From: a virus
DNA length: 41,690 nt
Virus record (IMG/VR): IMGVR_UViG_3300010343_000006
Coordinates: 1-41,690 of that record
Reading direction: 5' to 3' (one strand)
The translations under genes were made by a program, and so were the position numbers. Positions 1-41,690 of this stretch are shown here, piece by piece (position 1 is the first letter of the stretch; each line of letters begins with the position of its first letter). The notes beneath the pieces were generated by a model, which made no database searches, was not told the DNA's origin, and saw nothing but the letters and a program-made list of their open reading frames with translations.

Positions 1-170
1 GTCAAAGTCGACGCGGTTGCCGCCAACGGGATGTAGATACCGGTCAGCAGCGTATCCTGAGCCTTGCCTGGAATTGCGGCGTTGGTGATGATCCCGTTAA
101 CGCACTGTAACGTTGCGGTGCCATTGAGCACCGTGCCGTGCGCTGGGTCTTGGGTGACGTAGCCGGGCAT
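1..170 (-). CDS. head decoration-like protein, N-terminal part (cut by window edge)
   Basis: ATG at 170 overlaps the TAA of the preceding gene (TAATG). 56 codons are open to base 1 with no stop. The visible part starts MPGYVTQDPAHGTVLNG and contains an LLTGIYIPL strand, a pattern I associate with small phage head-decoration or stabilisation proteins. Its missing C-terminal half may be the partial frame at 41547-41690. The direct join base 1/base 41690 does not keep frame, so some bases would be missing. Function is inferred from position after the capsid gene. Confidence 0.6.
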   Translation of the reverse strand, partial: MPGYVTQDPAHGTVLNGTATLQCVNGIITNAAIPGKAQDTLLTGIYIPLAATASTL

Positions 171-406
171 TAAGGCTCTACTACAGTCAAATTCCTAACG
201 AGCGCTTGGACTAGCACGCCGATCAGTGCAATAGATTCACCCTTCAATACTGTACGGGTGCCACCAGGATAAGCACCATCAAGCACGGCAGCCGCAGTTT
301 GATCGATGCGAATCTCTATCGTTCCCGTAGCGACTGGCGCGCTGGTGCCGACGGTAACCGTTTCAAGGTTACCGCCGACAGCAATGGCGAAGGATACAGC
401 AGCCAC
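170..406 (-). CDS. small virion-associated protein, 78 aa
   Basis: Begins MAAVSFAIAVGG. The stretch GTSAPVATGTIEIRID followed by VLKGESIALIGVLVQALV suggests a compact beta-rich fold. It lies immediately downstream of the 235-aa head protein, with the start one base after that stop, and its own TAA overlaps the next ATG. This is the usual place for head-completion or decoration proteins. I do not recognise the family. No cysteines or membrane segments are seen. Confidence 0.65.
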   Translation of the reverse strand: MAAVSFAIAVGGNLETVTVGTSAPVATGTIEIRIDQTAAAVLDGAYPGGTRTVLKGESIALIGVLVQALVRNLTVVEP

Positions 407-1114
407 TTATTTGACCCAGGTGTACTGCAATGAAATACCAGCATTTGCCGTGGGAGCAGTCGTTGCCGTTAGCGCGAGAAGGAACTCGTAGTACGGGTCT
501 TGCTGCATACCCAAAAGTTCCCAAATGCGAAGGTTCACGTTCGATGCAGCGTGAGCAATGGTCGTGACGGCAGGCGAGTAGACAGAGGTCCACACAGTCT
601 TTGCGGCAGCGGTCGAAATACCCGTACCCAAAATACCCACCGCCGATGCGATCACCAAGGAAGCAGGAGGAACGATCTGCGCGCCACCAGTGGTCCAGTT
701 GCCAGAAGGCGGCTGGCTGTTGGTGGACCCGGCAGAAGCCGTATACACCACACCGTTGAACAGCACCACGTTGCCAGTGACATAGGCGATAGTGCTACTC
801 CAAGTGCCGTATGCAGCCTGACCGCCACCGGATGCAGGTGCGCCTAAGTTCAAAGACTGCTGATCGTTGGTGTAGACGCCCATCGACCAAACACCCGCAG
901 TAGATGCATCGTTCTGCATCTGGATGTCTTCCATACGGCAACTGGACCCGACGAAGCAGTACTTGTAGATCGAACCGATGGAGTCGGTTGAAACCGCATT
1001 GACTGTGGCAACACCTACCGTGTCATTGGACCCAGCAAGAAACCCAGAACTCAAGATACGAGGCTGAGCGTCGTAGTTAGAGATCAGGGTCGAGAGAGTA
1101 GTAACTAAAGCCAT
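407..1114 (-). CDS. head/structural protein with carbohydrate-binding-like module, 235 aa
   Basis: ATG at 1114 is preceded by a GAGG ribosome site. Residues about 105-145 hold a module of the form W-x5-Y-x2-G-x2-V-x4-G-x2-Y ending in P-x-GNW, which resembles the small chitin/carbohydrate-binding module (CBM5/12-like) often grafted onto phage virion proteins. The rest is Ala/Thr/Val-rich and ends in an Ig-like LLALTATTAPTANAGISLQY segment. Lying directly after the capsid gene, it is probably displayed on the head surface. Alternatives are a head-completion protein or a minor fibre. Confidence 0.65.
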   Translation of the reverse strand: MALVTTLSTLISNYDAQPRILSSGFLAGSNDTVGVATVNAVSTDSIGSIYKYCFVGSSCRMEDIQMQNDASTAGVWSMGVYTNDQQSLNLGAPASGGGQAAYGTWSSTIAYVTGNVVLFNGVVYTASAGSTNSQPPSGNWTTGGAQIVPPASLVIASAVGILGTGISTAAAKTVWTSVYSPAVTTIAHAASNVNLRIWELLGMQQDPYYEFLLALTATTAPTANAGISLQYTWVK

Positions 1115-1174
1115 TTATCGATCCTCAGGCTCCAGAGTGGGGACCTGCCCCCTGCTCCTGCCTATTGGTTAAAA

Positions 1175-2092
1175 CTAGCGACACCAAATCTGAGTGACCC
1201 GAGCTTCCTCGAGCCGGGTTGAGCCTGCGGTCATGTACACGTAGCACTGCCACGGGATGGACTGCAGGTCCTTGCGTTCCGCGATATCGGTCTTGATATC
1301 GTTCCAAATGCCTAAGTGCATGCCCTCGCGCTGCCACATGTGTACCTTGGTCGAGACACCGGCCTGGTCATCCGTACCCGTGAGCAAGCGCTCCGAACGG
1401 ACGAACTCAATGCCGAGGAAACGCTTCACACGTCCTTCTTCCAGTACCGGCTGATCGTTGAAATCCCGGCTGATCACCTGGGCTTCTGCCATCAGGTTGT
1501 CGAGCTGGCGAGCTCCCGCGACACACACGAGGCCCGAATTCGGATCGCCTGGATCTTCCTCTTCGTCCGAATAGGCTTCGTTCTGCTCCAGGATCAGCTT
1601 CGCCTGCCGAAGCTTGGCGACCGTCAATCCCGTGGGACCGGTGGCGCCCTGCTGAACCGAGACGATTTCCTGGGCAGGGAGAACGGTTGCAGTGGCTCCT
1701 GCCACTCCGGTCTGAGCGGTTCCACCCAACGCCGCGATAATGAGGTCGTCATACTGACGATTGGCCGCATTGTGGGCATTGGAGGTGAATTTACCCTTAG
1801 GATCAATCTGCAGGCGCAGTTTGTCGAAGTTGTCGAACAGTTGCGGCAGATCGTAATCGGACGGGTAGACCCACCGACGATTCGTGGGAGCGTCAACCCG
1901 CTGCATCGGGCCATAGCGCTGGGTGACGGGCTGCATCGCAACCGCGCCGACCTGCTCGACCGGGGATCCGGCTTGGCCTACGTATTTGTCCTCGGTGCAG
2001 AACTTGCGCAGACGAGACATTTTCTGTTGCACGAGTTCGTTCAGCGTCTTGGCGTACTGCTGGACGTAGAAGGTCACGATATTGGTTGACAC
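1175..2092 (-). CDS. major capsid protein (Phage_capsid_2-like), 305 aa
   Basis: Start is GTG at 2092 with GGAGA eight to nine bases upstream. The sequence resembles podoviral capsid proteins of the Phage_capsid_2 type: N-terminal VTFYVQQYAKTLNELVQQK helix, then PVTQRYGPMQRVDAPTNRRWVYP, a FDKLRLQIDPKGK segment, and C-terminal AERKDLQSIPWQCYVYMTAGSTRLEE, typical of HK97-fold strands. It lies two positions after the scaffold gene, as expected, but is separated from it by an opposite-strand insertion at 2384-2729. The protein forms the icosahedral shell. Confidence 0.85.
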   Translation of the reverse strand: MSTNIVTFYVQQYAKTLNELVQQKMSRLRKFCTEDKYVGQAGSPVEQVGAVAMQPVTQRYGPMQRVDAPTNRRWVYPSDYDLPQLFDNFDKLRLQIDPKGKFTSNAHNAANRQYDDLIIAALGGTAQTGVAGATATVLPAQEIVSVQQGATGPTGLTVAKLRQAKLILEQNEAYSDEEEDPGDPNSGLVCVAGARQLDNLMAEAQVISRDFNDQPVLEEGRVKRFLGIEFVRSERLLTGTDDQAGVSTKVHMWQREGMHLGIWNDIKTDIAERKDLQSIPWQCYVYMTAGSTRLEEARVTQIWCR

Positions 2093-2269
2093 TAAAGCAT
2101 CTCCGAAAATGATTGGATTTCACTCTCGAAGGCCGTGTCCGTGAGGGGGCGCTTCTAACCCTAGAGGTAGGGCTTACACCGTGGCTTTGCCACCGTCACC
2201 GGGGATCAGGTCCTGACCGTATCCGGCTCCGTGATGAGACTATTTCACAGGTGGGCGGCACAATCTAGT
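2093..2269. other. non-coding region upstream of leader copy A
   Basis: No credible gene in the 291 bases between the capsid start and the rightward gene at 2384. This part holds short hairpins, for example GTGGC-TTT-GCCAC around 2180-2192 and CCCT-N6-AGGG around 2160-2173, and an imperfect TCAGG/CCTGA palindrome. It should contain the promoter for the rightward pair and any leader for the capsid gene, but I see no convincing -35/-10 pair. Confidence 0.4.
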
Positions 2270-2368
2270 GGTTTCCCCTAACGTCGTTTCAGGGTGCATC
2301 CGGAGAAGGTTTGGCGGCACACTTCCGTCACGCACCGACTGGCCAACCGGGTGCCTAAATAGGTCGGC
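2270..2368 (+). repeat. leader element copy A (diverged repeat of 24314-24409)
   Basis: It opens with GGTTTCCCCTAACGT (2270-2284) and closes with a 36-nt block (2333-2368) holding CACCGACT, GCCAACC and CTAAATAGGTCGGC. Copy B at 24314 has the same two blocks, separated by 45 rather than 48 bases, and a weakly conserved middle including GGCACA. GGCAC in the middle can pair with GTGCC in the closing block. In copy B the partner is GTGTC, which keeps pairing through a G-U. CCGAC can alternatively pair with GTCGG. An AGGAGG ribosome site and ATG follow within 20 bases. It behaves like a 5' leader or regulatory RNA; I cannot match it to a known family. Confidence 0.6.
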
Positions 2369-2383
2369 CCAACAGGAGGATTT

Positions 2384-2548
2384 ATGAAATTCGGAATGTT
2401 CGTCCTACGCTCAGCCGTCATTTGCATGATGGTGCTCATCGTCGCTCATTGCGAGATGAATGCCTGTGCCCCGGCAATTGTCGCCACAGACATTGGCGAT
2501 CATCGGGAAACGATCATGCAGTACGCACTGCAATGCACGAAAAGGTAA
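2384..2548 (+). CDS. small secreted or membrane protein, 54 aa (moron-like)
   Basis: ATG at 2384 follows AGGAGG at ideal spacing. N-terminus MKFGMFVLRSAVICMMVLIVA is a basic-then-hydrophobic segment, either a signal sequence or a membrane anchor. The remainder holds four cysteines overall and ends CTKR. It forms a two-gene rightward unit with the next lipoprotein gene (4-base gap) inside the leftward structural operon, between scaffold and capsid. This placement on the opposite strand with its own leader is typical of accessory 'moron' units. Function unknown; it may alter the host envelope. Confidence 0.6.
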   Translation: MKFGMFVLRSAVICMMVLIVAHCEMNACAPAIVATDIGDHRETIMQYALQCTKR

Positions 2549-2552
2549 ACCT

Positions 2553-2729
2553 ATGAAAATCGCTTTGCTTTCGCTTCTTTTATCTGGCTGTGCGATCTGT
2601 CAGAATCACCCCGTCGCTTGTATGGCGGGAAGTGCTTTTGTCGCAGGATCGATTGCCGTGAGCCTCAATCACCAGGATAGGCGCGAGACTCCAGAAGTCC
2701 GCCGATCACACCTCAATGATCAGTTATAA
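2553..2729 (+). CDS. small predicted lipoprotein, 58 aa (moron-like)
   Basis: I chose the ATG at 2553 (AAAGGT five bases upstream) over a longer upstream frame because it gives a signal peptide with a lipobox: MKIALLSLLLSGC, Cys at residue 13. A second hydrophobic segment (CMAGSAFVAGSIAVSL) follows, then a charged tail with RRETPEVRRSH. Similar small lipoproteins occur scattered in proteobacterial phages, but I cannot give a function. A spanin-like or envelope-modifying role is possible; the position far from the lysis genes argues against a spanin. Confidence 0.65.
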   Translation: MKIALLSLLLSGCAICQNHPVACMAGSAFVAGSIAVSLNHQDRRETPEVRRSHLNDQL

Positions 2730-2839
2730 GCCTTTCAGAACCCGATTAGGCTGTCTGGTCGAACGCAAGTTCACCTTGGCCCAAAACGGTGCTATTCATG
2801 AGCATGTGAGCCTTTCGGGGCCAGAGGTTCTTTTAGGGC
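2730..2839. other. intergenic between convergent genes
   Basis: This stretch separates the rightward lipoprotein gene from the leftward scaffold gene. I looked for a bidirectional terminator and found only weak GC-rich complementarity (GGGGCC around 2817-2823 and GGGCC around 2837-2841) without a clear U-run. Nothing else is supported. Confidence 0.3.
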
Positions 2840-3751
2840 CTAGTGAGCGTTTCCGTTTGCAATCCGCTCCACCAACGCATCCCGGCGTGCGATCTCCGTA
2901 GGATTGTTCCAGACGTGATTCGATATCTTGCCTGCGGTCCGATCCGCCATGATCTGATCCCATTCGGCCTGTGCAGCAGAAGCACCACCTTCAAAGCCTT
3001 TCGCAGGGCCACCACCTGCAAATGAAGGTTCTTTATTGCCCTCGCCAAACTTCCACATCAGCGACATGAACTTAGCCGTCCCTAGAACAGACTCCATGGT
3101 GCGCAGTTGCATGTCACTGAGGCCCCCCACTTCCTTGGCCAGCCAGTCCTTACCGCGAGCTCCCAATGCAATGCGCTCCTTGTAGTTCGAGCCCCATTCC
3201 ATCTCGAGCTGCTTTAGATCTTGAGCGCTCTTCGCATCCTCGGCCGCGCGAAGCTCGGTCTCAAGCTTCACCACCGCTGATTCATAACCATTCGCCAGCA
3301 CCTTGGCCATACCCGGAGGGGCACCGGCTTGATGTAGTACGTCCTTCAAGTAATTGGTGAACTGAGGGTAGAGAGATCCCTCAGGCGGCTTGATGTCATA
3401 CAGTTCCGCCTTCTCGGGAACTCCCATGGCGGTGCGCCAGGCCTTGACCGCATTGTCATCGGCCTTCTTGAAAGTCCCATCCGGGTTTCGCGTGTCCTCA
3501 GGGTATGCTTTGACGCTGACCGCAGTTCTTAAGGAGGCGGCTTCTTTTTCGAGGCCTTGTGCTGTTTTCGCCAACACGAAAGGATCCGCATATTTCTTGT
3601 TAGCAATCCAGTCACGGGTTTCTCTCTGTTCTGGGGCGGTCCAGGTTGACCAGAAGCCCTCGTTTGCAGCGGGAGTGGTCGTTGTGGTGCTTGCAGTATC
3701 GGTTGCTGCGGCTGCGGTGCCGGCCAATGCCTGTGCTGCGGGAGTACTCAT
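2840..3751 (-). CDS. scaffolding-like protein, 303 aa
   Basis: Highly polar and Ala/Lys/Glu-rich with long predicted helices (KLETELRAAEDAKSAQDLKQLEMEW). It has an Ala/Thr-rich disordered N-terminus and a basic C-terminus (NPTEIARRDALVERIANG). Length, composition and the place between portal-side genes and the capsid gene match podoviral scaffolding proteins, which template capsid assembly and leave before packaging. The motif EKAELYDIKPPEG resembles scaffold proteins of related podophages. The start overlaps the previous stop (ATGA). Confidence 0.75.
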   Translation of the reverse strand: MSTPAAQALAGTAAAATDTASTTTTTPAANEGFWSTWTAPEQRETRDWIANKKYADPFVLAKTAQGLEKEAASLRTAVSVKAYPEDTRNPDGTFKKADDNAVKAWRTAMGVPEKAELYDIKPPEGSLYPQFTNYLKDVLHQAGAPPGMAKVLANGYESAVVKLETELRAAEDAKSAQDLKQLEMEWGSNYKERIALGARGKDWLAKEVGGLSDMQLRTMESVLGTAKFMSLMWKFGEGNKEPSFAGGGPAKGFEGGASAAQAEWDQIMADRTAGKISNHVWNNPTEIARRDALVERIANGNAH

Positions 3752-4029
3752 GCGTCTTCCTTGTAAGCGATTTGAAGGTTGATGTAGGCGAGAACGTCGA
3801 AATGACCCAAGTCGCGCCAGGTTCTAAGGGCATCTGTGCGACCTTGAGCATCCAATACATTGTCGGCAAATACGCCGATGGTCTGGAATTTGATGTTCAA
3901 TACCTGAAGTACTGATTTACCCAGAGGGGTTGAGAATAGTTCTCGGAACTGTCGAGCTTGGTCACGCAGGACAGACAACCGCTTTGCTTGGGTTATCTCG
4001 TTTTCCTGTTCGACTGTGTACTCTGCCAT
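3748..4029 (-). CDS. conserved small protein, 93 aa, unknown
   Basis: MAEYTVEQENEITQAKRLSVLRDQARQF begins an amphipathic helix, followed by TPLGKSVLQVLNIKFQTI and WRDLGHFDVLAYINLQI. No signal or membrane segment. Its stop overlaps the scaffold start by four bases, so its expression is coupled to the scaffold. A head-assembly accessory role is inferred only from position. Confidence 0.65.
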   Translation of the reverse strand: MAEYTVEQENEITQAKRLSVLRDQARQFRELFSTPLGKSVLQVLNIKFQTIGVFADNVLDAQGRTDALRTWRDLGHFDVLAYINLQIAYKEDA

Positions 4030-4034
4030 GAGCC

Positions 4035-5834
4035 CTAAAGACTAGCCCCTAAGAGCATGATGAGCAAGACCGTTTCGTCAATAGCAGGAACTGCCGTTGC
4101 AGGCTCCGCACTCTCGTTAGAAAGCACAGGTGACCCTAGCTCAGCAGCGGCAATCCCTGGTAGGAGTATCTCACTCGACCCCATGAAAGGCGAGGGCACA
4201 ATCGGGGCACCTGTGGCTTGCCATGGGTATTTGTACCCACGTTCAAGCTCTATGGCGGTCTTCGGAGGCCCGACATTGACACCTGGCAGCAAAGCAGCGG
4301 TGGGCTGAACGATGATGGCAGGAGGCGTAATCGGCGGTTCAAGATCACCACTTCCAATGGTGACGCTGATGCCCGATCCAGACAGCACCGCGGTGGCTGT
4401 GAGGTTTCCAGAGCCAACAGTTGGGCTAATCCCGGAGCCTGAAATCCCGCCCGAATTAAATGGCTCAAGATCCCCTGAGCCGATAGTGACTGAGATCCCA
4501 GATCCCGCCAGAGTCGCGGTGCCTAGAAGATTCGCAGCCCCCACCGTGACGGATAAACCAGATCCAGCTAAAGCCGCTAAGCCGGTCAGACTGCCGGCGC
4601 CGATCGTGGGACTGCCTCCAAACCCTGCTAGCAGCGGCTGTAACCCCCCAGCCCCGATGGTCACGGAAACACCAGAGCCAGAAAGGGCCGCAGTTCCGGT
4701 TAATGCACCCGCTCCGATGACCGCCGATAGTCCAGATCCGGATAGGGTTACAGCCCCAGTCAGCGCCGCCGCGCCGATCGTTGTACTAATGCCAGAGCCC
4801 GAAATAGCTCCCGAGGTCTGCGGTTGAAGATTCCCGGTCCCTGTGCTGGCTGAAATGCCAGAACCCGCTAATGCCCCGCTTCCGGTGAGTGCTCCAGCAC
4901 CCGCGGTAACACTGATTCCCGATCCTGCCGCAGCCGCATTACCGGTAAGGGCACCGGATCCTGCGGTAGTGCTAACCCCTGATCCTGCGGCCCCAGCAGT
5001 CCCGGTCAAAGCCCCCGAGCCAAGGGTGGCGCTGATTCCAGAGCCGGAAACGGCCAAGCTTGCGGTCAGATTTCCAGCCCCGATGGTCGTACACAGACCA
5101 GAGCCCGACATCGCGAGCGTTCCAGCCAATGCCGCAGCACCAATTGAGGCCGAGATACCAGATCCGGATAACGGTCCAGCCCCACTTGAGGTGGTATCGC
5201 CATAAACGCCTCGCAGCCGACTTCTCGGCGTCCCTAGTCGCAGCGAGCGCCCTCGAGGGGTGAAAAAGGGGGAATCCCCACCCCCCGGCGTCAATCCTAA
5301 GGCCAAGGCCTGGACCGTGATATTTGAGCCGGTCGTTAAGGCCCAGGTGACGGTGAGTGTCTGGCCGGCAGAATTGGCCGCATAGTCAATGATGACCGTG
5401 CCATCTCCGGCCACCGCACCAGAGGTAAATCCCCCATAGGACTGAGGACTTGCCGAACTATCGCTTAACGAAGCACTGACGAGGGTGGAGGATACCGCGA
5501 ACATCCCCAAATACAGGTATGCCCGCCTTACCGTCGTATCCGCATGAAAAGTCGCCGTAAAGCCGTGCGAACTTCCCGTCACCGTATCGAAAATACCTCC
5601 TGTATTAGAGCCGCTTCCCGTCGGCGTGCCATTGGTCCAAGAGATGGTCCGAGGATCGTTACCGTATGACGCGACCGAGTCGGGAGAGGCTAAAGAAATA
5701 TAGCCAGGAGTCCCGCTTAGGGTGTTGTTCGGAGTAAGCGTGGTGCCGTTATAGGTCGCCCAATCGGTCGTCCCGACGGTGGTCAAATTGACCGCAGTCG
5801 CGGTCGCATTGGTCGAAAGAATCAGAATGCCCAT
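4035..5834 (-). CDS. repeat-rich virion fibre-like protein, 599 aa
   Basis: Residues 1-185 form a beta-rich N-terminal domain (HADTTVRRAYLYLGMF, VIIDYAANSAGQTLTVTWAL). Residues about 223-508 are about 14 tandem copies of a 20-residue unit of the form (S/A)GSG(I/V/L)SxTxGxGxLxGxxxL. A few units end LQP or LEP and carry one or two extra residues. A C-terminal tail rich in Pro/Ala follows. The regular Ser/Gly/Thr repeat suggests an extended beta-structured or fibrous shaft, perhaps a head fibre or decoration. It sits with other fibre-like genes between portal and scaffold. Confidence 0.7.
   Translation of the reverse strand: MGILILSTNATATAVNLTTVGTTDWATYNGTTLTPNNTLSGTPGYISLASPDSVASYGNDPRTISWTNGTPTGSGSNTGGIFDTVTGSSHGFTATFHADTTVRRAYLYLGMFAVSSTLVSASLSDSSASPQSYGGFTSGAVAGDGTVIIDYAANSAGQTLTVTWALTTGSNITVQALALGLTPGGGDSPFFTPRGRSLRLGTPRSRLRGVYGDTTSSGAGPLSGSGISASIGAAALAGTLAMSGSGLCTTIGAGNLTASLAVSGSGISATLGSGALTGTAGAAGSGVSTTAGSGALTGNAAAAGSGISVTAGAGALTGSGALAGSGISASTGTGNLQPQTSGAISGSGISTTIGAAALTGAVTLSGSGLSAVIGAGALTGTAALSGSGVSVTIGAGGLQPLLAGFGGSPTIGAGSLTGLAALAGSGLSVTVGAANLLGTATLAGSGISVTIGSGDLEPFNSGGISGSGISPTVGSGNLTATAVLSGSGISVTIGSGDLEPPITPPAIIVQPTAALLPGVNVGPPKTAIELERGYKYPWQATGAPIVPSPFMGSSEILLPGIAAAELGSPVLSNESAEPATAVPAIDETVLLIMLLGASL
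4313..5168 (-). repeat. tandem 60-bp (20-aa) repeats inside the 599-aa gene
   Basis: The DNA encodes successive SGSGISxTIGxGALTG-type units every 60 bases, with one degenerate unit (GFGGSPTIGAGSLTG). Codon usage differs between units, so the array is old and not a recent slippage product. Unit boundaries marked by LQP/LEP divide the array into sub-blocks. Confidence 0.75.
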
Positions 5835-5867
5835 TTAGAGCCTCTGATTAGACGATTAGCCACATCC

Positions 5868-6470
5868 CTAAAATCCTGTGGCTGTGAGCAAACTGATATT
5901 CAATTGCTGCAGCTGACAAGAGCCGGTAGCGACCGTTTGGGTGAAGTCGAGATCCAGAAGATTTGATACCGTGGTATTGAAGGTGGCCGACGCTGTAATG
6001 ACGTTGGAAGCTCCGGTGGCGGTTCCGCTATAAGGAACTCGAGTGCCTCCAGGACCAGGACCCGTGGCTTGCAAGGGCGTCGCGACCATATCCTCCGATA
6101 GCCACTCACCATCCCACACCCAAGAGGAAGTCACTCCGACCGCAGTGCATGTGGCTAAAATGCTGAGCCGCCAAAGAACGCTCGTACGGGCGGCAGCGGT
6201 CACCAATGGCATTGCCTGAGTATCGAAGAAAGCCGTGCCACCCACGTTGAAATCGAATCTAGCCGTACCCGGCGTAGTTATCACCGAGGATATGATCCCC
6301 CTGGCATCGATCAGCATCTGATCGCCAATGGTCTTGATGGCATTGCCGGGCAATGTAAATCTGGCGGCAGTCGATTGACCGCCCTGAGTCATGCTGGCCC
6401 GCGCAGCGGCAGTCAATGCCGTGCCGGGAGTATTTAAGGTAACCAGTGTCTGCCAGAAGCCCTGTGCCAT
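5868..6470 (-). CDS. virion-associated beta protein, 200 aa
   Basis: Sequence is Thr/Ala/Val-rich with alternating beta pattern (ARFTLPGNAIKTIGDQMLIDARGIISSV, TARFDFNVGGTAFFDTQ). A central VWDGEWLSED stretch precedes a TATGASNVITASATFNTTVSNLLDLDFTQTV strand region. The plan of leading P-x-N..I..G..L.I.A.G is shared with the next protein (6472-7023), so the two are probably paralogues. Likely a jelly-roll-like fibre or decoration subunit. A 33-base gap separates it from the repeat protein. Confidence 0.6.
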   Translation of the reverse strand: MAQGFWQTLVTLNTPGTALTAAARASMTQGGQSTAARFTLPGNAIKTIGDQMLIDARGIISSVITTPGTARFDFNVGGTAFFDTQAMPLVTAAARTSVLWRLSILATCTAVGVTSSWVWDGEWLSEDMVATPLQATGPGPGGTRVPYSGTATGASNVITASATFNTTVSNLLDLDFTQTVATGSCQLQQLNISLLTATGF

Positions 6471-6471
6471 T

Positions 6472-7023
6472 TTAAGGTCCGTCCACCAGTACGTGTATAA
6501 GGCGAGCTTGAATTGAGTTAGCAGCCGCTGCTGTCGTCCATTGGGCCGTCAAAACCACATCATTCGATGCGATCGTAGACATCGAAATGGTGGAAATATT
6601 AGACATGGACGCTGCGCTCACGGATAAAAGACCTGCCGTGACGCTCAAAAATCCCTGAGATTCCATGGTGCCTGAGGAACCCGTGCTTTGAATCACGCAG
6701 GTCAGATCGGCATTCCAGGCTTGCTGAGAGAGGGAAGACGCCAAAGTAATCGCGCCCGAACTCGCCAACACAGTGCCGCTGATTCCGCCCCATCTGCTCT
6801 GAATGGTCAGACCCAGATTCAAAAGCCCAGTGCTGACTATTCCCCACGCCTTCATGCGAATGAGAGTCGGCGCGAGAGTGTAGCGGTTCGGTTGCGAGGG
6901 GTAAGTGAAAATCTGATCGAATACAGTCTCGGTTGCCGTATTGGTGATAGCCGTCGATGGGGACGAATTGACGTATCTTAAAGGCAGATTGCTGCTGTTT
7001 GACAGTGAAATCAATGCGGTCAC
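6472..7023 (-). CDS. virion-associated beta protein, 183 aa, paralogue of its neighbour
   Basis: GTG start at 7023, with AGGATG about nine bases upstream. It has the layout of the 200-aa protein: TPSQPNRYTLAP-type strand, IRMKAWGIVSTGLLNLGLTIQSRWGG, a long Ser/Ala/Thr strand region, and a final VVLTAQWTTAAAANSIQARLI resembling LLDLDFTQTVATGSCQLQQL. The gene is adjacent to its paralogue with one base between stop and start, indicating duplication followed by divergence. Probable surface fibre or decoration subunit; no enzymatic motif. Confidence 0.6.
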   Translation of the reverse strand: MTALISLSNSSNLPLRYVNSSPSTAITNTATETVFDQIFTYPSQPNRYTLAPTLIRMKAWGIVSTGLLNLGLTIQSRWGGISGTVLASSGAITLASSLSQQAWNADLTCVIQSTGSSGTMESQGFLSVTAGLLSVSAASMSNISTISMSTIASNDVVLTAQWTTAAAANSIQARLIHVLVDGP

Positions 7024-7029
7024 GGGTGT

Positions 7030-7755
7030 TCATCCTTTTTGGAACCCCAACTGCCCGATAGCGAAAGAAGGAGTGACCAAATTTGAAACCACCAGCGGGC
7101 CCTGCTTACAGATCACCCCTGACCCCGTGGTCGAGGTGGTGACTGGAGCGCCATTCGCGGTGGTCGTTGAGAGGGTCAGCGTTTGCCCGCCAGGGGCGGT
7201 GCCGACGAAGTAGACAGTGCCTTCCGTTAAACCGGTGGGCAATCCTTCCTGTCCGGGAAGTTGATACACCGACACTCGGTCATTGACCGTGGGGGTATAC
7301 CCATAAACTGTCAGCACGCCAGGGGCGGCGGCGGTGCAAGTAAAGGGCACATCAGGGCCCGCCACAGGCCCGATAGGACCTGAATCAAGCAATGTGCCAG
7401 CACCGGAAGCGGCGAGCCCAATGCCCCAATGAGTGATCGTATCCCCTGTAGCACCACAGGCAGGAAAGGTGATCGCTGCGGCATTCGACACACTGGAGAA
7501 AGTCGTGCCGGAACCCAGAGCCGTGGTCCAGCCTGCAGTTGTTCTTGCAGTGCTCACTCTGGCGTAATTGGTGTAAATACTCTCGTTGGTGGTCTGAGAG
7601 CCGCCATTCAAGGGGTCTGCATTGTGCAGCGAGACGTATAGAACGGTGGCGGGGGTCGTAGTCGCATTAATAGCAATCGTCGCCCACGTACCTGTGAAAA
7701 CCGCGCAGAACAGTGCGTCTAGTTCCGCTTTGGCTTGGATGAATGTCTGGATCAT
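7030..7755 (-). CDS. conserved phage structural protein, 241 aa
   Basis: Carries the run TPATVLYVSLHNADP followed by Q-T-x-N-E-x-x-Y-x-x-Y-A-R-V, then ITFPACGATGDTITHWGIGL, a pattern shared by many phage tail-fibre-accessory or head-proximal proteins. The C-terminal half is an Ig/beta module (LTVYGYTPTVNDRVSVYQLPG, TEGTVYFV, LTLSTTTANGAPV). Located four genes after the portal. It is probably a virion surface protein; its exact role is unknown. Confidence 0.65.
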   Translation of the reverse strand: MIQTFIQAKAELDALFCAVFTGTWATIAINATTTPATVLYVSLHNADPLNGGSQTTNESIYTNYARVSTARTTAGWTTALGSGTTFSSVSNAAAITFPACGATGDTITHWGIGLAASGAGTLLDSGPIGPVAGPDVPFTCTAAAPGVLTVYGYTPTVNDRVSVYQLPGQEGLPTGLTEGTVYFVGTAPGGQTLTLSTTTANGAPVTTSTTGSGVICKQGPLVVSNLVTPSFAIGQLGFQKG

Positions 7756-7757
7756 CG

Positions 7758-8096
7758 CTAGTTCCTCGTCTCGTTGACCGTCATCGTTACACGACCGGAC
7801 GGCAATTGCGCGCTAATCTCACGCACCGTAGGTTTACACAAAGACTCACACAGCTCTTTCATCGCGGCCCGCAGCTCCAAATTAGATTGGATCACCTCCC
7901 GATCGAGTGCGATGTCTTCAGCCTGGCGGGTTTTGATCGTCTCCAGTTCCGCCTTGATCTGAGCCAACGTCACCGCGGCAGCTCCTGCAGCAATCCCCGC
8001 AATGCCCTCGGTCGTCGGCATACCCGCGATCTTTCGCTCCATCTCATTGATGAGCCAGTGTGCTTCAGCATCGATTGGCTTTTTGGCTTCAGCCAT
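7758..8096 (-). CDS. small helical protein, 112 aa, unknown
   Basis: Predicted helices and a likely coiled coil at residues about 45-85 (QIKAELETIKTRQAEDIALDREVIQSNLELRAAMKELCESLC). The C-terminus is short and beta-like (SGRVTMTVNETRN). Its start lies 8 bases inside the preceding gene. It could be an oligomeric linker or fibre-attachment protein between the flanking structural genes; no known family recognised. Confidence 0.55.
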   Translation of the reverse strand: MAEAKKPIDAEAHWLINEMERKIAGMPTTEGIAGIAAGAAAVTLAQIKAELETIKTRQAEDIALDREVIQSNLELRAAMKELCESLCKPTVREISAQLPSGRVTMTVNETRN

Positions 8097-8493
8097 CGGG
8101 ACTACCGGTATTAGGATAGGGAAAGGGCCGCTTCATCGGGGTGGTCAGCATGATCGAGAAGGGATTAGGCGTCACAGTGACTGCAGGCGTTCGGGCTACC
8201 TCAATTCCACCGACCACAGCAGTCACATAAAAGGCGTAAGTGTTCGCTGGCGTCACCGTCCCAACAGGCGGCATATTCTGTGGACGCAGGCTGTTTCCGC
8301 TCGAGGCGGCAATGGTGCTATTGGAGTAAGTCGTCTGCGTCAATCCCGAGACAGTCGCAGAACGAATGGTGACGCTTTGTACCTCAACCCCATTCTGATA
8401 GACGTTGTAACTCGCCGGAGTGATACCAGGAAAGGTGCCCCACTCCAAAGCGAAAGAACCGTTCAGATTGTCGTAAATGTCGATTCTAGGCAC
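8089..8493 (-). CDS. fibronectin-III-like virion protein, 134 aa
   Basis: I chose GTG at 8493 (AGGAGC upstream, overlapping the portal stop) over the longer frame to 8538, which would run 53 bases into the portal gene. The sequence GSFALEWGTFPGITPASYNVYQNGVEV, SGLTQTTYSNSTI and ANTYAFYVTAVVGGIEVARTPAVTVTP matches the strand pattern of a fibronectin type III domain. Such domains are common as add-ons on phage head and tail proteins. It follows the portal directly. Confidence 0.6.
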   Translation of the reverse strand: MPRIDIYDNLNGSFALEWGTFPGITPASYNVYQNGVEVQSVTIRSATVSGLTQTTYSNSTIAASSGNSLRPQNMPPVGTVTPANTYAFYVTAVVGGIEVARTPAVTVTPNPFSIMLTTPMKRPFPYPNTGSPDG

Positions 8494-10147
8494 CGGGTTG
8501 CGCTCCTGCTCCAGGTTGTCCCTGACCCCCGGCACCACCAGCGGCCTGTGCGGCTTGTGCCAAATTCTTAACGCCGGTCGTCAAGGCTAAGGCATTCGGC
8601 GCCTGTTGCTGCTCTTGCTGCTGTTGGGCGTTGTGCTCCATCAATGCAACCACCTGATCCTCGGACAGCAGCAGATGCGCCGGACATCCTCGAATAGCCG
8701 CCATCTCTCGCACCGCATCATGCGCATCAATGACGTACCGGGCGGAAGGATCGAGCTGCGATATCTGGGCGATGTCCGAGATCGTATTCATGATCGCCGT
8801 ACCCTCCTCGGCTCGTAAGGCTCTCGCCATCGGAGAGGTGTATTCAATCCGCATGCCGCGCTTGGACCGGACCAATTCCATCGGAGGCGGCGGTAACTGA
8901 CCGGCTTCCGACAGAATGTCGATCTCTCGGTGAATCAAAGGCCCAAGGAACTCTGACTGCTGTCTACCCATTGCGGGGGCAATCAGCTCGCCTTTCTCCT
9001 GGGCCCGTAACAGCGCTTCAGTGGCTGTCATGTTGGGGTTCTGCACCAGGATCTGGAACAGCGTGTTGAGGAACGTATCTCGGATGGTCGCCCGAGTGCC
9101 TTCAAGCATCTTCTCGGCCAACTCAAAGTTACCTTCGGTCTTAAACGGTATCGCGAGAGGCTTGCCGTCTTGCGTCACCATCCCGTAGTTGTTGGCTCCG
9201 GGGCGTTGGTTGAAGTTGTTGAGGACGGACTCTTCGGCAATCAGGATGGGCGGGTCTACCGCTTTTTGGCCGGCTCGAAGCCCCGTTTTGACCATTTCAT
9301 TCGCTGTGCGAACATCAGGAAGGCAGGTGGTTGCAGGCCCACGGCCATAATGTTCTCTTGGAGCAACGCGATAACGTCCGACCGCGCAAGGAAAGGTGCG
9401 GTAAGCACCCTTTTCGAGGACTGACTTTTCGGCAAGGTGGATGTACCAGCTTTCGAACTTCTTGCCTTTGTCGCCGTACGCATAGGGTTTCCACTCCGGA
9501 CTCGGACGAATGACGTGCAGGAAGTCAAACTCTCGGTATTGATTGGTTGCTAGCACCCGCTGGACCGACTGCGGCACTCGATCACGTCCCCAATGCTCGC
9601 ATGCCTGCTTGGCCGTATACTGGAACTTCCGGTACATCGTATCGACCATCCCCTGATGGTTTAGCGACCATACGAGCTCTGAGAGCGGCACCGCCCGATA
9701 GCGCAGGTTATGGCCGGTCGCCTCATCGATAAAGAGCAGATTGTTCCCGAAGGCGCCTAAAGACATATAGCACTCGTCTGTCTGAGAGGCAAAATTAGCC
9801 TCCGGATGATAGCGTGCAGCGAACAGGATCTTGTTCACCTGATCCAAGTAATTCTGAACGGCCGGCACGTCCTCGAGCGATTCATCGTCGGCTTTGAGTT
9901 TGTGCCAGATCTGGCTTCGCGGGGTGAGAATGGCCTCCATGGCTGCGGCAAAGCGTTCATTCGCAATGACACCGGTTGAGTCGAATATGCGGGTATTGCG
10001 ATTGACGCCCTCGGCAAACCAGCCGATAAAGTTGTCGTTCGCAGGGAGTACGAACTGAGCAGCCTGATTCCATAAAGCCCGAAAGTTGCCCTGATTCGAC
10101 CACAGGTACTGGTAGTCATTCACCAGGCTATTGGCTTCGTCACTCAC
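8486..10147 (-). CDS. portal (head-tail connector) protein, 553 aa
   Basis: Matches the podoviral head-tail connecting family (T7 gp8-like): FVLPANDNFIGWFAEGVNRNTRIFDSTGVIANERFAAAMEA near the N-terminus, AVPLSELVWSLNHQGMVDTMYRKFQ in the middle, then ALLRAQEKGELIAPAMGRQQSEFLGPLIHREIDIL. The C-terminus is Gln/Gly/Ala-rich and low-complexity (EQQQAPNALALTTG, GGAGGQGQPGAG), typical of portals. It forms the dodecameric ring at one vertex. GTG start at 10147 overlaps the preceding TGA. Confidence 0.9.
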   Translation of the reverse strand: MSDEANSLVNDYQYLWSNQGNFRALWNQAAQFVLPANDNFIGWFAEGVNRNTRIFDSTGVIANERFAAAMEAILTPRSQIWHKLKADDESLEDVPAVQNYLDQVNKILFAARYHPEANFASQTDECYMSLGAFGNNLLFIDEATGHNLRYRAVPLSELVWSLNHQGMVDTMYRKFQYTAKQACEHWGRDRVPQSVQRVLATNQYREFDFLHVIRPSPEWKPYAYGDKGKKFESWYIHLAEKSVLEKGAYRTFPCAVGRYRVAPREHYGRGPATTCLPDVRTANEMVKTGLRAGQKAVDPPILIAEESVLNNFNQRPGANNYGMVTQDGKPLAIPFKTEGNFELAEKMLEGTRATIRDTFLNTLFQILVQNPNMTATEALLRAQEKGELIAPAMGRQQSEFLGPLIHREIDILSEAGQLPPPPMELVRSKRGMRIEYTSPMARALRAEEGTAIMNTISDIAQISQLDPSARYVIDAHDAVREMAAIRGCPAHLLLSEDQVVALMEHNAQQQQEQQQAPNALALTTGVKNLAQAAQAAGGAGGQGQPGAGAQPGA

Positions 10148-10407
10148 TGCAAGGCGCTCGCGGGGCGCATCTTAAAGCCCATCAGCATGAAATTTGACAG
10201 TACGGGCCAAGGATCTTGAGTACGTTTGGCAATCTCGAAGTCCACATCAAAGCATTCGTTCTGACCACCGTATTCCTGACCATACCAATCGAGCAATTCC
10301 AGTGCTTCGGGTTCAGAAAGCACCAATTCAAAAGACTCCAGGGGGCATCCTTGGCTTGCGGCAAAGTGATGCAGGCTCGCAGCCTTCGTAAGGGCGCTAG
10401 GTTCCAA
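10144..10407 (-). CDS. small acidic conserved protein, 87 aa
   Basis: The coding part is the C-terminal 87 residues of a longer open frame. I chose TTG at 10407, because it overlaps the stop of the preceding gene (TTGGAACCTAG), but no strong ribosome site is visible. The sequence contains SQGCPLESFELVLSEPEALELLDWYGQEYGG and FEIAKRTQDPWPVLSNFMLMGF, and is acidic and globular. It lies just before the portal. Function unknown. Confidence 0.5.
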   Translation of the reverse strand: MEPSALTKAASLHHFAASQGCPLESFELVLSEPEALELLDWYGQEYGGQNECFDVDFEIAKRTQDPWPVLSNFMLMGFKMRPASALQ

Positions 10408-10669
10408 GTTGCGTCTTACCAACGACGGGCGCTTGATTCTGCGCGCCCGCATAGATATTGGCGAGCATGCCTCGACGTAATCGCATCGAATCGGTCGTTG
10501 ACTGAGCGGCATTCGCTGCGTCATTCGGGTTTGGCACGCCAGGAGGGCTAGGAGGCGTTGAGGGCTTGATCGCCTGCCAGATGGGGTCAAGCTTGCCCTT
10601 ATCGGTCAGCGCCCGCCCGAGAGGGTCAGCGGAGGAGAGGGATTTGTGAATGCCTTGCAGAAAGCTCAT
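10397..10669 (-). CDS. small structural-region protein, 90 aa
   Basis: Start at ATG 10669 (MSFLQGIHKSLSSADPLGRAL) is preferred to an upstream in-frame ATG at 10702. Residues 30-60 are Pro/Asn/Ala-rich (STPPSPPGVPNPNDAAN), followed by MRLRRGMLANIYAGAQNQAP, a tail seen in small proteins encoded between terminase and portal in related podophages. Probably virion- or packaging-associated; exact role unknown. Confidence 0.55.
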   Translation of the reverse strand: MSFLQGIHKSLSSADPLGRALTDKGKLDPIWQAIKPSTPPSPPGVPNPNDAANAAQSTTDSMRLRRGMLANIYAGAQNQAPVVGKTQLGT

Positions 10670-10715
10670 AACGCCCGACTGTGCGGGAAACGAGCGGCAC
10701 AATCAATTACATCTC

Positions 10716-10877
10716 GCTATAGGCCTTTCGTCCTGATTGAAGGCGCTGGACCATCAGATATTCGCGGGCTGAGAGCGGCTCAATCGTCCACCTGGCGCGA
10801 TCGGCTAGCCAGTCCTTAAGCTCAGCACGATTGCGAGGATCGGCCTTAAGTGAGGGAATACTGGGGTCTTCCGACAT
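10716..10877 (-). CDS. small charged protein, 53 aa
   Basis: ATG at 10877 lies inside the 3' end of the large terminase gene (32-base overlap). The frame reads MSEDPSIPSLKADPRNRAELKD and then a helix (WLADRARWTIEPLSAREYLMVQRL) before TAG at 10716. Fills an otherwise empty stretch between terminase and the next gene. No family recognised. Confidence 0.5.
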
Positions 10878-12156
10878 TGGCGTCTCGCGTTTCCTTCAAA
10901 CCTTGAGCCAGGTATCTAAATGCGTCCGCCGCATGGCTTGTCCAATCGTGAAGCGGGGTAGAACTGAAGATCTTGAGTTTGTCGTCCCAACGCTTTTGAT
11001 ACTGTCTGAGGGCGGATAAGCCCCGTTCGCACTTCATCCTGTCAAAGCGAGCACCGTGAAGGATGATGCGTACCGCATTGATACCGTCATCGACGGAGGC
11101 GCGGCGCATGACTCTGGGCCTGATTCCAAGTGACTTGAGTACATCCACACGGGACATGGCATTGTTGCCCCATTCCCGGTCGTCGGCATCGTGAGGCAGA
11201 ATGTGGTAGTCGTAGGAATAGGGTTTGTCGCGGCAGTACTTGGCATAATGATCAGCCCCAACACCTGAGGCCTCGTAGTAGTCGATGATTCTAAGCTCTG
11301 TACGAGTCTGCTGAGCAAACCAAATAGCTGTCGAATCGCCCACTCCAATATCCCACGCAGTGATGACTGGATACCTTGGATCATAAGCAACGTTTCCTAT
11401 GCATTCGTTCGCCTCTAAGTCCGCGATTAGCTTACCGTAATAACTGCCTGGAATTGCTGCATCCCAGGAGCAATAGTACTCTTGGTTGATGATGTTCTGG
11501 GCTTCATCGTCTCCTCGTTCCGCAGCGATCTGCCGGCGTATTGTCTCGATCTGGGCGTCTGTAAGCGCGTGAGTATCTCGGACGGTGAGCAGTTCGCCGT
11601 ACCAACCAGGCTCGGTCAGGCTCAACTGGTAGAGATTGTGGAAATGATTTCGCCCACGAGGAGTGCCGTTGAAGATCGCGAAGCCTCCGTTCTCCTCCAG
11701 GATCGGGGAGAGGTACAGCCAGGCGTTGGGATCTGAAAGCATGTATTCGCTGTAGACGATCCCGAAAGCGCCAGAGCCGATAACGCCTTGATAGTTGTCT
11801 GATCCCACGACCTGCCAGGTTGAGCCGTTCTTGAACCGGATGAGCATTTCTTGGTCATTGGTCGCCTCTCTGATCTCTTGCGGGAATGCCCAGTCGATAC
11901 GCTTCGTCCCGGTGTGGCTGTCTACCGCGGTCCAGATGGCTTTCCTTGCCTGGTTGGCTTGGGGAAGCATGTACCAATAGTTGGCCGGATACTGAATAGC
12001 CTGCGTGGCTGTGAAGTGCAGGCCTATGTCGTCCTTTCCGCTACGTCGGTGCCAAGGCAGTACGACGCGGCGGCAACCCTGTTCCAGCGCCTCCCAGGCC
12101 CGCATTTGGTAATCGCGGGGCACCCATTGGTTTGGAATCGTGACCGAATTGGACAA
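10846..12156 (-). CDS. terL: terminase large subunit, 436 aa
   Basis: Packaging ATPase-nuclease. Visible motifs: Walker A-like HRRSGKD at residues 36-42, Walker B GIVYSEY at about 132-138, coupling motif NGTPRG at about 163-168, and RNase H-fold nuclease acidic residues in TAWDIGVGDST (269, 274) and ADAFRYLA near residue 411. Start is TTG at 12156 with AGGTG upstream. This makes it overlap the small terminase frame by 116 bases, longer than usual. It drives DNA into the portal and cuts the concatemer. Confidence 0.93.
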   Translation of the reverse strand: MSNSVTIPNQWVPRDYQMRAWEALEQGCRRVVLPWHRRSGKDDIGLHFTATQAIQYPANYWYMLPQANQARKAIWTAVDSHTGTKRIDWAFPQEIREATNDQEMLIRFKNGSTWQVVGSDNYQGVIGSGAFGIVYSEYMLSDPNAWLYLSPILEENGGFAIFNGTPRGRNHFHNLYQLSLTEPGWYGELLTVRDTHALTDAQIETIRRQIAAERGDDEAQNIINQEYYCSWDAAIPGSYYGKLIADLEANECIGNVAYDPRYPVITAWDIGVGDSTAIWFAQQTRTELRIIDYYEASGVGADHYAKYCRDKPYSYDYHILPHDADDREWGNNAMSRVDVLKSLGIRPRVMRRASVDDGINAVRIILHGARFDRMKCERGLSALRQYQKRWDDKLKIFSSTPLHDWTSHAADAFRYLAQGLKETRDANVGRPQYSLT

Positions 12157-12409
12157 GTTTCACCTGCAAGGGGCCACCGTCTTTGCCCGTGACTTCGATG
12201 TTAGCAAGCTTCGGGTGAAGGTAGGGAGCAACCGCCTTCCCTGCATCAATGCGAGTGCCAAGTTCTTTCTTGTCGTCTCGCATCACGCCGAGCAGGAAAT
12301 CAACCGGGGTCAATCCCGAAGTCTCAACCTTAGCTAGAAGTTCTTGGGTTCTCTTGTTCCGGACGCCTTTCTTGCGGCCCCCTACTCTGGTGCCTTTGGG
12401 TACCGGCAT
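12041..12409 (-). CDS. terS: terminase small subunit-like protein, 122 aa
   Basis: N-terminus GTRVGGRKKGVRNKRTQELLAKVE is basic, followed by SGLTPVDFLLGVMRDD and RIDAGKAVAPYLHPKLANIEVTGKDG, a pattern typical of small proteins encoded immediately before podophage TerL and annotated as small terminase. The C-terminal ~38 residues are translated from the region overlapping TerL and are Pro/Gly-rich. Upstream of the ATG sits a 10-bp periodic iteron, a candidate recognition site for this protein. I infer the DNA-recognition role from position and family resemblance. Confidence 0.7.
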   Translation of the reverse strand: MPVPKGTRVGGRKKGVRNKRTQELLAKVETSGLTPVDFLLGVMRDDKKELGTRIDAGKAVAPYLHPKLANIEVTGKDGGPLQVKLVQFGHDSKPMGAPRLPNAGLGGAGTGLPPRRTALAPT

Positions 12410-12435
12410 GAGCTATTTGGAGCTACTTTGAGCTA
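12410..12435. repeat. three GAGCTA iterons at 10-bp spacing (candidate pac/terminase site)
   Basis: GAGCTA occurs at 12410-12415, 12420-12425 and 12430-12435, exactly one helical turn apart, so all three sites face the same side of the DNA. The block covers the last codons of the preceding gene and the base just before the small terminase ATG. Small terminases of several phages bind direct repeats near their own gene, so a packaging-initiation or autoregulatory site is a reasonable inference. Confidence 0.5.
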
Positions 12436-12595
12436 CTCGCTTCATCTTTCTGCGGTGCACGTGCTCAGGTAAGCCCTTGACCTTGTGCGTCGCAGCATTG
12501 AACTCGCGTCCTACTTTGGCGGGAATGCCTAAGGTCGAATGGCCGGCAGCGGCTGCGTGCATGGCGGCGTTCTGTGCTTTTGAGACGCTAGGCAC
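12413..12595 (-). CDS. small basic phage protein, 60 aa
   Basis: GTG start at 12595 overlaps the preceding TAG. Sequence [29 protein letters not shown] belongs to a small family common in phages: Ser/Ala-rich helix, then GIPxxVGxEF, then a basic tail HRRKMKR. Basic, no cysteines, no membrane segment. Function unknown; it precedes the terminase pair and its 3' end carries the GAGCTA iterons. Confidence 0.65.
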
Positions 12596-12752
12596 GATGA
12601 GCCATCCGATATTGAACTTCGGTAGCCGTCATCGGACGACGCGCTAGTTCCTGTTCAATCAAGTCCACCGCCAAACGATCATACTGGCCATCGGGAGACT
12701 TGGAATAGAAATCCAACGCTTCCAACAATTGGGGCACCGATATTTCACTCAT
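12588..12752 (-). CDS. small protein, 54 aa, unknown
   Basis: ATG at 12752 overlaps the stop of the 130-aa gene by 8 bases, and its TAG at 12588 overlaps the next GTG. The protein reads [22 protein letters not shown] then [26 protein letters not shown]. Predicted all-helical. The tight overlap at both ends supports it as real. Confidence 0.55.
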
Positions 12753-13137
12753 GATCGTCATACCCCTGATCTTTCAGCGATCCCTGATTCCGGTCTCCCG
12801 CTCGGCTAGGACCTGTGAGCTTGGCTCTGCGCCAGTTCTGCCCAGTGATCTGGCTATAGGCCTCCAAAGCCTCTACCGCGAGCTTACGCAGGTCTACCGT
12901 GGTGGTGGGCAGTCCGGTCTGCCGGTCCATTTCGGCCACCACAATCGTCTCTAGGCCGCTACGCAGGGCATCCACAGCCATACAGAGCTTGCGGTTGCCC
13001 TCCTGGGCGTGGGCGTCAGCCTCTTTGGCAGCGGCGAAGGGGTCTAGCGGTGGCAAATTGCGTTTCGCAGTCGATTCGATCGTCTTGCGCTTGGTGTATT
13101 TGCGCTTCACCCGAGTTTGACCGTTCTCGCCGATCAT
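12745..13137 (-). CDS. basic N-terminus helical protein, 130 aa
   Basis: Starts at ATG 13137 overlapping the previous TGA. The N-terminal 25 residues are strongly basic (RVKRKYTKRKTIESTAKRN), suggesting nucleic-acid contact or disorder. A helical middle follows (EADAHAQEGNRKLCMAVDALRSGLETIVVAEMD), then LRKLAVEALEAYSQITG. C-terminus is polar. No family recognised. Its place directly upstream of the terminase genes hints at a packaging or regulatory role, but that is inference. Confidence 0.55.
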   Translation of the reverse strand: MIGENGQTRVKRKYTKRKTIESTAKRNLPPLDPFAAAKEADAHAQEGNRKLCMAVDALRSGLETIVVAEMDRQTGLPTTTVDLRKLAVEALEAYSQITGQNWRRAKLTGPSRAGDRNQGSLKDQGYDDHE

Positions 13138-13457
13138 ACGATCACCTCAGCCGGAGCCTCGATCTTAGGGGGCCTTCCCAATCGTTTTGCCACACCGCGC
13201 GGTCCCTTCGGCATCTTCTTGGCCAATGCGCGGCGCGTCTTGTCGAATCGGTTGATCGGCTGGGTTTCACCATTGAGCTTGGCCATGATGCTTTGGGCTA
13301 TCTCGGCCGCGGTATCGAACTGGCGGGGATGTTCGAGTATTGGCAGGACATCGGCTTCGAATTCAGGAAGGGCTGAGGTATATGCGTGTAAGCGGCGCAT
13401 CAGCTCGACGGTGAGGGAGAGGACGCGATCCCGGATCAAGTTTGGCTGTCTAATCAT
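13134..13457 (-). CDS. helical protein with basic proline-rich tail, 107 aa
   Basis: Helical N-terminal two thirds (IRDRVLSLTVELMRRLHAY, FDTAAEIAQSIMAKLNG), then a basic C-terminal region with KKMPKGPRGVAKRLGRPPK containing an AT-hook-like RGxxxRLGRPP motif. That motif suggests DNA binding. Overlaps neighbours by four bases at both ends. Family not recognised. Confidence 0.55.
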   Translation of the reverse strand: MIRQPNLIRDRVLSLTVELMRRLHAYTSALPEFEADVLPILEHPRQFDTAAEIAQSIMAKLNGETQPINRFDKTRRALAKKMPKGPRGVAKRLGRPPKIEAPAEVIV

Positions 13458-13804
13458 GCTCTAGGCCACTCGCTAGGCCAACCGGGAGGTGCAAGATCGA
13501 AGCCGGTATAACGCTTGATCATCCCTTGGATTTCAATGGGCTGAACATTCGCGGACGAGGTATGAATCATTTGGCCTTGAGCCACCCAAATACGATCATT
13601 GAAATACGCCACCGGCGGATTAGGGATCAACATCGCCTCGCGAATCATCATTTCCTTGAATCGGCGCAAATCGGCCACAGTCAAAGTATGGCCCCATCCG
13701 CCAACTGGCGGCAAAAAGAATGTTTTCCGCGGAAGCAGTAATTCGGGTGCTACCAGAATCGCGGCAGCGGGAGCGAGCAGTTTAAGAAAACCCCTGCGAT
13801 TCAA
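13454..13804 (-). CDS. Tat-signal-like small secreted protein, 116 aa
   Basis: TTG start at 13804 overlaps the preceding TGA (TTGA), with GGAG upstream. The N-terminus MNRRGFLKLLAPAAAILVAP is a near-consensus twin-arginine signal (RRGFLK plus a hydrophobic stretch). It is followed by a short FFLPPVGGWG motif seen after such signals in some phage small proteins. The mature part is about 90 residues with WVAQGQMIH and a Pro/Trp-rich end. If the signal is real the protein is exported, unusual for a gene just upstream of the packaging cluster. Function unknown. Confidence 0.55.
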   Translation of the reverse strand: MNRRGFLKLLAPAAAILVAPELLLPRKTFFLPPVGGWGHTLTVADLRRFKEMMIREAMLIPNPPVAYFNDRIWVAQGQMIHTSSANVQPIEIQGMIKRYTGFDLAPPGWPSEWPRA

Positions 13805-14256
13805 TGAGGTCGCTCCATGATGTCCTTGCCTTCCTGTTCGAAGATCGCCAAACGCTGCTTGTGAGCTACGTTCCTGTGGATAAACTGCCATTCCACCCCT
13901 AAGCGATGGCCGGCAGTCATCAAGATTAGATCAGTTGGAACGGCTTGCCGATCATATTCAGTCAGTGTAACCCCTTGTTTCGCAATCTTCCAGCACATCA
14001 CCGCAGCTATTTGCTTCCAGCGACCGACTAACTTGTCGGTAGTCGCGCGTACCTCAGCCTTCTCGGCATGAGTTCGGCTATAGGCTTCCTTCAAGGTGAT
14101 GAATGACAGATTGATCCTATCAGGGAGCCGTTCCTCGAGCATCACCCGATCATGGGGAAGGGCGTTTAAGTCCTGCGGGAACAGAATCAGACCGCCAGGC
14201 GTCAATTTCCACAGCATTGCGCTGGTGATCGTTTGCCAGCCCCAACTTAACTCCAT
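13801..14256 (-). CDS. hypothetical protein, 151 aa
   Basis: ATG at 14256 is chosen because it overlaps the stop of the 48-aa membrane gene (ATGGAGTTAA). Contains SWGWQTITSAMLWKLTPGGLILFPQDLNALPHDRVMLEER, a long helix (SFITLKEAYSRTHAEKAEVRATTDKLVGRWKQIAAVMCWKIAK) and WQFIHRNVAHKQRLAIFEQEG. Charged and soluble. No domain recognised. Confidence 0.6.
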   Translation of the reverse strand: MELSWGWQTITSAMLWKLTPGGLILFPQDLNALPHDRVMLEERLPDRINLSFITLKEAYSRTHAEKAEVRATTDKLVGRWKQIAAVMCWKIAKQGVTLTEYDRQAVPTDLILMTAGHRLGVEWQFIHRNVAHKQRLAIFEQEGKDIMERPH

Positions 14257-14393
14257 AACCACACCATAATTCCCACCCACACCCCAATCCCCACAATCAA
14301 AACCAGCGTGACCTTGATATTCTCAGCTCTCGTCAAAGGACGGTCATCGAAGTTACCGGTACGGTATCGAAATGGAAGGTCTTTTTCGTTCAC
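14247..14393 (-). CDS. small membrane protein, 48 aa
   Basis: GTG at 14393 overlaps the preceding TGA (GTGA). Reads VNEKDLPFRYRTGNFDDRPLTRAE, then a single hydrophobic segment (VTLVLIVGIGVWVGIMVWLW) to the stop at 14247. The topology suggests N-in with the short C-terminus out. It fills the stretch between the nuclease-like and 151-aa genes and overlaps both. Role unknown. Confidence 0.6.
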   Translation of the reverse strand: MNEKDLPFRYRTGNFDDRPLTRAENIKVTLVLIVGIGVWVGIMVWLWS

Positions 14394-14680
14394 GGCTTGA
14401 CTCCTGTCACAAAATCCAAAGCCTCGCTAGGCGTTTTTACTATAATTGCACCAGTATCGCGGATAAACTCATCCTGTGCCTTGCATCGTTTGGCAGAATG
14501 CTTAGGTTCCCCAGGTGTCTTAACCTCCAGGCATCGATACCAGCCAGGACCCCATGCAGAACGGTATACAAGGAGGTCTACGGGCAGATCTCGCCATACC
14601 CGCACCCCAGCAGCCTCCAGGGCTTGAACGATCTCAGGCTCGCTCCTATCGCGTTTAGATTCGCGTCGCTGGTAGCTCAT
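14390..14680 (-). CDS. PD-(D/E)XK / VRR-NUC-like nuclease, 96 aa
   Basis: Small nuclease fold: SEPEIVQALEAAG helix, RDLPVDLLV with Asp 35, LEVKTP with the E52-V-K54 signature, and KAQDEFIRDTGA with Gln 69 after a Lys/Arg-rich turn. The arrangement D...ExK...Q is the VRR-NUC/Holliday-resolvase-like core. Probable role is resolving or nicking recombination or packaging intermediates. Preceded and followed by four-base overlaps. Start ATG at 14680. Confidence 0.65.
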   Translation of the reverse strand: MSYQRRESKRDRSEPEIVQALEAAGVRVWRDLPVDLLVYRSAWGPGWYRCLEVKTPGEPKHSAKRCKAQDEFIRDTGAIIVKTPSEALDFVTGVKP

Positions 14681-14892
14681 TGCTCAATCACCGCGTCTTT
14701 ACGCAGGCACAGATCCGAATAGCTTTGGCGGCGGTAATTGGTATGCCCGTACTCGTAGATCCCACCAGCAGCCTCACACCGCTCTTTGAGCTTATTGCTC
14801 TGATGCATCGCTGCGACGATCACTAAGATACCGAACATCATGAAAACTCCAAGCAGCGAGCCAAACACGAAGTTCTCGCTTCTGTCATTCAT
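14677..14892 (-). CDS. small membrane protein, 71 aa
   Basis: N-terminal MNDRSENFVFGSLLGVFMMFGILVIVAAMH gives one transmembrane helix. The C-terminal part is polar with two cysteines (LKERCEAAGGIYEYGHTNYRRQSYSDLCLRK), which could be exposed outside. The CEAAGGI...C pattern recurs in small phage inner-membrane proteins. Function unknown. Confidence 0.6.
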   Translation of the reverse strand: MNDRSENFVFGSLLGVFMMFGILVIVAAMHQSNKLKERCEAAGGIYEYGHTNYRRQSYSDLCLRKDAVIEQ

Positions 14893-15071
14893 GGATGCGC
14901 AGCTCTATGCTGTTCTGCATCATTCTTAGCTCCCGAAAGGCTGGTGGAGCGGCCGATTCGCTTGAACACCTGAGCTTGTTTGAACCATATTGAGTAATCG
15001 TAGGTTTCCCGGCGAATGGTATACCATCCTGACTCGTGGACGCCGATGGCCAGATGTTCGCTCCACGTCAC
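14889..15071 (-). CDS. hypothetical protein, 60 aa
   Basis: GTG start at 15071 overlaps the TGA of the preceding 52-aa gene, with CAGGGGAG from the repeated junction sequence acting as the ribosome site. Reads MTWSEHLAIGVHESGWYTIRR then a polar basic tail. No family recognised. Confidence 0.55.
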   Translation of the reverse strand: MTWSEHLAIGVHESGWYTIRRETYDYSIWFKQAQVFKRIGRSTSLSGAKNDAEQHRAAHP

Positions 15072-15226
15072 GGCTTCTCCCCTGGGGGCGCAAAATCGGC
15101 TAGAATTCCTAAGTCCCAGCCCTCTCCCGTGCCAGGATGAGGAAGTACGCGATCCAGTGGCTCATCAGCGATCGCCGAGATATGTCGGGTTACCGATCTG
15201 GGACAACATTCAATCGTGGTAATCAC
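15068..15226 (-). CDS. small cysteine-containing protein, 52 aa
   Basis: GTG at 15226 overlaps the preceding TGA. The frame reads MITTIECCPRSVTRHISAIADE and ends LADFAPPGEKP. The APPGEK tail is encoded by the repeated junction sequence that also holds the next gene's ribosome site. The overlap at both ends supports it, but the product is unknown. Confidence 0.5.
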   Translation of the reverse strand: MITTIECCPRSVTRHISAIADEPLDRVLPHPGTGEGWDLGILADFAPPGEKP

Positions 15227-15429
15227 GTCGCCTTCCCTCGGGGCGCATTATTTCGAATAGCCATACCTCGCCCAATGTCCATGCAAATATCAGCCGCTTG
15301 AGCAAAACTATCGAGCGGCAACATCAAATAAAGGCCGTTATCAATGGGACCTTTCGTGAGGGGCTCCAAATCCCAGAAAGGGCCTCGTTTATACGCGCGA
15401 ATGGTCACTAAAGGCCGATCATCGCTCAT
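15223..15429 (-). CDS. hypothetical protein, 68 aa
   Basis: ATG at 15429 is preceded by GGGGAGGAGG within the junction repeat. Sequence MSDDRPLVTIRAYKRGPFWDLEPLT then LYLMLPLDSFAQAADICMDIGRGMAI suggests a small alpha/beta protein. It ends NAPRGKAT, a degenerate form of the APPGE tail found on its neighbours. Unknown function. Confidence 0.55.
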   Translation of the reverse strand: MSDDRPLVTIRAYKRGPFWDLEPLTKGPIDNGLYLMLPLDSFAQAADICMDIGRGMAIRNNAPRGKAT

Positions 15430-15641
15430 ACCTCCTCCCCTGGGGGCGCAACATATCCAAAACGCTTGTATCGCAAATATTCTTTCGTGAAGTAGTCACC
15501 GCTTTTAGATGGGTGAGATTGGACCGAGCGCTGCTGCGGCGTTAGCTTGCTACGGCGCTTACGAATGGTTTGAGAATGCGTAGTGCGGCCCACCCACTGC
15601 TGCGGAATCTCGATTTCCTTGCCTCTGCGAATCCGTTTCAT
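15426..15641 (-). CDS. small basic protein, 71 aa
   Basis: I chose ATG at 15641 (GGGGAGGGAAA just upstream, ATGA overlap with the previous stop) over a longer upstream frame. Very basic: MKRIRRGKEIEIPQQWVGRTT, IRKRRSKLTPQQRS, YLRYKRFGYVAPPGEEV. Could bind nucleic acid. The C-terminal APPGEEV is encoded by the junction repeat. Confidence 0.55.
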   Translation of the reverse strand: MKRIRRGKEIEIPQQWVGRTTHSQTIRKRRSKLTPQQRSVQSHPSKSGDYFTKEYLRYKRFGYVAPPGEEV

Positions 15642-15862
15642 TTTCCCTCCCCTGGGGGCGAAGGGAGGGGCATCCACCAACTGGGATTGCACACACGGCC
15701 GTCATCAGTTTTCCATCGCCCTTTGCCGTTCTTGGTGAAATTGTAGGTGCCGATCCGAGGCCATCCGTCCCACAAAAGCAAAGATTCACTGTGTGCCATG
15801 AACCAGTCATCCTTTTTGAATGCCTCAATCGGCGCTGTCTCGATAGGCTGCCACTCGCTCAT
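15638..15862 (-). CDS. DUF551-family protein, 74 aa
   Basis: Recognisable by SEWQPIETAP at the N-terminus, LLLWDGWPRIGTYNF in the middle and WWMPLPSPP at the end, the Trp/Pro signature of the DUF551 family common in lambdoid and other phages. Function of the family is not established. Its PLPSPPGEGK end coincides with the junction repeat, so this gene may be the source of the APPGE-type tails on its neighbours. Confidence 0.8.
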   Translation of the reverse strand: MSEWQPIETAPIEAFKKDDWFMAHSESLLLWDGWPRIGTYNFTKNGKGRWKTDDGRVCNPSWWMPLPSPPGEGK

Positions 15863-16071
15863 GCTTTCTCTCCAACATCACGATATTTGCTGAAATCGTA
15901 GCCGGACCCGTCCGCATAGGGCTCAACTCGCAGCAACTTACCTAAACGCGCAGCAGCTGCATCATGGCGTTTCACATCGCTACAGCAATCGCAACCCTCG
16001 CTATACACGTATTCAGCAAAAGCGGACCGAATCTCTCGGCGAAGGCGAGTCACAGTCTCAGTCTCAGTCAT
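15859..16071 (-). CDS. hypothetical protein, 70 aa
   Basis: MTETETVTRLRREIRSAFAEYVYSEGCDCCSDVKRH: helical start, then a CDCC cluster followed by His, a potential metal site. A second helix (AAAARLGKLLRVEPYADG) follows. Ends RDVGEKA, and the sequence encoding GEKA plus the overlapping ATGA recurs at its own 5' junction. Confidence 0.6.
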   Translation of the reverse strand: MTETETVTRLRREIRSAFAEYVYSEGCDCCSDVKRHDAAAARLGKLLRVEPYADGSGYDFSKYRDVGEKA

Positions 16072-16109
16072 GCTTTCTCTCCGATGCGAATCAAATAGGT
16101 AAAGCTCAT
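16068..16109 (-). CDS. 13-codon mini-ORF, possible gene remnant
   Basis: ATG at 16109 opens MSFTYLIRIGEKA and stops in the ATGA of the next gene. It has no ribosome site, and its end GEKA duplicates the end of the next gene. It is more likely the trace of a deleted or swapped gene than a functional peptide. Confidence 0.3.
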   Translation of the reverse strand: MSFTYLIRIGEKA

Positions 16110-16111
16110 AG

Positions 16112-16480
16112 TTACTTCGATAATCTTTGCGAGGGAAAGCGTTTGTCGATAACGATTTGCATACGCTCGCGCCCCACCGGATTTCGCGAGTGAACGGCCG
16201 GTTTATTCACTGGCCAATGACCGGTTTCCTCCATCCAGCAAACCAGCGTGTAGCCAGTACCGAAATGATCGCAGTTCGGCATGGATTGAAAAGCCGATCT
16301 GTCCAACCATTGCTCAGCACTCATGCCGTCCAAGCATTCGGCGCACGCGCCTAGATCGTGGTCAAGACTGGCATTCCATACCTCATCGCGCTCCAGCAGC
16401 CTGCGGGCCTCCTGATCGGTTTTGACGTGTGTCCAGCCATCGGGCGCTTTGCGAATATCATCGAGCCACAAGCTAATCAT
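16112..16480 (-). CDS. cyclic-phosphate-processing receiver-like (cREC) protein, 122 aa
   Basis: ATG at 16480 (AGGCAGGTG upstream) begins MISLWLDDIRKAPDGW. Motifs in order: LDD at 6-8, W16, SLDHDLG at 38-44, GTGY at about 75-78, W82, HSRNPVG at 97-103. This is the receiver-like domain predicted to process cyclic phosphate ends, as found in phages and conflict systems. The paired DD and HD dyads fit a metal site. A role in repairing or blocking host RNA-cleaving defence is possible but inferred. Confidence 0.7.
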   Translation of the reverse strand: MISLWLDDIRKAPDGWTHVKTDQEARRLLERDEVWNASLDHDLGACAECLDGMSAEQWLDRSAFQSMPNCDHFGTGYTLVCWMEETGHWPVNKPAVHSRNPVGRERMQIVIDKRFPSQRLSK

Positions 16481-16829
16481 TGCTGACACCTGCCTTTGCA
16501 CAAGTAAGCCGCTCTACCAGCTTCCCAAATCCGGGCGTCGTCTCTTCCCAAACTGACTGATTCATAAATGTTCTCAGTAACTTACAGGCAAAGCTGAAGC
16601 CCTTTCCCTCAGGTTCATATCCCTTCGGTACTCGGGTCCCCCGCAGATAGTGTCTCTGCTCCCACCGTCCTTGATAGGTCCCATACAGGCCGGGTCGTAA
16701 GTGGCTCACCGGAGCCCGGATAACCGTTTCTTGTGCGCCTAGCCGGTTTCGGCTAATCGATGCTTTCGTGAGCACTGACGATATGCGGGCTGAATCAGCG
16801 AGAGGGTTTGACTTTTGGATCGAGGTCAT
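16473..16829 (-). CDS. hypothetical protein, 118 aa
   Basis: Start taken as ATG 16829 with GAGGCA upstream; a longer frame exists to 16967 but crosses the inverted-repeat region. Sequence MTSIQKSNPLADSARISSVLTKA, then LGAQETVIRAPVSHLRPGLYGTYQGRWEQRHYLRG, and CKLLRTFMNQSVWEETTPGFGKLVERL. Basic and soluble, no domain recognised. Confidence 0.5.
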   Translation of the reverse strand: MTSIQKSNPLADSARISSVLTKASISRNRLGAQETVIRAPVSHLRPGLYGTYQGRWEQRHYLRGTRVPKGYEPEGKGFSFACKLLRTFMNQSVWEETTPGFGKLVERLTCAKAGVSND

Positions 16830-16953
16830 TAGAATTGCCTCTGTCCCGTGATCGGTGCCCGTAACACTGATTGCAGCGGCTTGTAACCGCATACAACGCC
16901 AGCCTCGTGCTGGCGTCTGTATTTTAGCGCTTAGATTTTGCATATTGCAAGAC
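16830..16953. other. non-coding stretch with inverted repeats
   Basis: ACGCCAGC at 16896-16903 pairs perfectly with GCTGGCGT at 16909-16916 (5-base loop). Beside it GCGG/CCGC and TTGTA/TACAA form overlapping smaller repeats (about 16876-16896). Not followed by a U-run on either strand in a way that makes a clear terminator. An open frame crosses it, so a coding origin cannot be excluded. Possible regulatory hairpin or recombination scar. Confidence 0.4.
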
Positions 16954-17208
16954 TTACGCGGCTTCATCGTAATGAACCAATTGAGCGACTAAATGCATGC
17001 GCGGAGAGTCCTGATATCGGTCCTCGCGTCGGCCTTCCTTCATCAATCGGTCACGAATCTCTCGCTGTTTTTGAGATTGGAGGGCCTTAATGGCTTCCAA
17101 GTGATCGACCACCGACATATCCGCTTTGTCGATCAGCACTTGCTCAGTCTTGCCGACCACAGCGAAGATATTCAGATCCTCCATTCGCTGGATTTTGTGA
17201 GTCACCAT
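16954..17208 (-). CDS. hypothetical protein, 84 aa
   Basis: Start at ATG 17208 is chosen because it overlaps the preceding stop (ATGGTGA). The longer upstream frame is mainly the shadow of the neighbouring gene. Reads MVTHKIQRMEDLNIFAVVGKTEQVLIDKADMSVVDHLEAIKAL, then a charged helix QSQKQREIRDRLMKEGRRED. Likely helical. Function unknown. Confidence 0.55.
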   Translation of the reverse strand: MVTHKIQRMEDLNIFAVVGKTEQVLIDKADMSVVDHLEAIKALQSQKQREIRDRLMKEGRREDRYQDSPRMHLVAQLVHYDEAA

Positions 17209-17489
17209 TTGTGGAGTCGCATCGATAGCCTGGAAATGACTGAAATCAATTCCGTGCACCTGATAAGATTGAATGTTCGGCGCGCAATGAACAACCTCAA
17301 AGACTGATATCGCAGACCACACCATCGACACCAATGAAGCTGAGATCCGTCTGGATCTAGATTGAGGACCTTGCAGTGATGCCAGTTGAAGCGGTGCACA
17401 AAACGCATAAAGGCTCGATAGCCTCCGGTTCGGCACCACAACCAGTACCAGAAGCCCATGACGCGAATTGCTTCCCAGTCCTCGCTCAT
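17202..17489 (-). CDS. putative zinc-ribbon small protein, 95 aa
   Basis: ATG at 17489 with AGGAG four bases before it. Trp-rich N-terminal part MSEDWEAIRVMGFWYWLWCRTGG, then FNWHHCKVLNLDPDGSQLHWCRWCGLRYQ. The HHC...CxxC set (Cys/His at about 41-57) could hold zinc and resembles small phage zinc-ribbon proteins. Tail is helical and basic. Confidence 0.6.
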   Translation of the reverse strand: MSEDWEAIRVMGFWYWLWCRTGGYRAFMRFVHRFNWHHCKVLNLDPDGSQLHWCRWCGLRYQSLRLFIARRTFNLIRCTELISVISRLSMRLHKW

Positions 17490-17497
17490 TTCGCTCC

Positions 17498-17854
17498 TCA
17501 CTCCCCCTTCGGGGGAGGAGATGAAAGAACAGCATCAATTGCTGCATTGTGTTCTTCGGCTCCGCAGTTGCATTCGATCTGGCGTTCGTCACAGCAGCCC
17601 TCGGAACTTAAAGGGCACGAATACCAGCAATCCTCGCAGATATGATGTGAGATTCTAGCCGCTCGTAATGCCGCATCGAGATCCATAATTCGCGCAATCG
17701 TCGCACCTGCAATGGTTCGATCGGATTCAGGGGCACCGGTCGCATCCTTGCCTATAGTTTTGGCGATGCGGCACAACTGGTTTTCGAGTTCACGGATATT
17801 GGCTCTGGCTTGCGCGAGTTCGTCGGATAAGGGAATACAGCCTCCATATATCAT
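17498..17854 (-). CDS. conserved cysteine-rich phage protein, 118 aa
   Basis: Helical N-terminus (LSDELAQARANIRELENQLCRIAKTIG, likely coiled coil), DLDAALRAARISHHICEDCWYSCP, then GCCDERQIECNCGAEEHNAAI. The CxxCxxxC...CC...CxC set with EEHN is shared with many small proteins in phage early regions and probably binds metal. Ends SSPPPKGE, a variant of the junction tail of neighbouring genes. Confidence 0.65.
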   Translation of the reverse strand: MIYGGCIPLSDELAQARANIRELENQLCRIAKTIGKDATGAPESDRTIAGATIARIMDLDAALRAARISHHICEDCWYSCPLSSEGCCDERQIECNCGAEEHNAAIDAVLSSPPPKGE

Positions 17855-17864
17855 TCATCGCTCC

Positions 17865-18083
17865 TCAAGGGGCCCGCTCTGGGGCCAAGGATTTGATATA
17901 ATCACTTTCTTTTTTCGAAATGGCTAATAGGAAATCGAAACGCTGGCGCCACTCGGCTAATTGTTGCTCCGCCTGCGTCGCGCGAGATCGATAAGTTACC
18001 CAAAGCTTCTCACTTTCTTTGAGGCGCTTGAGCTCGCGACGCAGGTTCTTGACCTCGGTTTCCAAGGAAGGTTTACGGCTCAT
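17865..18083 (-). CDS. coiled-coil protein, 72 aa
   Basis: ATG at 18083 overlaps the previous TGA. Sequence MSRKPSLETEVKNLRRELKRLKESEKLW continues as one long charged helix (YRSRATQAEQQLAEWRQRFDFLLAISKK). Almost certainly a coiled coil. Unknown partner. Confidence 0.6.
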   Translation of the reverse strand: MSRKPSLETEVKNLRRELKRLKESEKLWVTYRSRATQAEQQLAEWRQRFDFLLAISKKESDYIKSLAPERAP

Positions 18084-18295
18084 GACGCCATCCGGTAAAC
18101 TGCAATGAATTTCCCCGACTTCAACCGGGTGCGCTCGCTCAAGATTTTCCATCCACGGCGACGTAGTTCGCTCACGCGACTTGAAAGCGAAAAGCAGTCG
18201 AACATTCGCGTAGCAGCAGCGTTAGTCAGCGTCCGACCACCCGCTAGATGGCGCACAATGCGGAAATTATGGGAGCCGGGCTTGAGTAGGTGCAT
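18080..18295 (-). CDS. helix-turn-helix domain protein (HTH_39-like), 71 aa
   Basis: Start at 18295 has GGAGG six bases upstream; an ATG six bases earlier is possible. Pattern LAGGRTLTNAAATRMFDCFSLSSRVSELRRRGWKILSER is that of the small phage HTH domain: helix, LT-x-x-x-A turn, then R-x-SELR-x-x-GW-x-I recognition part. Probably binds DNA as an early regulator or replication helper. It overlaps the preceding gene by 29 bases. Confidence 0.7.
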   Translation of the reverse strand: MHLLKPGSHNFRIVRHLAGGRTLTNAAATRMFDCFSLSSRVSELRRRGWKILSERTRLKSGKFIAVYRMAS

Positions 18296-18584
18296 TTTCA
18301 TCCTCCATGTCGTAGCCAATGGCTTTGCGCGCAGCTAAAACAGTCTGCGGTGAGATCTGGTAAACTCGGTACTTGTCCTTGTGATGACGCTGGGCTAAAT
18401 CTTCGCCCATGTCATTTAGTAATTCGCGCAATGCCACAGCCCATTCGAGCGCGGCCCGATATTTTGCGCACAATACATCGTAGTCAGAGGCCCTCACTAA
18501 CTGTTCCTGAGGCGCGAATTGCTCACCATCGTCCGGGCTACACCAGCCACCCTCATTCTCATCCCATTGAAAGCGCTTAACCAC
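18267..18584 (-). CDS. hypothetical protein, 105 aa
   Basis: GTG at 18584, two bases into the end of the preceding gene. Reads MVKRFQWDENEGGWCSPDDGEQFAP, LVRASDYDVLCAKYRAALEWAVALREL and SPQTVLAARKAIGY. The opening Y/FxWDExEGG-W with a later ASDYDVLxAKY is common in small proteins of phage early regions. No enzymatic motif. Unknown. Confidence 0.6.
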   Translation of the reverse strand: MVKRFQWDENEGGWCSPDDGEQFAPQEQLVRASDYDVLCAKYRAALEWAVALRELLNDMGEDLAQRHHKDKYRVYQISPQTVLAARKAIGYDMEDENAPTQARLP

Positions 18585-18747
18585 GGCACTCTCCCGCCCT
18601 CTCTACCTCTACCCCTGTCGCACCCCGATAGCGGGTATACGGATGAGCATCGCCGGGGGAACGGATGATCTTTTGCATGGGGCAGTTCTGGCAACGATAG
18701 CGCTTAACGTGAAAGTCGAAATTCTGCAAGCGCCAGACGTGTTTCAT
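18577..18747 (-). CDS. small CxxC protein, 56 aa
   Basis: ATG at 18747 overlaps the TGA of the preceding gene. Reads MKHVWRLQNFDFHVKRYRCQNC, with CxxC at residues 19-22, then a basic stretch. Possibly half of a metal-binding site or a dimerising zinc finger. Filled a previously empty 160-base stretch. Confidence 0.55.
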   Translation of the reverse strand: MKHVWRLQNFDFHVKRYRCQNCPMQKIIRSPGDAHPYTRYRGATGVEVERAGECRG

Positions 18748-19073
18748 GCGCGAGCAGCCAAAGATTTGATCTTAAAGCGCAGCCAACTATTGACCTTCCG
18801 CCATCGGGTCCCTGGTAATGCTCTGGGACCGACAGAATCATTTACCGCCGCTACCTCGTCGATCAATGCCGTATGTAGCGTCACGCCAGGATGATCTTCC
18901 CAAAAAGCCCCTATGGCGCAGTATTCGCCATGACCATTCCTTAGCTGACCATAAAGTAAGCCAGCGCGCTTCTGGACGGAATCACGAATGAGCCACAATG
19001 CCGTATCGTCCGGCATTGCCTCTTTGTTGGAACTGCTGCATCCGTGCGGACGCAACTTACTATTGCTTGCCAT
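18744..19073 (-). CDS. conserved phage protein, 109 aa
   Basis: ATG at 19073 with CAGGAGG at ideal spacing. Sequence PDDTALWLIRDSVQKRAGLLYGQL, GEYCAIGAFWEDHPGVTLHTALIDEVAAVNDSV and RWRKVNSWLRFKI. The CAIGxFW...ALIDEVAAVNDS core recurs in phage early genes; no function is known to me. Confidence 0.65.
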   Translation of the reverse strand: MASNSKLRPHGCSSSNKEAMPDDTALWLIRDSVQKRAGLLYGQLRNGHGEYCAIGAFWEDHPGVTLHTALIDEVAAVNDSVGPRALPGTRWRKVNSWLRFKIKSLAARA

Positions 19074-19203
19074 ACAATCCTCCTGTTTTTACCTGCGCGA
19101 GCAGGCTATAGAAATACTGCGCCAGCAACCCGCATGGGAGCTGCGAGACATCGAAGTCCAGCACGTTCTCACGAGCCATTGCTTTTAGCGCCTCTACGTC
19201 CAT
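19060..19203 (-). CDS. small protein, 47 aa
   Basis: ATG at 19203 inside the 3' end of the Cro-like gene (35-base overlap), stop at 19060 inside the next gene. Reads MDVEALKAMARENVLDFDVSQLP and CGLLAQYFYSLLAQVK. Predicted helical. The frame supplies the ribosome site of the following gene in its last codons. Confidence 0.45.
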   Translation of the reverse strand: MDVEALKAMARENVLDFDVSQLPCGLLAQYFYSLLAQVKTGGLYGKQ

Positions 19204-19360
19204 TGACTTTCAACCTTTCTCCAATCCCGAAAGCCCAGCCATCCGGCAGTTTCTTGAACCTCAGCCAGTTATTGAGCCGCTGTCGGCTGATTCCTAGCTG
19301 CCTTGCAACATCCGCCTGGGATGTAGCATCGATCGCTGCCTGCAAGACTTTCATTGACAT
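19169..19360 (-). CDS. Cro/YdaS-like helix-turn-helix regulator, 63 aa
   Basis: First gene of the leftward arm. HTH at residues 14-35 (SQADVARQLGISRQRLNNWLRF), short and basic as in Cro and YdaS proteins, followed by KLPDGWAFGIGERL. Start ATG 19360 lies six bases from the predicted -10 box, implying a leaderless mRNA, and no ribosome site is visible. Probably binds the intergenic operators and controls both arms. No partner repressor is seen in the window. Confidence 0.75.
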   Translation of the reverse strand: MSMKVLQAAIDATSQADVARQLGISRQRLNNWLRFKKLPDGWAFGIGERLKVNGRRGAKSNGS

Positions 19361-19463
19361 AGTGCCATTCTATAGCAAAAATATTGTACGTCAAGGGACT
19401 TGTACTTTGTAAAAGTTCGTGTATGCTGTCGTTTACGGTCGATCAACACAACGGAGAGAGACG
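19361..19463. promoter_or_regulatory. divergent promoter/operator region
   Basis: Rightward: -35 TTGTAC 19400-19405, 16-bp spacer, -10 TATGCT 19422-19427, then GGAGAGAG before ATG 19464. Leftward: -35 TTGACG (complement of 19389-19394), 16-bp spacer, -10 TAGAAT (complement of 19367-19372), transcription start near 19360. TTGTAC recurs 16 bp apart (19384-19389, 19400-19405), and CAAG-GGA-CTTG (19392-19402) is an inverted repeat, all overlapping the two -35 boxes. These are candidate operators for the Cro-like protein. Confidence 0.65.
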
Positions 19464-19838
19464 ATGAATGCACAATTGAAAACACAGATACCGTACACTC
19501 CAGGGCCGTGGCGGGTCGGGCATCATACGCAGATGTCAGTATCAATCCGCGTATTCGACAATGACAAAGCAACGCGCGGTGCAATTGCTCAAGCTTTCGC
19601 AGAAGGGATGAGCCACGATCAACTCGACGAATGTGAAGCCAATGCTCGCCTTATCGCCGCTGCTCCCGCCTTACTTGAGGCATTGAGAGAATGTGTGGCG
19701 GCTTATGTCGATGTGGATCACGCAAATACGTATACATCGGATGACGTTCTTTCAGTGGTTAAAGCAAATGAACGCATCCGTACATCTGTGACTGCGGCTC
19801 GCGAAATCATTGCTAAAGCCGTATTTGAGATCCGCTAG
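19464..19838 (+). CDS. conserved early phage protein, 124 aa
   Basis: First rightward gene; ATG at 19464 with GGAGAG. TPGPWRVGHH near the N-terminus and CEANARLIAAAPALLEALREC in the middle identify a small family widespread in phage early regions. Function unknown. A C-terminal helix RTSVTAAREIIAKAV follows. Confidence 0.8.
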   Translation: MNAQLKTQIPYTPGPWRVGHHTQMSVSIRVFDNDKATRGAIAQAFAEGMSHDQLDECEANARLIAAAPALLEALRECVAAYVDVDHANTYTSDDVLSVVKANERIRTSVTAAREIIAKAVFEIR

Positions 19839-19841
19839 GCA

Positions 19842-19934
19842 ATGCGCGACCTTCTCAAACACGACTGGCCAGTGCTTTTGTCGCTCGCCATCATCATCGC
19901 CACGCTGGCAGGGGAGATTATCTATGGACGCTGA
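19842..19934 (+). CDS. small transmembrane peptide, 30 aa
   Basis: ATG at 19842. Reads MRDLLKHDWPVLLSLAIIIATLAGEIIYGR: basic start, one hydrophobic helix, short polar end. Weak ribosome site. Supported by its membrane-helix composition and position four bases after the preceding stop; a chance frame is possible. Confidence 0.45.
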   Translation: MRDLLKHDWPVLLSLAIIIATLAGEIIYGR

Positions 19935-19952
19935 TGCGAAGGAAGCAGCCAA

Positions 19953-20555
19953 ATGAAACGTGAGCCGACCGAACAGAGTTTTCTGAAGGACGTCGCCAAG
20001 CATGAGATCAAGATCCGCAAAGACGAAGGTGTCTATCGGCACATGACTTTTGCTCGACCCGGCACGAACTGTTACCGCTTCGATCTGGTCACATGGCCCG
20101 GCTACTTGGCGTTTTCGGGCGACATGGGTTGCTACGTTTTCAGCCGCATCCCGGACATGTTTGAGTTTTTCCGCTCCGACAAGGAAGGGCTGCACATAAA
20201 TCTCGGTTATTGGGGCGAGAAGGTCGAGGCACGGGATCGCGACGGCGTCAGAGAATACAGCGCAGAGCGCTTTATTGAACACGTCCAGCGCCATCTGGAT
20301 GATAGGGAGGCTTCTGACCGCGACAGGCGAGCCGCCAAGTACGAAGTGATGGACAAGGCTCACGACAACCAGCATGAGGCCTACTCGGCTGCAATGAGCT
20401 TCAAAGGGCCGGACGGAACGAAGTTCGCAGACTTCTGGGAGTGCAACTCGGACGAGTACACCTATCGCTTTGTCTGGTGCTGCTACGCGCTGTCGTGGGG
20501 AATTCGGCAGTACGACGAAGCATGCTCCCCTGCACAAAGAACGGATGCACCATGA
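19953..20555 (+). CDS. conserved early phage protein, 200 aa
   Basis: Recognisable stretch ARPGTNCYRFDLVTWPGYLAFSGDMGCYVFSRIPDMFEFFR, conserved across many phages of proteobacteria; role unknown to me. It is mixed alpha/beta with a charged middle (HVQRHLDDREASDRDRRAAKYEV), and FVWCCYALSWGIRQYDEAC near the end. The start overlaps no gene; the stop overlaps the next ATG. Confidence 0.75.
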   Translation: MKREPTEQSFLKDVAKHEIKIRKDEGVYRHMTFARPGTNCYRFDLVTWPGYLAFSGDMGCYVFSRIPDMFEFFRSDKEGLHINLGYWGEKVEARDRDGVREYSAERFIEHVQRHLDDREASDRDRRAAKYEVMDKAHDNQHEAYSAAMSFKGPDGTKFADFWECNSDEYTYRFVWCCYALSWGIRQYDEACSPAQRTDAP

Positions 20556-20698
20556 CCGCTAACTGCGATTGTTGTGACGAGCGCCCCGGTACCCACACCA
20601 TTATCGTATGCCAGATTGAAACCTGGATCTGCGATAACTGCTCGGATGATGAGGAAGAGTTGGACAAAGCTGATATATCCAAAGGAGAACAACCGTGA
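20552..20698 (+). CDS. small double-CxxC protein, 48 aa
   Basis: ATG 20552 overlaps the previous TGA. CDCC near residue 5-8 and CDNC at about 27-30 could bind one zinc. The acidic tail DDEEELDKADISKGEQ is strikingly like the tail of the protein at 21137-21343, suggesting shared ancestry or a common partner. Confidence 0.65.
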   Translation: MTANCDCCDERPGTHTIIVCQIETWICDNCSDDEEELDKADISKGEQP

Positions 20699-21111
20699 CA
20701 ATGACTGCTGACGAAGCGAAAGAATTCTACGGCGCGGACGCAGCCGAATGGCTCAAGCGCTGGGACACTGGCCAAGGTGTATGGAGCATCGAGATGGGCG
20801 GACTTGGCCCAGGCTACGAGCAGTGCATTCAGATCACCACGGCCGAGCTTCTGCGCCATCTTCTCACCAATACCGTTGCAATCCCCAAGGAGGGCGACAA
20901 GAAAGGCTGGGAGAAGGTCAGCGATGAGTTGCGCGAGGCGATGTTCAAGGTACCGACGATCTCGGCGCTGGGACTCTCTGGCGCGCAATACGGGGCTGCT
21001 TACAACCTGGCGTGGCACCTCTACCGACGCGGGCCGGCCGTGTGCTTCATGGACAAGGAAGTGCAGGATCGCAAGATCCAAGTTCGCAAACATTTCCCGC
21101 GAGCGGCTTAA
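20695..21111 (+). CDS. hypothetical protein, 138 aa
   Basis: GTG 20695 is preferred to ATG 20701 because AAAGGAGA sits seven bases before GTG and the start overlaps TGA. Contains ADEAKEFYGADAAEWLKRWDTGQGVWSIEMGGLGPGYEQCIQITTAELLRHLL, then LGLSGAQYGAAYNLAWHLYRRGP. Globular; family not recognised. Confidence 0.7.
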   Translation: MTMTADEAKEFYGADAAEWLKRWDTGQGVWSIEMGGLGPGYEQCIQITTAELLRHLLTNTVAIPKEGDKKGWEKVSDELREAMFKVPTISALGLSGAQYGAAYNLAWHLYRRGPAVCFMDKEVQDRKIQVRKHFPRAA

Positions 21112-21136
21112 CGTCTAATCCAGGAGGAAATGTGCC

Positions 21137-21343
21137 ATGACCAACAAAGACCTGCCGATCAATGACACATGGTGCGAGGGTTGCGGCTTCGAGGAATGTC
21201 GTTGCGAATCGCTCTGCAATGGCTGCGAGACACCCACAGTTTGTCTGGACAAAGGCTGTGGTAAGAGTCAGCGCGAGTACTCAGGAAGAGACGACGAAGA
21301 GGAACTTGACGCTGCTGATACTTCAGAAGGACCGCAATCATGA
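21137..21343 (+). CDS. cysteine-rich small protein, 68 aa
   Basis: AGGAGG then ATG 21137. Nine cysteines in the first half (CEGCGFEECRCESLCNGCE, CLDKGC), probably two zinc sites, then an acidic tail DDEEELDAADTSEGPQ shared with the 48-aa protein. The ribosome site lies in an 18-base sequence repeated at 21818-21835. Confidence 0.65.
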   Translation: MTNKDLPINDTWCEGCGFEECRCESLCNGCETPTVCLDKGCGKSQREYSGRDDEEELDAADTSEGPQS

Positions 21344-21648
21344 ATATATTTCTCAGCGGGTATAATTGGCAGCCCGGCATGGATGGATCGTTGTTCGGCT
21401 GGTCAATGGGAGAAGTGGTTAACTTCAAGGCTCCATCCTCCGGCAAAGAATATGAGGTGCGCATCGATTCTGATTTGATGTCGCATACCGATTCCCCGTC
21501 AGGCAAATGCTACGAGTGCATATTCCTCGACGGCTCCGGGCGCTGGGCATTGGACCCGACTTATTTTTCTCCGAGCGGTGCTCGATTATCGAAGATCAAT
21601 TCTGGTCGCTCAGAACTTGGCTTACAAAATACATCCGGAGAGAAGTAA
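21340..21648 (+). CDS. hypothetical protein, 102 aa
   Basis: ATG 21340 overlaps the previous stop. Beta-rich (LFGWSMGEVVNFKAPSSGKEYEVRIDSDLM, KCYECIFLDGSGRWALDPTYF). Cys pair CYEC. Looks globular and soluble. No family recognised. Confidence 0.6.
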   Translation: MNIFLSGYNWQPGMDGSLFGWSMGEVVNFKAPSSGKEYEVRIDSDLMSHTDSPSGKCYECIFLDGSGRWALDPTYFSPSGARLSKINSGRSELGLQNTSGEK

Positions 21649-21833
21649 TGGAGGAAGTGCCGTTCAAGCCATGCCCGTTCTGCGGCTCCGATCACTGCAC
21701 CGTGATGAGCGGCTGGGTCGAATGCCTTATCTGCGGCTGTCGCGGCCCGCATGGCAAGGAACCTGTTGATCGACTGAGGGCTTGGTCGATTCGTAACGCG
21801 CCACAGAATAATCCAAAAGGAAATGTGCCATGA
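21648..21833 (+). CDS. Lar-like restriction-alleviation zinc-ribbon protein, 61 aa
   Basis: ATG 21648 (TAATG). FKPCPFCGSDHCTVMSGWVECLICGCRGP gives CxxC...CxxC, the Lar-family signature, and DRLRAWSIR fits the A-x-x-x-W-N part. Lar proteins relieve host type I restriction; a role in evading restriction is inferred from family. Its stop overlaps the next start. Confidence 0.75.
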   Translation: MEEVPFKPCPFCGSDHCTVMSGWVECLICGCRGPHGKEPVDRLRAWSIRNAPQNNPKGNVP

Positions 21834-21961
21834 CCGCACCTGATGGACCGGAAGAACGTACGGCTGAGGCTGACGAACTTGACGCAGATCGCGAAGACGC
21901 CGCTGATCTCGCCCTAGAGCGCGCTGAAGATCAGATGCTGGACCCGGAATATTGGTACTAG
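21830..21961 (+). CDS. small acidic protein, 43 aa
   Basis: ATG 21830, with AGGAAATGTGCC upstream. Reads MTAPDGPEERTAEADELDADREDAA then LALERAEDQMLDPEYWY. Highly acidic and likely helical. Acidic mimics of DNA occur among anti-restriction proteins, but nothing more supports that here. Confidence 0.5.
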   Translation: MTAPDGPEERTAEADELDADREDAADLALERAEDQMLDPEYWY

Positions 21962-21969
21962 GAGTGACA

Positions 21970-22155
21970 ATGGCGAAAACTAGCGCGGAATTATTGGAGC
22001 AGGCTCGAAGCATTGCAAACCATCCTTTCTCGACTGCCGAGAATCGCAGCACAGCCATTCAAGTAGCCTACGATCTAGGCTTTGCTGATGGCAAGCTCGA
22101 AGGCGGCAAACAGATGGGCGAGGATTTGACTCAAGCTTTGGCGAAAGTCTCATGA
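21970..22155 (+). CDS. hypothetical protein, 61 aa
   Basis: AGGAG before ATG 21970. MAKTSAELLEQARSIANHPFSTAENRSTAIQVAYDLGFADGKLEGG: two helices and a GFADGK turn. Soluble, unknown. Confidence 0.55.
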   Translation: MAKTSAELLEQARSIANHPFSTAENRSTAIQVAYDLGFADGKLEGGKQMGEDLTQALAKVS

Positions 22156-22328
22156 CCTTCTCCACCGGTATGGCCTGGGTGATGGTGGGGCTAATATTTT
22201 GCTGCGTGCTGATCGTGCTGGTGGCGGGCTTGAGGCCGAACAAGCGCGATTGGAAGAAGTTCGAGAGGCCGGTGCCTGACTCGCGATGCTCTATCTCGGC
22301 GTTCAATCGGATCAGAGATCAGCGATGA
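22152..22328 (+). CDS. small membrane protein, 58 aa
   Basis: ATG 22152 overlaps the previous TGA. MTFSTGMAWVMVGLIFCCVLIVLVAGL is one transmembrane helix, followed by a basic tail RPNKRDWKKFERP, N-out/C-in by the positive-inside rule. Overlaps the next ATG. Unknown role. Confidence 0.6.
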   Translation: MTFSTGMAWVMVGLIFCCVLIVLVAGLRPNKRDWKKFERPVPDSRCSISAFNRIRDQR

Positions 22329-22600
22329 ACTGCAAACCGGGTGAGATGGCAATGGTAATCCGCGGCCGTCCAGAGAACATTGGAAAAGTGGTTACCGTTC
22401 TGCGCCTAGCTGATATGCGGATAAATCGTTTGGATGAAAAGGTGGGGCCATTCTGGGTTATTGATCGAGATCTCATGCATCAATGGGAATTTAGCAAAAG
22501 ACTCACAATGCGGCCATTCTGCGCGGATTGCAAATTGATGCCTATACACCCACTTGATGATGAGACCATCCTGGAAACTACATCGCTGGAAATTCCATGA
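22325..22600 (+). CDS. conserved phage protein, 91 aa
   Basis: ATG 22325. MNCKPGEMAMVIRGRPENIGKVVTVLR is a recurring N-terminal motif (MNCKPGDLAxV) in small phage proteins, followed by FWVIDRDL and FCADCKLMPIHP. CADC could contribute to metal binding. Function not known. Confidence 0.65.
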   Translation: MNCKPGEMAMVIRGRPENIGKVVTVLRLADMRINRLDEKVGPFWVIDRDLMHQWEFSKRLTMRPFCADCKLMPIHPLDDETILETTSLEIP

Positions 22601-22797
22601 ACCCATCGCACACTGTTCGATTGCTGCAAGCGTCATGCGATCTGATCGAAAAGGACCAGCGCATCGCCGACTTAGAACGCCAAATCCTCTCGCTCAAGCG
22701 CCTCCTGGGACTGCGCAGATTGGCGGAGGACTTGAAAATGGACGAAATCAACGCCGCAGATAGCGATTGTGGCTTATTGAGGAGACAAACAGAATGA
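22597..22797 (+). CDS. coiled-coil small protein, 66 aa
   Basis: ATG 22597. MNPSHTVRLLQASCDLIEKDQRIADLERQILSLKRLLGLRRLAEDLKMDE is one long amphipathic helix. The last codons contain the GAGGAG ribosome site of ERF. Probably a coiled-coil partner. Confidence 0.55.
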   Translation: MNPSHTVRLLQASCDLIEKDQRIADLERQILSLKRLLGLRRLAEDLKMDEINAADSDCGLLRRQTE

Positions 22798-23573
22798 ACC
22801 GCAGCGAGAATATCACCGAATTGGTCACTGCTCTGGCCATTGCGCAAGGGCAGATCACCGGAGCTCTCAAGGACTCCGATAACCCGTTCTTCTCATCGAA
22901 GTATGCGGACCTCGCTTCCTGTTGGGATGTGGCCCGCAAACCTCTGTCAGAGAACGGTCTATCGGTCGTGCAAACGACGGAACGCGGCAAAGCGGTGACC
23001 ATCGAGTGGGAAACGAAGAACGAGAAAACCGGCGAAGTGACGGCCTACAAGGTCGATACCGAGGAACTGGTTGTGGTCACGACTCTGTTCCACTCCTCTG
23101 GTCAATGGATCTCGAGCGAACTTCCGATGATCCCTCGCGATGCCTCTCCGCAAGGCATGGGATCTGCTCTGACCTATGGAAGGCGTTATGGGCTGTGTCC
23201 GCTGATTGGGATTGCCCAGGTCGATGATGACGGTAACCAGGCTTCCGGCCGAAACCCTGGATTGAGCCAACCCCATAGCCCAAGGGGCGATTTGGGTAAA
23301 AGCGTTCCAGTCGATAAGGCCCGCGCGACAGCACTTGAGATGATTGCCATTATCTCGAAAGCCGCCGTTGACGGGGACCACGACGAACGGCAGAAAGCCC
23401 TCTCAGCCCTCGATTACCATGACCGGGTACTGGTGAAGGACGAGGATTTGTATGTGGCAGCTTCCGGTCAAATGGATGCTGCAAAGCGCAACGCCTGGAA
23501 AGCGCTCATTAGCTTGGCCCGCAATGCGCAGAAAGCAGATCGGGCGATTGACAACGCAGGACGCAAGTTTTGA
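22794..23573 (+). CDS. erf: ERF-family single-strand annealing protein, 259 aa
   Basis: ATG 22794 with GAGGAG. SSAP of the ERF type: LVTALAIAQGQITGALKDSDNPFFSSKYADL at the N-terminus and the hallmark PQGMGSALTYGRRYGLCPLIGIAQVDDDGNQA. It anneals homologous single strands and aids recombination, genome circularisation or end repair. The C-terminal third (residues 170-259) is helical and basic and may bind SSB or DNA. It is the only clear replication/recombination protein of the early arm. Confidence 0.92.
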   Translation: MNRSENITELVTALAIAQGQITGALKDSDNPFFSSKYADLASCWDVARKPLSENGLSVVQTTERGKAVTIEWETKNEKTGEVTAYKVDTEELVVVTTLFHSSGQWISSELPMIPRDASPQGMGSALTYGRRYGLCPLIGIAQVDDDGNQASGRNPGLSQPHSPRGDLGKSVPVDKARATALEMIAIISKAAVDGDHDERQKALSALDYHDRVLVKDEDLYVAASGQMDAAKRNAWKALISLARNAQKADRAIDNAGRKF

Positions 23574-23599
23574 TCGACGCCCTTAAAATGGAGGCAGCG

Positions 23600-23884
23600 A
23601 TGGATTTCCTAGCGGAGACTGATATCCGCTTTGCGGAGGCCAAAACGCGCCTTATGCAGACTGAAATCCTCTGCAAGCGTGTCAGAGCGCGGGTGTATAT
23701 CACCCAGGAAGGGGGCGTAGAGGCCCGCAAGGCCGCCGCAGAAGCCCACGGGGACGTGATCGACGCGGATAAGGACTACGTGGCGGCTACCTTGGATTTC
23801 GAGACCTTGAAGGCCCGTAGGAGCCGTGCGGAGATCGTGATTGATGTATGGCGTTCGATCGAGGCGAGCCGGAGGAAGGCGTGA
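23600..23884 (+). CDS. ERF-associated conserved protein, 94 aa
   Basis: Start at ATG 23600 is chosen for GGAGG five bases upstream; a TTG at 23570 overlapping the ERF stop is an alternative. MDFLAETDIRFAEAKTRLM..., GGVEARKAAAEAH and ALDFETLKARRSRAEIVIDVWRSIEASRRK match a small helical family encoded beside recombinases in phages. Likely works with ERF; biochemical role unknown. Confidence 0.75.
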   Translation: MDFLAETDIRFAEAKTRLMQTEILCKRVRARVYITQEGGVEARKAAAEAHGDVIDADKDYVAATLDFETLKARRSRAEIVIDVWRSIEASRRKA

Positions 23885-24198
23885 ACCTACGTAAGCTAGC
23901 CCGAGGCATGGACTGTACCATTAGGGTGCCCGAAGTATGTAACTCCAACCCCGAAACGACTGTCGGCTGTCACTATCGCCTAGCGGGGATGTGTGGGGTG
24001 AGCATGAAACCTGATGACCTTTTCTTAGCCTGGGGCTGTGATGCGTGTCATGCGGCGGTCGATGGACGGACCAAGACCAAGTACGCGCATAGCCTGTTGA
24101 GACTGTGGCACGCCGAAGGAGTGCTGAGGACTCAAGCGGAATTGCTGAAACGGGGTGTGATTTCAGTTCGAAAGGCCCCCACTCTTGGTGCGGGTTAA
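23881..24198 (+). CDS. YbcO/DUF1364-like HNH nuclease, 105 aa
   Basis: GTG 23881 overlaps the previous TGA. CTIRVPEVCNSNPETTVGCHYRLAG and WGCDACHAAVDGR give the DUF1364 signature: cysteines near 12, 20 and 30, His 31, CxxCH at 53-57. Family members are small metal-dependent nucleases in lambdoid early regions. Probably processes recombination intermediates. Last gene of the rightward early operon. Confidence 0.75.
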   Translation: MNLRKLARGMDCTIRVPEVCNSNPETTVGCHYRLAGMCGVSMKPDDLFLAWGCDACHAAVDGRTKTKYAHSLLRLWHAEGVLRTQAELLKRGVISVRKAPTLGAG

Positions 24199-24313
24199 TG
24201 AGATGCTGTCAGGTGGAAAAAGACTGTGAGTAAATGAATTAACCCAAAGGGGGCTACCCACTAGTTATGAATCCATAAATGGAACTGTGTGGACTAACGC
24301 CCCCATCTTTAAG
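24199..24313. other. intergenic region with a long imperfect stem
   Basis: AACCC-AAA-GGGGGC (24241-24254) can pair with GCCCCC-atc-TTT-aa-GGGTT (24299-24317). Inside the loop TTATG/CATAA forms another hairpin. It could be the terminator of the ERF operon or the upper part of the structured leader that follows. No U-run is seen after the stem. Confidence 0.45.
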
Positions 24314-24409
24314 GGTTTCCCCTAACGTATTTGCAGGTCGCAGAATGTTTGTCAGAGGCACATAGTTCTATCACACCGACTCGCCAACCAGGTGTCTAAA
24401 TAGGTCGGC
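24314..24409 (+). repeat. leader element copy B (diverged repeat of 2270-2368)
   Basis: GGTTTCCCCTAACGT at 24314-24328 is identical to copy A. The closing block 24374-24409 differs from copy A at three of 36 positions (G to C, G to A, C to T). The middle 45 bases share only CAGG, GCA, GTTTG and GGCACA. GGCAC here pairs with GTGTC. It lies 22 bases upstream of the ATG of a rightward gene, as copy A lies 15 upstream of its own. Confidence 0.6.
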
Positions 24410-24431
24410 GAAATAGAAAATGGAGAAGATT

Positions 24432-24545
24432 ATGAGCAATAAGATAAAACCACAAAAGAACCAAGGTAAGCAGCGCGTGAAGCATGGGCGAAAATTTCAT
24501 AGCCATCCATTACCAGTGACACAACCTGCAAAGGAAACAAAATGA
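24432..24545 (+). CDS. very basic small protein, 37 aa
   Basis: ATG 24432 preceded by TGGAGAAG. MSNKIKPQKNQGKQRVKHGRKFHSHP: no acidic residue until near the end, 10 Lys/Arg in the first 21. Likely nucleic-acid or ribosome binding. First gene after leader copy B. Overlaps next ATG (ATGA). Confidence 0.55.
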   Translation: MSNKIKPQKNQGKQRVKHGRKFHSHPLPVTQPAKETK

Positions 24546-24727
24546 GCGAGAAGCTAGTCGCCATGACATTCGAGGAAGCGAGTCGCTGGATTGCATCTCA
24601 GGAGCGGCGCATCGAGCAGTTGGAAGCGGCGCTACGCAAGATTCGCAAAGGCTACAACCCACATACGCTGTTCGGGGAAATCGATGCCGTGTTGGCACAG
24701 TCGGGTGACACAGATGTCGAAACCTAG
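24542..24727 (+). CDS. small helical protein, 61 aa
   Basis: MSEKLVAMTFEEASRWIASQERRIEQLEAALRKIRKGY is a coiled coil, followed by NPHTLFGEIDAVLAQSG. Common type in phage early regions. Unknown partner. Confidence 0.55.
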   Translation: MSEKLVAMTFEEASRWIASQERRIEQLEAALRKIRKGYNPHTLFGEIDAVLAQSGDTDVET

Positions 24728-24869
24728 ACTGATCGAGATCGCAGACTCCTGGACGCTAAACCCGCTATCTGCTCTTACTTCTTGTCTTTGCTCTCGCTTT
24801 TGCGGATATAGACCCCAGGGTGTGGATCAGGTGAAAGCCGGTATTAAAGCCGATGGAAGTGTCAAATGA
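24714..24869 (+). CDS. small protein, 51 aa
   Basis: ATG 24714 overlaps the previous gene by 14 bases and its stop overlaps the next ATG (ATGA). MSKPRLIEIADSWTLNPLSALTSCLCSRFCGYRPQGVDQVKAG: three clustered cysteines. Weak ribosome site GGTGA. Moderately supported. Confidence 0.45.
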   Translation: MSKPRLIEIADSWTLNPLSALTSCLCSRFCGYRPQGVDQVKAGIKADGSVK

Positions 24870-25099
24870 GCAGAAGTGCGAAACTGACAGCCGAAGTGCG
24901 CCGCATCGCCGACATAATCGGCAAGCGCCCGGTGTTGGGCCATTGGCCACACATGCAGGCTGGCAAGGATGTGCAGATACTCCTACTCGCTGCGAATTTC
25001 ATGGAGTCTCTTGATCGGGAGATCACCCAGGTCGCGGCGCTCGGACACAAGTTGCTTGCCGACGCCGGGTCTCAAGCCGATGGAGGGGGAAAGTCATGA
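24866..25099 (+). CDS. small helical protein, 77 aa
   Basis: MSRSAKLTAEVRRIADIIGKRPVLGHWPHMQAGKDVQILLLAANFMESLDREITQVAALGHKLLADAG: helical throughout, HWPH turn in the middle. Ends DGGGKS, encoded by GGAGGGGGAAAG, the ribosome site of the next gene. Confidence 0.55.
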   Translation: MSRSAKLTAEVRRIADIIGKRPVLGHWPHMQAGKDVQILLLAANFMESLDREITQVAALGHKLLADAGSQADGGGKS

Positions 25100-25386
25100 C
25101 CTATACGGTTCGCATTACCGGCCCTGGAATTGATCATACTGCACTGATCACGGGTGCCGAGGACGTTGAGGCGGCACGCGCTGTTCTCGACAAGATTGAG
25201 CGCGAGTTCGATGGGAAAACGATCACGCGTGACATTGATCCTGTGACGATAGCCCGCTGCCCGCGTTGTGGATCGCTTCCACGCCCTACTTTAATGGGGC
25301 GCACGATATGCGTCCATTGCGGAGGTCTGGATGTGTCGCAACCGCTTCCGTCACATTCCAGCGGAGGGGGAGAGCATGGAGCATAG
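25096..25386 (+). CDS. zinc-ribbon protein, 96 aa
   Basis: ATG 25096 overlaps TGA. Residues 1-50 are mixed alpha/beta (MTYTVRITGPGIDHTALITGAEDVEAARAVLDKIE). Residues about 55-77 have CPRCGSLPRPTLMGRTICVHCG, a clean CxxC-x15-CxxC ribbon. Ends SSGGGEHGA. Last rightward gene; its stop is four bases from the convergent stop at 25390. Confidence 0.65.
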   Translation: MTYTVRITGPGIDHTALITGAEDVEAARAVLDKIEREFDGKTITRDIDPVTIARCPRCGSLPRPTLMGRTICVHCGGLDVSQPLPSHSSGGGEHGA

Positions 25387-25389
25387 GAA

Positions 25390-26325
25390 TCAATTGACCG
25401 TGTATCTCACATCCGCGATGTACCAGATGTTCCCGGCACCCAAGGTTGGATTGTTTCCCGATGAGTTAATCTGATCTTGGATACCTTGCTTCATAATGAC
25501 GAGGCTGCCGGTCGGTAAGTTCACCCCGCCGCTATGCAGAGGAATCTTACACACGCTCCACACTCCGGGAGCAGGCGCGGGAGAGCAGTTCGAGCCGCTC
25601 AACGTGACACTCAGTGTTCCTGGGACTGGCTGATCTGAAGCAGTTGCGGTGTTGGGAATGAACGGCTGACCCAAGAGCCATACTTGCCCCGCTCGAGTAG
25701 CCGCCAACGTCACGACTACGTAATTGTATCCAGCGAGGTTCAGGTAATTGGGCGACGGGAATGGATTCAGCCACCCTCCACCCCCTCCCGCGGGAACGTT
25801 ACTGCACTTCTGAGTGGTTGCCGTGACAGCCGAGGTACAGGCTGACATCTGCCACGCTGCCTTACCGGCATAAGTGATTGGACCGGCTTGGCTGATATTG
25901 CCGTAGTCCCAGTTGACGGTGGTGCTTGCGAGAATGTTCACCCCGCCGGTAGTTACGACTGCATCAGCCAGCGTATTGGTGACACACGATCCAGCAGGTG
26001 CTGAGGTGGGGCTTACCTGGGGTGTCCAACAGGCAGGATAGGCCGCAGCCACATAGCTCGTGGTCTGTACCCAAGACCCCGTGGAGCCGCTAGGACAGGC
26101 GATCGTTGCGGTAGTGGGATTGGGCTGGGGTATCGTGCAAGTCGGCGCAGGGACCGGGATGGTGACCGGAGAGACGCCCCCTGTGATAGTTACCGTTGTG
26201 GCCGTGACCGTAACCGTCAGAGGCGGCGATGACACTGCGGCTGGAGCGACGGGAGCGGGGGTTACAGTGGTCTGCGCTGCGGCAGAGGCAGAGGCAGATA
26301 AGAAACACAGAAGAAATGCTTTCAT
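25390..26325 (-). CDS. secreted protein with signal peptide, 311 aa
   Basis: I chose ATG 26325 (ATGA overlap) because it gives a signal peptide MKAFLLCFLSASASAAAQ. The mature part is Thr/Ala/Pro-rich (VTPAPVAPAAVSSPPLTVTVTATTVTITGG) and then has a beta-sandwich-like region with ANYPACWTPQ-type and GKAAWQMSACT, CKIPL and GNIWYIADVRYTV strands, and an even number of cysteines. Such a protein is exported during infection or carried in the virion. Function unknown; it ends the leftward late operon. Confidence 0.6.
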   Translation of the reverse strand: MKAFLLCFLSASASAAAQTTVTPAPVAPAAVSSPPLTVTVTATTVTITGGVSPVTIPVPAPTCTIPQPNPTTATIACPSGSTGSWVQTTSYVAAAYPACWTPQVSPTSAPAGSCVTNTLADAVVTTGGVNILASTTVNWDYGNISQAGPITYAGKAAWQMSACTSAVTATTQKCSNVPAGGGGGWLNPFPSPNYLNLAGYNYVVVTLAATRAGQVWLLGQPFIPNTATASDQPVPGTLSVTLSGSNCSPAPAPGVWSVCKIPLHSGGVNLPTGSLVIMKQGIQDQINSSGNNPTLGAGNIWYIADVRYTVN

Positions 26326-26582
26326 GATAGATAGCCTACAGGGATACCCGCTGTGGTTCCAAATGAATTGGCCTCCAGCGTTCCGCATTGGGGCGCGATT
26401 CCCACGCCGGTTCCACAGATCGTTTGTCCCCAATGCGCCGGATACCAGTGAGGGATATAGGGATGAGGGTAGGGAGCAGCAGGCTGAACATAGATCGGCT
26501 GATATACCGGAACGAAGACAGGACGCGCTTCAAGTTCCCGAATGCGCTTCTCCAATTCCTCTATCTTGTCTTTGGTTTTCAT
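26322..26582 (-). CDS. coiled-coil plus Pro/Tyr-rich protein, 86 aa
   Basis: ATG 26582 overlaps the previous TGA. First 20 residues MKTKDKIEELEKRIRELEAR form a coiled coil. The rest is Pro/Tyr-rich (VYQPIYVQPAAPYPHPYIPHWYPAHW), probably extended. It could be a scaffold for the neighbouring exported proteins. Confidence 0.55.
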   Translation of the reverse strand: MKTKDKIEELEKRIRELEARPVFVPVYQPIYVQPAAPYPHPYIPHWYPAHWGQTICGTGVGIAPQCGTLEANSFGTTAGIPVGYLS

Positions 26583-27067
26583 AGAACTTTCGCCCCGAGG
26601 GCGCTCCAGATACAGGCAGCGCCCGTGGGGGTGAATTTGTTGGTGGGGAGGTACAAAGAGGGACAAAGACCCGCTTTCTCGGTTGCGGCCAAAAGTAATT
26701 CGTCACAAAACCAGGCTTCATCGTCTCGCCAGTCTCGATCCGTGAAGAACGCGACGATCGCGAGCTTATCGTAGGGCTTGTGCAATTGTTCCTTGGCGAA
26801 GTTCAGGAAGACGTTTTCTTGATCTGGAGTTGAAGCAAGCTGGAATACGTCACGGCGGATCCAGTTCTTGTTCCCATACCCCCAAGGCCTGATCTGTACC
26901 CCTGTCTGGCCATTCACGGGATAGTCGGTCCTAGCCCCCAATAGATCACCGGTAGGCAGCACGATATCGACGTGGGAGTAGCCCAACGCCTTTGTGCCCC
27001 CGCCGCCTAATTGGATCAGGGCGGAAGAAAACCCTCTCGCAAGAACGAATTGCGCTCGGACCGTCAC
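26579..27067 (-). CDS. YiiX/NlpC-P60-like cysteine hydrolase, 162 aa
   Basis: Circularly permuted papain-like family. His 32 in GYSHVDIVLPTG, and the nucleophile Cys 121 in WFCDELL followed by Glu 123. Between them GVQIRPWGYG, then QLHKPYDKLAIVAFFTDRDWRDD. Such enzymes cleave amide bonds in peptidoglycan or lipid substrates. The family includes phage lysis-region members. GTG 27067 overlaps the previous TGA. Confidence 0.7.
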   Translation of the reverse strand: MTVRAQFVLARGFSSALIQLGGGGTKALGYSHVDIVLPTGDLLGARTDYPVNGQTGVQIRPWGYGNKNWIRRDVFQLASTPDQENVFLNFAKEQLHKPYDKLAIVAFFTDRDWRDDEAWFCDELLLAATEKAGLCPSLYLPTNKFTPTGAACIWSALGAKVL

Positions 27068-27324
27068 GCAGCAGGCGTCTTCTGAGCCGCCACCACTGCC
27101 GCGAGCTTTGCTTGCAACGCAGTGATAATCTGCTGAATCCCGGTCAGTTCAAGGCTCGGTGCCGCGGCCATCAAGGCCCCGGTGAGCTGCACCCAATATC
27201 CGGGCTCACCCAGCGGATTAGCCTTCACGTTCACTAGGAAGGTCTCCAGCGGCCCTGCAACTGCCCCCAGTAGATCGCCCTCCAAAATGGTCAAAATCGT
27301 CTGTTGTGTCACTGTCGAGGCCAT
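27064..27324 (-). CDS. small protein from internal start, 86 aa
   Basis: ATG 27324, with AGGAG eight bases upstream, in the same frame as the lysin. MASTVTQQTILTILEGDLLGAVAGPLETFLVNVKANPLGEPGYW then helices PSLELTGIQQIITALQAKLAAVVAAQ. It is probably made independently of the lysin. It resembles small lysis-cassette proteins of unknown role. Confidence 0.55.
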   Translation of the reverse strand: MASTVTQQTILTILEGDLLGAVAGPLETFLVNVKANPLGEPGYWVQLTGALMAAAPSLELTGIQQIITALQAKLAAVVAAQKTPAA

Positions 27325-27897
27325 AGAATTAACTCCTGGGTTTACCGTCTGGAATGAGATAGCTGGCAATGAAGGTGCAGAGGGCGCCGAAGGCGAGACT
27401 GATGGTGATGGGATCGACGCCTTTCGGGTAAAAGGGGATGATAAACGGGACCACAAGGACTGCGACGGTACCGCCGATGGTGTTACCGCCGACGATGGAC
27501 TGGCTGGGGACCCAGTTGGTTTTGGGGATTTGATTGAGGGGGTCCATGATTCTCCTACCTTAATCGCTACTGACATCGGTGTCTGTGCAAGGCAGTTTAA
27601 GCCTTTACAGATGAATTGTAGATAGGCAGCCGAATCATTCTCACTCGGTGGGGCGAATTGATACACCGCTTGTTGGACGGTTAGGCCTCGTTGCGCGTAT
27701 AGACCCAGTTGCCGATCAAGCGCAGCCCACCCTTCTGCTACCGTCTTGAACGAACCTATTCCGTCAGGGTTTCCGGGTTCGTGACTAGCCCCAGGAGCAT
27801 GCCTCAGATCGCCAGGATTGTTCAACCGGGTAGGCATATCGCCCGCTATCCCGAAGCCTTCGCGCTGGGCAAACAGACGTGCAGCTAGGGTGGTCAT
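27064..27897 (-). CDS. muramidase-like lysin with C-terminal extension, 277 aa open frame
   Basis: N-terminal catalytic part residues 1-118: AQREGFGIAGDMPTRLNNPGDLRHAPG, with Glu 13 the likely catalytic acid, then DGIGSFKTVAEGWAALDRQLGLY and VYQFAPPSENDSAAYL, typical of phage lytic glycosidases. The frame stays open for 159 more codons: a Ser/Pro-rich stretch that is the other-frame reading of the holin gene, then the 86-aa frame at 27064-27324. Whether the lysin really extends is uncertain; its usual end would be near residue 118. Confidence 0.65.
   Translation of the reverse strand: MTTLAARLFAQREGFGIAGDMPTRLNNPGDLRHAPGASHEPGNPDGIGSFKTVAEGWAALDRQLGLYAQRGLTVQQAVYQFAPPSENDSAAYLQFICKGLNCLAQTPMSVAIKVGESWTPSIKSPKPTGSPASPSSAVTPSAVPSQSLWSRLSSPFTRKASIPSPSVSPSAPSAPSLPAISFQTVNPGVNSMASTVTQQTILTILEGDLLGAVAGPLETFLVNVKANPLGEPGYWVQLTGALMAAAPSLELTGIQQIITALQAKLAAVVAAQKTPAA
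27329..27547 (-). CDS. putative holin, 72 aa
   Basis: ATG 27547 with GTAGGAGA ribosome site. Two hydrophobic segments: GGTVAVLVVPFIIPF and ITISLAFGALCTFIASYLI, with short polar loop YPKGVDP and tail DGKPRS, the plan of small phage holins. It lies wholly inside the open lysin frame, in another frame. It would form membrane lesions letting the lysin reach the wall. Confidence 0.65.
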   Translation of the reverse strand: MDPLNQIPKTNWVPSQSIVGGNTIGGTVAVLVVPFIIPFYPKGVDPITISLAFGALCTFIASYLIPDGKPRS

Positions 27898-28064
27898 TTC
27901 CTAAAGAACTCTACAGCCGCCGTCAGTAAAGACACAATCAAAGCGACCATGCTGATCATCTCGGCTTTGCTTTTGTTCAAAGCAGCTAACGCTAAAGCAG
28001 CACGTTTGTCCTGCTCCTCGATCAGCTTCTCTAGGTGCTCGCGTAACGGAACCTCCTCAGACAC
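27894..28064 (-). CDS. coiled-coil membrane protein, 56 aa
   Basis: GTG start at 28064 is preferred to a longer frame because of context. VSEEVPLREHLEKLIEEQDKRAALALAALNKSKAEM (amphipathic), then a C-terminal transmembrane helix MVALIVSLLTAAVEFFRK. Pattern as in XhlA-like lysis accessory proteins. Its stop overlaps the lysin ATG. Confidence 0.5.
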   Translation of the reverse strand: MSEEVPLREHLEKLIEEQDKRAALALAALNKSKAEMISMVALIVSLLTAAVEFFRK

Positions 28065-28254
28065 AATTACAGAGTGCCCACGAATATACAGCCGCCGCAG
28101 CAAACTTCGCCTGCGTGTCCCAAGTCGAAGGGTCCTCGTTGATAAATGGCGCGATCCATGCCTGTAGATAGGATGGCAGTTGACCGCTCACCAAAGGATT
28201 CGTGAGAGTCGTTTGAGTACTCGAAAGGATAATATGTCCGCCGCCGCCGCTAAT
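28057..28254 (-). CDS. small protein with probable AUU start, 65 aa
   Basis: The frame ISGGGGHIILSSTQTTLTNP, LPSYLQAWIAPFINEDPSTWDTQAKFAAAAVYSWALCNCV has no ATG, GTG or TTG in its first 20 codons. GGAGAAGG sits three bases before ATT at 28254, the only initiation codon at correct spacing. The protein looks like a phage structural or lysis-region small protein, with a W-rich helix. An AUU start is rare and otherwise known from infC. Confidence 0.45.
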   Translation of the reverse strand: MSGGGGHIILSSTQTTLTNPLVSGQLPSYLQAWIAPFINEDPSTWDTQAKFAAAAVYSWALCNCV

Positions 28255-28265
28255 GGTCCTTCTCC

Positions 28266-28556
28266 CTAGCGTTTACAACCCATAAACGCGGTGATGAGTT
28301 TATCGTGCATTGCCACTTCACCCTTCAAGTCCGCGAAACCTCGGGATTTGAAGTCATCCAAATCGTACTGCTTCAATCGCTGCTCCTTCGCATCATTGTT
28401 GATTGCCCAGAAACAGCCGATGTTGGTCAAGATACTGAGCGCGAGCAAGGTGCCTAGAATATACCCCTTGGATCTATCGTTGACGACCGCCTTGGCACTC
28501 GAAGTACTACCGGACTCCGTGTAGATCGATTCATCAACTTGAATAGCCTCAGTCAT
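28266..28556 (-). CDS. single-span membrane protein, 96 aa
   Basis: ATG 28556 lies inside the end of the preceding gene (8 bases). MTEAIQVDESIYTESG, a transmembrane helix YILGTLLALSILTNIGCFWAI, then a charged periplasmic tail KEQRLKQYDLDDFKSRGFADLKGEVAMHDKLI. Adjacent to the similar 87-aa membrane protein. Might act in lysis or membrane modification. Confidence 0.6.
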   Translation of the reverse strand: MTEAIQVDESIYTESGSTSSAKAVVNDRSKGYILGTLLALSILTNIGCFWAINNDAKEQRLKQYDLDDFKSRGFADLKGEVAMHDKLITAFMGCKR

Positions 28557-28812
28557 GAAGCACCCGCTGGCTGGCATTGTTGCGACACTCGAGCTGAAGG
28601 ACCGCGATCTGCGCTTTGAATTCCGCATTGGTCGATTGCTGCGTCCAAATGACCGCGCCCACTCCCAGAACGAAAGCCAGGAAGACCGCATTTTTGACAC
28701 CGTTAAAACTACCGTTTTGTATGATCTTCATCTGGTACCGGTCGTAATGGTCGGCGCGTCCTTCCTGGTCATATATTTCATCCTCGGTCAGTTCGCGGGC
28801 ATCGGTGCTCAT
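28549..28812 (-). CDS. single-span membrane protein, 87 aa
   Basis: ATG 28812 or GTG 28815. MSTDARELTEDEIYDQEGRADHYDRYQ (acidic), helix NAVFLAFVLGVGAVIWTQQ, then NAEFKAQIAVLQLECRNNASQRVLHD. Same topology as the next gene, so a pair. Downstream of the tail fibre; function unknown. Confidence 0.55.
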   Translation of the reverse strand: MSTDARELTEDEIYDQEGRADHYDRYQMKIIQNGSFNGVKNAVFLAFVLGVGAVIWTQQSTNAEFKAQIAVLQLECRNNASQRVLHD

Positions 28813-28866
28813 CACATCACGTGGCTGGAAGCCGTTGCCATAAATTCGGGATTTTTAACAGCCATA

Positions 28867-31143
28867 TCAGTAATGCCATACCCGGCAGATTTGCGTCAAA
28901 ATAATATTATCCGTGTTTAAGTTCTTCCAAAATCCCAACCAGCCCCCGTAATAGTGCTGCGTCAAAGCAATGGTGCCGACCGACACATCATCCACGAACA
29001 TCTGCGCGGTGCCGGTGTTGACCGCCGTGACAATCACGCGGTACAGGTGCGATGCGGCGGAATGGTCCACCGCATCGTAGGCCGTCACGGTGTAGGTCGC
29101 AGGAGCGGTGGCTTCGCTCAATGTCGCGAAGCCCGCGCCGCCGAGTCCAAAGGTCAAGAGCCGTTCGGTTGACGGGGCTCCGGTGGTCGTGCCGATGGTA
29201 CCGCAAACGCACATGCCGGAATTCTTGGTCAATTGGCCGGTCCACTCGAATTCGAGATTTTCAGTGAACCGCGATATGGCGGTGTCGGTCATCACGATCA
29301 CATTGTTAGTTGCGCCCGCGGCAAGCTGCAATTTCGGCGCGAGCAATTGGCGCTGCGCCATGTCCTCGGTAGCGGTACCCAACATGATAATGCGCTGGGT
29401 GATGCGGCTGCGAAGGCCGTTTAAGACAATCGCATTGGGGCCTGCGGTGCTCAGCGTTAGTTGATGAAACCCCGCGGGCACATTGCGCACGATGGTGGTT
29501 TCCAAATCTTGAACGAAGCTCGCCGCCGCAGTGAAACCTACGCTTGCTTGCGCCCAGTTAGCGCCGAGCGCGCCCGCTTGCGCGCCGTCCAAATTCACCG
29601 TGATGCCGCCCGCACCCAAGTTGTAGATATCGTTCATGATCGCGATATCCAGGCCAGGAACCTCCGTGCGAAAGAGCACGCGCATGCTTTGCGCGCCAGT
29701 GGTGCCGGTGACCACCGCGCCGCTATTATACGATGATGTAGAGGCTCCGAATGCCTGATTGGTGGCCAGTGTGTTTCCTCGAGTAGCAGGAATGCGCTGA
29801 TCGGGCACTCGAAAGCTCTCAACTTGTCCGCCTAAAATAGCGTCACACAAATTGTTGCCGGTAAATGTGTAGGTCGCTTGAGGGCCGTGTACCCCATCTG
29901 GAAGAACCGATAAAGGCAGGTTGACGTTCGCCTGGGAAACGGTTTGCAAATTACCCATCAGGAAGGTGAGCCACTTGAAATTATCAACCAAGGTAATGCC
30001 ATGCTGGGTACACACATCGCGCATGATCTGCGCAAAACGACCGGTGGTCTCGGCTCTAAACTGGCTGCCAAATGTTCCCAAGGTTAGGCATGGATGAGGG
30101 GTAACAAAGATCGGAGTCTTTCCCGCCGCGCGGGTCTGCTGAATGCAAAGGAGCAGGTTTGCGTGATACACCGCAGGTGTCGTTTGTAGCCCACCGCCAC
30201 CGGCCGCGTCATTCACCCCATGGTTCATGTACACCAGAGGTGCCGTGGTGCTCGCCAAGCGCTGTGCGTAGGTCAAACCTGAACCATCGGTGCCAGCCAA
30301 CATCTCAGCCAAGGTGGTGCCAGAGATCGCGAAATTAACCGCCGTCGCTGCGGTGTTGCCGAAGAAATTGTTGATAGCTCCAACACACTGCGCATACGGT
30401 GGAGTACCCACCTGAGTGCCTAAACTCGCAACGTTTGCGCCCCACATAGTAGAATCGCCGAAAAAAGCAATGTTGGTGGCGGTGCCGGCCTCCAATGCGG
30501 TCGTGACCGTAACGATATTATCAGCATCATTTAAACCCTGATTCAGCGCGACAATAGCCGGAGTGGTGGGTGCACCGGTAGCAAGAAACGTATTGAATAT
30601 CGATTGCGTCAAAGCAGTAGTTGGAATGATTCCAGTAATAACATTACCATTTGCATCAAAAAACAAAGCGGTATTGGCGCGAATGGCCGCAGCCGGCAAT
30701 GTCATGATTGGGTTTACATCCCCATCAGGCACATCGATTGATCGAGACTCAATATCGCTGCGCCTCAACACCATTTGCGTTAGGCGATCAAGGTTCGTTT
30801 GCACCACAAGAGATGGGAATGCTTGTCCTTGCGTGTACTGTGAAAGCTGCGTGATCGTGGGATTTAATATAACTTGTAAATCTATCCCGGTCGGATAGGT
30901 CAAGGTCGTTGTCATCGTCCAAAATGTCGGGGTCAGGGAGCCGGATGAGGCTAACGTGTAATCGCTATTTAGATTCAACGCGATGCTTGCGCCGGCAATT
31001 ATTCCCACTAGGGTTCCGGTAGTTACATTGGTCGCAATCACCAGGAAATCTGAATTTAAGTACGCTTGAATATTTACAGGGAAGACCGTGCTAGACCCAT
31101 TGCAGGCGAAAGAAATACGAACTGTAGAGGCTTGTATGGTCAT
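28867..31143 (-). CDS. tail fibre/spike with SGNH hydrolase domain, 758 aa
   Basis: N-terminal anchor domain of podoviral fibres (YTQGQAFPSLVVQTNLDRLTQMV, RSIDVPDGDVNPIMTLPAAAIRANTALFFDANGN). Residues about 225-430 are an SGNH esterase: GDST (Ser 231), ISGT (Gly 275), GVND (Asn 311), DGVH (Asp 416, His 419), all four blocks present. The C-terminal domain (440-758) is beta-rich, likely receptor binding. The enzyme probably deacetylates surface polysaccharide. Start overlaps the previous stop (ATGA). Confidence 0.85.
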   Translation of the reverse strand: MTIQASTVRISFACNGSSTVFPVNIQAYLNSDFLVIATNVTTGTLVGIIAGASIALNLNSDYTLASSGSLTPTFWTMTTTLTYPTGIDLQVILNPTITQLSQYTQGQAFPSLVVQTNLDRLTQMVLRRSDIESRSIDVPDGDVNPIMTLPAAAIRANTALFFDANGNVITGIIPTTALTQSIFNTFLATGAPTTPAIVALNQGLNDADNIVTVTTALEAGTATNIAFFGDSTMWGANVASLGTQVGTPPYAQCVGAINNFFGNTAATAVNFAISGTTLAEMLAGTDGSGLTYAQRLASTTAPLVYMNHGVNDAAGGGGLQTTPAVYHANLLLCIQQTRAAGKTPIFVTPHPCLTLGTFGSQFRAETTGRFAQIMRDVCTQHGITLVDNFKWLTFLMGNLQTVSQANVNLPLSVLPDGVHGPQATYTFTGNNLCDAILGGQVESFRVPDQRIPATRGNTLATNQAFGASTSSYNSGAVVTGTTGAQSMRVLFRTEVPGLDIAIMNDIYNLGAGGITVNLDGAQAGALGANWAQASVGFTAAASFVQDLETTIVRNVPAGFHQLTLSTAGPNAIVLNGLRSRITQRIIMLGTATEDMAQRQLLAPKLQLAAGATNNVIVMTDTAISRFTENLEFEWTGQLTKNSGMCVCGTIGTTTGAPSTERLLTFGLGGAGFATLSEATAPATYTVTAYDAVDHSAASHLYRVIVTAVNTGTAQMFVDDVSVGTIALTQHYYGGWLGFWKNLNTDNIILTQICRVWHY

Positions 31144-34100
31144 TGCGGCATCTTCAGAGCGTTCACATTCTGACGCATCTGCTCCACTTCGGTTTGAAGT
31201 TTAGGATTCTCTTGCAAGAGTTGTTGTCTTGCGCCCTCTCGATATTGATTCATCAAGCCCTGAACCATCTGCGCTTTCCCACCCTGAGGGCCATCGGATT
31301 TCATGTTGTATGTACTCGACAGCGGATGATTGCCGGACACGATCTGGTCTAACAGATCCTTGGCACCTAAGCCCCATGCGGGATCTTTGTAGCCATTGCC
31401 GGCCAATTCGACGTAACGCGAATACAAAGCTGGATCTTTGCGCAGATCGATCACCGCCCCACCCCCAAAAGAAGCTTTGGACTCAGGCAGATTAACGTTA
31501 AAACCTTGCCTTGCCACTTCCTTATCGATCGGCGAGTCATTCGGTTTACGGGTCGCGAAAGGAGACAACAGATCATAGGCTTTACCCAAGTCAGAAGCAT
31601 GCTCCACCGGCTGCCCCCATTCATCTCTGCGGGGCGGTAAGGTCTCTGACCATCCGGGAGTTTTGGCCTTGATAGCATCCATCATCGAATAGACGGTGCG
31701 TTGATAGGGATCTTGCATCCGATCAATGGCGCCGACTCCAGCAGGAACCAAAGACCCAGCATAAGAGCGGGCGACGGATTCCCCTTCGGTCTTTGGATTG
31801 GCGATAGCATCGAACATGTTGGAGAGTCCCTGCAGATAGGTTTTGCTGGTGATGTTTTGCGCTATCGAGAGGGCACCTGCAACCGCTAGTTTCTCCATGT
31901 CCGGATTATCCCCATTGACCGCCGCATGGTAATTCCTGGCCGTCTCAACAATGTCGGCTGCCATCGCCATGGAGGAACCTGCTGTTTCAAGCTTGTTGTA
32001 CTGTACCCAATGGTCCCCCACTTTCATGGAATAGGGCAGCCAGCCGGTATTCTCCATCGCTGAACGGGTGGCTTTGTCCGGAGGTCCGGAACCCGTGATC
32101 TGACCTGACATGACCGCATCCGCCGTTGCCAACATGATGGAAGTGCCGAGCCCCATCTGAGCGCGCGCAAGGGAAGCTCGAGCTCCACCAGCCGCAATAC
32201 TCGATTGATAGCTAGACATCAAAGGCGCAATCGGTGAGCGCTCGAAGGTAAAAGACAGAATCCGAGCCGGGATCTTATAGAACGGCAGAACGACTCGCAG
32301 CATCGGAAAATCGGTCCGAGCTTGTTCGATCAGATTGGCAAGTTTTCCGGGGGCATCGGTGAAGGTCTGATACTTAGCTCCATCAATGGCTCCTACGGTC
32401 ACGGGAGGGGGCGGGTTGGCGATGATCTCTTGGACCCTGCTGCCCATGGCCTCCTGGGTAATCGACCCCTGCTGGACCTCCTGGGCGGCTTGGCGGGTAG
32501 CTAGAGCGTTCAATTCCATGCGATAGCCGATCGAACGAAAAAAGTCATGTTCCGCAGTGAGAGCGCGCCCAGGGGAGCGGACCAATTGCCCCAGGTAATC
32601 GACCCCTTGTCCCGCCCAGCCAGACTGGGACATGTTGAAAGCGTCCGAGGAAATCGCACCGCCAAACCGATGATCCGGAGTATCTTCTCCTACGGTATAG
32701 GAACCCGACTTCGCGGCCTTGATGGCATTTGATAGCGGATCATTCCCTAATGGCGGGATGGGTTCCTCATTCAGAAAAGCATTGGCCGCACGCCCGGCGT
32801 ATCTGAAAGCATCTTTAAGACCAGATACCAGGCCAGAATATTGAGCGGCAGCCTCACCCGCCGAAACACCATCAGTATCGCCAAGGACACCGGATATCTG
32901 CGAGGCAATTCCACGTTCTCCGATCCGTAGAGCAACCGTCGCAGCGTTCGAGACAGTAACCTTGACGTGGGTGAGGGGTGAGGTAAGCAGACCATTCGTC
33001 CAAGCCTCGAGGGCAGCATCACGAGTTTTGGCATAGACTGATTTCTCCACAAAGCCATTCAAACCCTCTACATCGCCCGCTTCCTGCAAAGCCTTGACCC
33101 GCTGTGCCATTCCCAACGCCACTTGCAGGCCATCGCTGTTAGGTCCAGTTTCGGCCTTGAGTGATCCCATGATCTGCGCCATGCGATAATCCGCAGCGCC
33201 TGCAGGAATGCGCCAGGACGACAGAGCACGGGCGGTTTCCGTTCGAGCCGCAATCACTTGCTCTTGAATCGCCGCATGGGTTGCGAGCATCTTGCGAAAG
33301 GCAAAAAGGTTCTCAGGCGTCGGTGTTGCGACAGCCGCATTAGCCAAGTCATAGGTTTTGGAGGCAGAGGTTGCCCACAATTGCCGAGCTGCTAGAGACT
33401 GCTCAGCATTCAGTGGTTCACCCACTCGCCTGGACATGAGCGTATCCCAGGCATTGACCGCATCGGCCCCTAACTTCGTATCCTCGAAGGTCTGCACGCC
33501 ACGGCGCGCTTGATTGATGTTGTCCTTGAATGCATCTGCCAATTGGCCCATGGCATTCTTGACATCATCGGGTCCGTTGATCCGAGCAAAGTTCACATAG
33601 ATGCCAGGTTCCTTCGAGGCAGGAGGGCGCACCATCGCTGCCTCGCCTTTCTCCAAGTTCGGGATGAAACCTGCTTTACCGTAGATCTCCATCAGTTTCT
33701 CGGTAGAAGGACCACCCGGCTGTGGAACGGCATTCAGCTCCATCGTCACACCATGCTTATCCGCCAAGTCTGTGACTTGCTTAAGCGCCGCAGTGCCCTG
33801 TCCTTGGCCTGGCTCATCGGCTTTGATCATCTCCAAGTGAGCGGTGTTAGGTTCGAAAGGATCTGTAGCAAGATCCACATTCGCATTACCGTTGACGCGA
33901 AAGCCAGAAAAGCCAACCGGGGCAGTCTCCTTCCCTCCTTGGAATTCATCTAGCATCTGCTTAGCAGCACCCGGTTCATTAGCCGCCATTCTTCCGGCAG
34001 TCCCTAATTGATCTGCATCTTCCCAAGGCTTCTGCTTTAACTCATCGGGAACAGGCTCGGAAGTGCCATCGGCAAAGTGAATACGATCATCGGCTACGGC

Positions 34101-35405
34101 AATTACTTGCTTACCAGATTTACCGTAAAACTCATTGACCATGTTCTTGGCGCCACCCACAGGAGTGCCCATCTTGGCCACTTCCTCAGGCGTCATGCCT
34201 TCGGTGCTGAGTTGCTGCTCCTGCATACGCGCTTTCGCTTCGCTGAAATTGGCAGAAACCAAGGGCTTCGATTCATCTTCTAGATGATTGCCGAGCGAGG
34301 CTAAGGGTTGAGGCGAACCGATGTTATCGCCTAAGTCTTCGTTTCCTGCGGCAAGGCCTTGAACGTGTTCAGCCGCAGCCTTGGCATTATTCACGGCACG
34401 CAAATATTGAATACCATGTACCAGCCAATCCAAGGCTTGACCCACCACTGTCCCTTCGGCTGCGCTCTTCAATCGCCTCACCACATTGCTATCATCCCCC
34501 TGAACTGCAAGTAACTGACTCACCGGATTGCGCAACGCCGGAACAGATTGAACGAGATTCGATAGATCCTGCCTAGGACCATCAAAAGCTTCGAATCCGC
34601 CCAAGAACCCTTTCAGGACGGACAGCCCTCTAGCTCCCCAACCCGCTTTACTGACAATACCGAGTTCTCGAAGTTGCCCCCCAGCAGATCGCATCCCTGC
34701 GGCGAATTGCACCGCATTCTTGATGACCTCCCCCGTGTTAGAGGTGGGATCTTTGAGGTTCGGTAATTCAAAACCTTGGTCATCCGAGATACCGGCTGAG
34801 GCGCTTCTGGCTTTGGATTCCTCAAGAATACTCTGAGGCGGCGCAGGCAATTCCTGACCAGCAAACTTCACCGCTTGGCCAATCAGATTGATAGTTGACT
34901 GCCACGCATCCCTGACGCCTTTCACCGCAGCCAGGGGAGATTCAACGACGCCTCTGCCGATATCGCTTCCGACCGCCTCAGCCTTATCCAAGACCGTAGG
35001 TTGCTTGATACCTAGATTTTCTTCCGCTCGAGCGCGCAGTACATTCGGCAGATCCTTGCCGTACTGCTTATCCAATCGCGCCCCAACTGTCTCAGCAGGC
35101 TGCTGTAGTCGCTGCATCTCGGCTTGGACGGCTTGATCGACTTGACCGCCAGGCGCCACCGTGGCTGGTTGTTGAGGTGCTTCGGTAGCAGGTGCGGGTT
35201 TGGCTTCAGGTGCAACAGGCTTAGATGGGAAAGCTGCGTCTAGCTGTTCCGAGGCCGCAGCACCCCGCATATTGTCGGTGTGCGCCATATAGGCGGACTG
35301 AATACCGGAAGGCGCAACGGTCAGATTGGTCGTAGGAGGCGCCTGAGGTAGCGGCGGGGGCCTTCCCTGAAATTGCTGATCTAACTGTTCGGCAGGCGTA
35401 CTCAT
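31140..35405 (-). CDS. large internal virion (ejection) protein with GNAT-like domain, 1421 aa
   Basis: Size and place (after two smaller internal proteins, before the fibre) match T7 gp16-type ejection proteins, but no lytic transglycosylase motif is visible. Residues about 495-600 contain a GNAT-like fold: VDLATDPFEPNTAHLEMIKA, then motif A GQGQGTAALKQVTDLA, ending LMEIYGKAGFIP. The rest is helical (TYDLANAAVATPTPENLFAFRKML, ARTETARALSSWRIP), and a Pro-rich N-terminus precedes a basic disordered region. It would be ejected into the cell with the DNA. Confidence 0.75.
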   Translation of the reverse strand: MSTPAEQLDQQFQGRPPPLPQAPPTTNLTVAPSGIQSAYMAHTDNMRGAAASEQLDAAFPSKPVAPEAKPAPATEAPQQPATVAPGGQVDQAVQAEMQRLQQPAETVGARLDKQYGKDLPNVLRARAEENLGIKQPTVLDKAEAVGSDIGRGVVESPLAAVKGVRDAWQSTINLIGQAVKFAGQELPAPPQSILEESKARSASAGISDDQGFELPNLKDPTSNTGEVIKNAVQFAAGMRSAGGQLRELGIVSKAGWGARGLSVLKGFLGGFEAFDGPRQDLSNLVQSVPALRNPVSQLLAVQGDDSNVVRRLKSAAEGTVVGQALDWLVHGIQYLRAVNNAKAAAEHVQGLAAGNEDLGDNIGSPQPLASLGNHLEDESKPLVSANFSEAKARMQEQQLSTEGMTPEEVAKMGTPVGGAKNMVNEFYGKSGKQVIAVADDRIHFADGTSEPVPDELKQKPWEDADQLGTAGRMAANEPGAAKQMLDEFQGGKETAPVGFSGFRVNGNANVDLATDPFEPNTAHLEMIKADEPGQGQGTAALKQVTDLADKHGVTMELNAVPQPGGPSTEKLMEIYGKAGFIPNLEKGEAAMVRPPASKEPGIYVNFARINGPDDVKNAMGQLADAFKDNINQARRGVQTFEDTKLGADAVNAWDTLMSRRVGEPLNAEQSLAARQLWATSASKTYDLANAAVATPTPENLFAFRKMLATHAAIQEQVIAARTETARALSSWRIPAGAADYRMAQIMGSLKAETGPNSDGLQVALGMAQRVKALQEAGDVEGLNGFVEKSVYAKTRDAALEAWTNGLLTSPLTHVKVTVSNAATVALRIGERGIASQISGVLGDTDGVSAGEAAAQYSGLVSGLKDAFRYAGRAANAFLNEEPIPPLGNDPLSNAIKAAKSGSYTVGEDTPDHRFGGAISSDAFNMSQSGWAGQGVDYLGQLVRSPGRALTAEHDFFRSIGYRMELNALATRQAAQEVQQGSITQEAMGSRVQEIIANPPPPVTVGAIDGAKYQTFTDAPGKLANLIEQARTDFPMLRVVLPFYKIPARILSFTFERSPIAPLMSSYQSSIAAGGARASLARAQMGLGTSIMLATADAVMSGQITGSGPPDKATRSAMENTGWLPYSMKVGDHWVQYNKLETAGSSMAMAADIVETARNYHAAVNGDNPDMEKLAVAGALSIAQNITSKTYLQGLSNMFDAIANPKTEGESVARSYAGSLVPAGVGAIDRMQDPYQRTVYSMMDAIKAKTPGWSETLPPRRDEWGQPVEHASDLGKAYDLLSPFATRKPNDSPIDKEVARQGFNVNLPESKASFGGGAVIDLRKDPALYSRYVELAGNGYKDPAWGLGAKDLLDQIVSGNHPLSSTYNMKSDGPQGGKAQMVQGLMNQYREGARQQLLQENPKLQTEVEQMRQNVNALKMPQ

Positions 35406-37030
35406 GGCGTTTTAGTCTGCGCCGGTTTTTGCAGTTGCTTCGCCTGGTAGGACTGCCAATTCAAGATCAGGGCCGACTGTCGTGCAAACTCAGAATCCGA
35501 CATCTCGCCTGAATCGTGAGCTGCTTTGGTCTGTTGCCAGGTGGCCCCGATATCAGCCTGTTGACGGGTTCCGACTAGATGCATCGGCACCGGACCGAAG
35601 GTCACTGCCTTATCCGCCTGCACAAAGGCATAGTTCTGCGCGATGTTGCGCGCTTCCTTCATTCCTTGATCTGAGGTCGCCTTAGGGTTGTCCTTGAGCC
35701 ATGAATGGTAGTCATCCATGGCATTGGCATAGTCCAAAGCCGCGTCCGGCTTGTAGAGCAAAGGAGAGGGCTTTAAGGCTTGTTCTATGTAGGACGAGCC
35801 GTTCTTCACGAAGTTGCCGCGGGGAAGATCAGACTTCTCCACGATCTTGGAATAGTCCTCCTGCTTCAATTGCCCGGCATAGAAGGCAGCCTCGGCTTCT
35901 TTCGTGACATCTTCCCCTTCGAGCGAGCGCTGTAGAAGCGGCGCGTAGACATGGGGATCGGTCTGGGCTTCTTTCCCGGACAACAATTTGTAGGCGTATT
36001 CGTAGGCTTGCGGCTCCCAGGTATTGTGATATTTTTCTATCCACGAAGGAGTCAATTGACCATCCTTCTGCATCAGAATGGCGTTCTTCAAAAGCGAATC
36101 AGAACTATCCTTCTGCGCTCGATCAGCCATGGAACGTTGCATCTCGACCTGACCATTGATCGTGCGCTGTAAAGTCTCGGCCGCCTTAGGATCTAAGATA
36201 TCCTCGTTCTTATTGAGCATCAGTTGGGCTTGCCTGAACTGATTGTTCTCAAGGGCGGTGTAGACCGCATCGCCCATATGTTCGTTCGCTTTCGCTCGAA
36301 CCGCTTCGCGCTGAGCATCCGAAAGATCGGAGATCACGGGCTTCAAGTTGGCTGGCGCATTATCAGGATCTTTCAGCGCCAGAAGCATTCCCCGCGGATC
36401 TTGTCGAGTCACTCCATTGGCTGCGGCCATGGTGAGCGTATCGTGCATCGCCTTCATCTTGGCTAAGCGCGCCGAAGGGTCACCGCCGATCGCATTCGCC
36501 TGATCGGTTAGAGTCGCGCCGACTTGTCCAGCCAATTCAGGATGTGCTTCCACAATCGCAGCTTGGGACTTGACGTTGCTATCGAAGGTGTCGGACCGAT
36601 ACGCCACCGCTTGGTTGGCCTGCCATTCAAGCGTGTGGGTCTGTAGGGTCGCGCGAAGTTCCGAGATGCCTTGCCCCAACATCCGAGAAGCAAAGGGATT
36701 ACTCTGGATCGCTTGGCTATTGGTAAAAGTCGCGGCTTGCTTATCGAAGCCAGCCAGATATTTGTCCGCAAACCCTTCCGGGTCTTGACCTGCAGGCACC
36801 GCCTGCTTGGCAGCGTCCAAAGCCTGAATGCTGGACTGACGAAACTGAGCGAGTTCATTGCCCGCATAGGTCGCAGAATCGGCCTTGTACTTCTGCTCAC
36901 TCGCCTGGGCTGCTTGTGCAAATTCAGGTCCAGCCGATATCCCCTCATCGCGCGGGACGATCTTGCGCGGCAAATCCTCAGGCTGAACCTGCGGGGTGTA
37001 GGTTTCCTCTCCCGGTTGGCCGCGGGCCAT
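35402..37030 (-). CDS. internal virion protein (gp15-like), 542 aa
   Basis: All-helical, Gln/Ala/Lys-rich (QALDAAKQAVPAGQDPEGFADKYLAGFDKQAATF, TLTMAAANGVTRQDPRGMLLALKDP). It ends in a long helical region with FGPVPMHLVGTRQQADIGATWQQ. Length and order (before the giant ejection protein) match T7 gp15-type proteins that build the periplasmic ejection channel. ATG 37030 is one base after the next stop. Confidence 0.75.
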   Translation of the reverse strand: MARGQPGEETYTPQVQPEDLPRKIVPRDEGISAGPEFAQAAQASEQKYKADSATYAGNELAQFRQSSIQALDAAKQAVPAGQDPEGFADKYLAGFDKQAATFTNSQAIQSNPFASRMLGQGISELRATLQTHTLEWQANQAVAYRSDTFDSNVKSQAAIVEAHPELAGQVGATLTDQANAIGGDPSARLAKMKAMHDTLTMAAANGVTRQDPRGMLLALKDPDNAPANLKPVISDLSDAQREAVRAKANEHMGDAVYTALENNQFRQAQLMLNKNEDILDPKAAETLQRTINGQVEMQRSMADRAQKDSSDSLLKNAILMQKDGQLTPSWIEKYHNTWEPQAYEYAYKLLSGKEAQTDPHVYAPLLQRSLEGEDVTKEAEAAFYAGQLKQEDYSKIVEKSDLPRGNFVKNGSSYIEQALKPSPLLYKPDAALDYANAMDDYHSWLKDNPKATSDQGMKEARNIAQNYAFVQADKAVTFGPVPMHLVGTRQQADIGATWQQTKAAHDSGEMSDSEFARQSALILNWQSYQAKQLQKPAQTKTP

Positions 37031-37480
37031 TTAGCCCATCCCTGTACTATTGGGGCTTGGCGTGTAGGTGTAATTGGAACCCGCGCCTTTCAACAGAGCA
37101 GCCCCAGCCATCAGCCCATATTGACGAGAGTTCTGCTGATCGATGCCAGATTGCACACCGTATCCATAGCCAGTGATCGCGCCCTTATACCGGGTGTTGA
37201 GTGCGTCGAGTTCTTGATTCACCGCCGATTGATCTAAGGAGGTCTCAGAAGATCCCCCATAACCAACCCCGGCAGCTCCGAAAGCAGCGGCCTGCTTGCC
37301 TAACTGTTCACGCGAATTGCGCCTGACCATGCCCTCTTGGGCGTTCGCCTGATTGATCGAGAGGGTTTGTTCGTTCTTGGCAACCTCAGAGTTGTAGGTC
37401 GCGGCGTTCGATTGCTTGATAGCGCTGTAGGCTGAAGCACCAGCAGCGGCATACGGTAATAGGGCAGGTAAGAAAGCCAT
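37031..37480 (-). CDS. internal virion protein (gp14-like), 149 aa
   Basis: N-terminal hydrophobic stretch LPALLPYAAAGASAYSAIKQ, a long helix (NSEVAKNEQTLSINQANAQEGMVRRNSREQLGKQAAAFG), then DQSAVNQELDALNTRYKGAI and a Gly-rich tail. Matches the pattern of T7 gp14-like proteins thought to form the outer-membrane pore. Stop/start overlap with the GNAT-like gene. Confidence 0.7.
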   Translation of the reverse strand: MAFLPALLPYAAAGASAYSAIKQSNAATYNSEVAKNEQTLSINQANAQEGMVRRNSREQLGKQAAAFGAAGVGYGGSSETSLDQSAVNQELDALNTRYKGAITGYGYGVQSGIDQQNSRQYGLMAGAALLKGAGSNYTYTPSPNSTGMG

Positions 37481-37902
37481 CAGGTTTTCCCGTATCTCAA
37501 GTGGGTTTCACCCTTCGGGCCATATTTAGGCATCGATCCCTCGAACTTAAATCCCAACAGTTCAACCCACCGACAACCTGCTCCGAATCCTTCTTCCACT
37601 GTGGCTTCAAGTCGGCGCCAGGGCTGCAAACTGATGAAGCGCTTGACCGCAAAATGCAAGGCATGCATGTGCTTGCCTGGATCAGCGGCCAGCAGCGCCC
37701 AACATATGCCATTACCCGGAGCGATCTTCGCGATTCCTCCACAGATCAAGATGCGATCTCCCTCAAAACCCGTGACTGCAGGCCCTGGTGGTACGTTCTC
37801 ATAAGCACCGAGCACAAGCGAGACTTCCCCTAATTGAGCCCCCTGGACTCCTTGGGCTCGCAAAAGATCGATGTGGTAGGGCTTGAAGGGCTGTACGATC
37901 AT
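37480..37902 (-). CDS. GNAT-fold virion protein (gp13-like), 140 aa
   Basis: Fits the small acetyltransferase-fold proteins encoded next to podophage nozzle genes: MIVQPFKPYHIDLLRAQG, DRILICGGIAKIAPGNGICWALLAAD, LEATVEEGFGAGCRWVELLGFKFEGSMPKYGPKG. The W-V-E-LLGF and FEG-x-M-x-KYGP parts are typical of this family. Usual acetyl-CoA loop (R/QxxGxG/A) is not evident, so it is probably structural. The start is four bases into the nozzle gene end. Confidence 0.7.
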   Translation of the reverse strand: MIVQPFKPYHIDLLRAQGVQGAQLGEVSLVLGAYENVPPGPAVTGFEGDRILICGGIAKIAPGNGICWALLAADPGKHMHALHFAVKRFISLQPWRRLEATVEEGFGAGCRWVELLGFKFEGSMPKYGPKGETHLRYGKT

Positions 37903-40892
37903 TGAAACTCTTCAACTTTATAGCTCGGGTACACCCCAACCACGGTCATTGGAAGAGGCGCGTTTTGCTGGATCAGGATGAAGTAATCGGAGTGATCCTG
38001 GTCCGAGTTCTGCCGCATCGGGAAGGAGATCGGAAAGTCCCCCGATTGAAGCGGTGGCGGAACATCAAGACCAGTGGTCGTATAGTTAGTCGTGATGTAT
38101 TCCAAGTCTTGCACCGATTGAGCGGTTAGGCCCAAAGGATCTTGATATAACTGGGTGATCGCATTTTGGTTCGACAACTGTCCTACTTGTCCGCCGCCTG
38201 AATCAACTAACCTCAGCACCAGATTCGTTCCTTGTTTCTTCTTTCCCTGAGCTGTTCCAATATCCGCCCCACCCTCTGGGCGCATGGGCACGATGTTGCC
38301 CTGATAAGGAAAGCCGATCGTCACCAGATTGAAGGTGCCAGGAATCGTGATACTTCCAGTGGCCGATACAATCATCTGCGGCTGCACGCCCCCATCCGCA
38401 AGAATGGCAACGGTTTGGTTGTACATCACTGCGGGCAGACCGGCGATCGTGGTGGTTCCAGTCGAGGGAGTGCTAACGGTGACCGTACCACCCGAAAGAT
38501 AAGCAAAAGATCCGCCCAGAGAGCCGGGGGTAGACACGATGATTTCAGAACTAGTGGCACTCGCCACAACCCAATTGCCATTGGGATTGAAGGTACCGGT
38601 GTAATTAACTCCGGACACCGTGATGCTCTGTCCGGCAACCGCAGTATTCGAAGCGAAAAGATTCATCTGGCCGTTATGCAAAGCAAAGAAAACCTGCACA
38701 TTAGTAATGCTTGCTGTCGGCGTGTTTAGGAACTGCACCCCACAATCGACATACCAACACGACGATTGAGCATCCCCCGCATAGCCTGCTTGCGGCCCCT
38801 CATAGTGCTTGACCATGTACTCCACGGTTCGAATCACAGTCCCATTGACCGTGCGATTGACAATCATCCATATCTCATCCCGTAAACCATCGGGAGCTGG
38901 GTTCACCGAGATCGACTCGACAATCCCGGCATTGCCTAGGTTGTGACGGTTCCACGCAGTGACGTTATCCTCCCGGTTGAAGGTATAGGATAGAAGCGTG
39001 CCATCGGCCCTCGTACCCCACAACACCGACCAGGGCTCCTGTTGAAAGGCAATTGAGGTCAATCCGCCGATGGTGATGTGATAGGCAAACTTCGATTGAT
39101 CGGTCGAATCGTAGCGATTCAGATAGAAGTTGTAGTCCATTGCAAAGACTTTGCGGCCCGCCCTTTGAACGTACAGAACTGTCGTTCCTACAAGCCAAGG
39201 AGCGATGTGTCGACAACGCCACTGCGACTGGCGAAGAATCTCGACGTTCGCCGGCCCCAAGGGAGAGGCTGAGTAGTTGGCCGAATCCAAGCCATACTCT
39301 CCGCCTTCCGTCCCAATCAGCAAAATAATCGCTGAGGATAGCCAGCAGATATTCGAAGCATCGGAACCCGACACGAGTTCGTTCATGGCCGAATCGGTCG
39401 TCTGTTGACCAAAGAAATCCTGAGCGTGGGAATTGTAAAGTCCAGGAACCGATCCCCAGACATTGAGCTTGCCAGCCAGAAACAGACGGTCTTTGTAGAA
39501 GGCCAGCGCTCGAGGCCATTCGGTGGTCGTTGACCAAGCGCCTAATTGCCATTCCACCGACGCATTCCCAATGATCGTGCCCCCAGAGGTGTATGCGGTA
39601 TAGCTGGTCGAATCGATCCCCGCTAGCGTGACGGTGGAACCTGAGGCGACCGCATTGGAATAGGGCTGCTGGTTCACCTGTGTCATTCCTGACACACCCG
39701 TGATGAAAACCGCCTCACCGGCCGTGAAAGTCTGGGTCGCTGTCACCACCGCAGGGTTGGCCTGAGTGATCCCGGTAATGGTTGCGGTGGCCCCCACCAC
39801 ATTGGCCGGGAAGCGGCTTAAAACCTTCGCTGTGACCTGCGTAGCCGACGTATAGGCGGTGATCTGCGCTATCCCGTACCCTGAGTCGGTATAGAGCCAT
39901 CGAACGCCTCCAGTGCCCATGCCATCGACCACAGAGCCCGCTGTGTGTACAGGGGGAGAAGCTCCGGAGGTCGCGGTGGTCAGCGCAATGTAGTTATTCC
40001 CATTATTGACGCAGATCTGCCCCGTAACCCAACCTACACCGGTGGTCCAAGGTTCCTGATTGAAGTACTGAGACCCGATTCGAACTAAGCGGCCGACATC
40101 GGTCGAAGCAAAGAGATTCCCCCCATAGGCGTTGATCGTGATTGCTAGCCCGGTTTCAGCCGAGACGGTGAGCGCGATCTCAGATCCCGGAACCAAAGGG
40201 ACAGGTGAGAGAAACGGTCCATCGGTCGGTGCATAGGCGGCAAACTGCCAATTGGGCGGCGCGTTGGCGAAACGGGTCAGGGTTTGTGGTGCGTAGCCTG
40301 TTGCCGTGACGGTGTTCGCCGAGCCCGCCGCAATGTAGAGCACGTCACCGGACTGTTGAATTTGTAGAGTAAACTCACCCAATGCATCGGTAAGATCGGC
40401 AGCTGCATATGGCGACGGTATCTCATAAATAGCGGTAGTCGGGCTTCCTTGATAAGGTGCCAGGGGATACCAGTACGTTGCATTCGGAGGGCTATTCCCC
40501 GTGGTCGCGAGGATGCAGTAATACGTAATGCCGCCCTGTACCACTTGGTTTCCAACCACGTAAGCGGTTGCACCGTTGTAAGCCGGATTCCCCGTTGAGA
40601 GAAGCGGCCCATGGTTCGTGTAAAAGCGGACATATTGGTTGCCGAATTCTAACTGAAAGGCTTGGGTCTGGGAGAACTCGAACCGAACGAGCCATGACCG
40701 ATTAGCTGAATTCTTGGTCTGCTGAACATAGGCAGTCCCTGGTCTGAACATCCCAGGGCCTTGCTTCAAGGAAATGAAGTTCTGGCCGATGTGAGAAGCA
40801 ATCGGATACTTCTCGTTGTCGGTGCGGCCCTCCATCTGTGGAGACCACTCACCTCCGTTAAGTGCTGCTATGGCAGGACTTGCTTTCCCCAC
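37899..40892 (-). CDS. tail nozzle protein (tail tubular B-like), 997 aa
   Basis: N-terminus ALNGGEWSPQMEGRTDNEKYPIASHIGQNFISLKQGPGMFRPGT is the signature of podoviral nozzle-type tail proteins, and SATNICW...IGTEGGEYGLDS-type region recurs mid-protein. Two insertions carry W/Y-G-V-x-Y patterns like carbohydrate-binding modules (residues about 100-145 and 285-340). A later region has Ig-like TVSGVNYTGTFNPNG strands. It forms the hollow tail tip below the portal and tail tube. Confidence 0.8.
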   Translation of the reverse strand: MGKASPAIAALNGGEWSPQMEGRTDNEKYPIASHIGQNFISLKQGPGMFRPGTAYVQQTKNSANRSWLVRFEFSQTQAFQLEFGNQYVRFYTNHGPLLSTGNPAYNGATAYVVGNQVVQGGITYYCILATTGNSPPNATYWYPLAPYQGSPTTAIYEIPSPYAAADLTDALGEFTLQIQQSGDVLYIAAGSANTVTATGYAPQTLTRFANAPPNWQFAAYAPTDGPFLSPVPLVPGSEIALTVSAETGLAITINAYGGNLFASTDVGRLVRIGSQYFNQEPWTTGVGWVTGQICVNNGNNYIALTTATSGASPPVHTAGSVVDGMGTGGVRWLYTDSGYGIAQITAYTSATQVTAKVLSRFPANVVGATATITGITQANPAVVTATQTFTAGEAVFITGVSGMTQVNQQPYSNAVASGSTVTLAGIDSTSYTAYTSGGTIIGNASVEWQLGAWSTTTEWPRALAFYKDRLFLAGKLNVWGSVPGLYNSHAQDFFGQQTTDSAMNELVSGSDASNICWLSSAIILLIGTEGGEYGLDSANYSASPLGPANVEILRQSQWRCRHIAPWLVGTTVLYVQRAGRKVFAMDYNFYLNRYDSTDQSKFAYHITIGGLTSIAFQQEPWSVLWGTRADGTLLSYTFNREDNVTAWNRHNLGNAGIVESISVNPAPDGLRDEIWMIVNRTVNGTVIRTVEYMVKHYEGPQAGYAGDAQSSCWYVDCGVQFLNTPTASITNVQVFFALHNGQMNLFASNTAVAGQSITVSGVNYTGTFNPNGNWVVASATSSEIIVSTPGSLGGSFAYLSGGTVTVSTPSTGTTTIAGLPAVMYNQTVAILADGGVQPQMIVSATGSITIPGTFNLVTIGFPYQGNIVPMRPEGGADIGTAQGKKKQGTNLVLRLVDSGGGQVGQLSNQNAITQLYQDPLGLTAQSVQDLEYITTNYTTTGLDVPPPLQSGDFPISFPMRQNSDQDHSDYFILIQQNAPLPMTVVGVYPSYKVEEFQ

Positions 40893-41510
40893 TTAGGCAT
40901 TGCCCATGCGAGCCGTAATCCACTCAGAATCCGCATTGTGGCCAGGCGGACTCCACATCGCGTTCGAGGCTGCCGCATCAGAGTAGGCTTTGTCCTTGCG
41001 CTTCTCCGCTGCAGCTTGTTTAGCGTCCGATCCAGTCAAGCGCTCACAATTGACCCAGGCAATCTCCGCAGCCAGCGCAATGCAGAAGTTCGCATTAAAA
41101 AGCGTGGTATTCGTGGTATCGGCCACATACATGAAGGACACGGGAGAGCCGTAATCGCACAGCAGCAGGTTGCCTTCAATCGAGTAGTCCGCATCGGTTG
41201 GACCTTGCCGGTAGTCCGACATGTCCAAACCGGCGTAAGTGTCCCCGATCTGTAAGGGTCTTAGGAAATCACTCGGCAGGGCAAATTGCTGAACATAGGG
41301 GCCGGAGACAGGAGTCGTAGTCAGGGCCGGTAGACTTGCCCGTTTGATGGTGAAGCGCCAAGTTCCAGGCCCTTCTTGCATCTTGCGACGCAAGAGGTCG
41401 TACGTGGTATTGATCGCCCGGGCGGTATTGGAGTTATCGGTGAAGCTCGCAATCGATGGCTTGCCCAGGATTTCTAGGGCAAGATCGGCAATATCGACGG
41501 GGGCGGCCAT
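40893..41510 (-). CDS. tail tubular protein A-like, 205 aa
   Basis: Adapter-type protein: ADLALEILGKPSIASFTDNSNTARAINTTYDLLRRKMQEGPGTWRFTIKRA, SDFLRPLQIGDTY, CIALAAEIAWVNCERLTGSDAKQAAAEKRKDKAYSDAA. This matches T7 gp11-like tail tube A proteins that ring the portal. ATG 41510. Directly upstream of the nozzle gene as usual. Confidence 0.85.
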   Translation of the reverse strand: MAAPVDIADLALEILGKPSIASFTDNSNTARAINTTYDLLRRKMQEGPGTWRFTIKRASLPALTTTPVSGPYVQQFALPSDFLRPLQIGDTYAGLDMSDYRQGPTDADYSIEGNLLLCDYGSPVSFMYVADTTNTTLFNANFCIALAAEIAWVNCERLTGSDAKQAAAEKRKDKAYSDAAASNAMWSPPGHNADSEWITARMGNA

Positions 41511-41546
41511 CGTCCGACTATGCTTGAATCGGGCGGCACATGAAAG

Positions 41547-41690
41547 CTATTGTCCGCTGTTGAAGGCCCTAGTATAGACCACGATCAAATTGCTAGCCGA
41601 GGGGGTGAACGTGAAAGCTGCAAAGTCATTCAAAATCGGCGGATCGAAAACGATGTTCGTATCAATGGTGACCTGACCTGAAACCAGCAA
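41547..41690 (-). CDS. decoration-like protein, C-terminal part (cut by window edge)
   Basis: Open from the window edge to TAG at 41547, 47 codons: TIDTNIVFDPPILNDFAAFTFTPSA then LIVVYTRAFNSG. The SGQVTIDT...LNDFAAFTFTPSA pattern resembles the C-terminal half of small phage head proteins whose first half would look like the gene at 1-170. Joining the two would need a short missing segment. Confidence 0.5.
   Translation of the reverse strand: MLVSGQVTIDTNIVFDPPILNDFAAFTFTPSASNLIVVYTRAFNSGQ

Follow-up and report, generated by a model that had tools for sequence, protein, structure and literature searches.

The window, that is, the whole stretch of viral DNA analysed (41,690 nt; IMG/VR record IMGVR_UViG_3300010343_000006), belongs to a phage with genes for a head-tail adaptor (phrog_332), a capsid protein (phrog_3437), and an Erf annealing protein. 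It carries two copies, A and B, of a conserved element on the plus strand (Table 1), and two real further copies, C and D, were recovered from other contigs by exact scans of IMG/VR, with queries taken from the 5' block, knot core, and 3' end. Each of the four is followed by a Shine-Dalgarno-like sequence and then a small ORF, with distances from the end of the unit to the ATG of 14 (A), 21 (B), 22 (C), and 37 nt (D). These first downstream genes encode 54 (A), 37 (B), 67 (C), and 74 aa (D), and belong to no common family. Elsewhere in the window, three successive, overlapping small genes on the minus strand (15068-15454) show GCGCCCC(C/G)AGGG(G/A)AG repeated around the stop and next start; near-identical 27-nt ribosome-site/start regions, TAATCCA(G/A)(G/A)AGGAAATGTGCCATGACC, precede two rightward genes (21116-21142 and 21809-21835, plus strand); and imperfect repeats (4411-5184) occur within a leftward gene of 599 aa (4035-5834) that has no PHROGs match.

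Table 1. Positions of the element copies, their predicted stems, and the adjoining genes.
Feature	Position	Strand or contig	Basis or description
Copy A, whole conserved unit	2266..2369	+	Alignment A2 with B, C, and D; covariance model (CM) R1, 104.5 bits
Copy A, 5' conserved block	2266..2296	+	21-25/31 identical to other copies
Copy A, predicted stem 1	2332-2336 with 2350-2354	+	GCACC with GGTGC; 100% paired, double changes at 2/5 pairs
Copy A, predicted stem 2	2341-2348 with 2362-2369	+	GGCCAACC with GGTCGGCC; 100% paired
Copy A, loop 3	2355-2361	+	CTAAATA
Shine-Dalgarno after copy A	2374..2379	+	AGGAGG; read directly
Gene A1	2384..2548	+	Protein of 54 aa with a hydrophobic N terminus, outside any known family
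Gene A2	2553..2729	+	Lipoprotein-like protein of 58 aa with an LSGC lipobox
Copy B, whole conserved unit	24310..24410	+	Alignment with A, C, and D; CM R1, 109.3 bits
Copy B, 5' conserved block	24310..24340	+	29/31 identical to copy C
Copy B, predicted stem 1	24373-24377 with 24391-24395	+	ACACC with GGTGT; pairing analysis
Copy B, predicted stem 2	24382-24389 with 24403-24410	+	CGCCAACC with GGTCGGCG; pairing analysis
Copy B, loop 3	24396-24402	+	CTAAATA
Shine-Dalgarno after copy B	24422..24425	+	GGAG; read directly
Gene B1	24432..24545	+	Basic peptide of 37 aa, outside any known family
Further small rightward genes after B	24542-24727, 24866-25099, 25096-25386	+	No family at cut-off
Copy C	3923-4026	L026 (31,267 nt)	Found by IMG/VR scan
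Copy D	3759-3861	L037 (22,619 nt)	Found by IMG/VR scan

The unit has the same architecture in all four copies: a 31-nt 5' block, a spacer of about 33 nt, and a 41-nt 3' block. Identity is concentrated in alignment columns 1-31 and 65-104, the middle varies freely, and the 40-nt flanks agree at 7-13 of 40 positions, which is chance level. Copies had been placed at 2270-2368 and 24314-24409 by an earlier note on this DNA, and this was borne out, with the conserved unit extended by alignment to the limits in Table 1. The 36-nt closing block described there is identical at 33 of 36 positions (2333-2368 versus 24374-24409) and occurs in the window only at these sites, with no matches expected in shuffles; GGTTTCCCCTAACGT is exact at 2270 and 24314, and by itself is non-significant (0.83 matches expected at ≤3 mismatches). 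Distances to the first ATG (2384 and 24432) also agree, while GGCACA, said to be kept in the diverged middle, occurs in each copy at a different register of the alignment. The description of A and B as a duplication is doubtful, because B is nearer to C, in another phage (77/101 identical), than to A (65/101), with C and D sharing 76/103; judged by these identities, A and B would not be recent duplicates, and separate acquisition or old divergence fits better. There is good evidence that the element exists as a unit, both real and rare.

That rarity departs from the many hits upstream of diverse small phage genes that had been predicted: among 2.9 million contigs only two more carried the element, for a total of four copies in three phages. 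BLAST of 50,697 phage records and 72,556 plasmids, collections from which records very near the window may be absent, returned no real copy, and a strict pattern run over 84,980 species genomes gave 26 matches, all of them chance-like. Relaxing the pattern to leave stem 2 free added 30 matches, none with stem 2 complementarity, and a 23-nt match to the 5' block (L006) had no knot and corresponded, on the opposite strand, to a ribosome site. By sequence comparison, the phages carrying C and D are unrelated to the window phage, with no meaningful protein similarity: in tblastn of the window ORFs the C contig gave no match and the D contig two weak local ones. The C contig encodes a phrog_12 portal protein, and the D contig shows ejection-protein and tail-fibre matches. 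One open frame of the C contig (L026:2939-3511) combines an Erf-like N-terminal part with a Dam-type methyltransferase part.

Copy A lies in a small island located on the other strand from the late genes. Of three relatives of the window phage (G003, G005, and G006; portal proteins 65-74% identical), none has the island between the capsid gene and the adjacent gene, and homology with their capsid leaders runs to about 2265, ending where the element starts, which marks the left edge of the island. With its element, 54-aa protein, and 58-aa lipoprotein-like protein, the island has the look of a moron. The A2-type lipoprotein-like protein is a candidate lysogenic-conversion or superinfection-exclusion gene product, and a relative of gene A2 is found in G003 near 6164-6271, at another genome position, behind a sigma-70-like promoter. 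The leader of the major capsid gene (2093-2265, minus strand) is conserved in the same three relatives (GGCAAAGCC, AGAAGCGCCCCC, GGCCTTCGAG); inverted repeats occur in it, and it is possibly a further structured RNA, without Rfam match. A search of 47 portal-protein relatives of the window phage produced no convincing copy of the element, and CM matches in G026 and G029, which fell in gene-dense structural regions and had neither stem 1 nor loop 1, were judged to be chance.

The 3' blocks of all four copies fit an H-type pseudoknot when pairing is analysed along the alignment. Stem 1 has 5 bp, in the form AGACC/GGTCT in C and D, and stem 2 has 8 bp (SGCCAACC/GGTCGGCS, with one A.C mismatch), those of C and D being identical to that of B. 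Loop 1 is GACT, a one-base linker follows, and loop 3 is CTAAATA or TAAAATA (A-rich, YWAAAUA). All 12 knot pairs are kept in every copy (48 cells, all paired; none broken), with double-sided changes at three of them, spread over both stems and including the closing pair of stem 2, which is G-C in A versus C-G in B, C, and D. The covariation score of the knot was 0.278 against 0.100 for shuffled alignments (5/500 shuffles), on a basis of four sequences, three pairs, and few events, most knot pairs being invariant. Sliding the pairing by one column, as a control, lowered it to 35-41%, and a scan of all column pairs of the 3' block found the same three covarying pairs plus a lone pair (21/26) outside any helix. 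If the 11 variable columns were placed randomly, three doubly variable pairs with no one-sided ones would have a probability of 5e-4, a guide only and not a formal test, as the structure was named after the sequences had been inspected. Altogether this provides fair evidence for a pseudoknot.

A possible alternative helix, CCGACT/GGTCGG, given as CCGAC/GTCGG in the earlier note and exclusive with the knot, is present and invariant in 4/4 copies. Single-helix energies are -5.4 to -7.7 kcal/mol for stem 1, -8.2 to -9.8 for stem 2, and -6.4 to -7.1 for this alternative helix; nested minimum free energy folds of the copies showed no energy advantage over shuffles (z about 0). The GGCAC/GTGYC helix drawn earlier from A and B alone did not survive the addition of C and D, since only 80% of its cells are paired, two of its five pairs are broken in half of the sequences, and it does not rise above shuffles. 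In the 5' block, the consensus fold includes a possible 4-bp hairpin, AGGG-NNNN-CCCU (2268-2279 in A, 24312-24323 in B), one pair of which is broken in copy A.

Known features do not account for the element. Across the whole window no Rfam 15 family matched at the gathering threshold, and the best sub-threshold match, to SAM_alpha, reached 10.1 bits against 36 and is not credible; the SAM-II riboswitch (RF00521; 10.1 bits, E 4-7) was rejected, with 29 model positions replaced by three bases. The copies do not share any open frame that has a start codon, and a leader peptide, RLAN(R/Q)VxK in one frame, was discarded, as copy C has no start codon for it and the conservation runs beyond its stop. 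Neither a sigma-70-like promoter nor an intrinsic terminator was detected on the element strand in any copy.

Weaker CM matches came from genome searches. In L358, L359, and L373 (genomes of 1.3-1.4 Mb), sequence adjoining an ECF-type sigma gene scored 27 bits and has an exact 8-bp stem 2 with loop TCAAATA; the 5' block is missing, stem 1 is weaker in L373, and the score is at noise level. An apparent coding region (L380) reached 26.6 bits without a stem 2, so chance attains that score, and because this match scored nearly as high, the sigma-gene region is an unproven lead as a possible relative of the element. Other matches from the R2 genome CM search (L360-L369), many of them without stem 1 or the loop 3 context, were judged by alignment to be chance. 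In L358, L359, L370-L373, and L376 the sigma-adjacent region spans about 100 nt with several inverted repeats and has no Rfam match, one conserved hairpin shows a compensatory change from CACCA/TGGTG to TGCCA/TGGCA, and a second knot might arise from GGTTATC/GATAACC.

The earlier proposal of a cis-acting element before unrelated accessory genes, probably RNA and outside Rfam, gained support from the two additional copies in unrelated phages and their compensatory changes. In the four sequences, a covarying structure occupies the predicted 5' UTR of diverse genes, as would be looked for in a cis-regulatory leader, and the element is probably a new candidate RNA of that known kind. Evidence for its function is weak. 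The reading favoured here, with somewhat better than even confidence, is that it forms an mRNA 5' leader whose RNA controls the following gene in cis, translation being the most likely level; we infer both its transcription and its translation-level control. The 3' part would fold as the H-type pseudoknot, with the 5' block, which may include a small hairpin, kept some 33 nt upstream of it by the spacer, and the leader would act on the gene starting 14-37 nt downstream. Bordering the initiating ribosome on its upstream side, the knot would set translation of the small accessory gene, either as the binding site of a factor from host or phage or by alternating with the invariant helix CCGACU:GGUCGG, with which it is mutually exclusive. 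Two points favour translation as the level of control: in all copies the knot is located at the ribosome-site edge or close to it, and the units downstream of A and D are too short to profit from antitermination. Between the knot and the Shine-Dalgarno there are from about 3 to as many as 23 nt, so that direct occlusion of the Shine-Dalgarno is unlikely and a bound factor, or a standby or roadblock effect, would be favoured. A bolder version, regarded as doubtful, is that the element is a portable two-state RNA module exchanged among unrelated phages as a ready-made accessory-gene leader, its knot and the competing CCGACU:GGUCGG helix acting as a switch to which a factor or small molecule shared by the hosts would respond, independent of phage lineage.

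Conservation of this kind might also reflect a DNA site, that is, a promoter or operator for a phage or host regulator carried with each unit, having the 5' block as its core and the 3' block as an accessory dyad. The 5' block could be such a site, as its 31 nt are of protein-site size and enclose a palindromic GGG-N4-CCC core, and every unit, or at any rate island A, would have to bring a promoter. Nevertheless, this is unlikely given the compensatory changes in both stems, where half-sites are not fixed, and the lack of a sigma-70 promoter at the copies; C and D are located inside rightward gene arrays, where a separate promoter is not required, and a ribosome-binding site always adjoins the element. 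A role in antitermination or anti-pausing, like that of HK022 put RNA, is quite improbable. A phage genome does have two related put RNAs, each of about 70 nt and located in leaders (PMC9378689), but these are pairs of stem-loops near the early promoters of long operons, whereas the unit behind the knot can be a single gene (D) or two tiny genes (A).

Slightly less probable again is a translational operator for a phage single-strand-binding (SSB) or annealing protein. The T4 gene 32 pseudoknot is likewise 5' of a translation start (PMC535899), the Erf annealing protein of the window phage is encoded upstream of B, and the C contig has an Erf-like segment (phrog_155, E 1e-8); however, the element does not stand before the Erf gene, a family search of the tested early genes of the D contig found no Erf, and the downstream genes specify unrelated small proteins without SSB or Erf match. 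Least probable of these is a small RNA gene or the end of a mobile element: although the element is a compact unit found in unrelated genomes, no terminator follows it, terminal repeats were not found, and it always has the same orientation and place with respect to start codons. If the preferred reading, a cis-acting RNA leader, is confirmed, a phage RNA family defined by a pseudoknot would be added, and phages would be seen to gain accessory genes together with a structured RNA leader and not only with a promoter. It would also mark small accessory genes, some of them membrane- or lipoprotein-like, for functional tests, and offer a compact test case for a knot at the ribosome-site edge setting expression.

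Several known systems resemble the element in part, but by the comparisons made it is a member of none; its genomic setting is most like that of manA/wcaG or SAS/ESAS. STAXI (RF01728) likewise places a pseudoknot near phage-type DNA-handling genes, but as tandem knot repeats listed for Enterobacteriales (PMC2864571), whereas here the knot is single at each locus and the STAXI CM found no match on A and B at E≤10. HK022 put also provides two related cis-acting leader RNAs per phage genome; these are adjacent stem-loops that bind RNA polymerase and lie just after early promoters (PMC9378689), in contrast to a knot at which no promoter was found. The SAS/ESAS sequences of cluster K mycobacteriophages are similarly repeated just upstream of unrelated non-structural gene starts, but consist of a 13-nt ribosome-site repeat, accompanied in some cases by 17-bp inverted repeats, in many copies within one cluster, and the text consulted reports no pseudoknot (PMC3203893); reading of the 14-37 nt after each copy of the element revealed no 13-nt GGGATAGGAGCCC-like SAS block. 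The manA and wcaG RNAs (RF01745, RF01761) are likewise candidate cis-regulatory structured RNAs before diverse phage accessory genes, but belong to marine T4-like cyanophages (PMC2864571), and the element described here is without Rfam match. Closest in presumed working is the gene 32 translational operator of T4 and RB69, a compact pseudoknot 5' of the translation initiation region in a phage intercistronic leader (PMC535899). It is a single site before an SSB gene, whereas the element precedes several unrelated small genes, has an extra 5' block, and shows no sequence similarity that was noticed, but the two have in common a knot upstream of a translation start.
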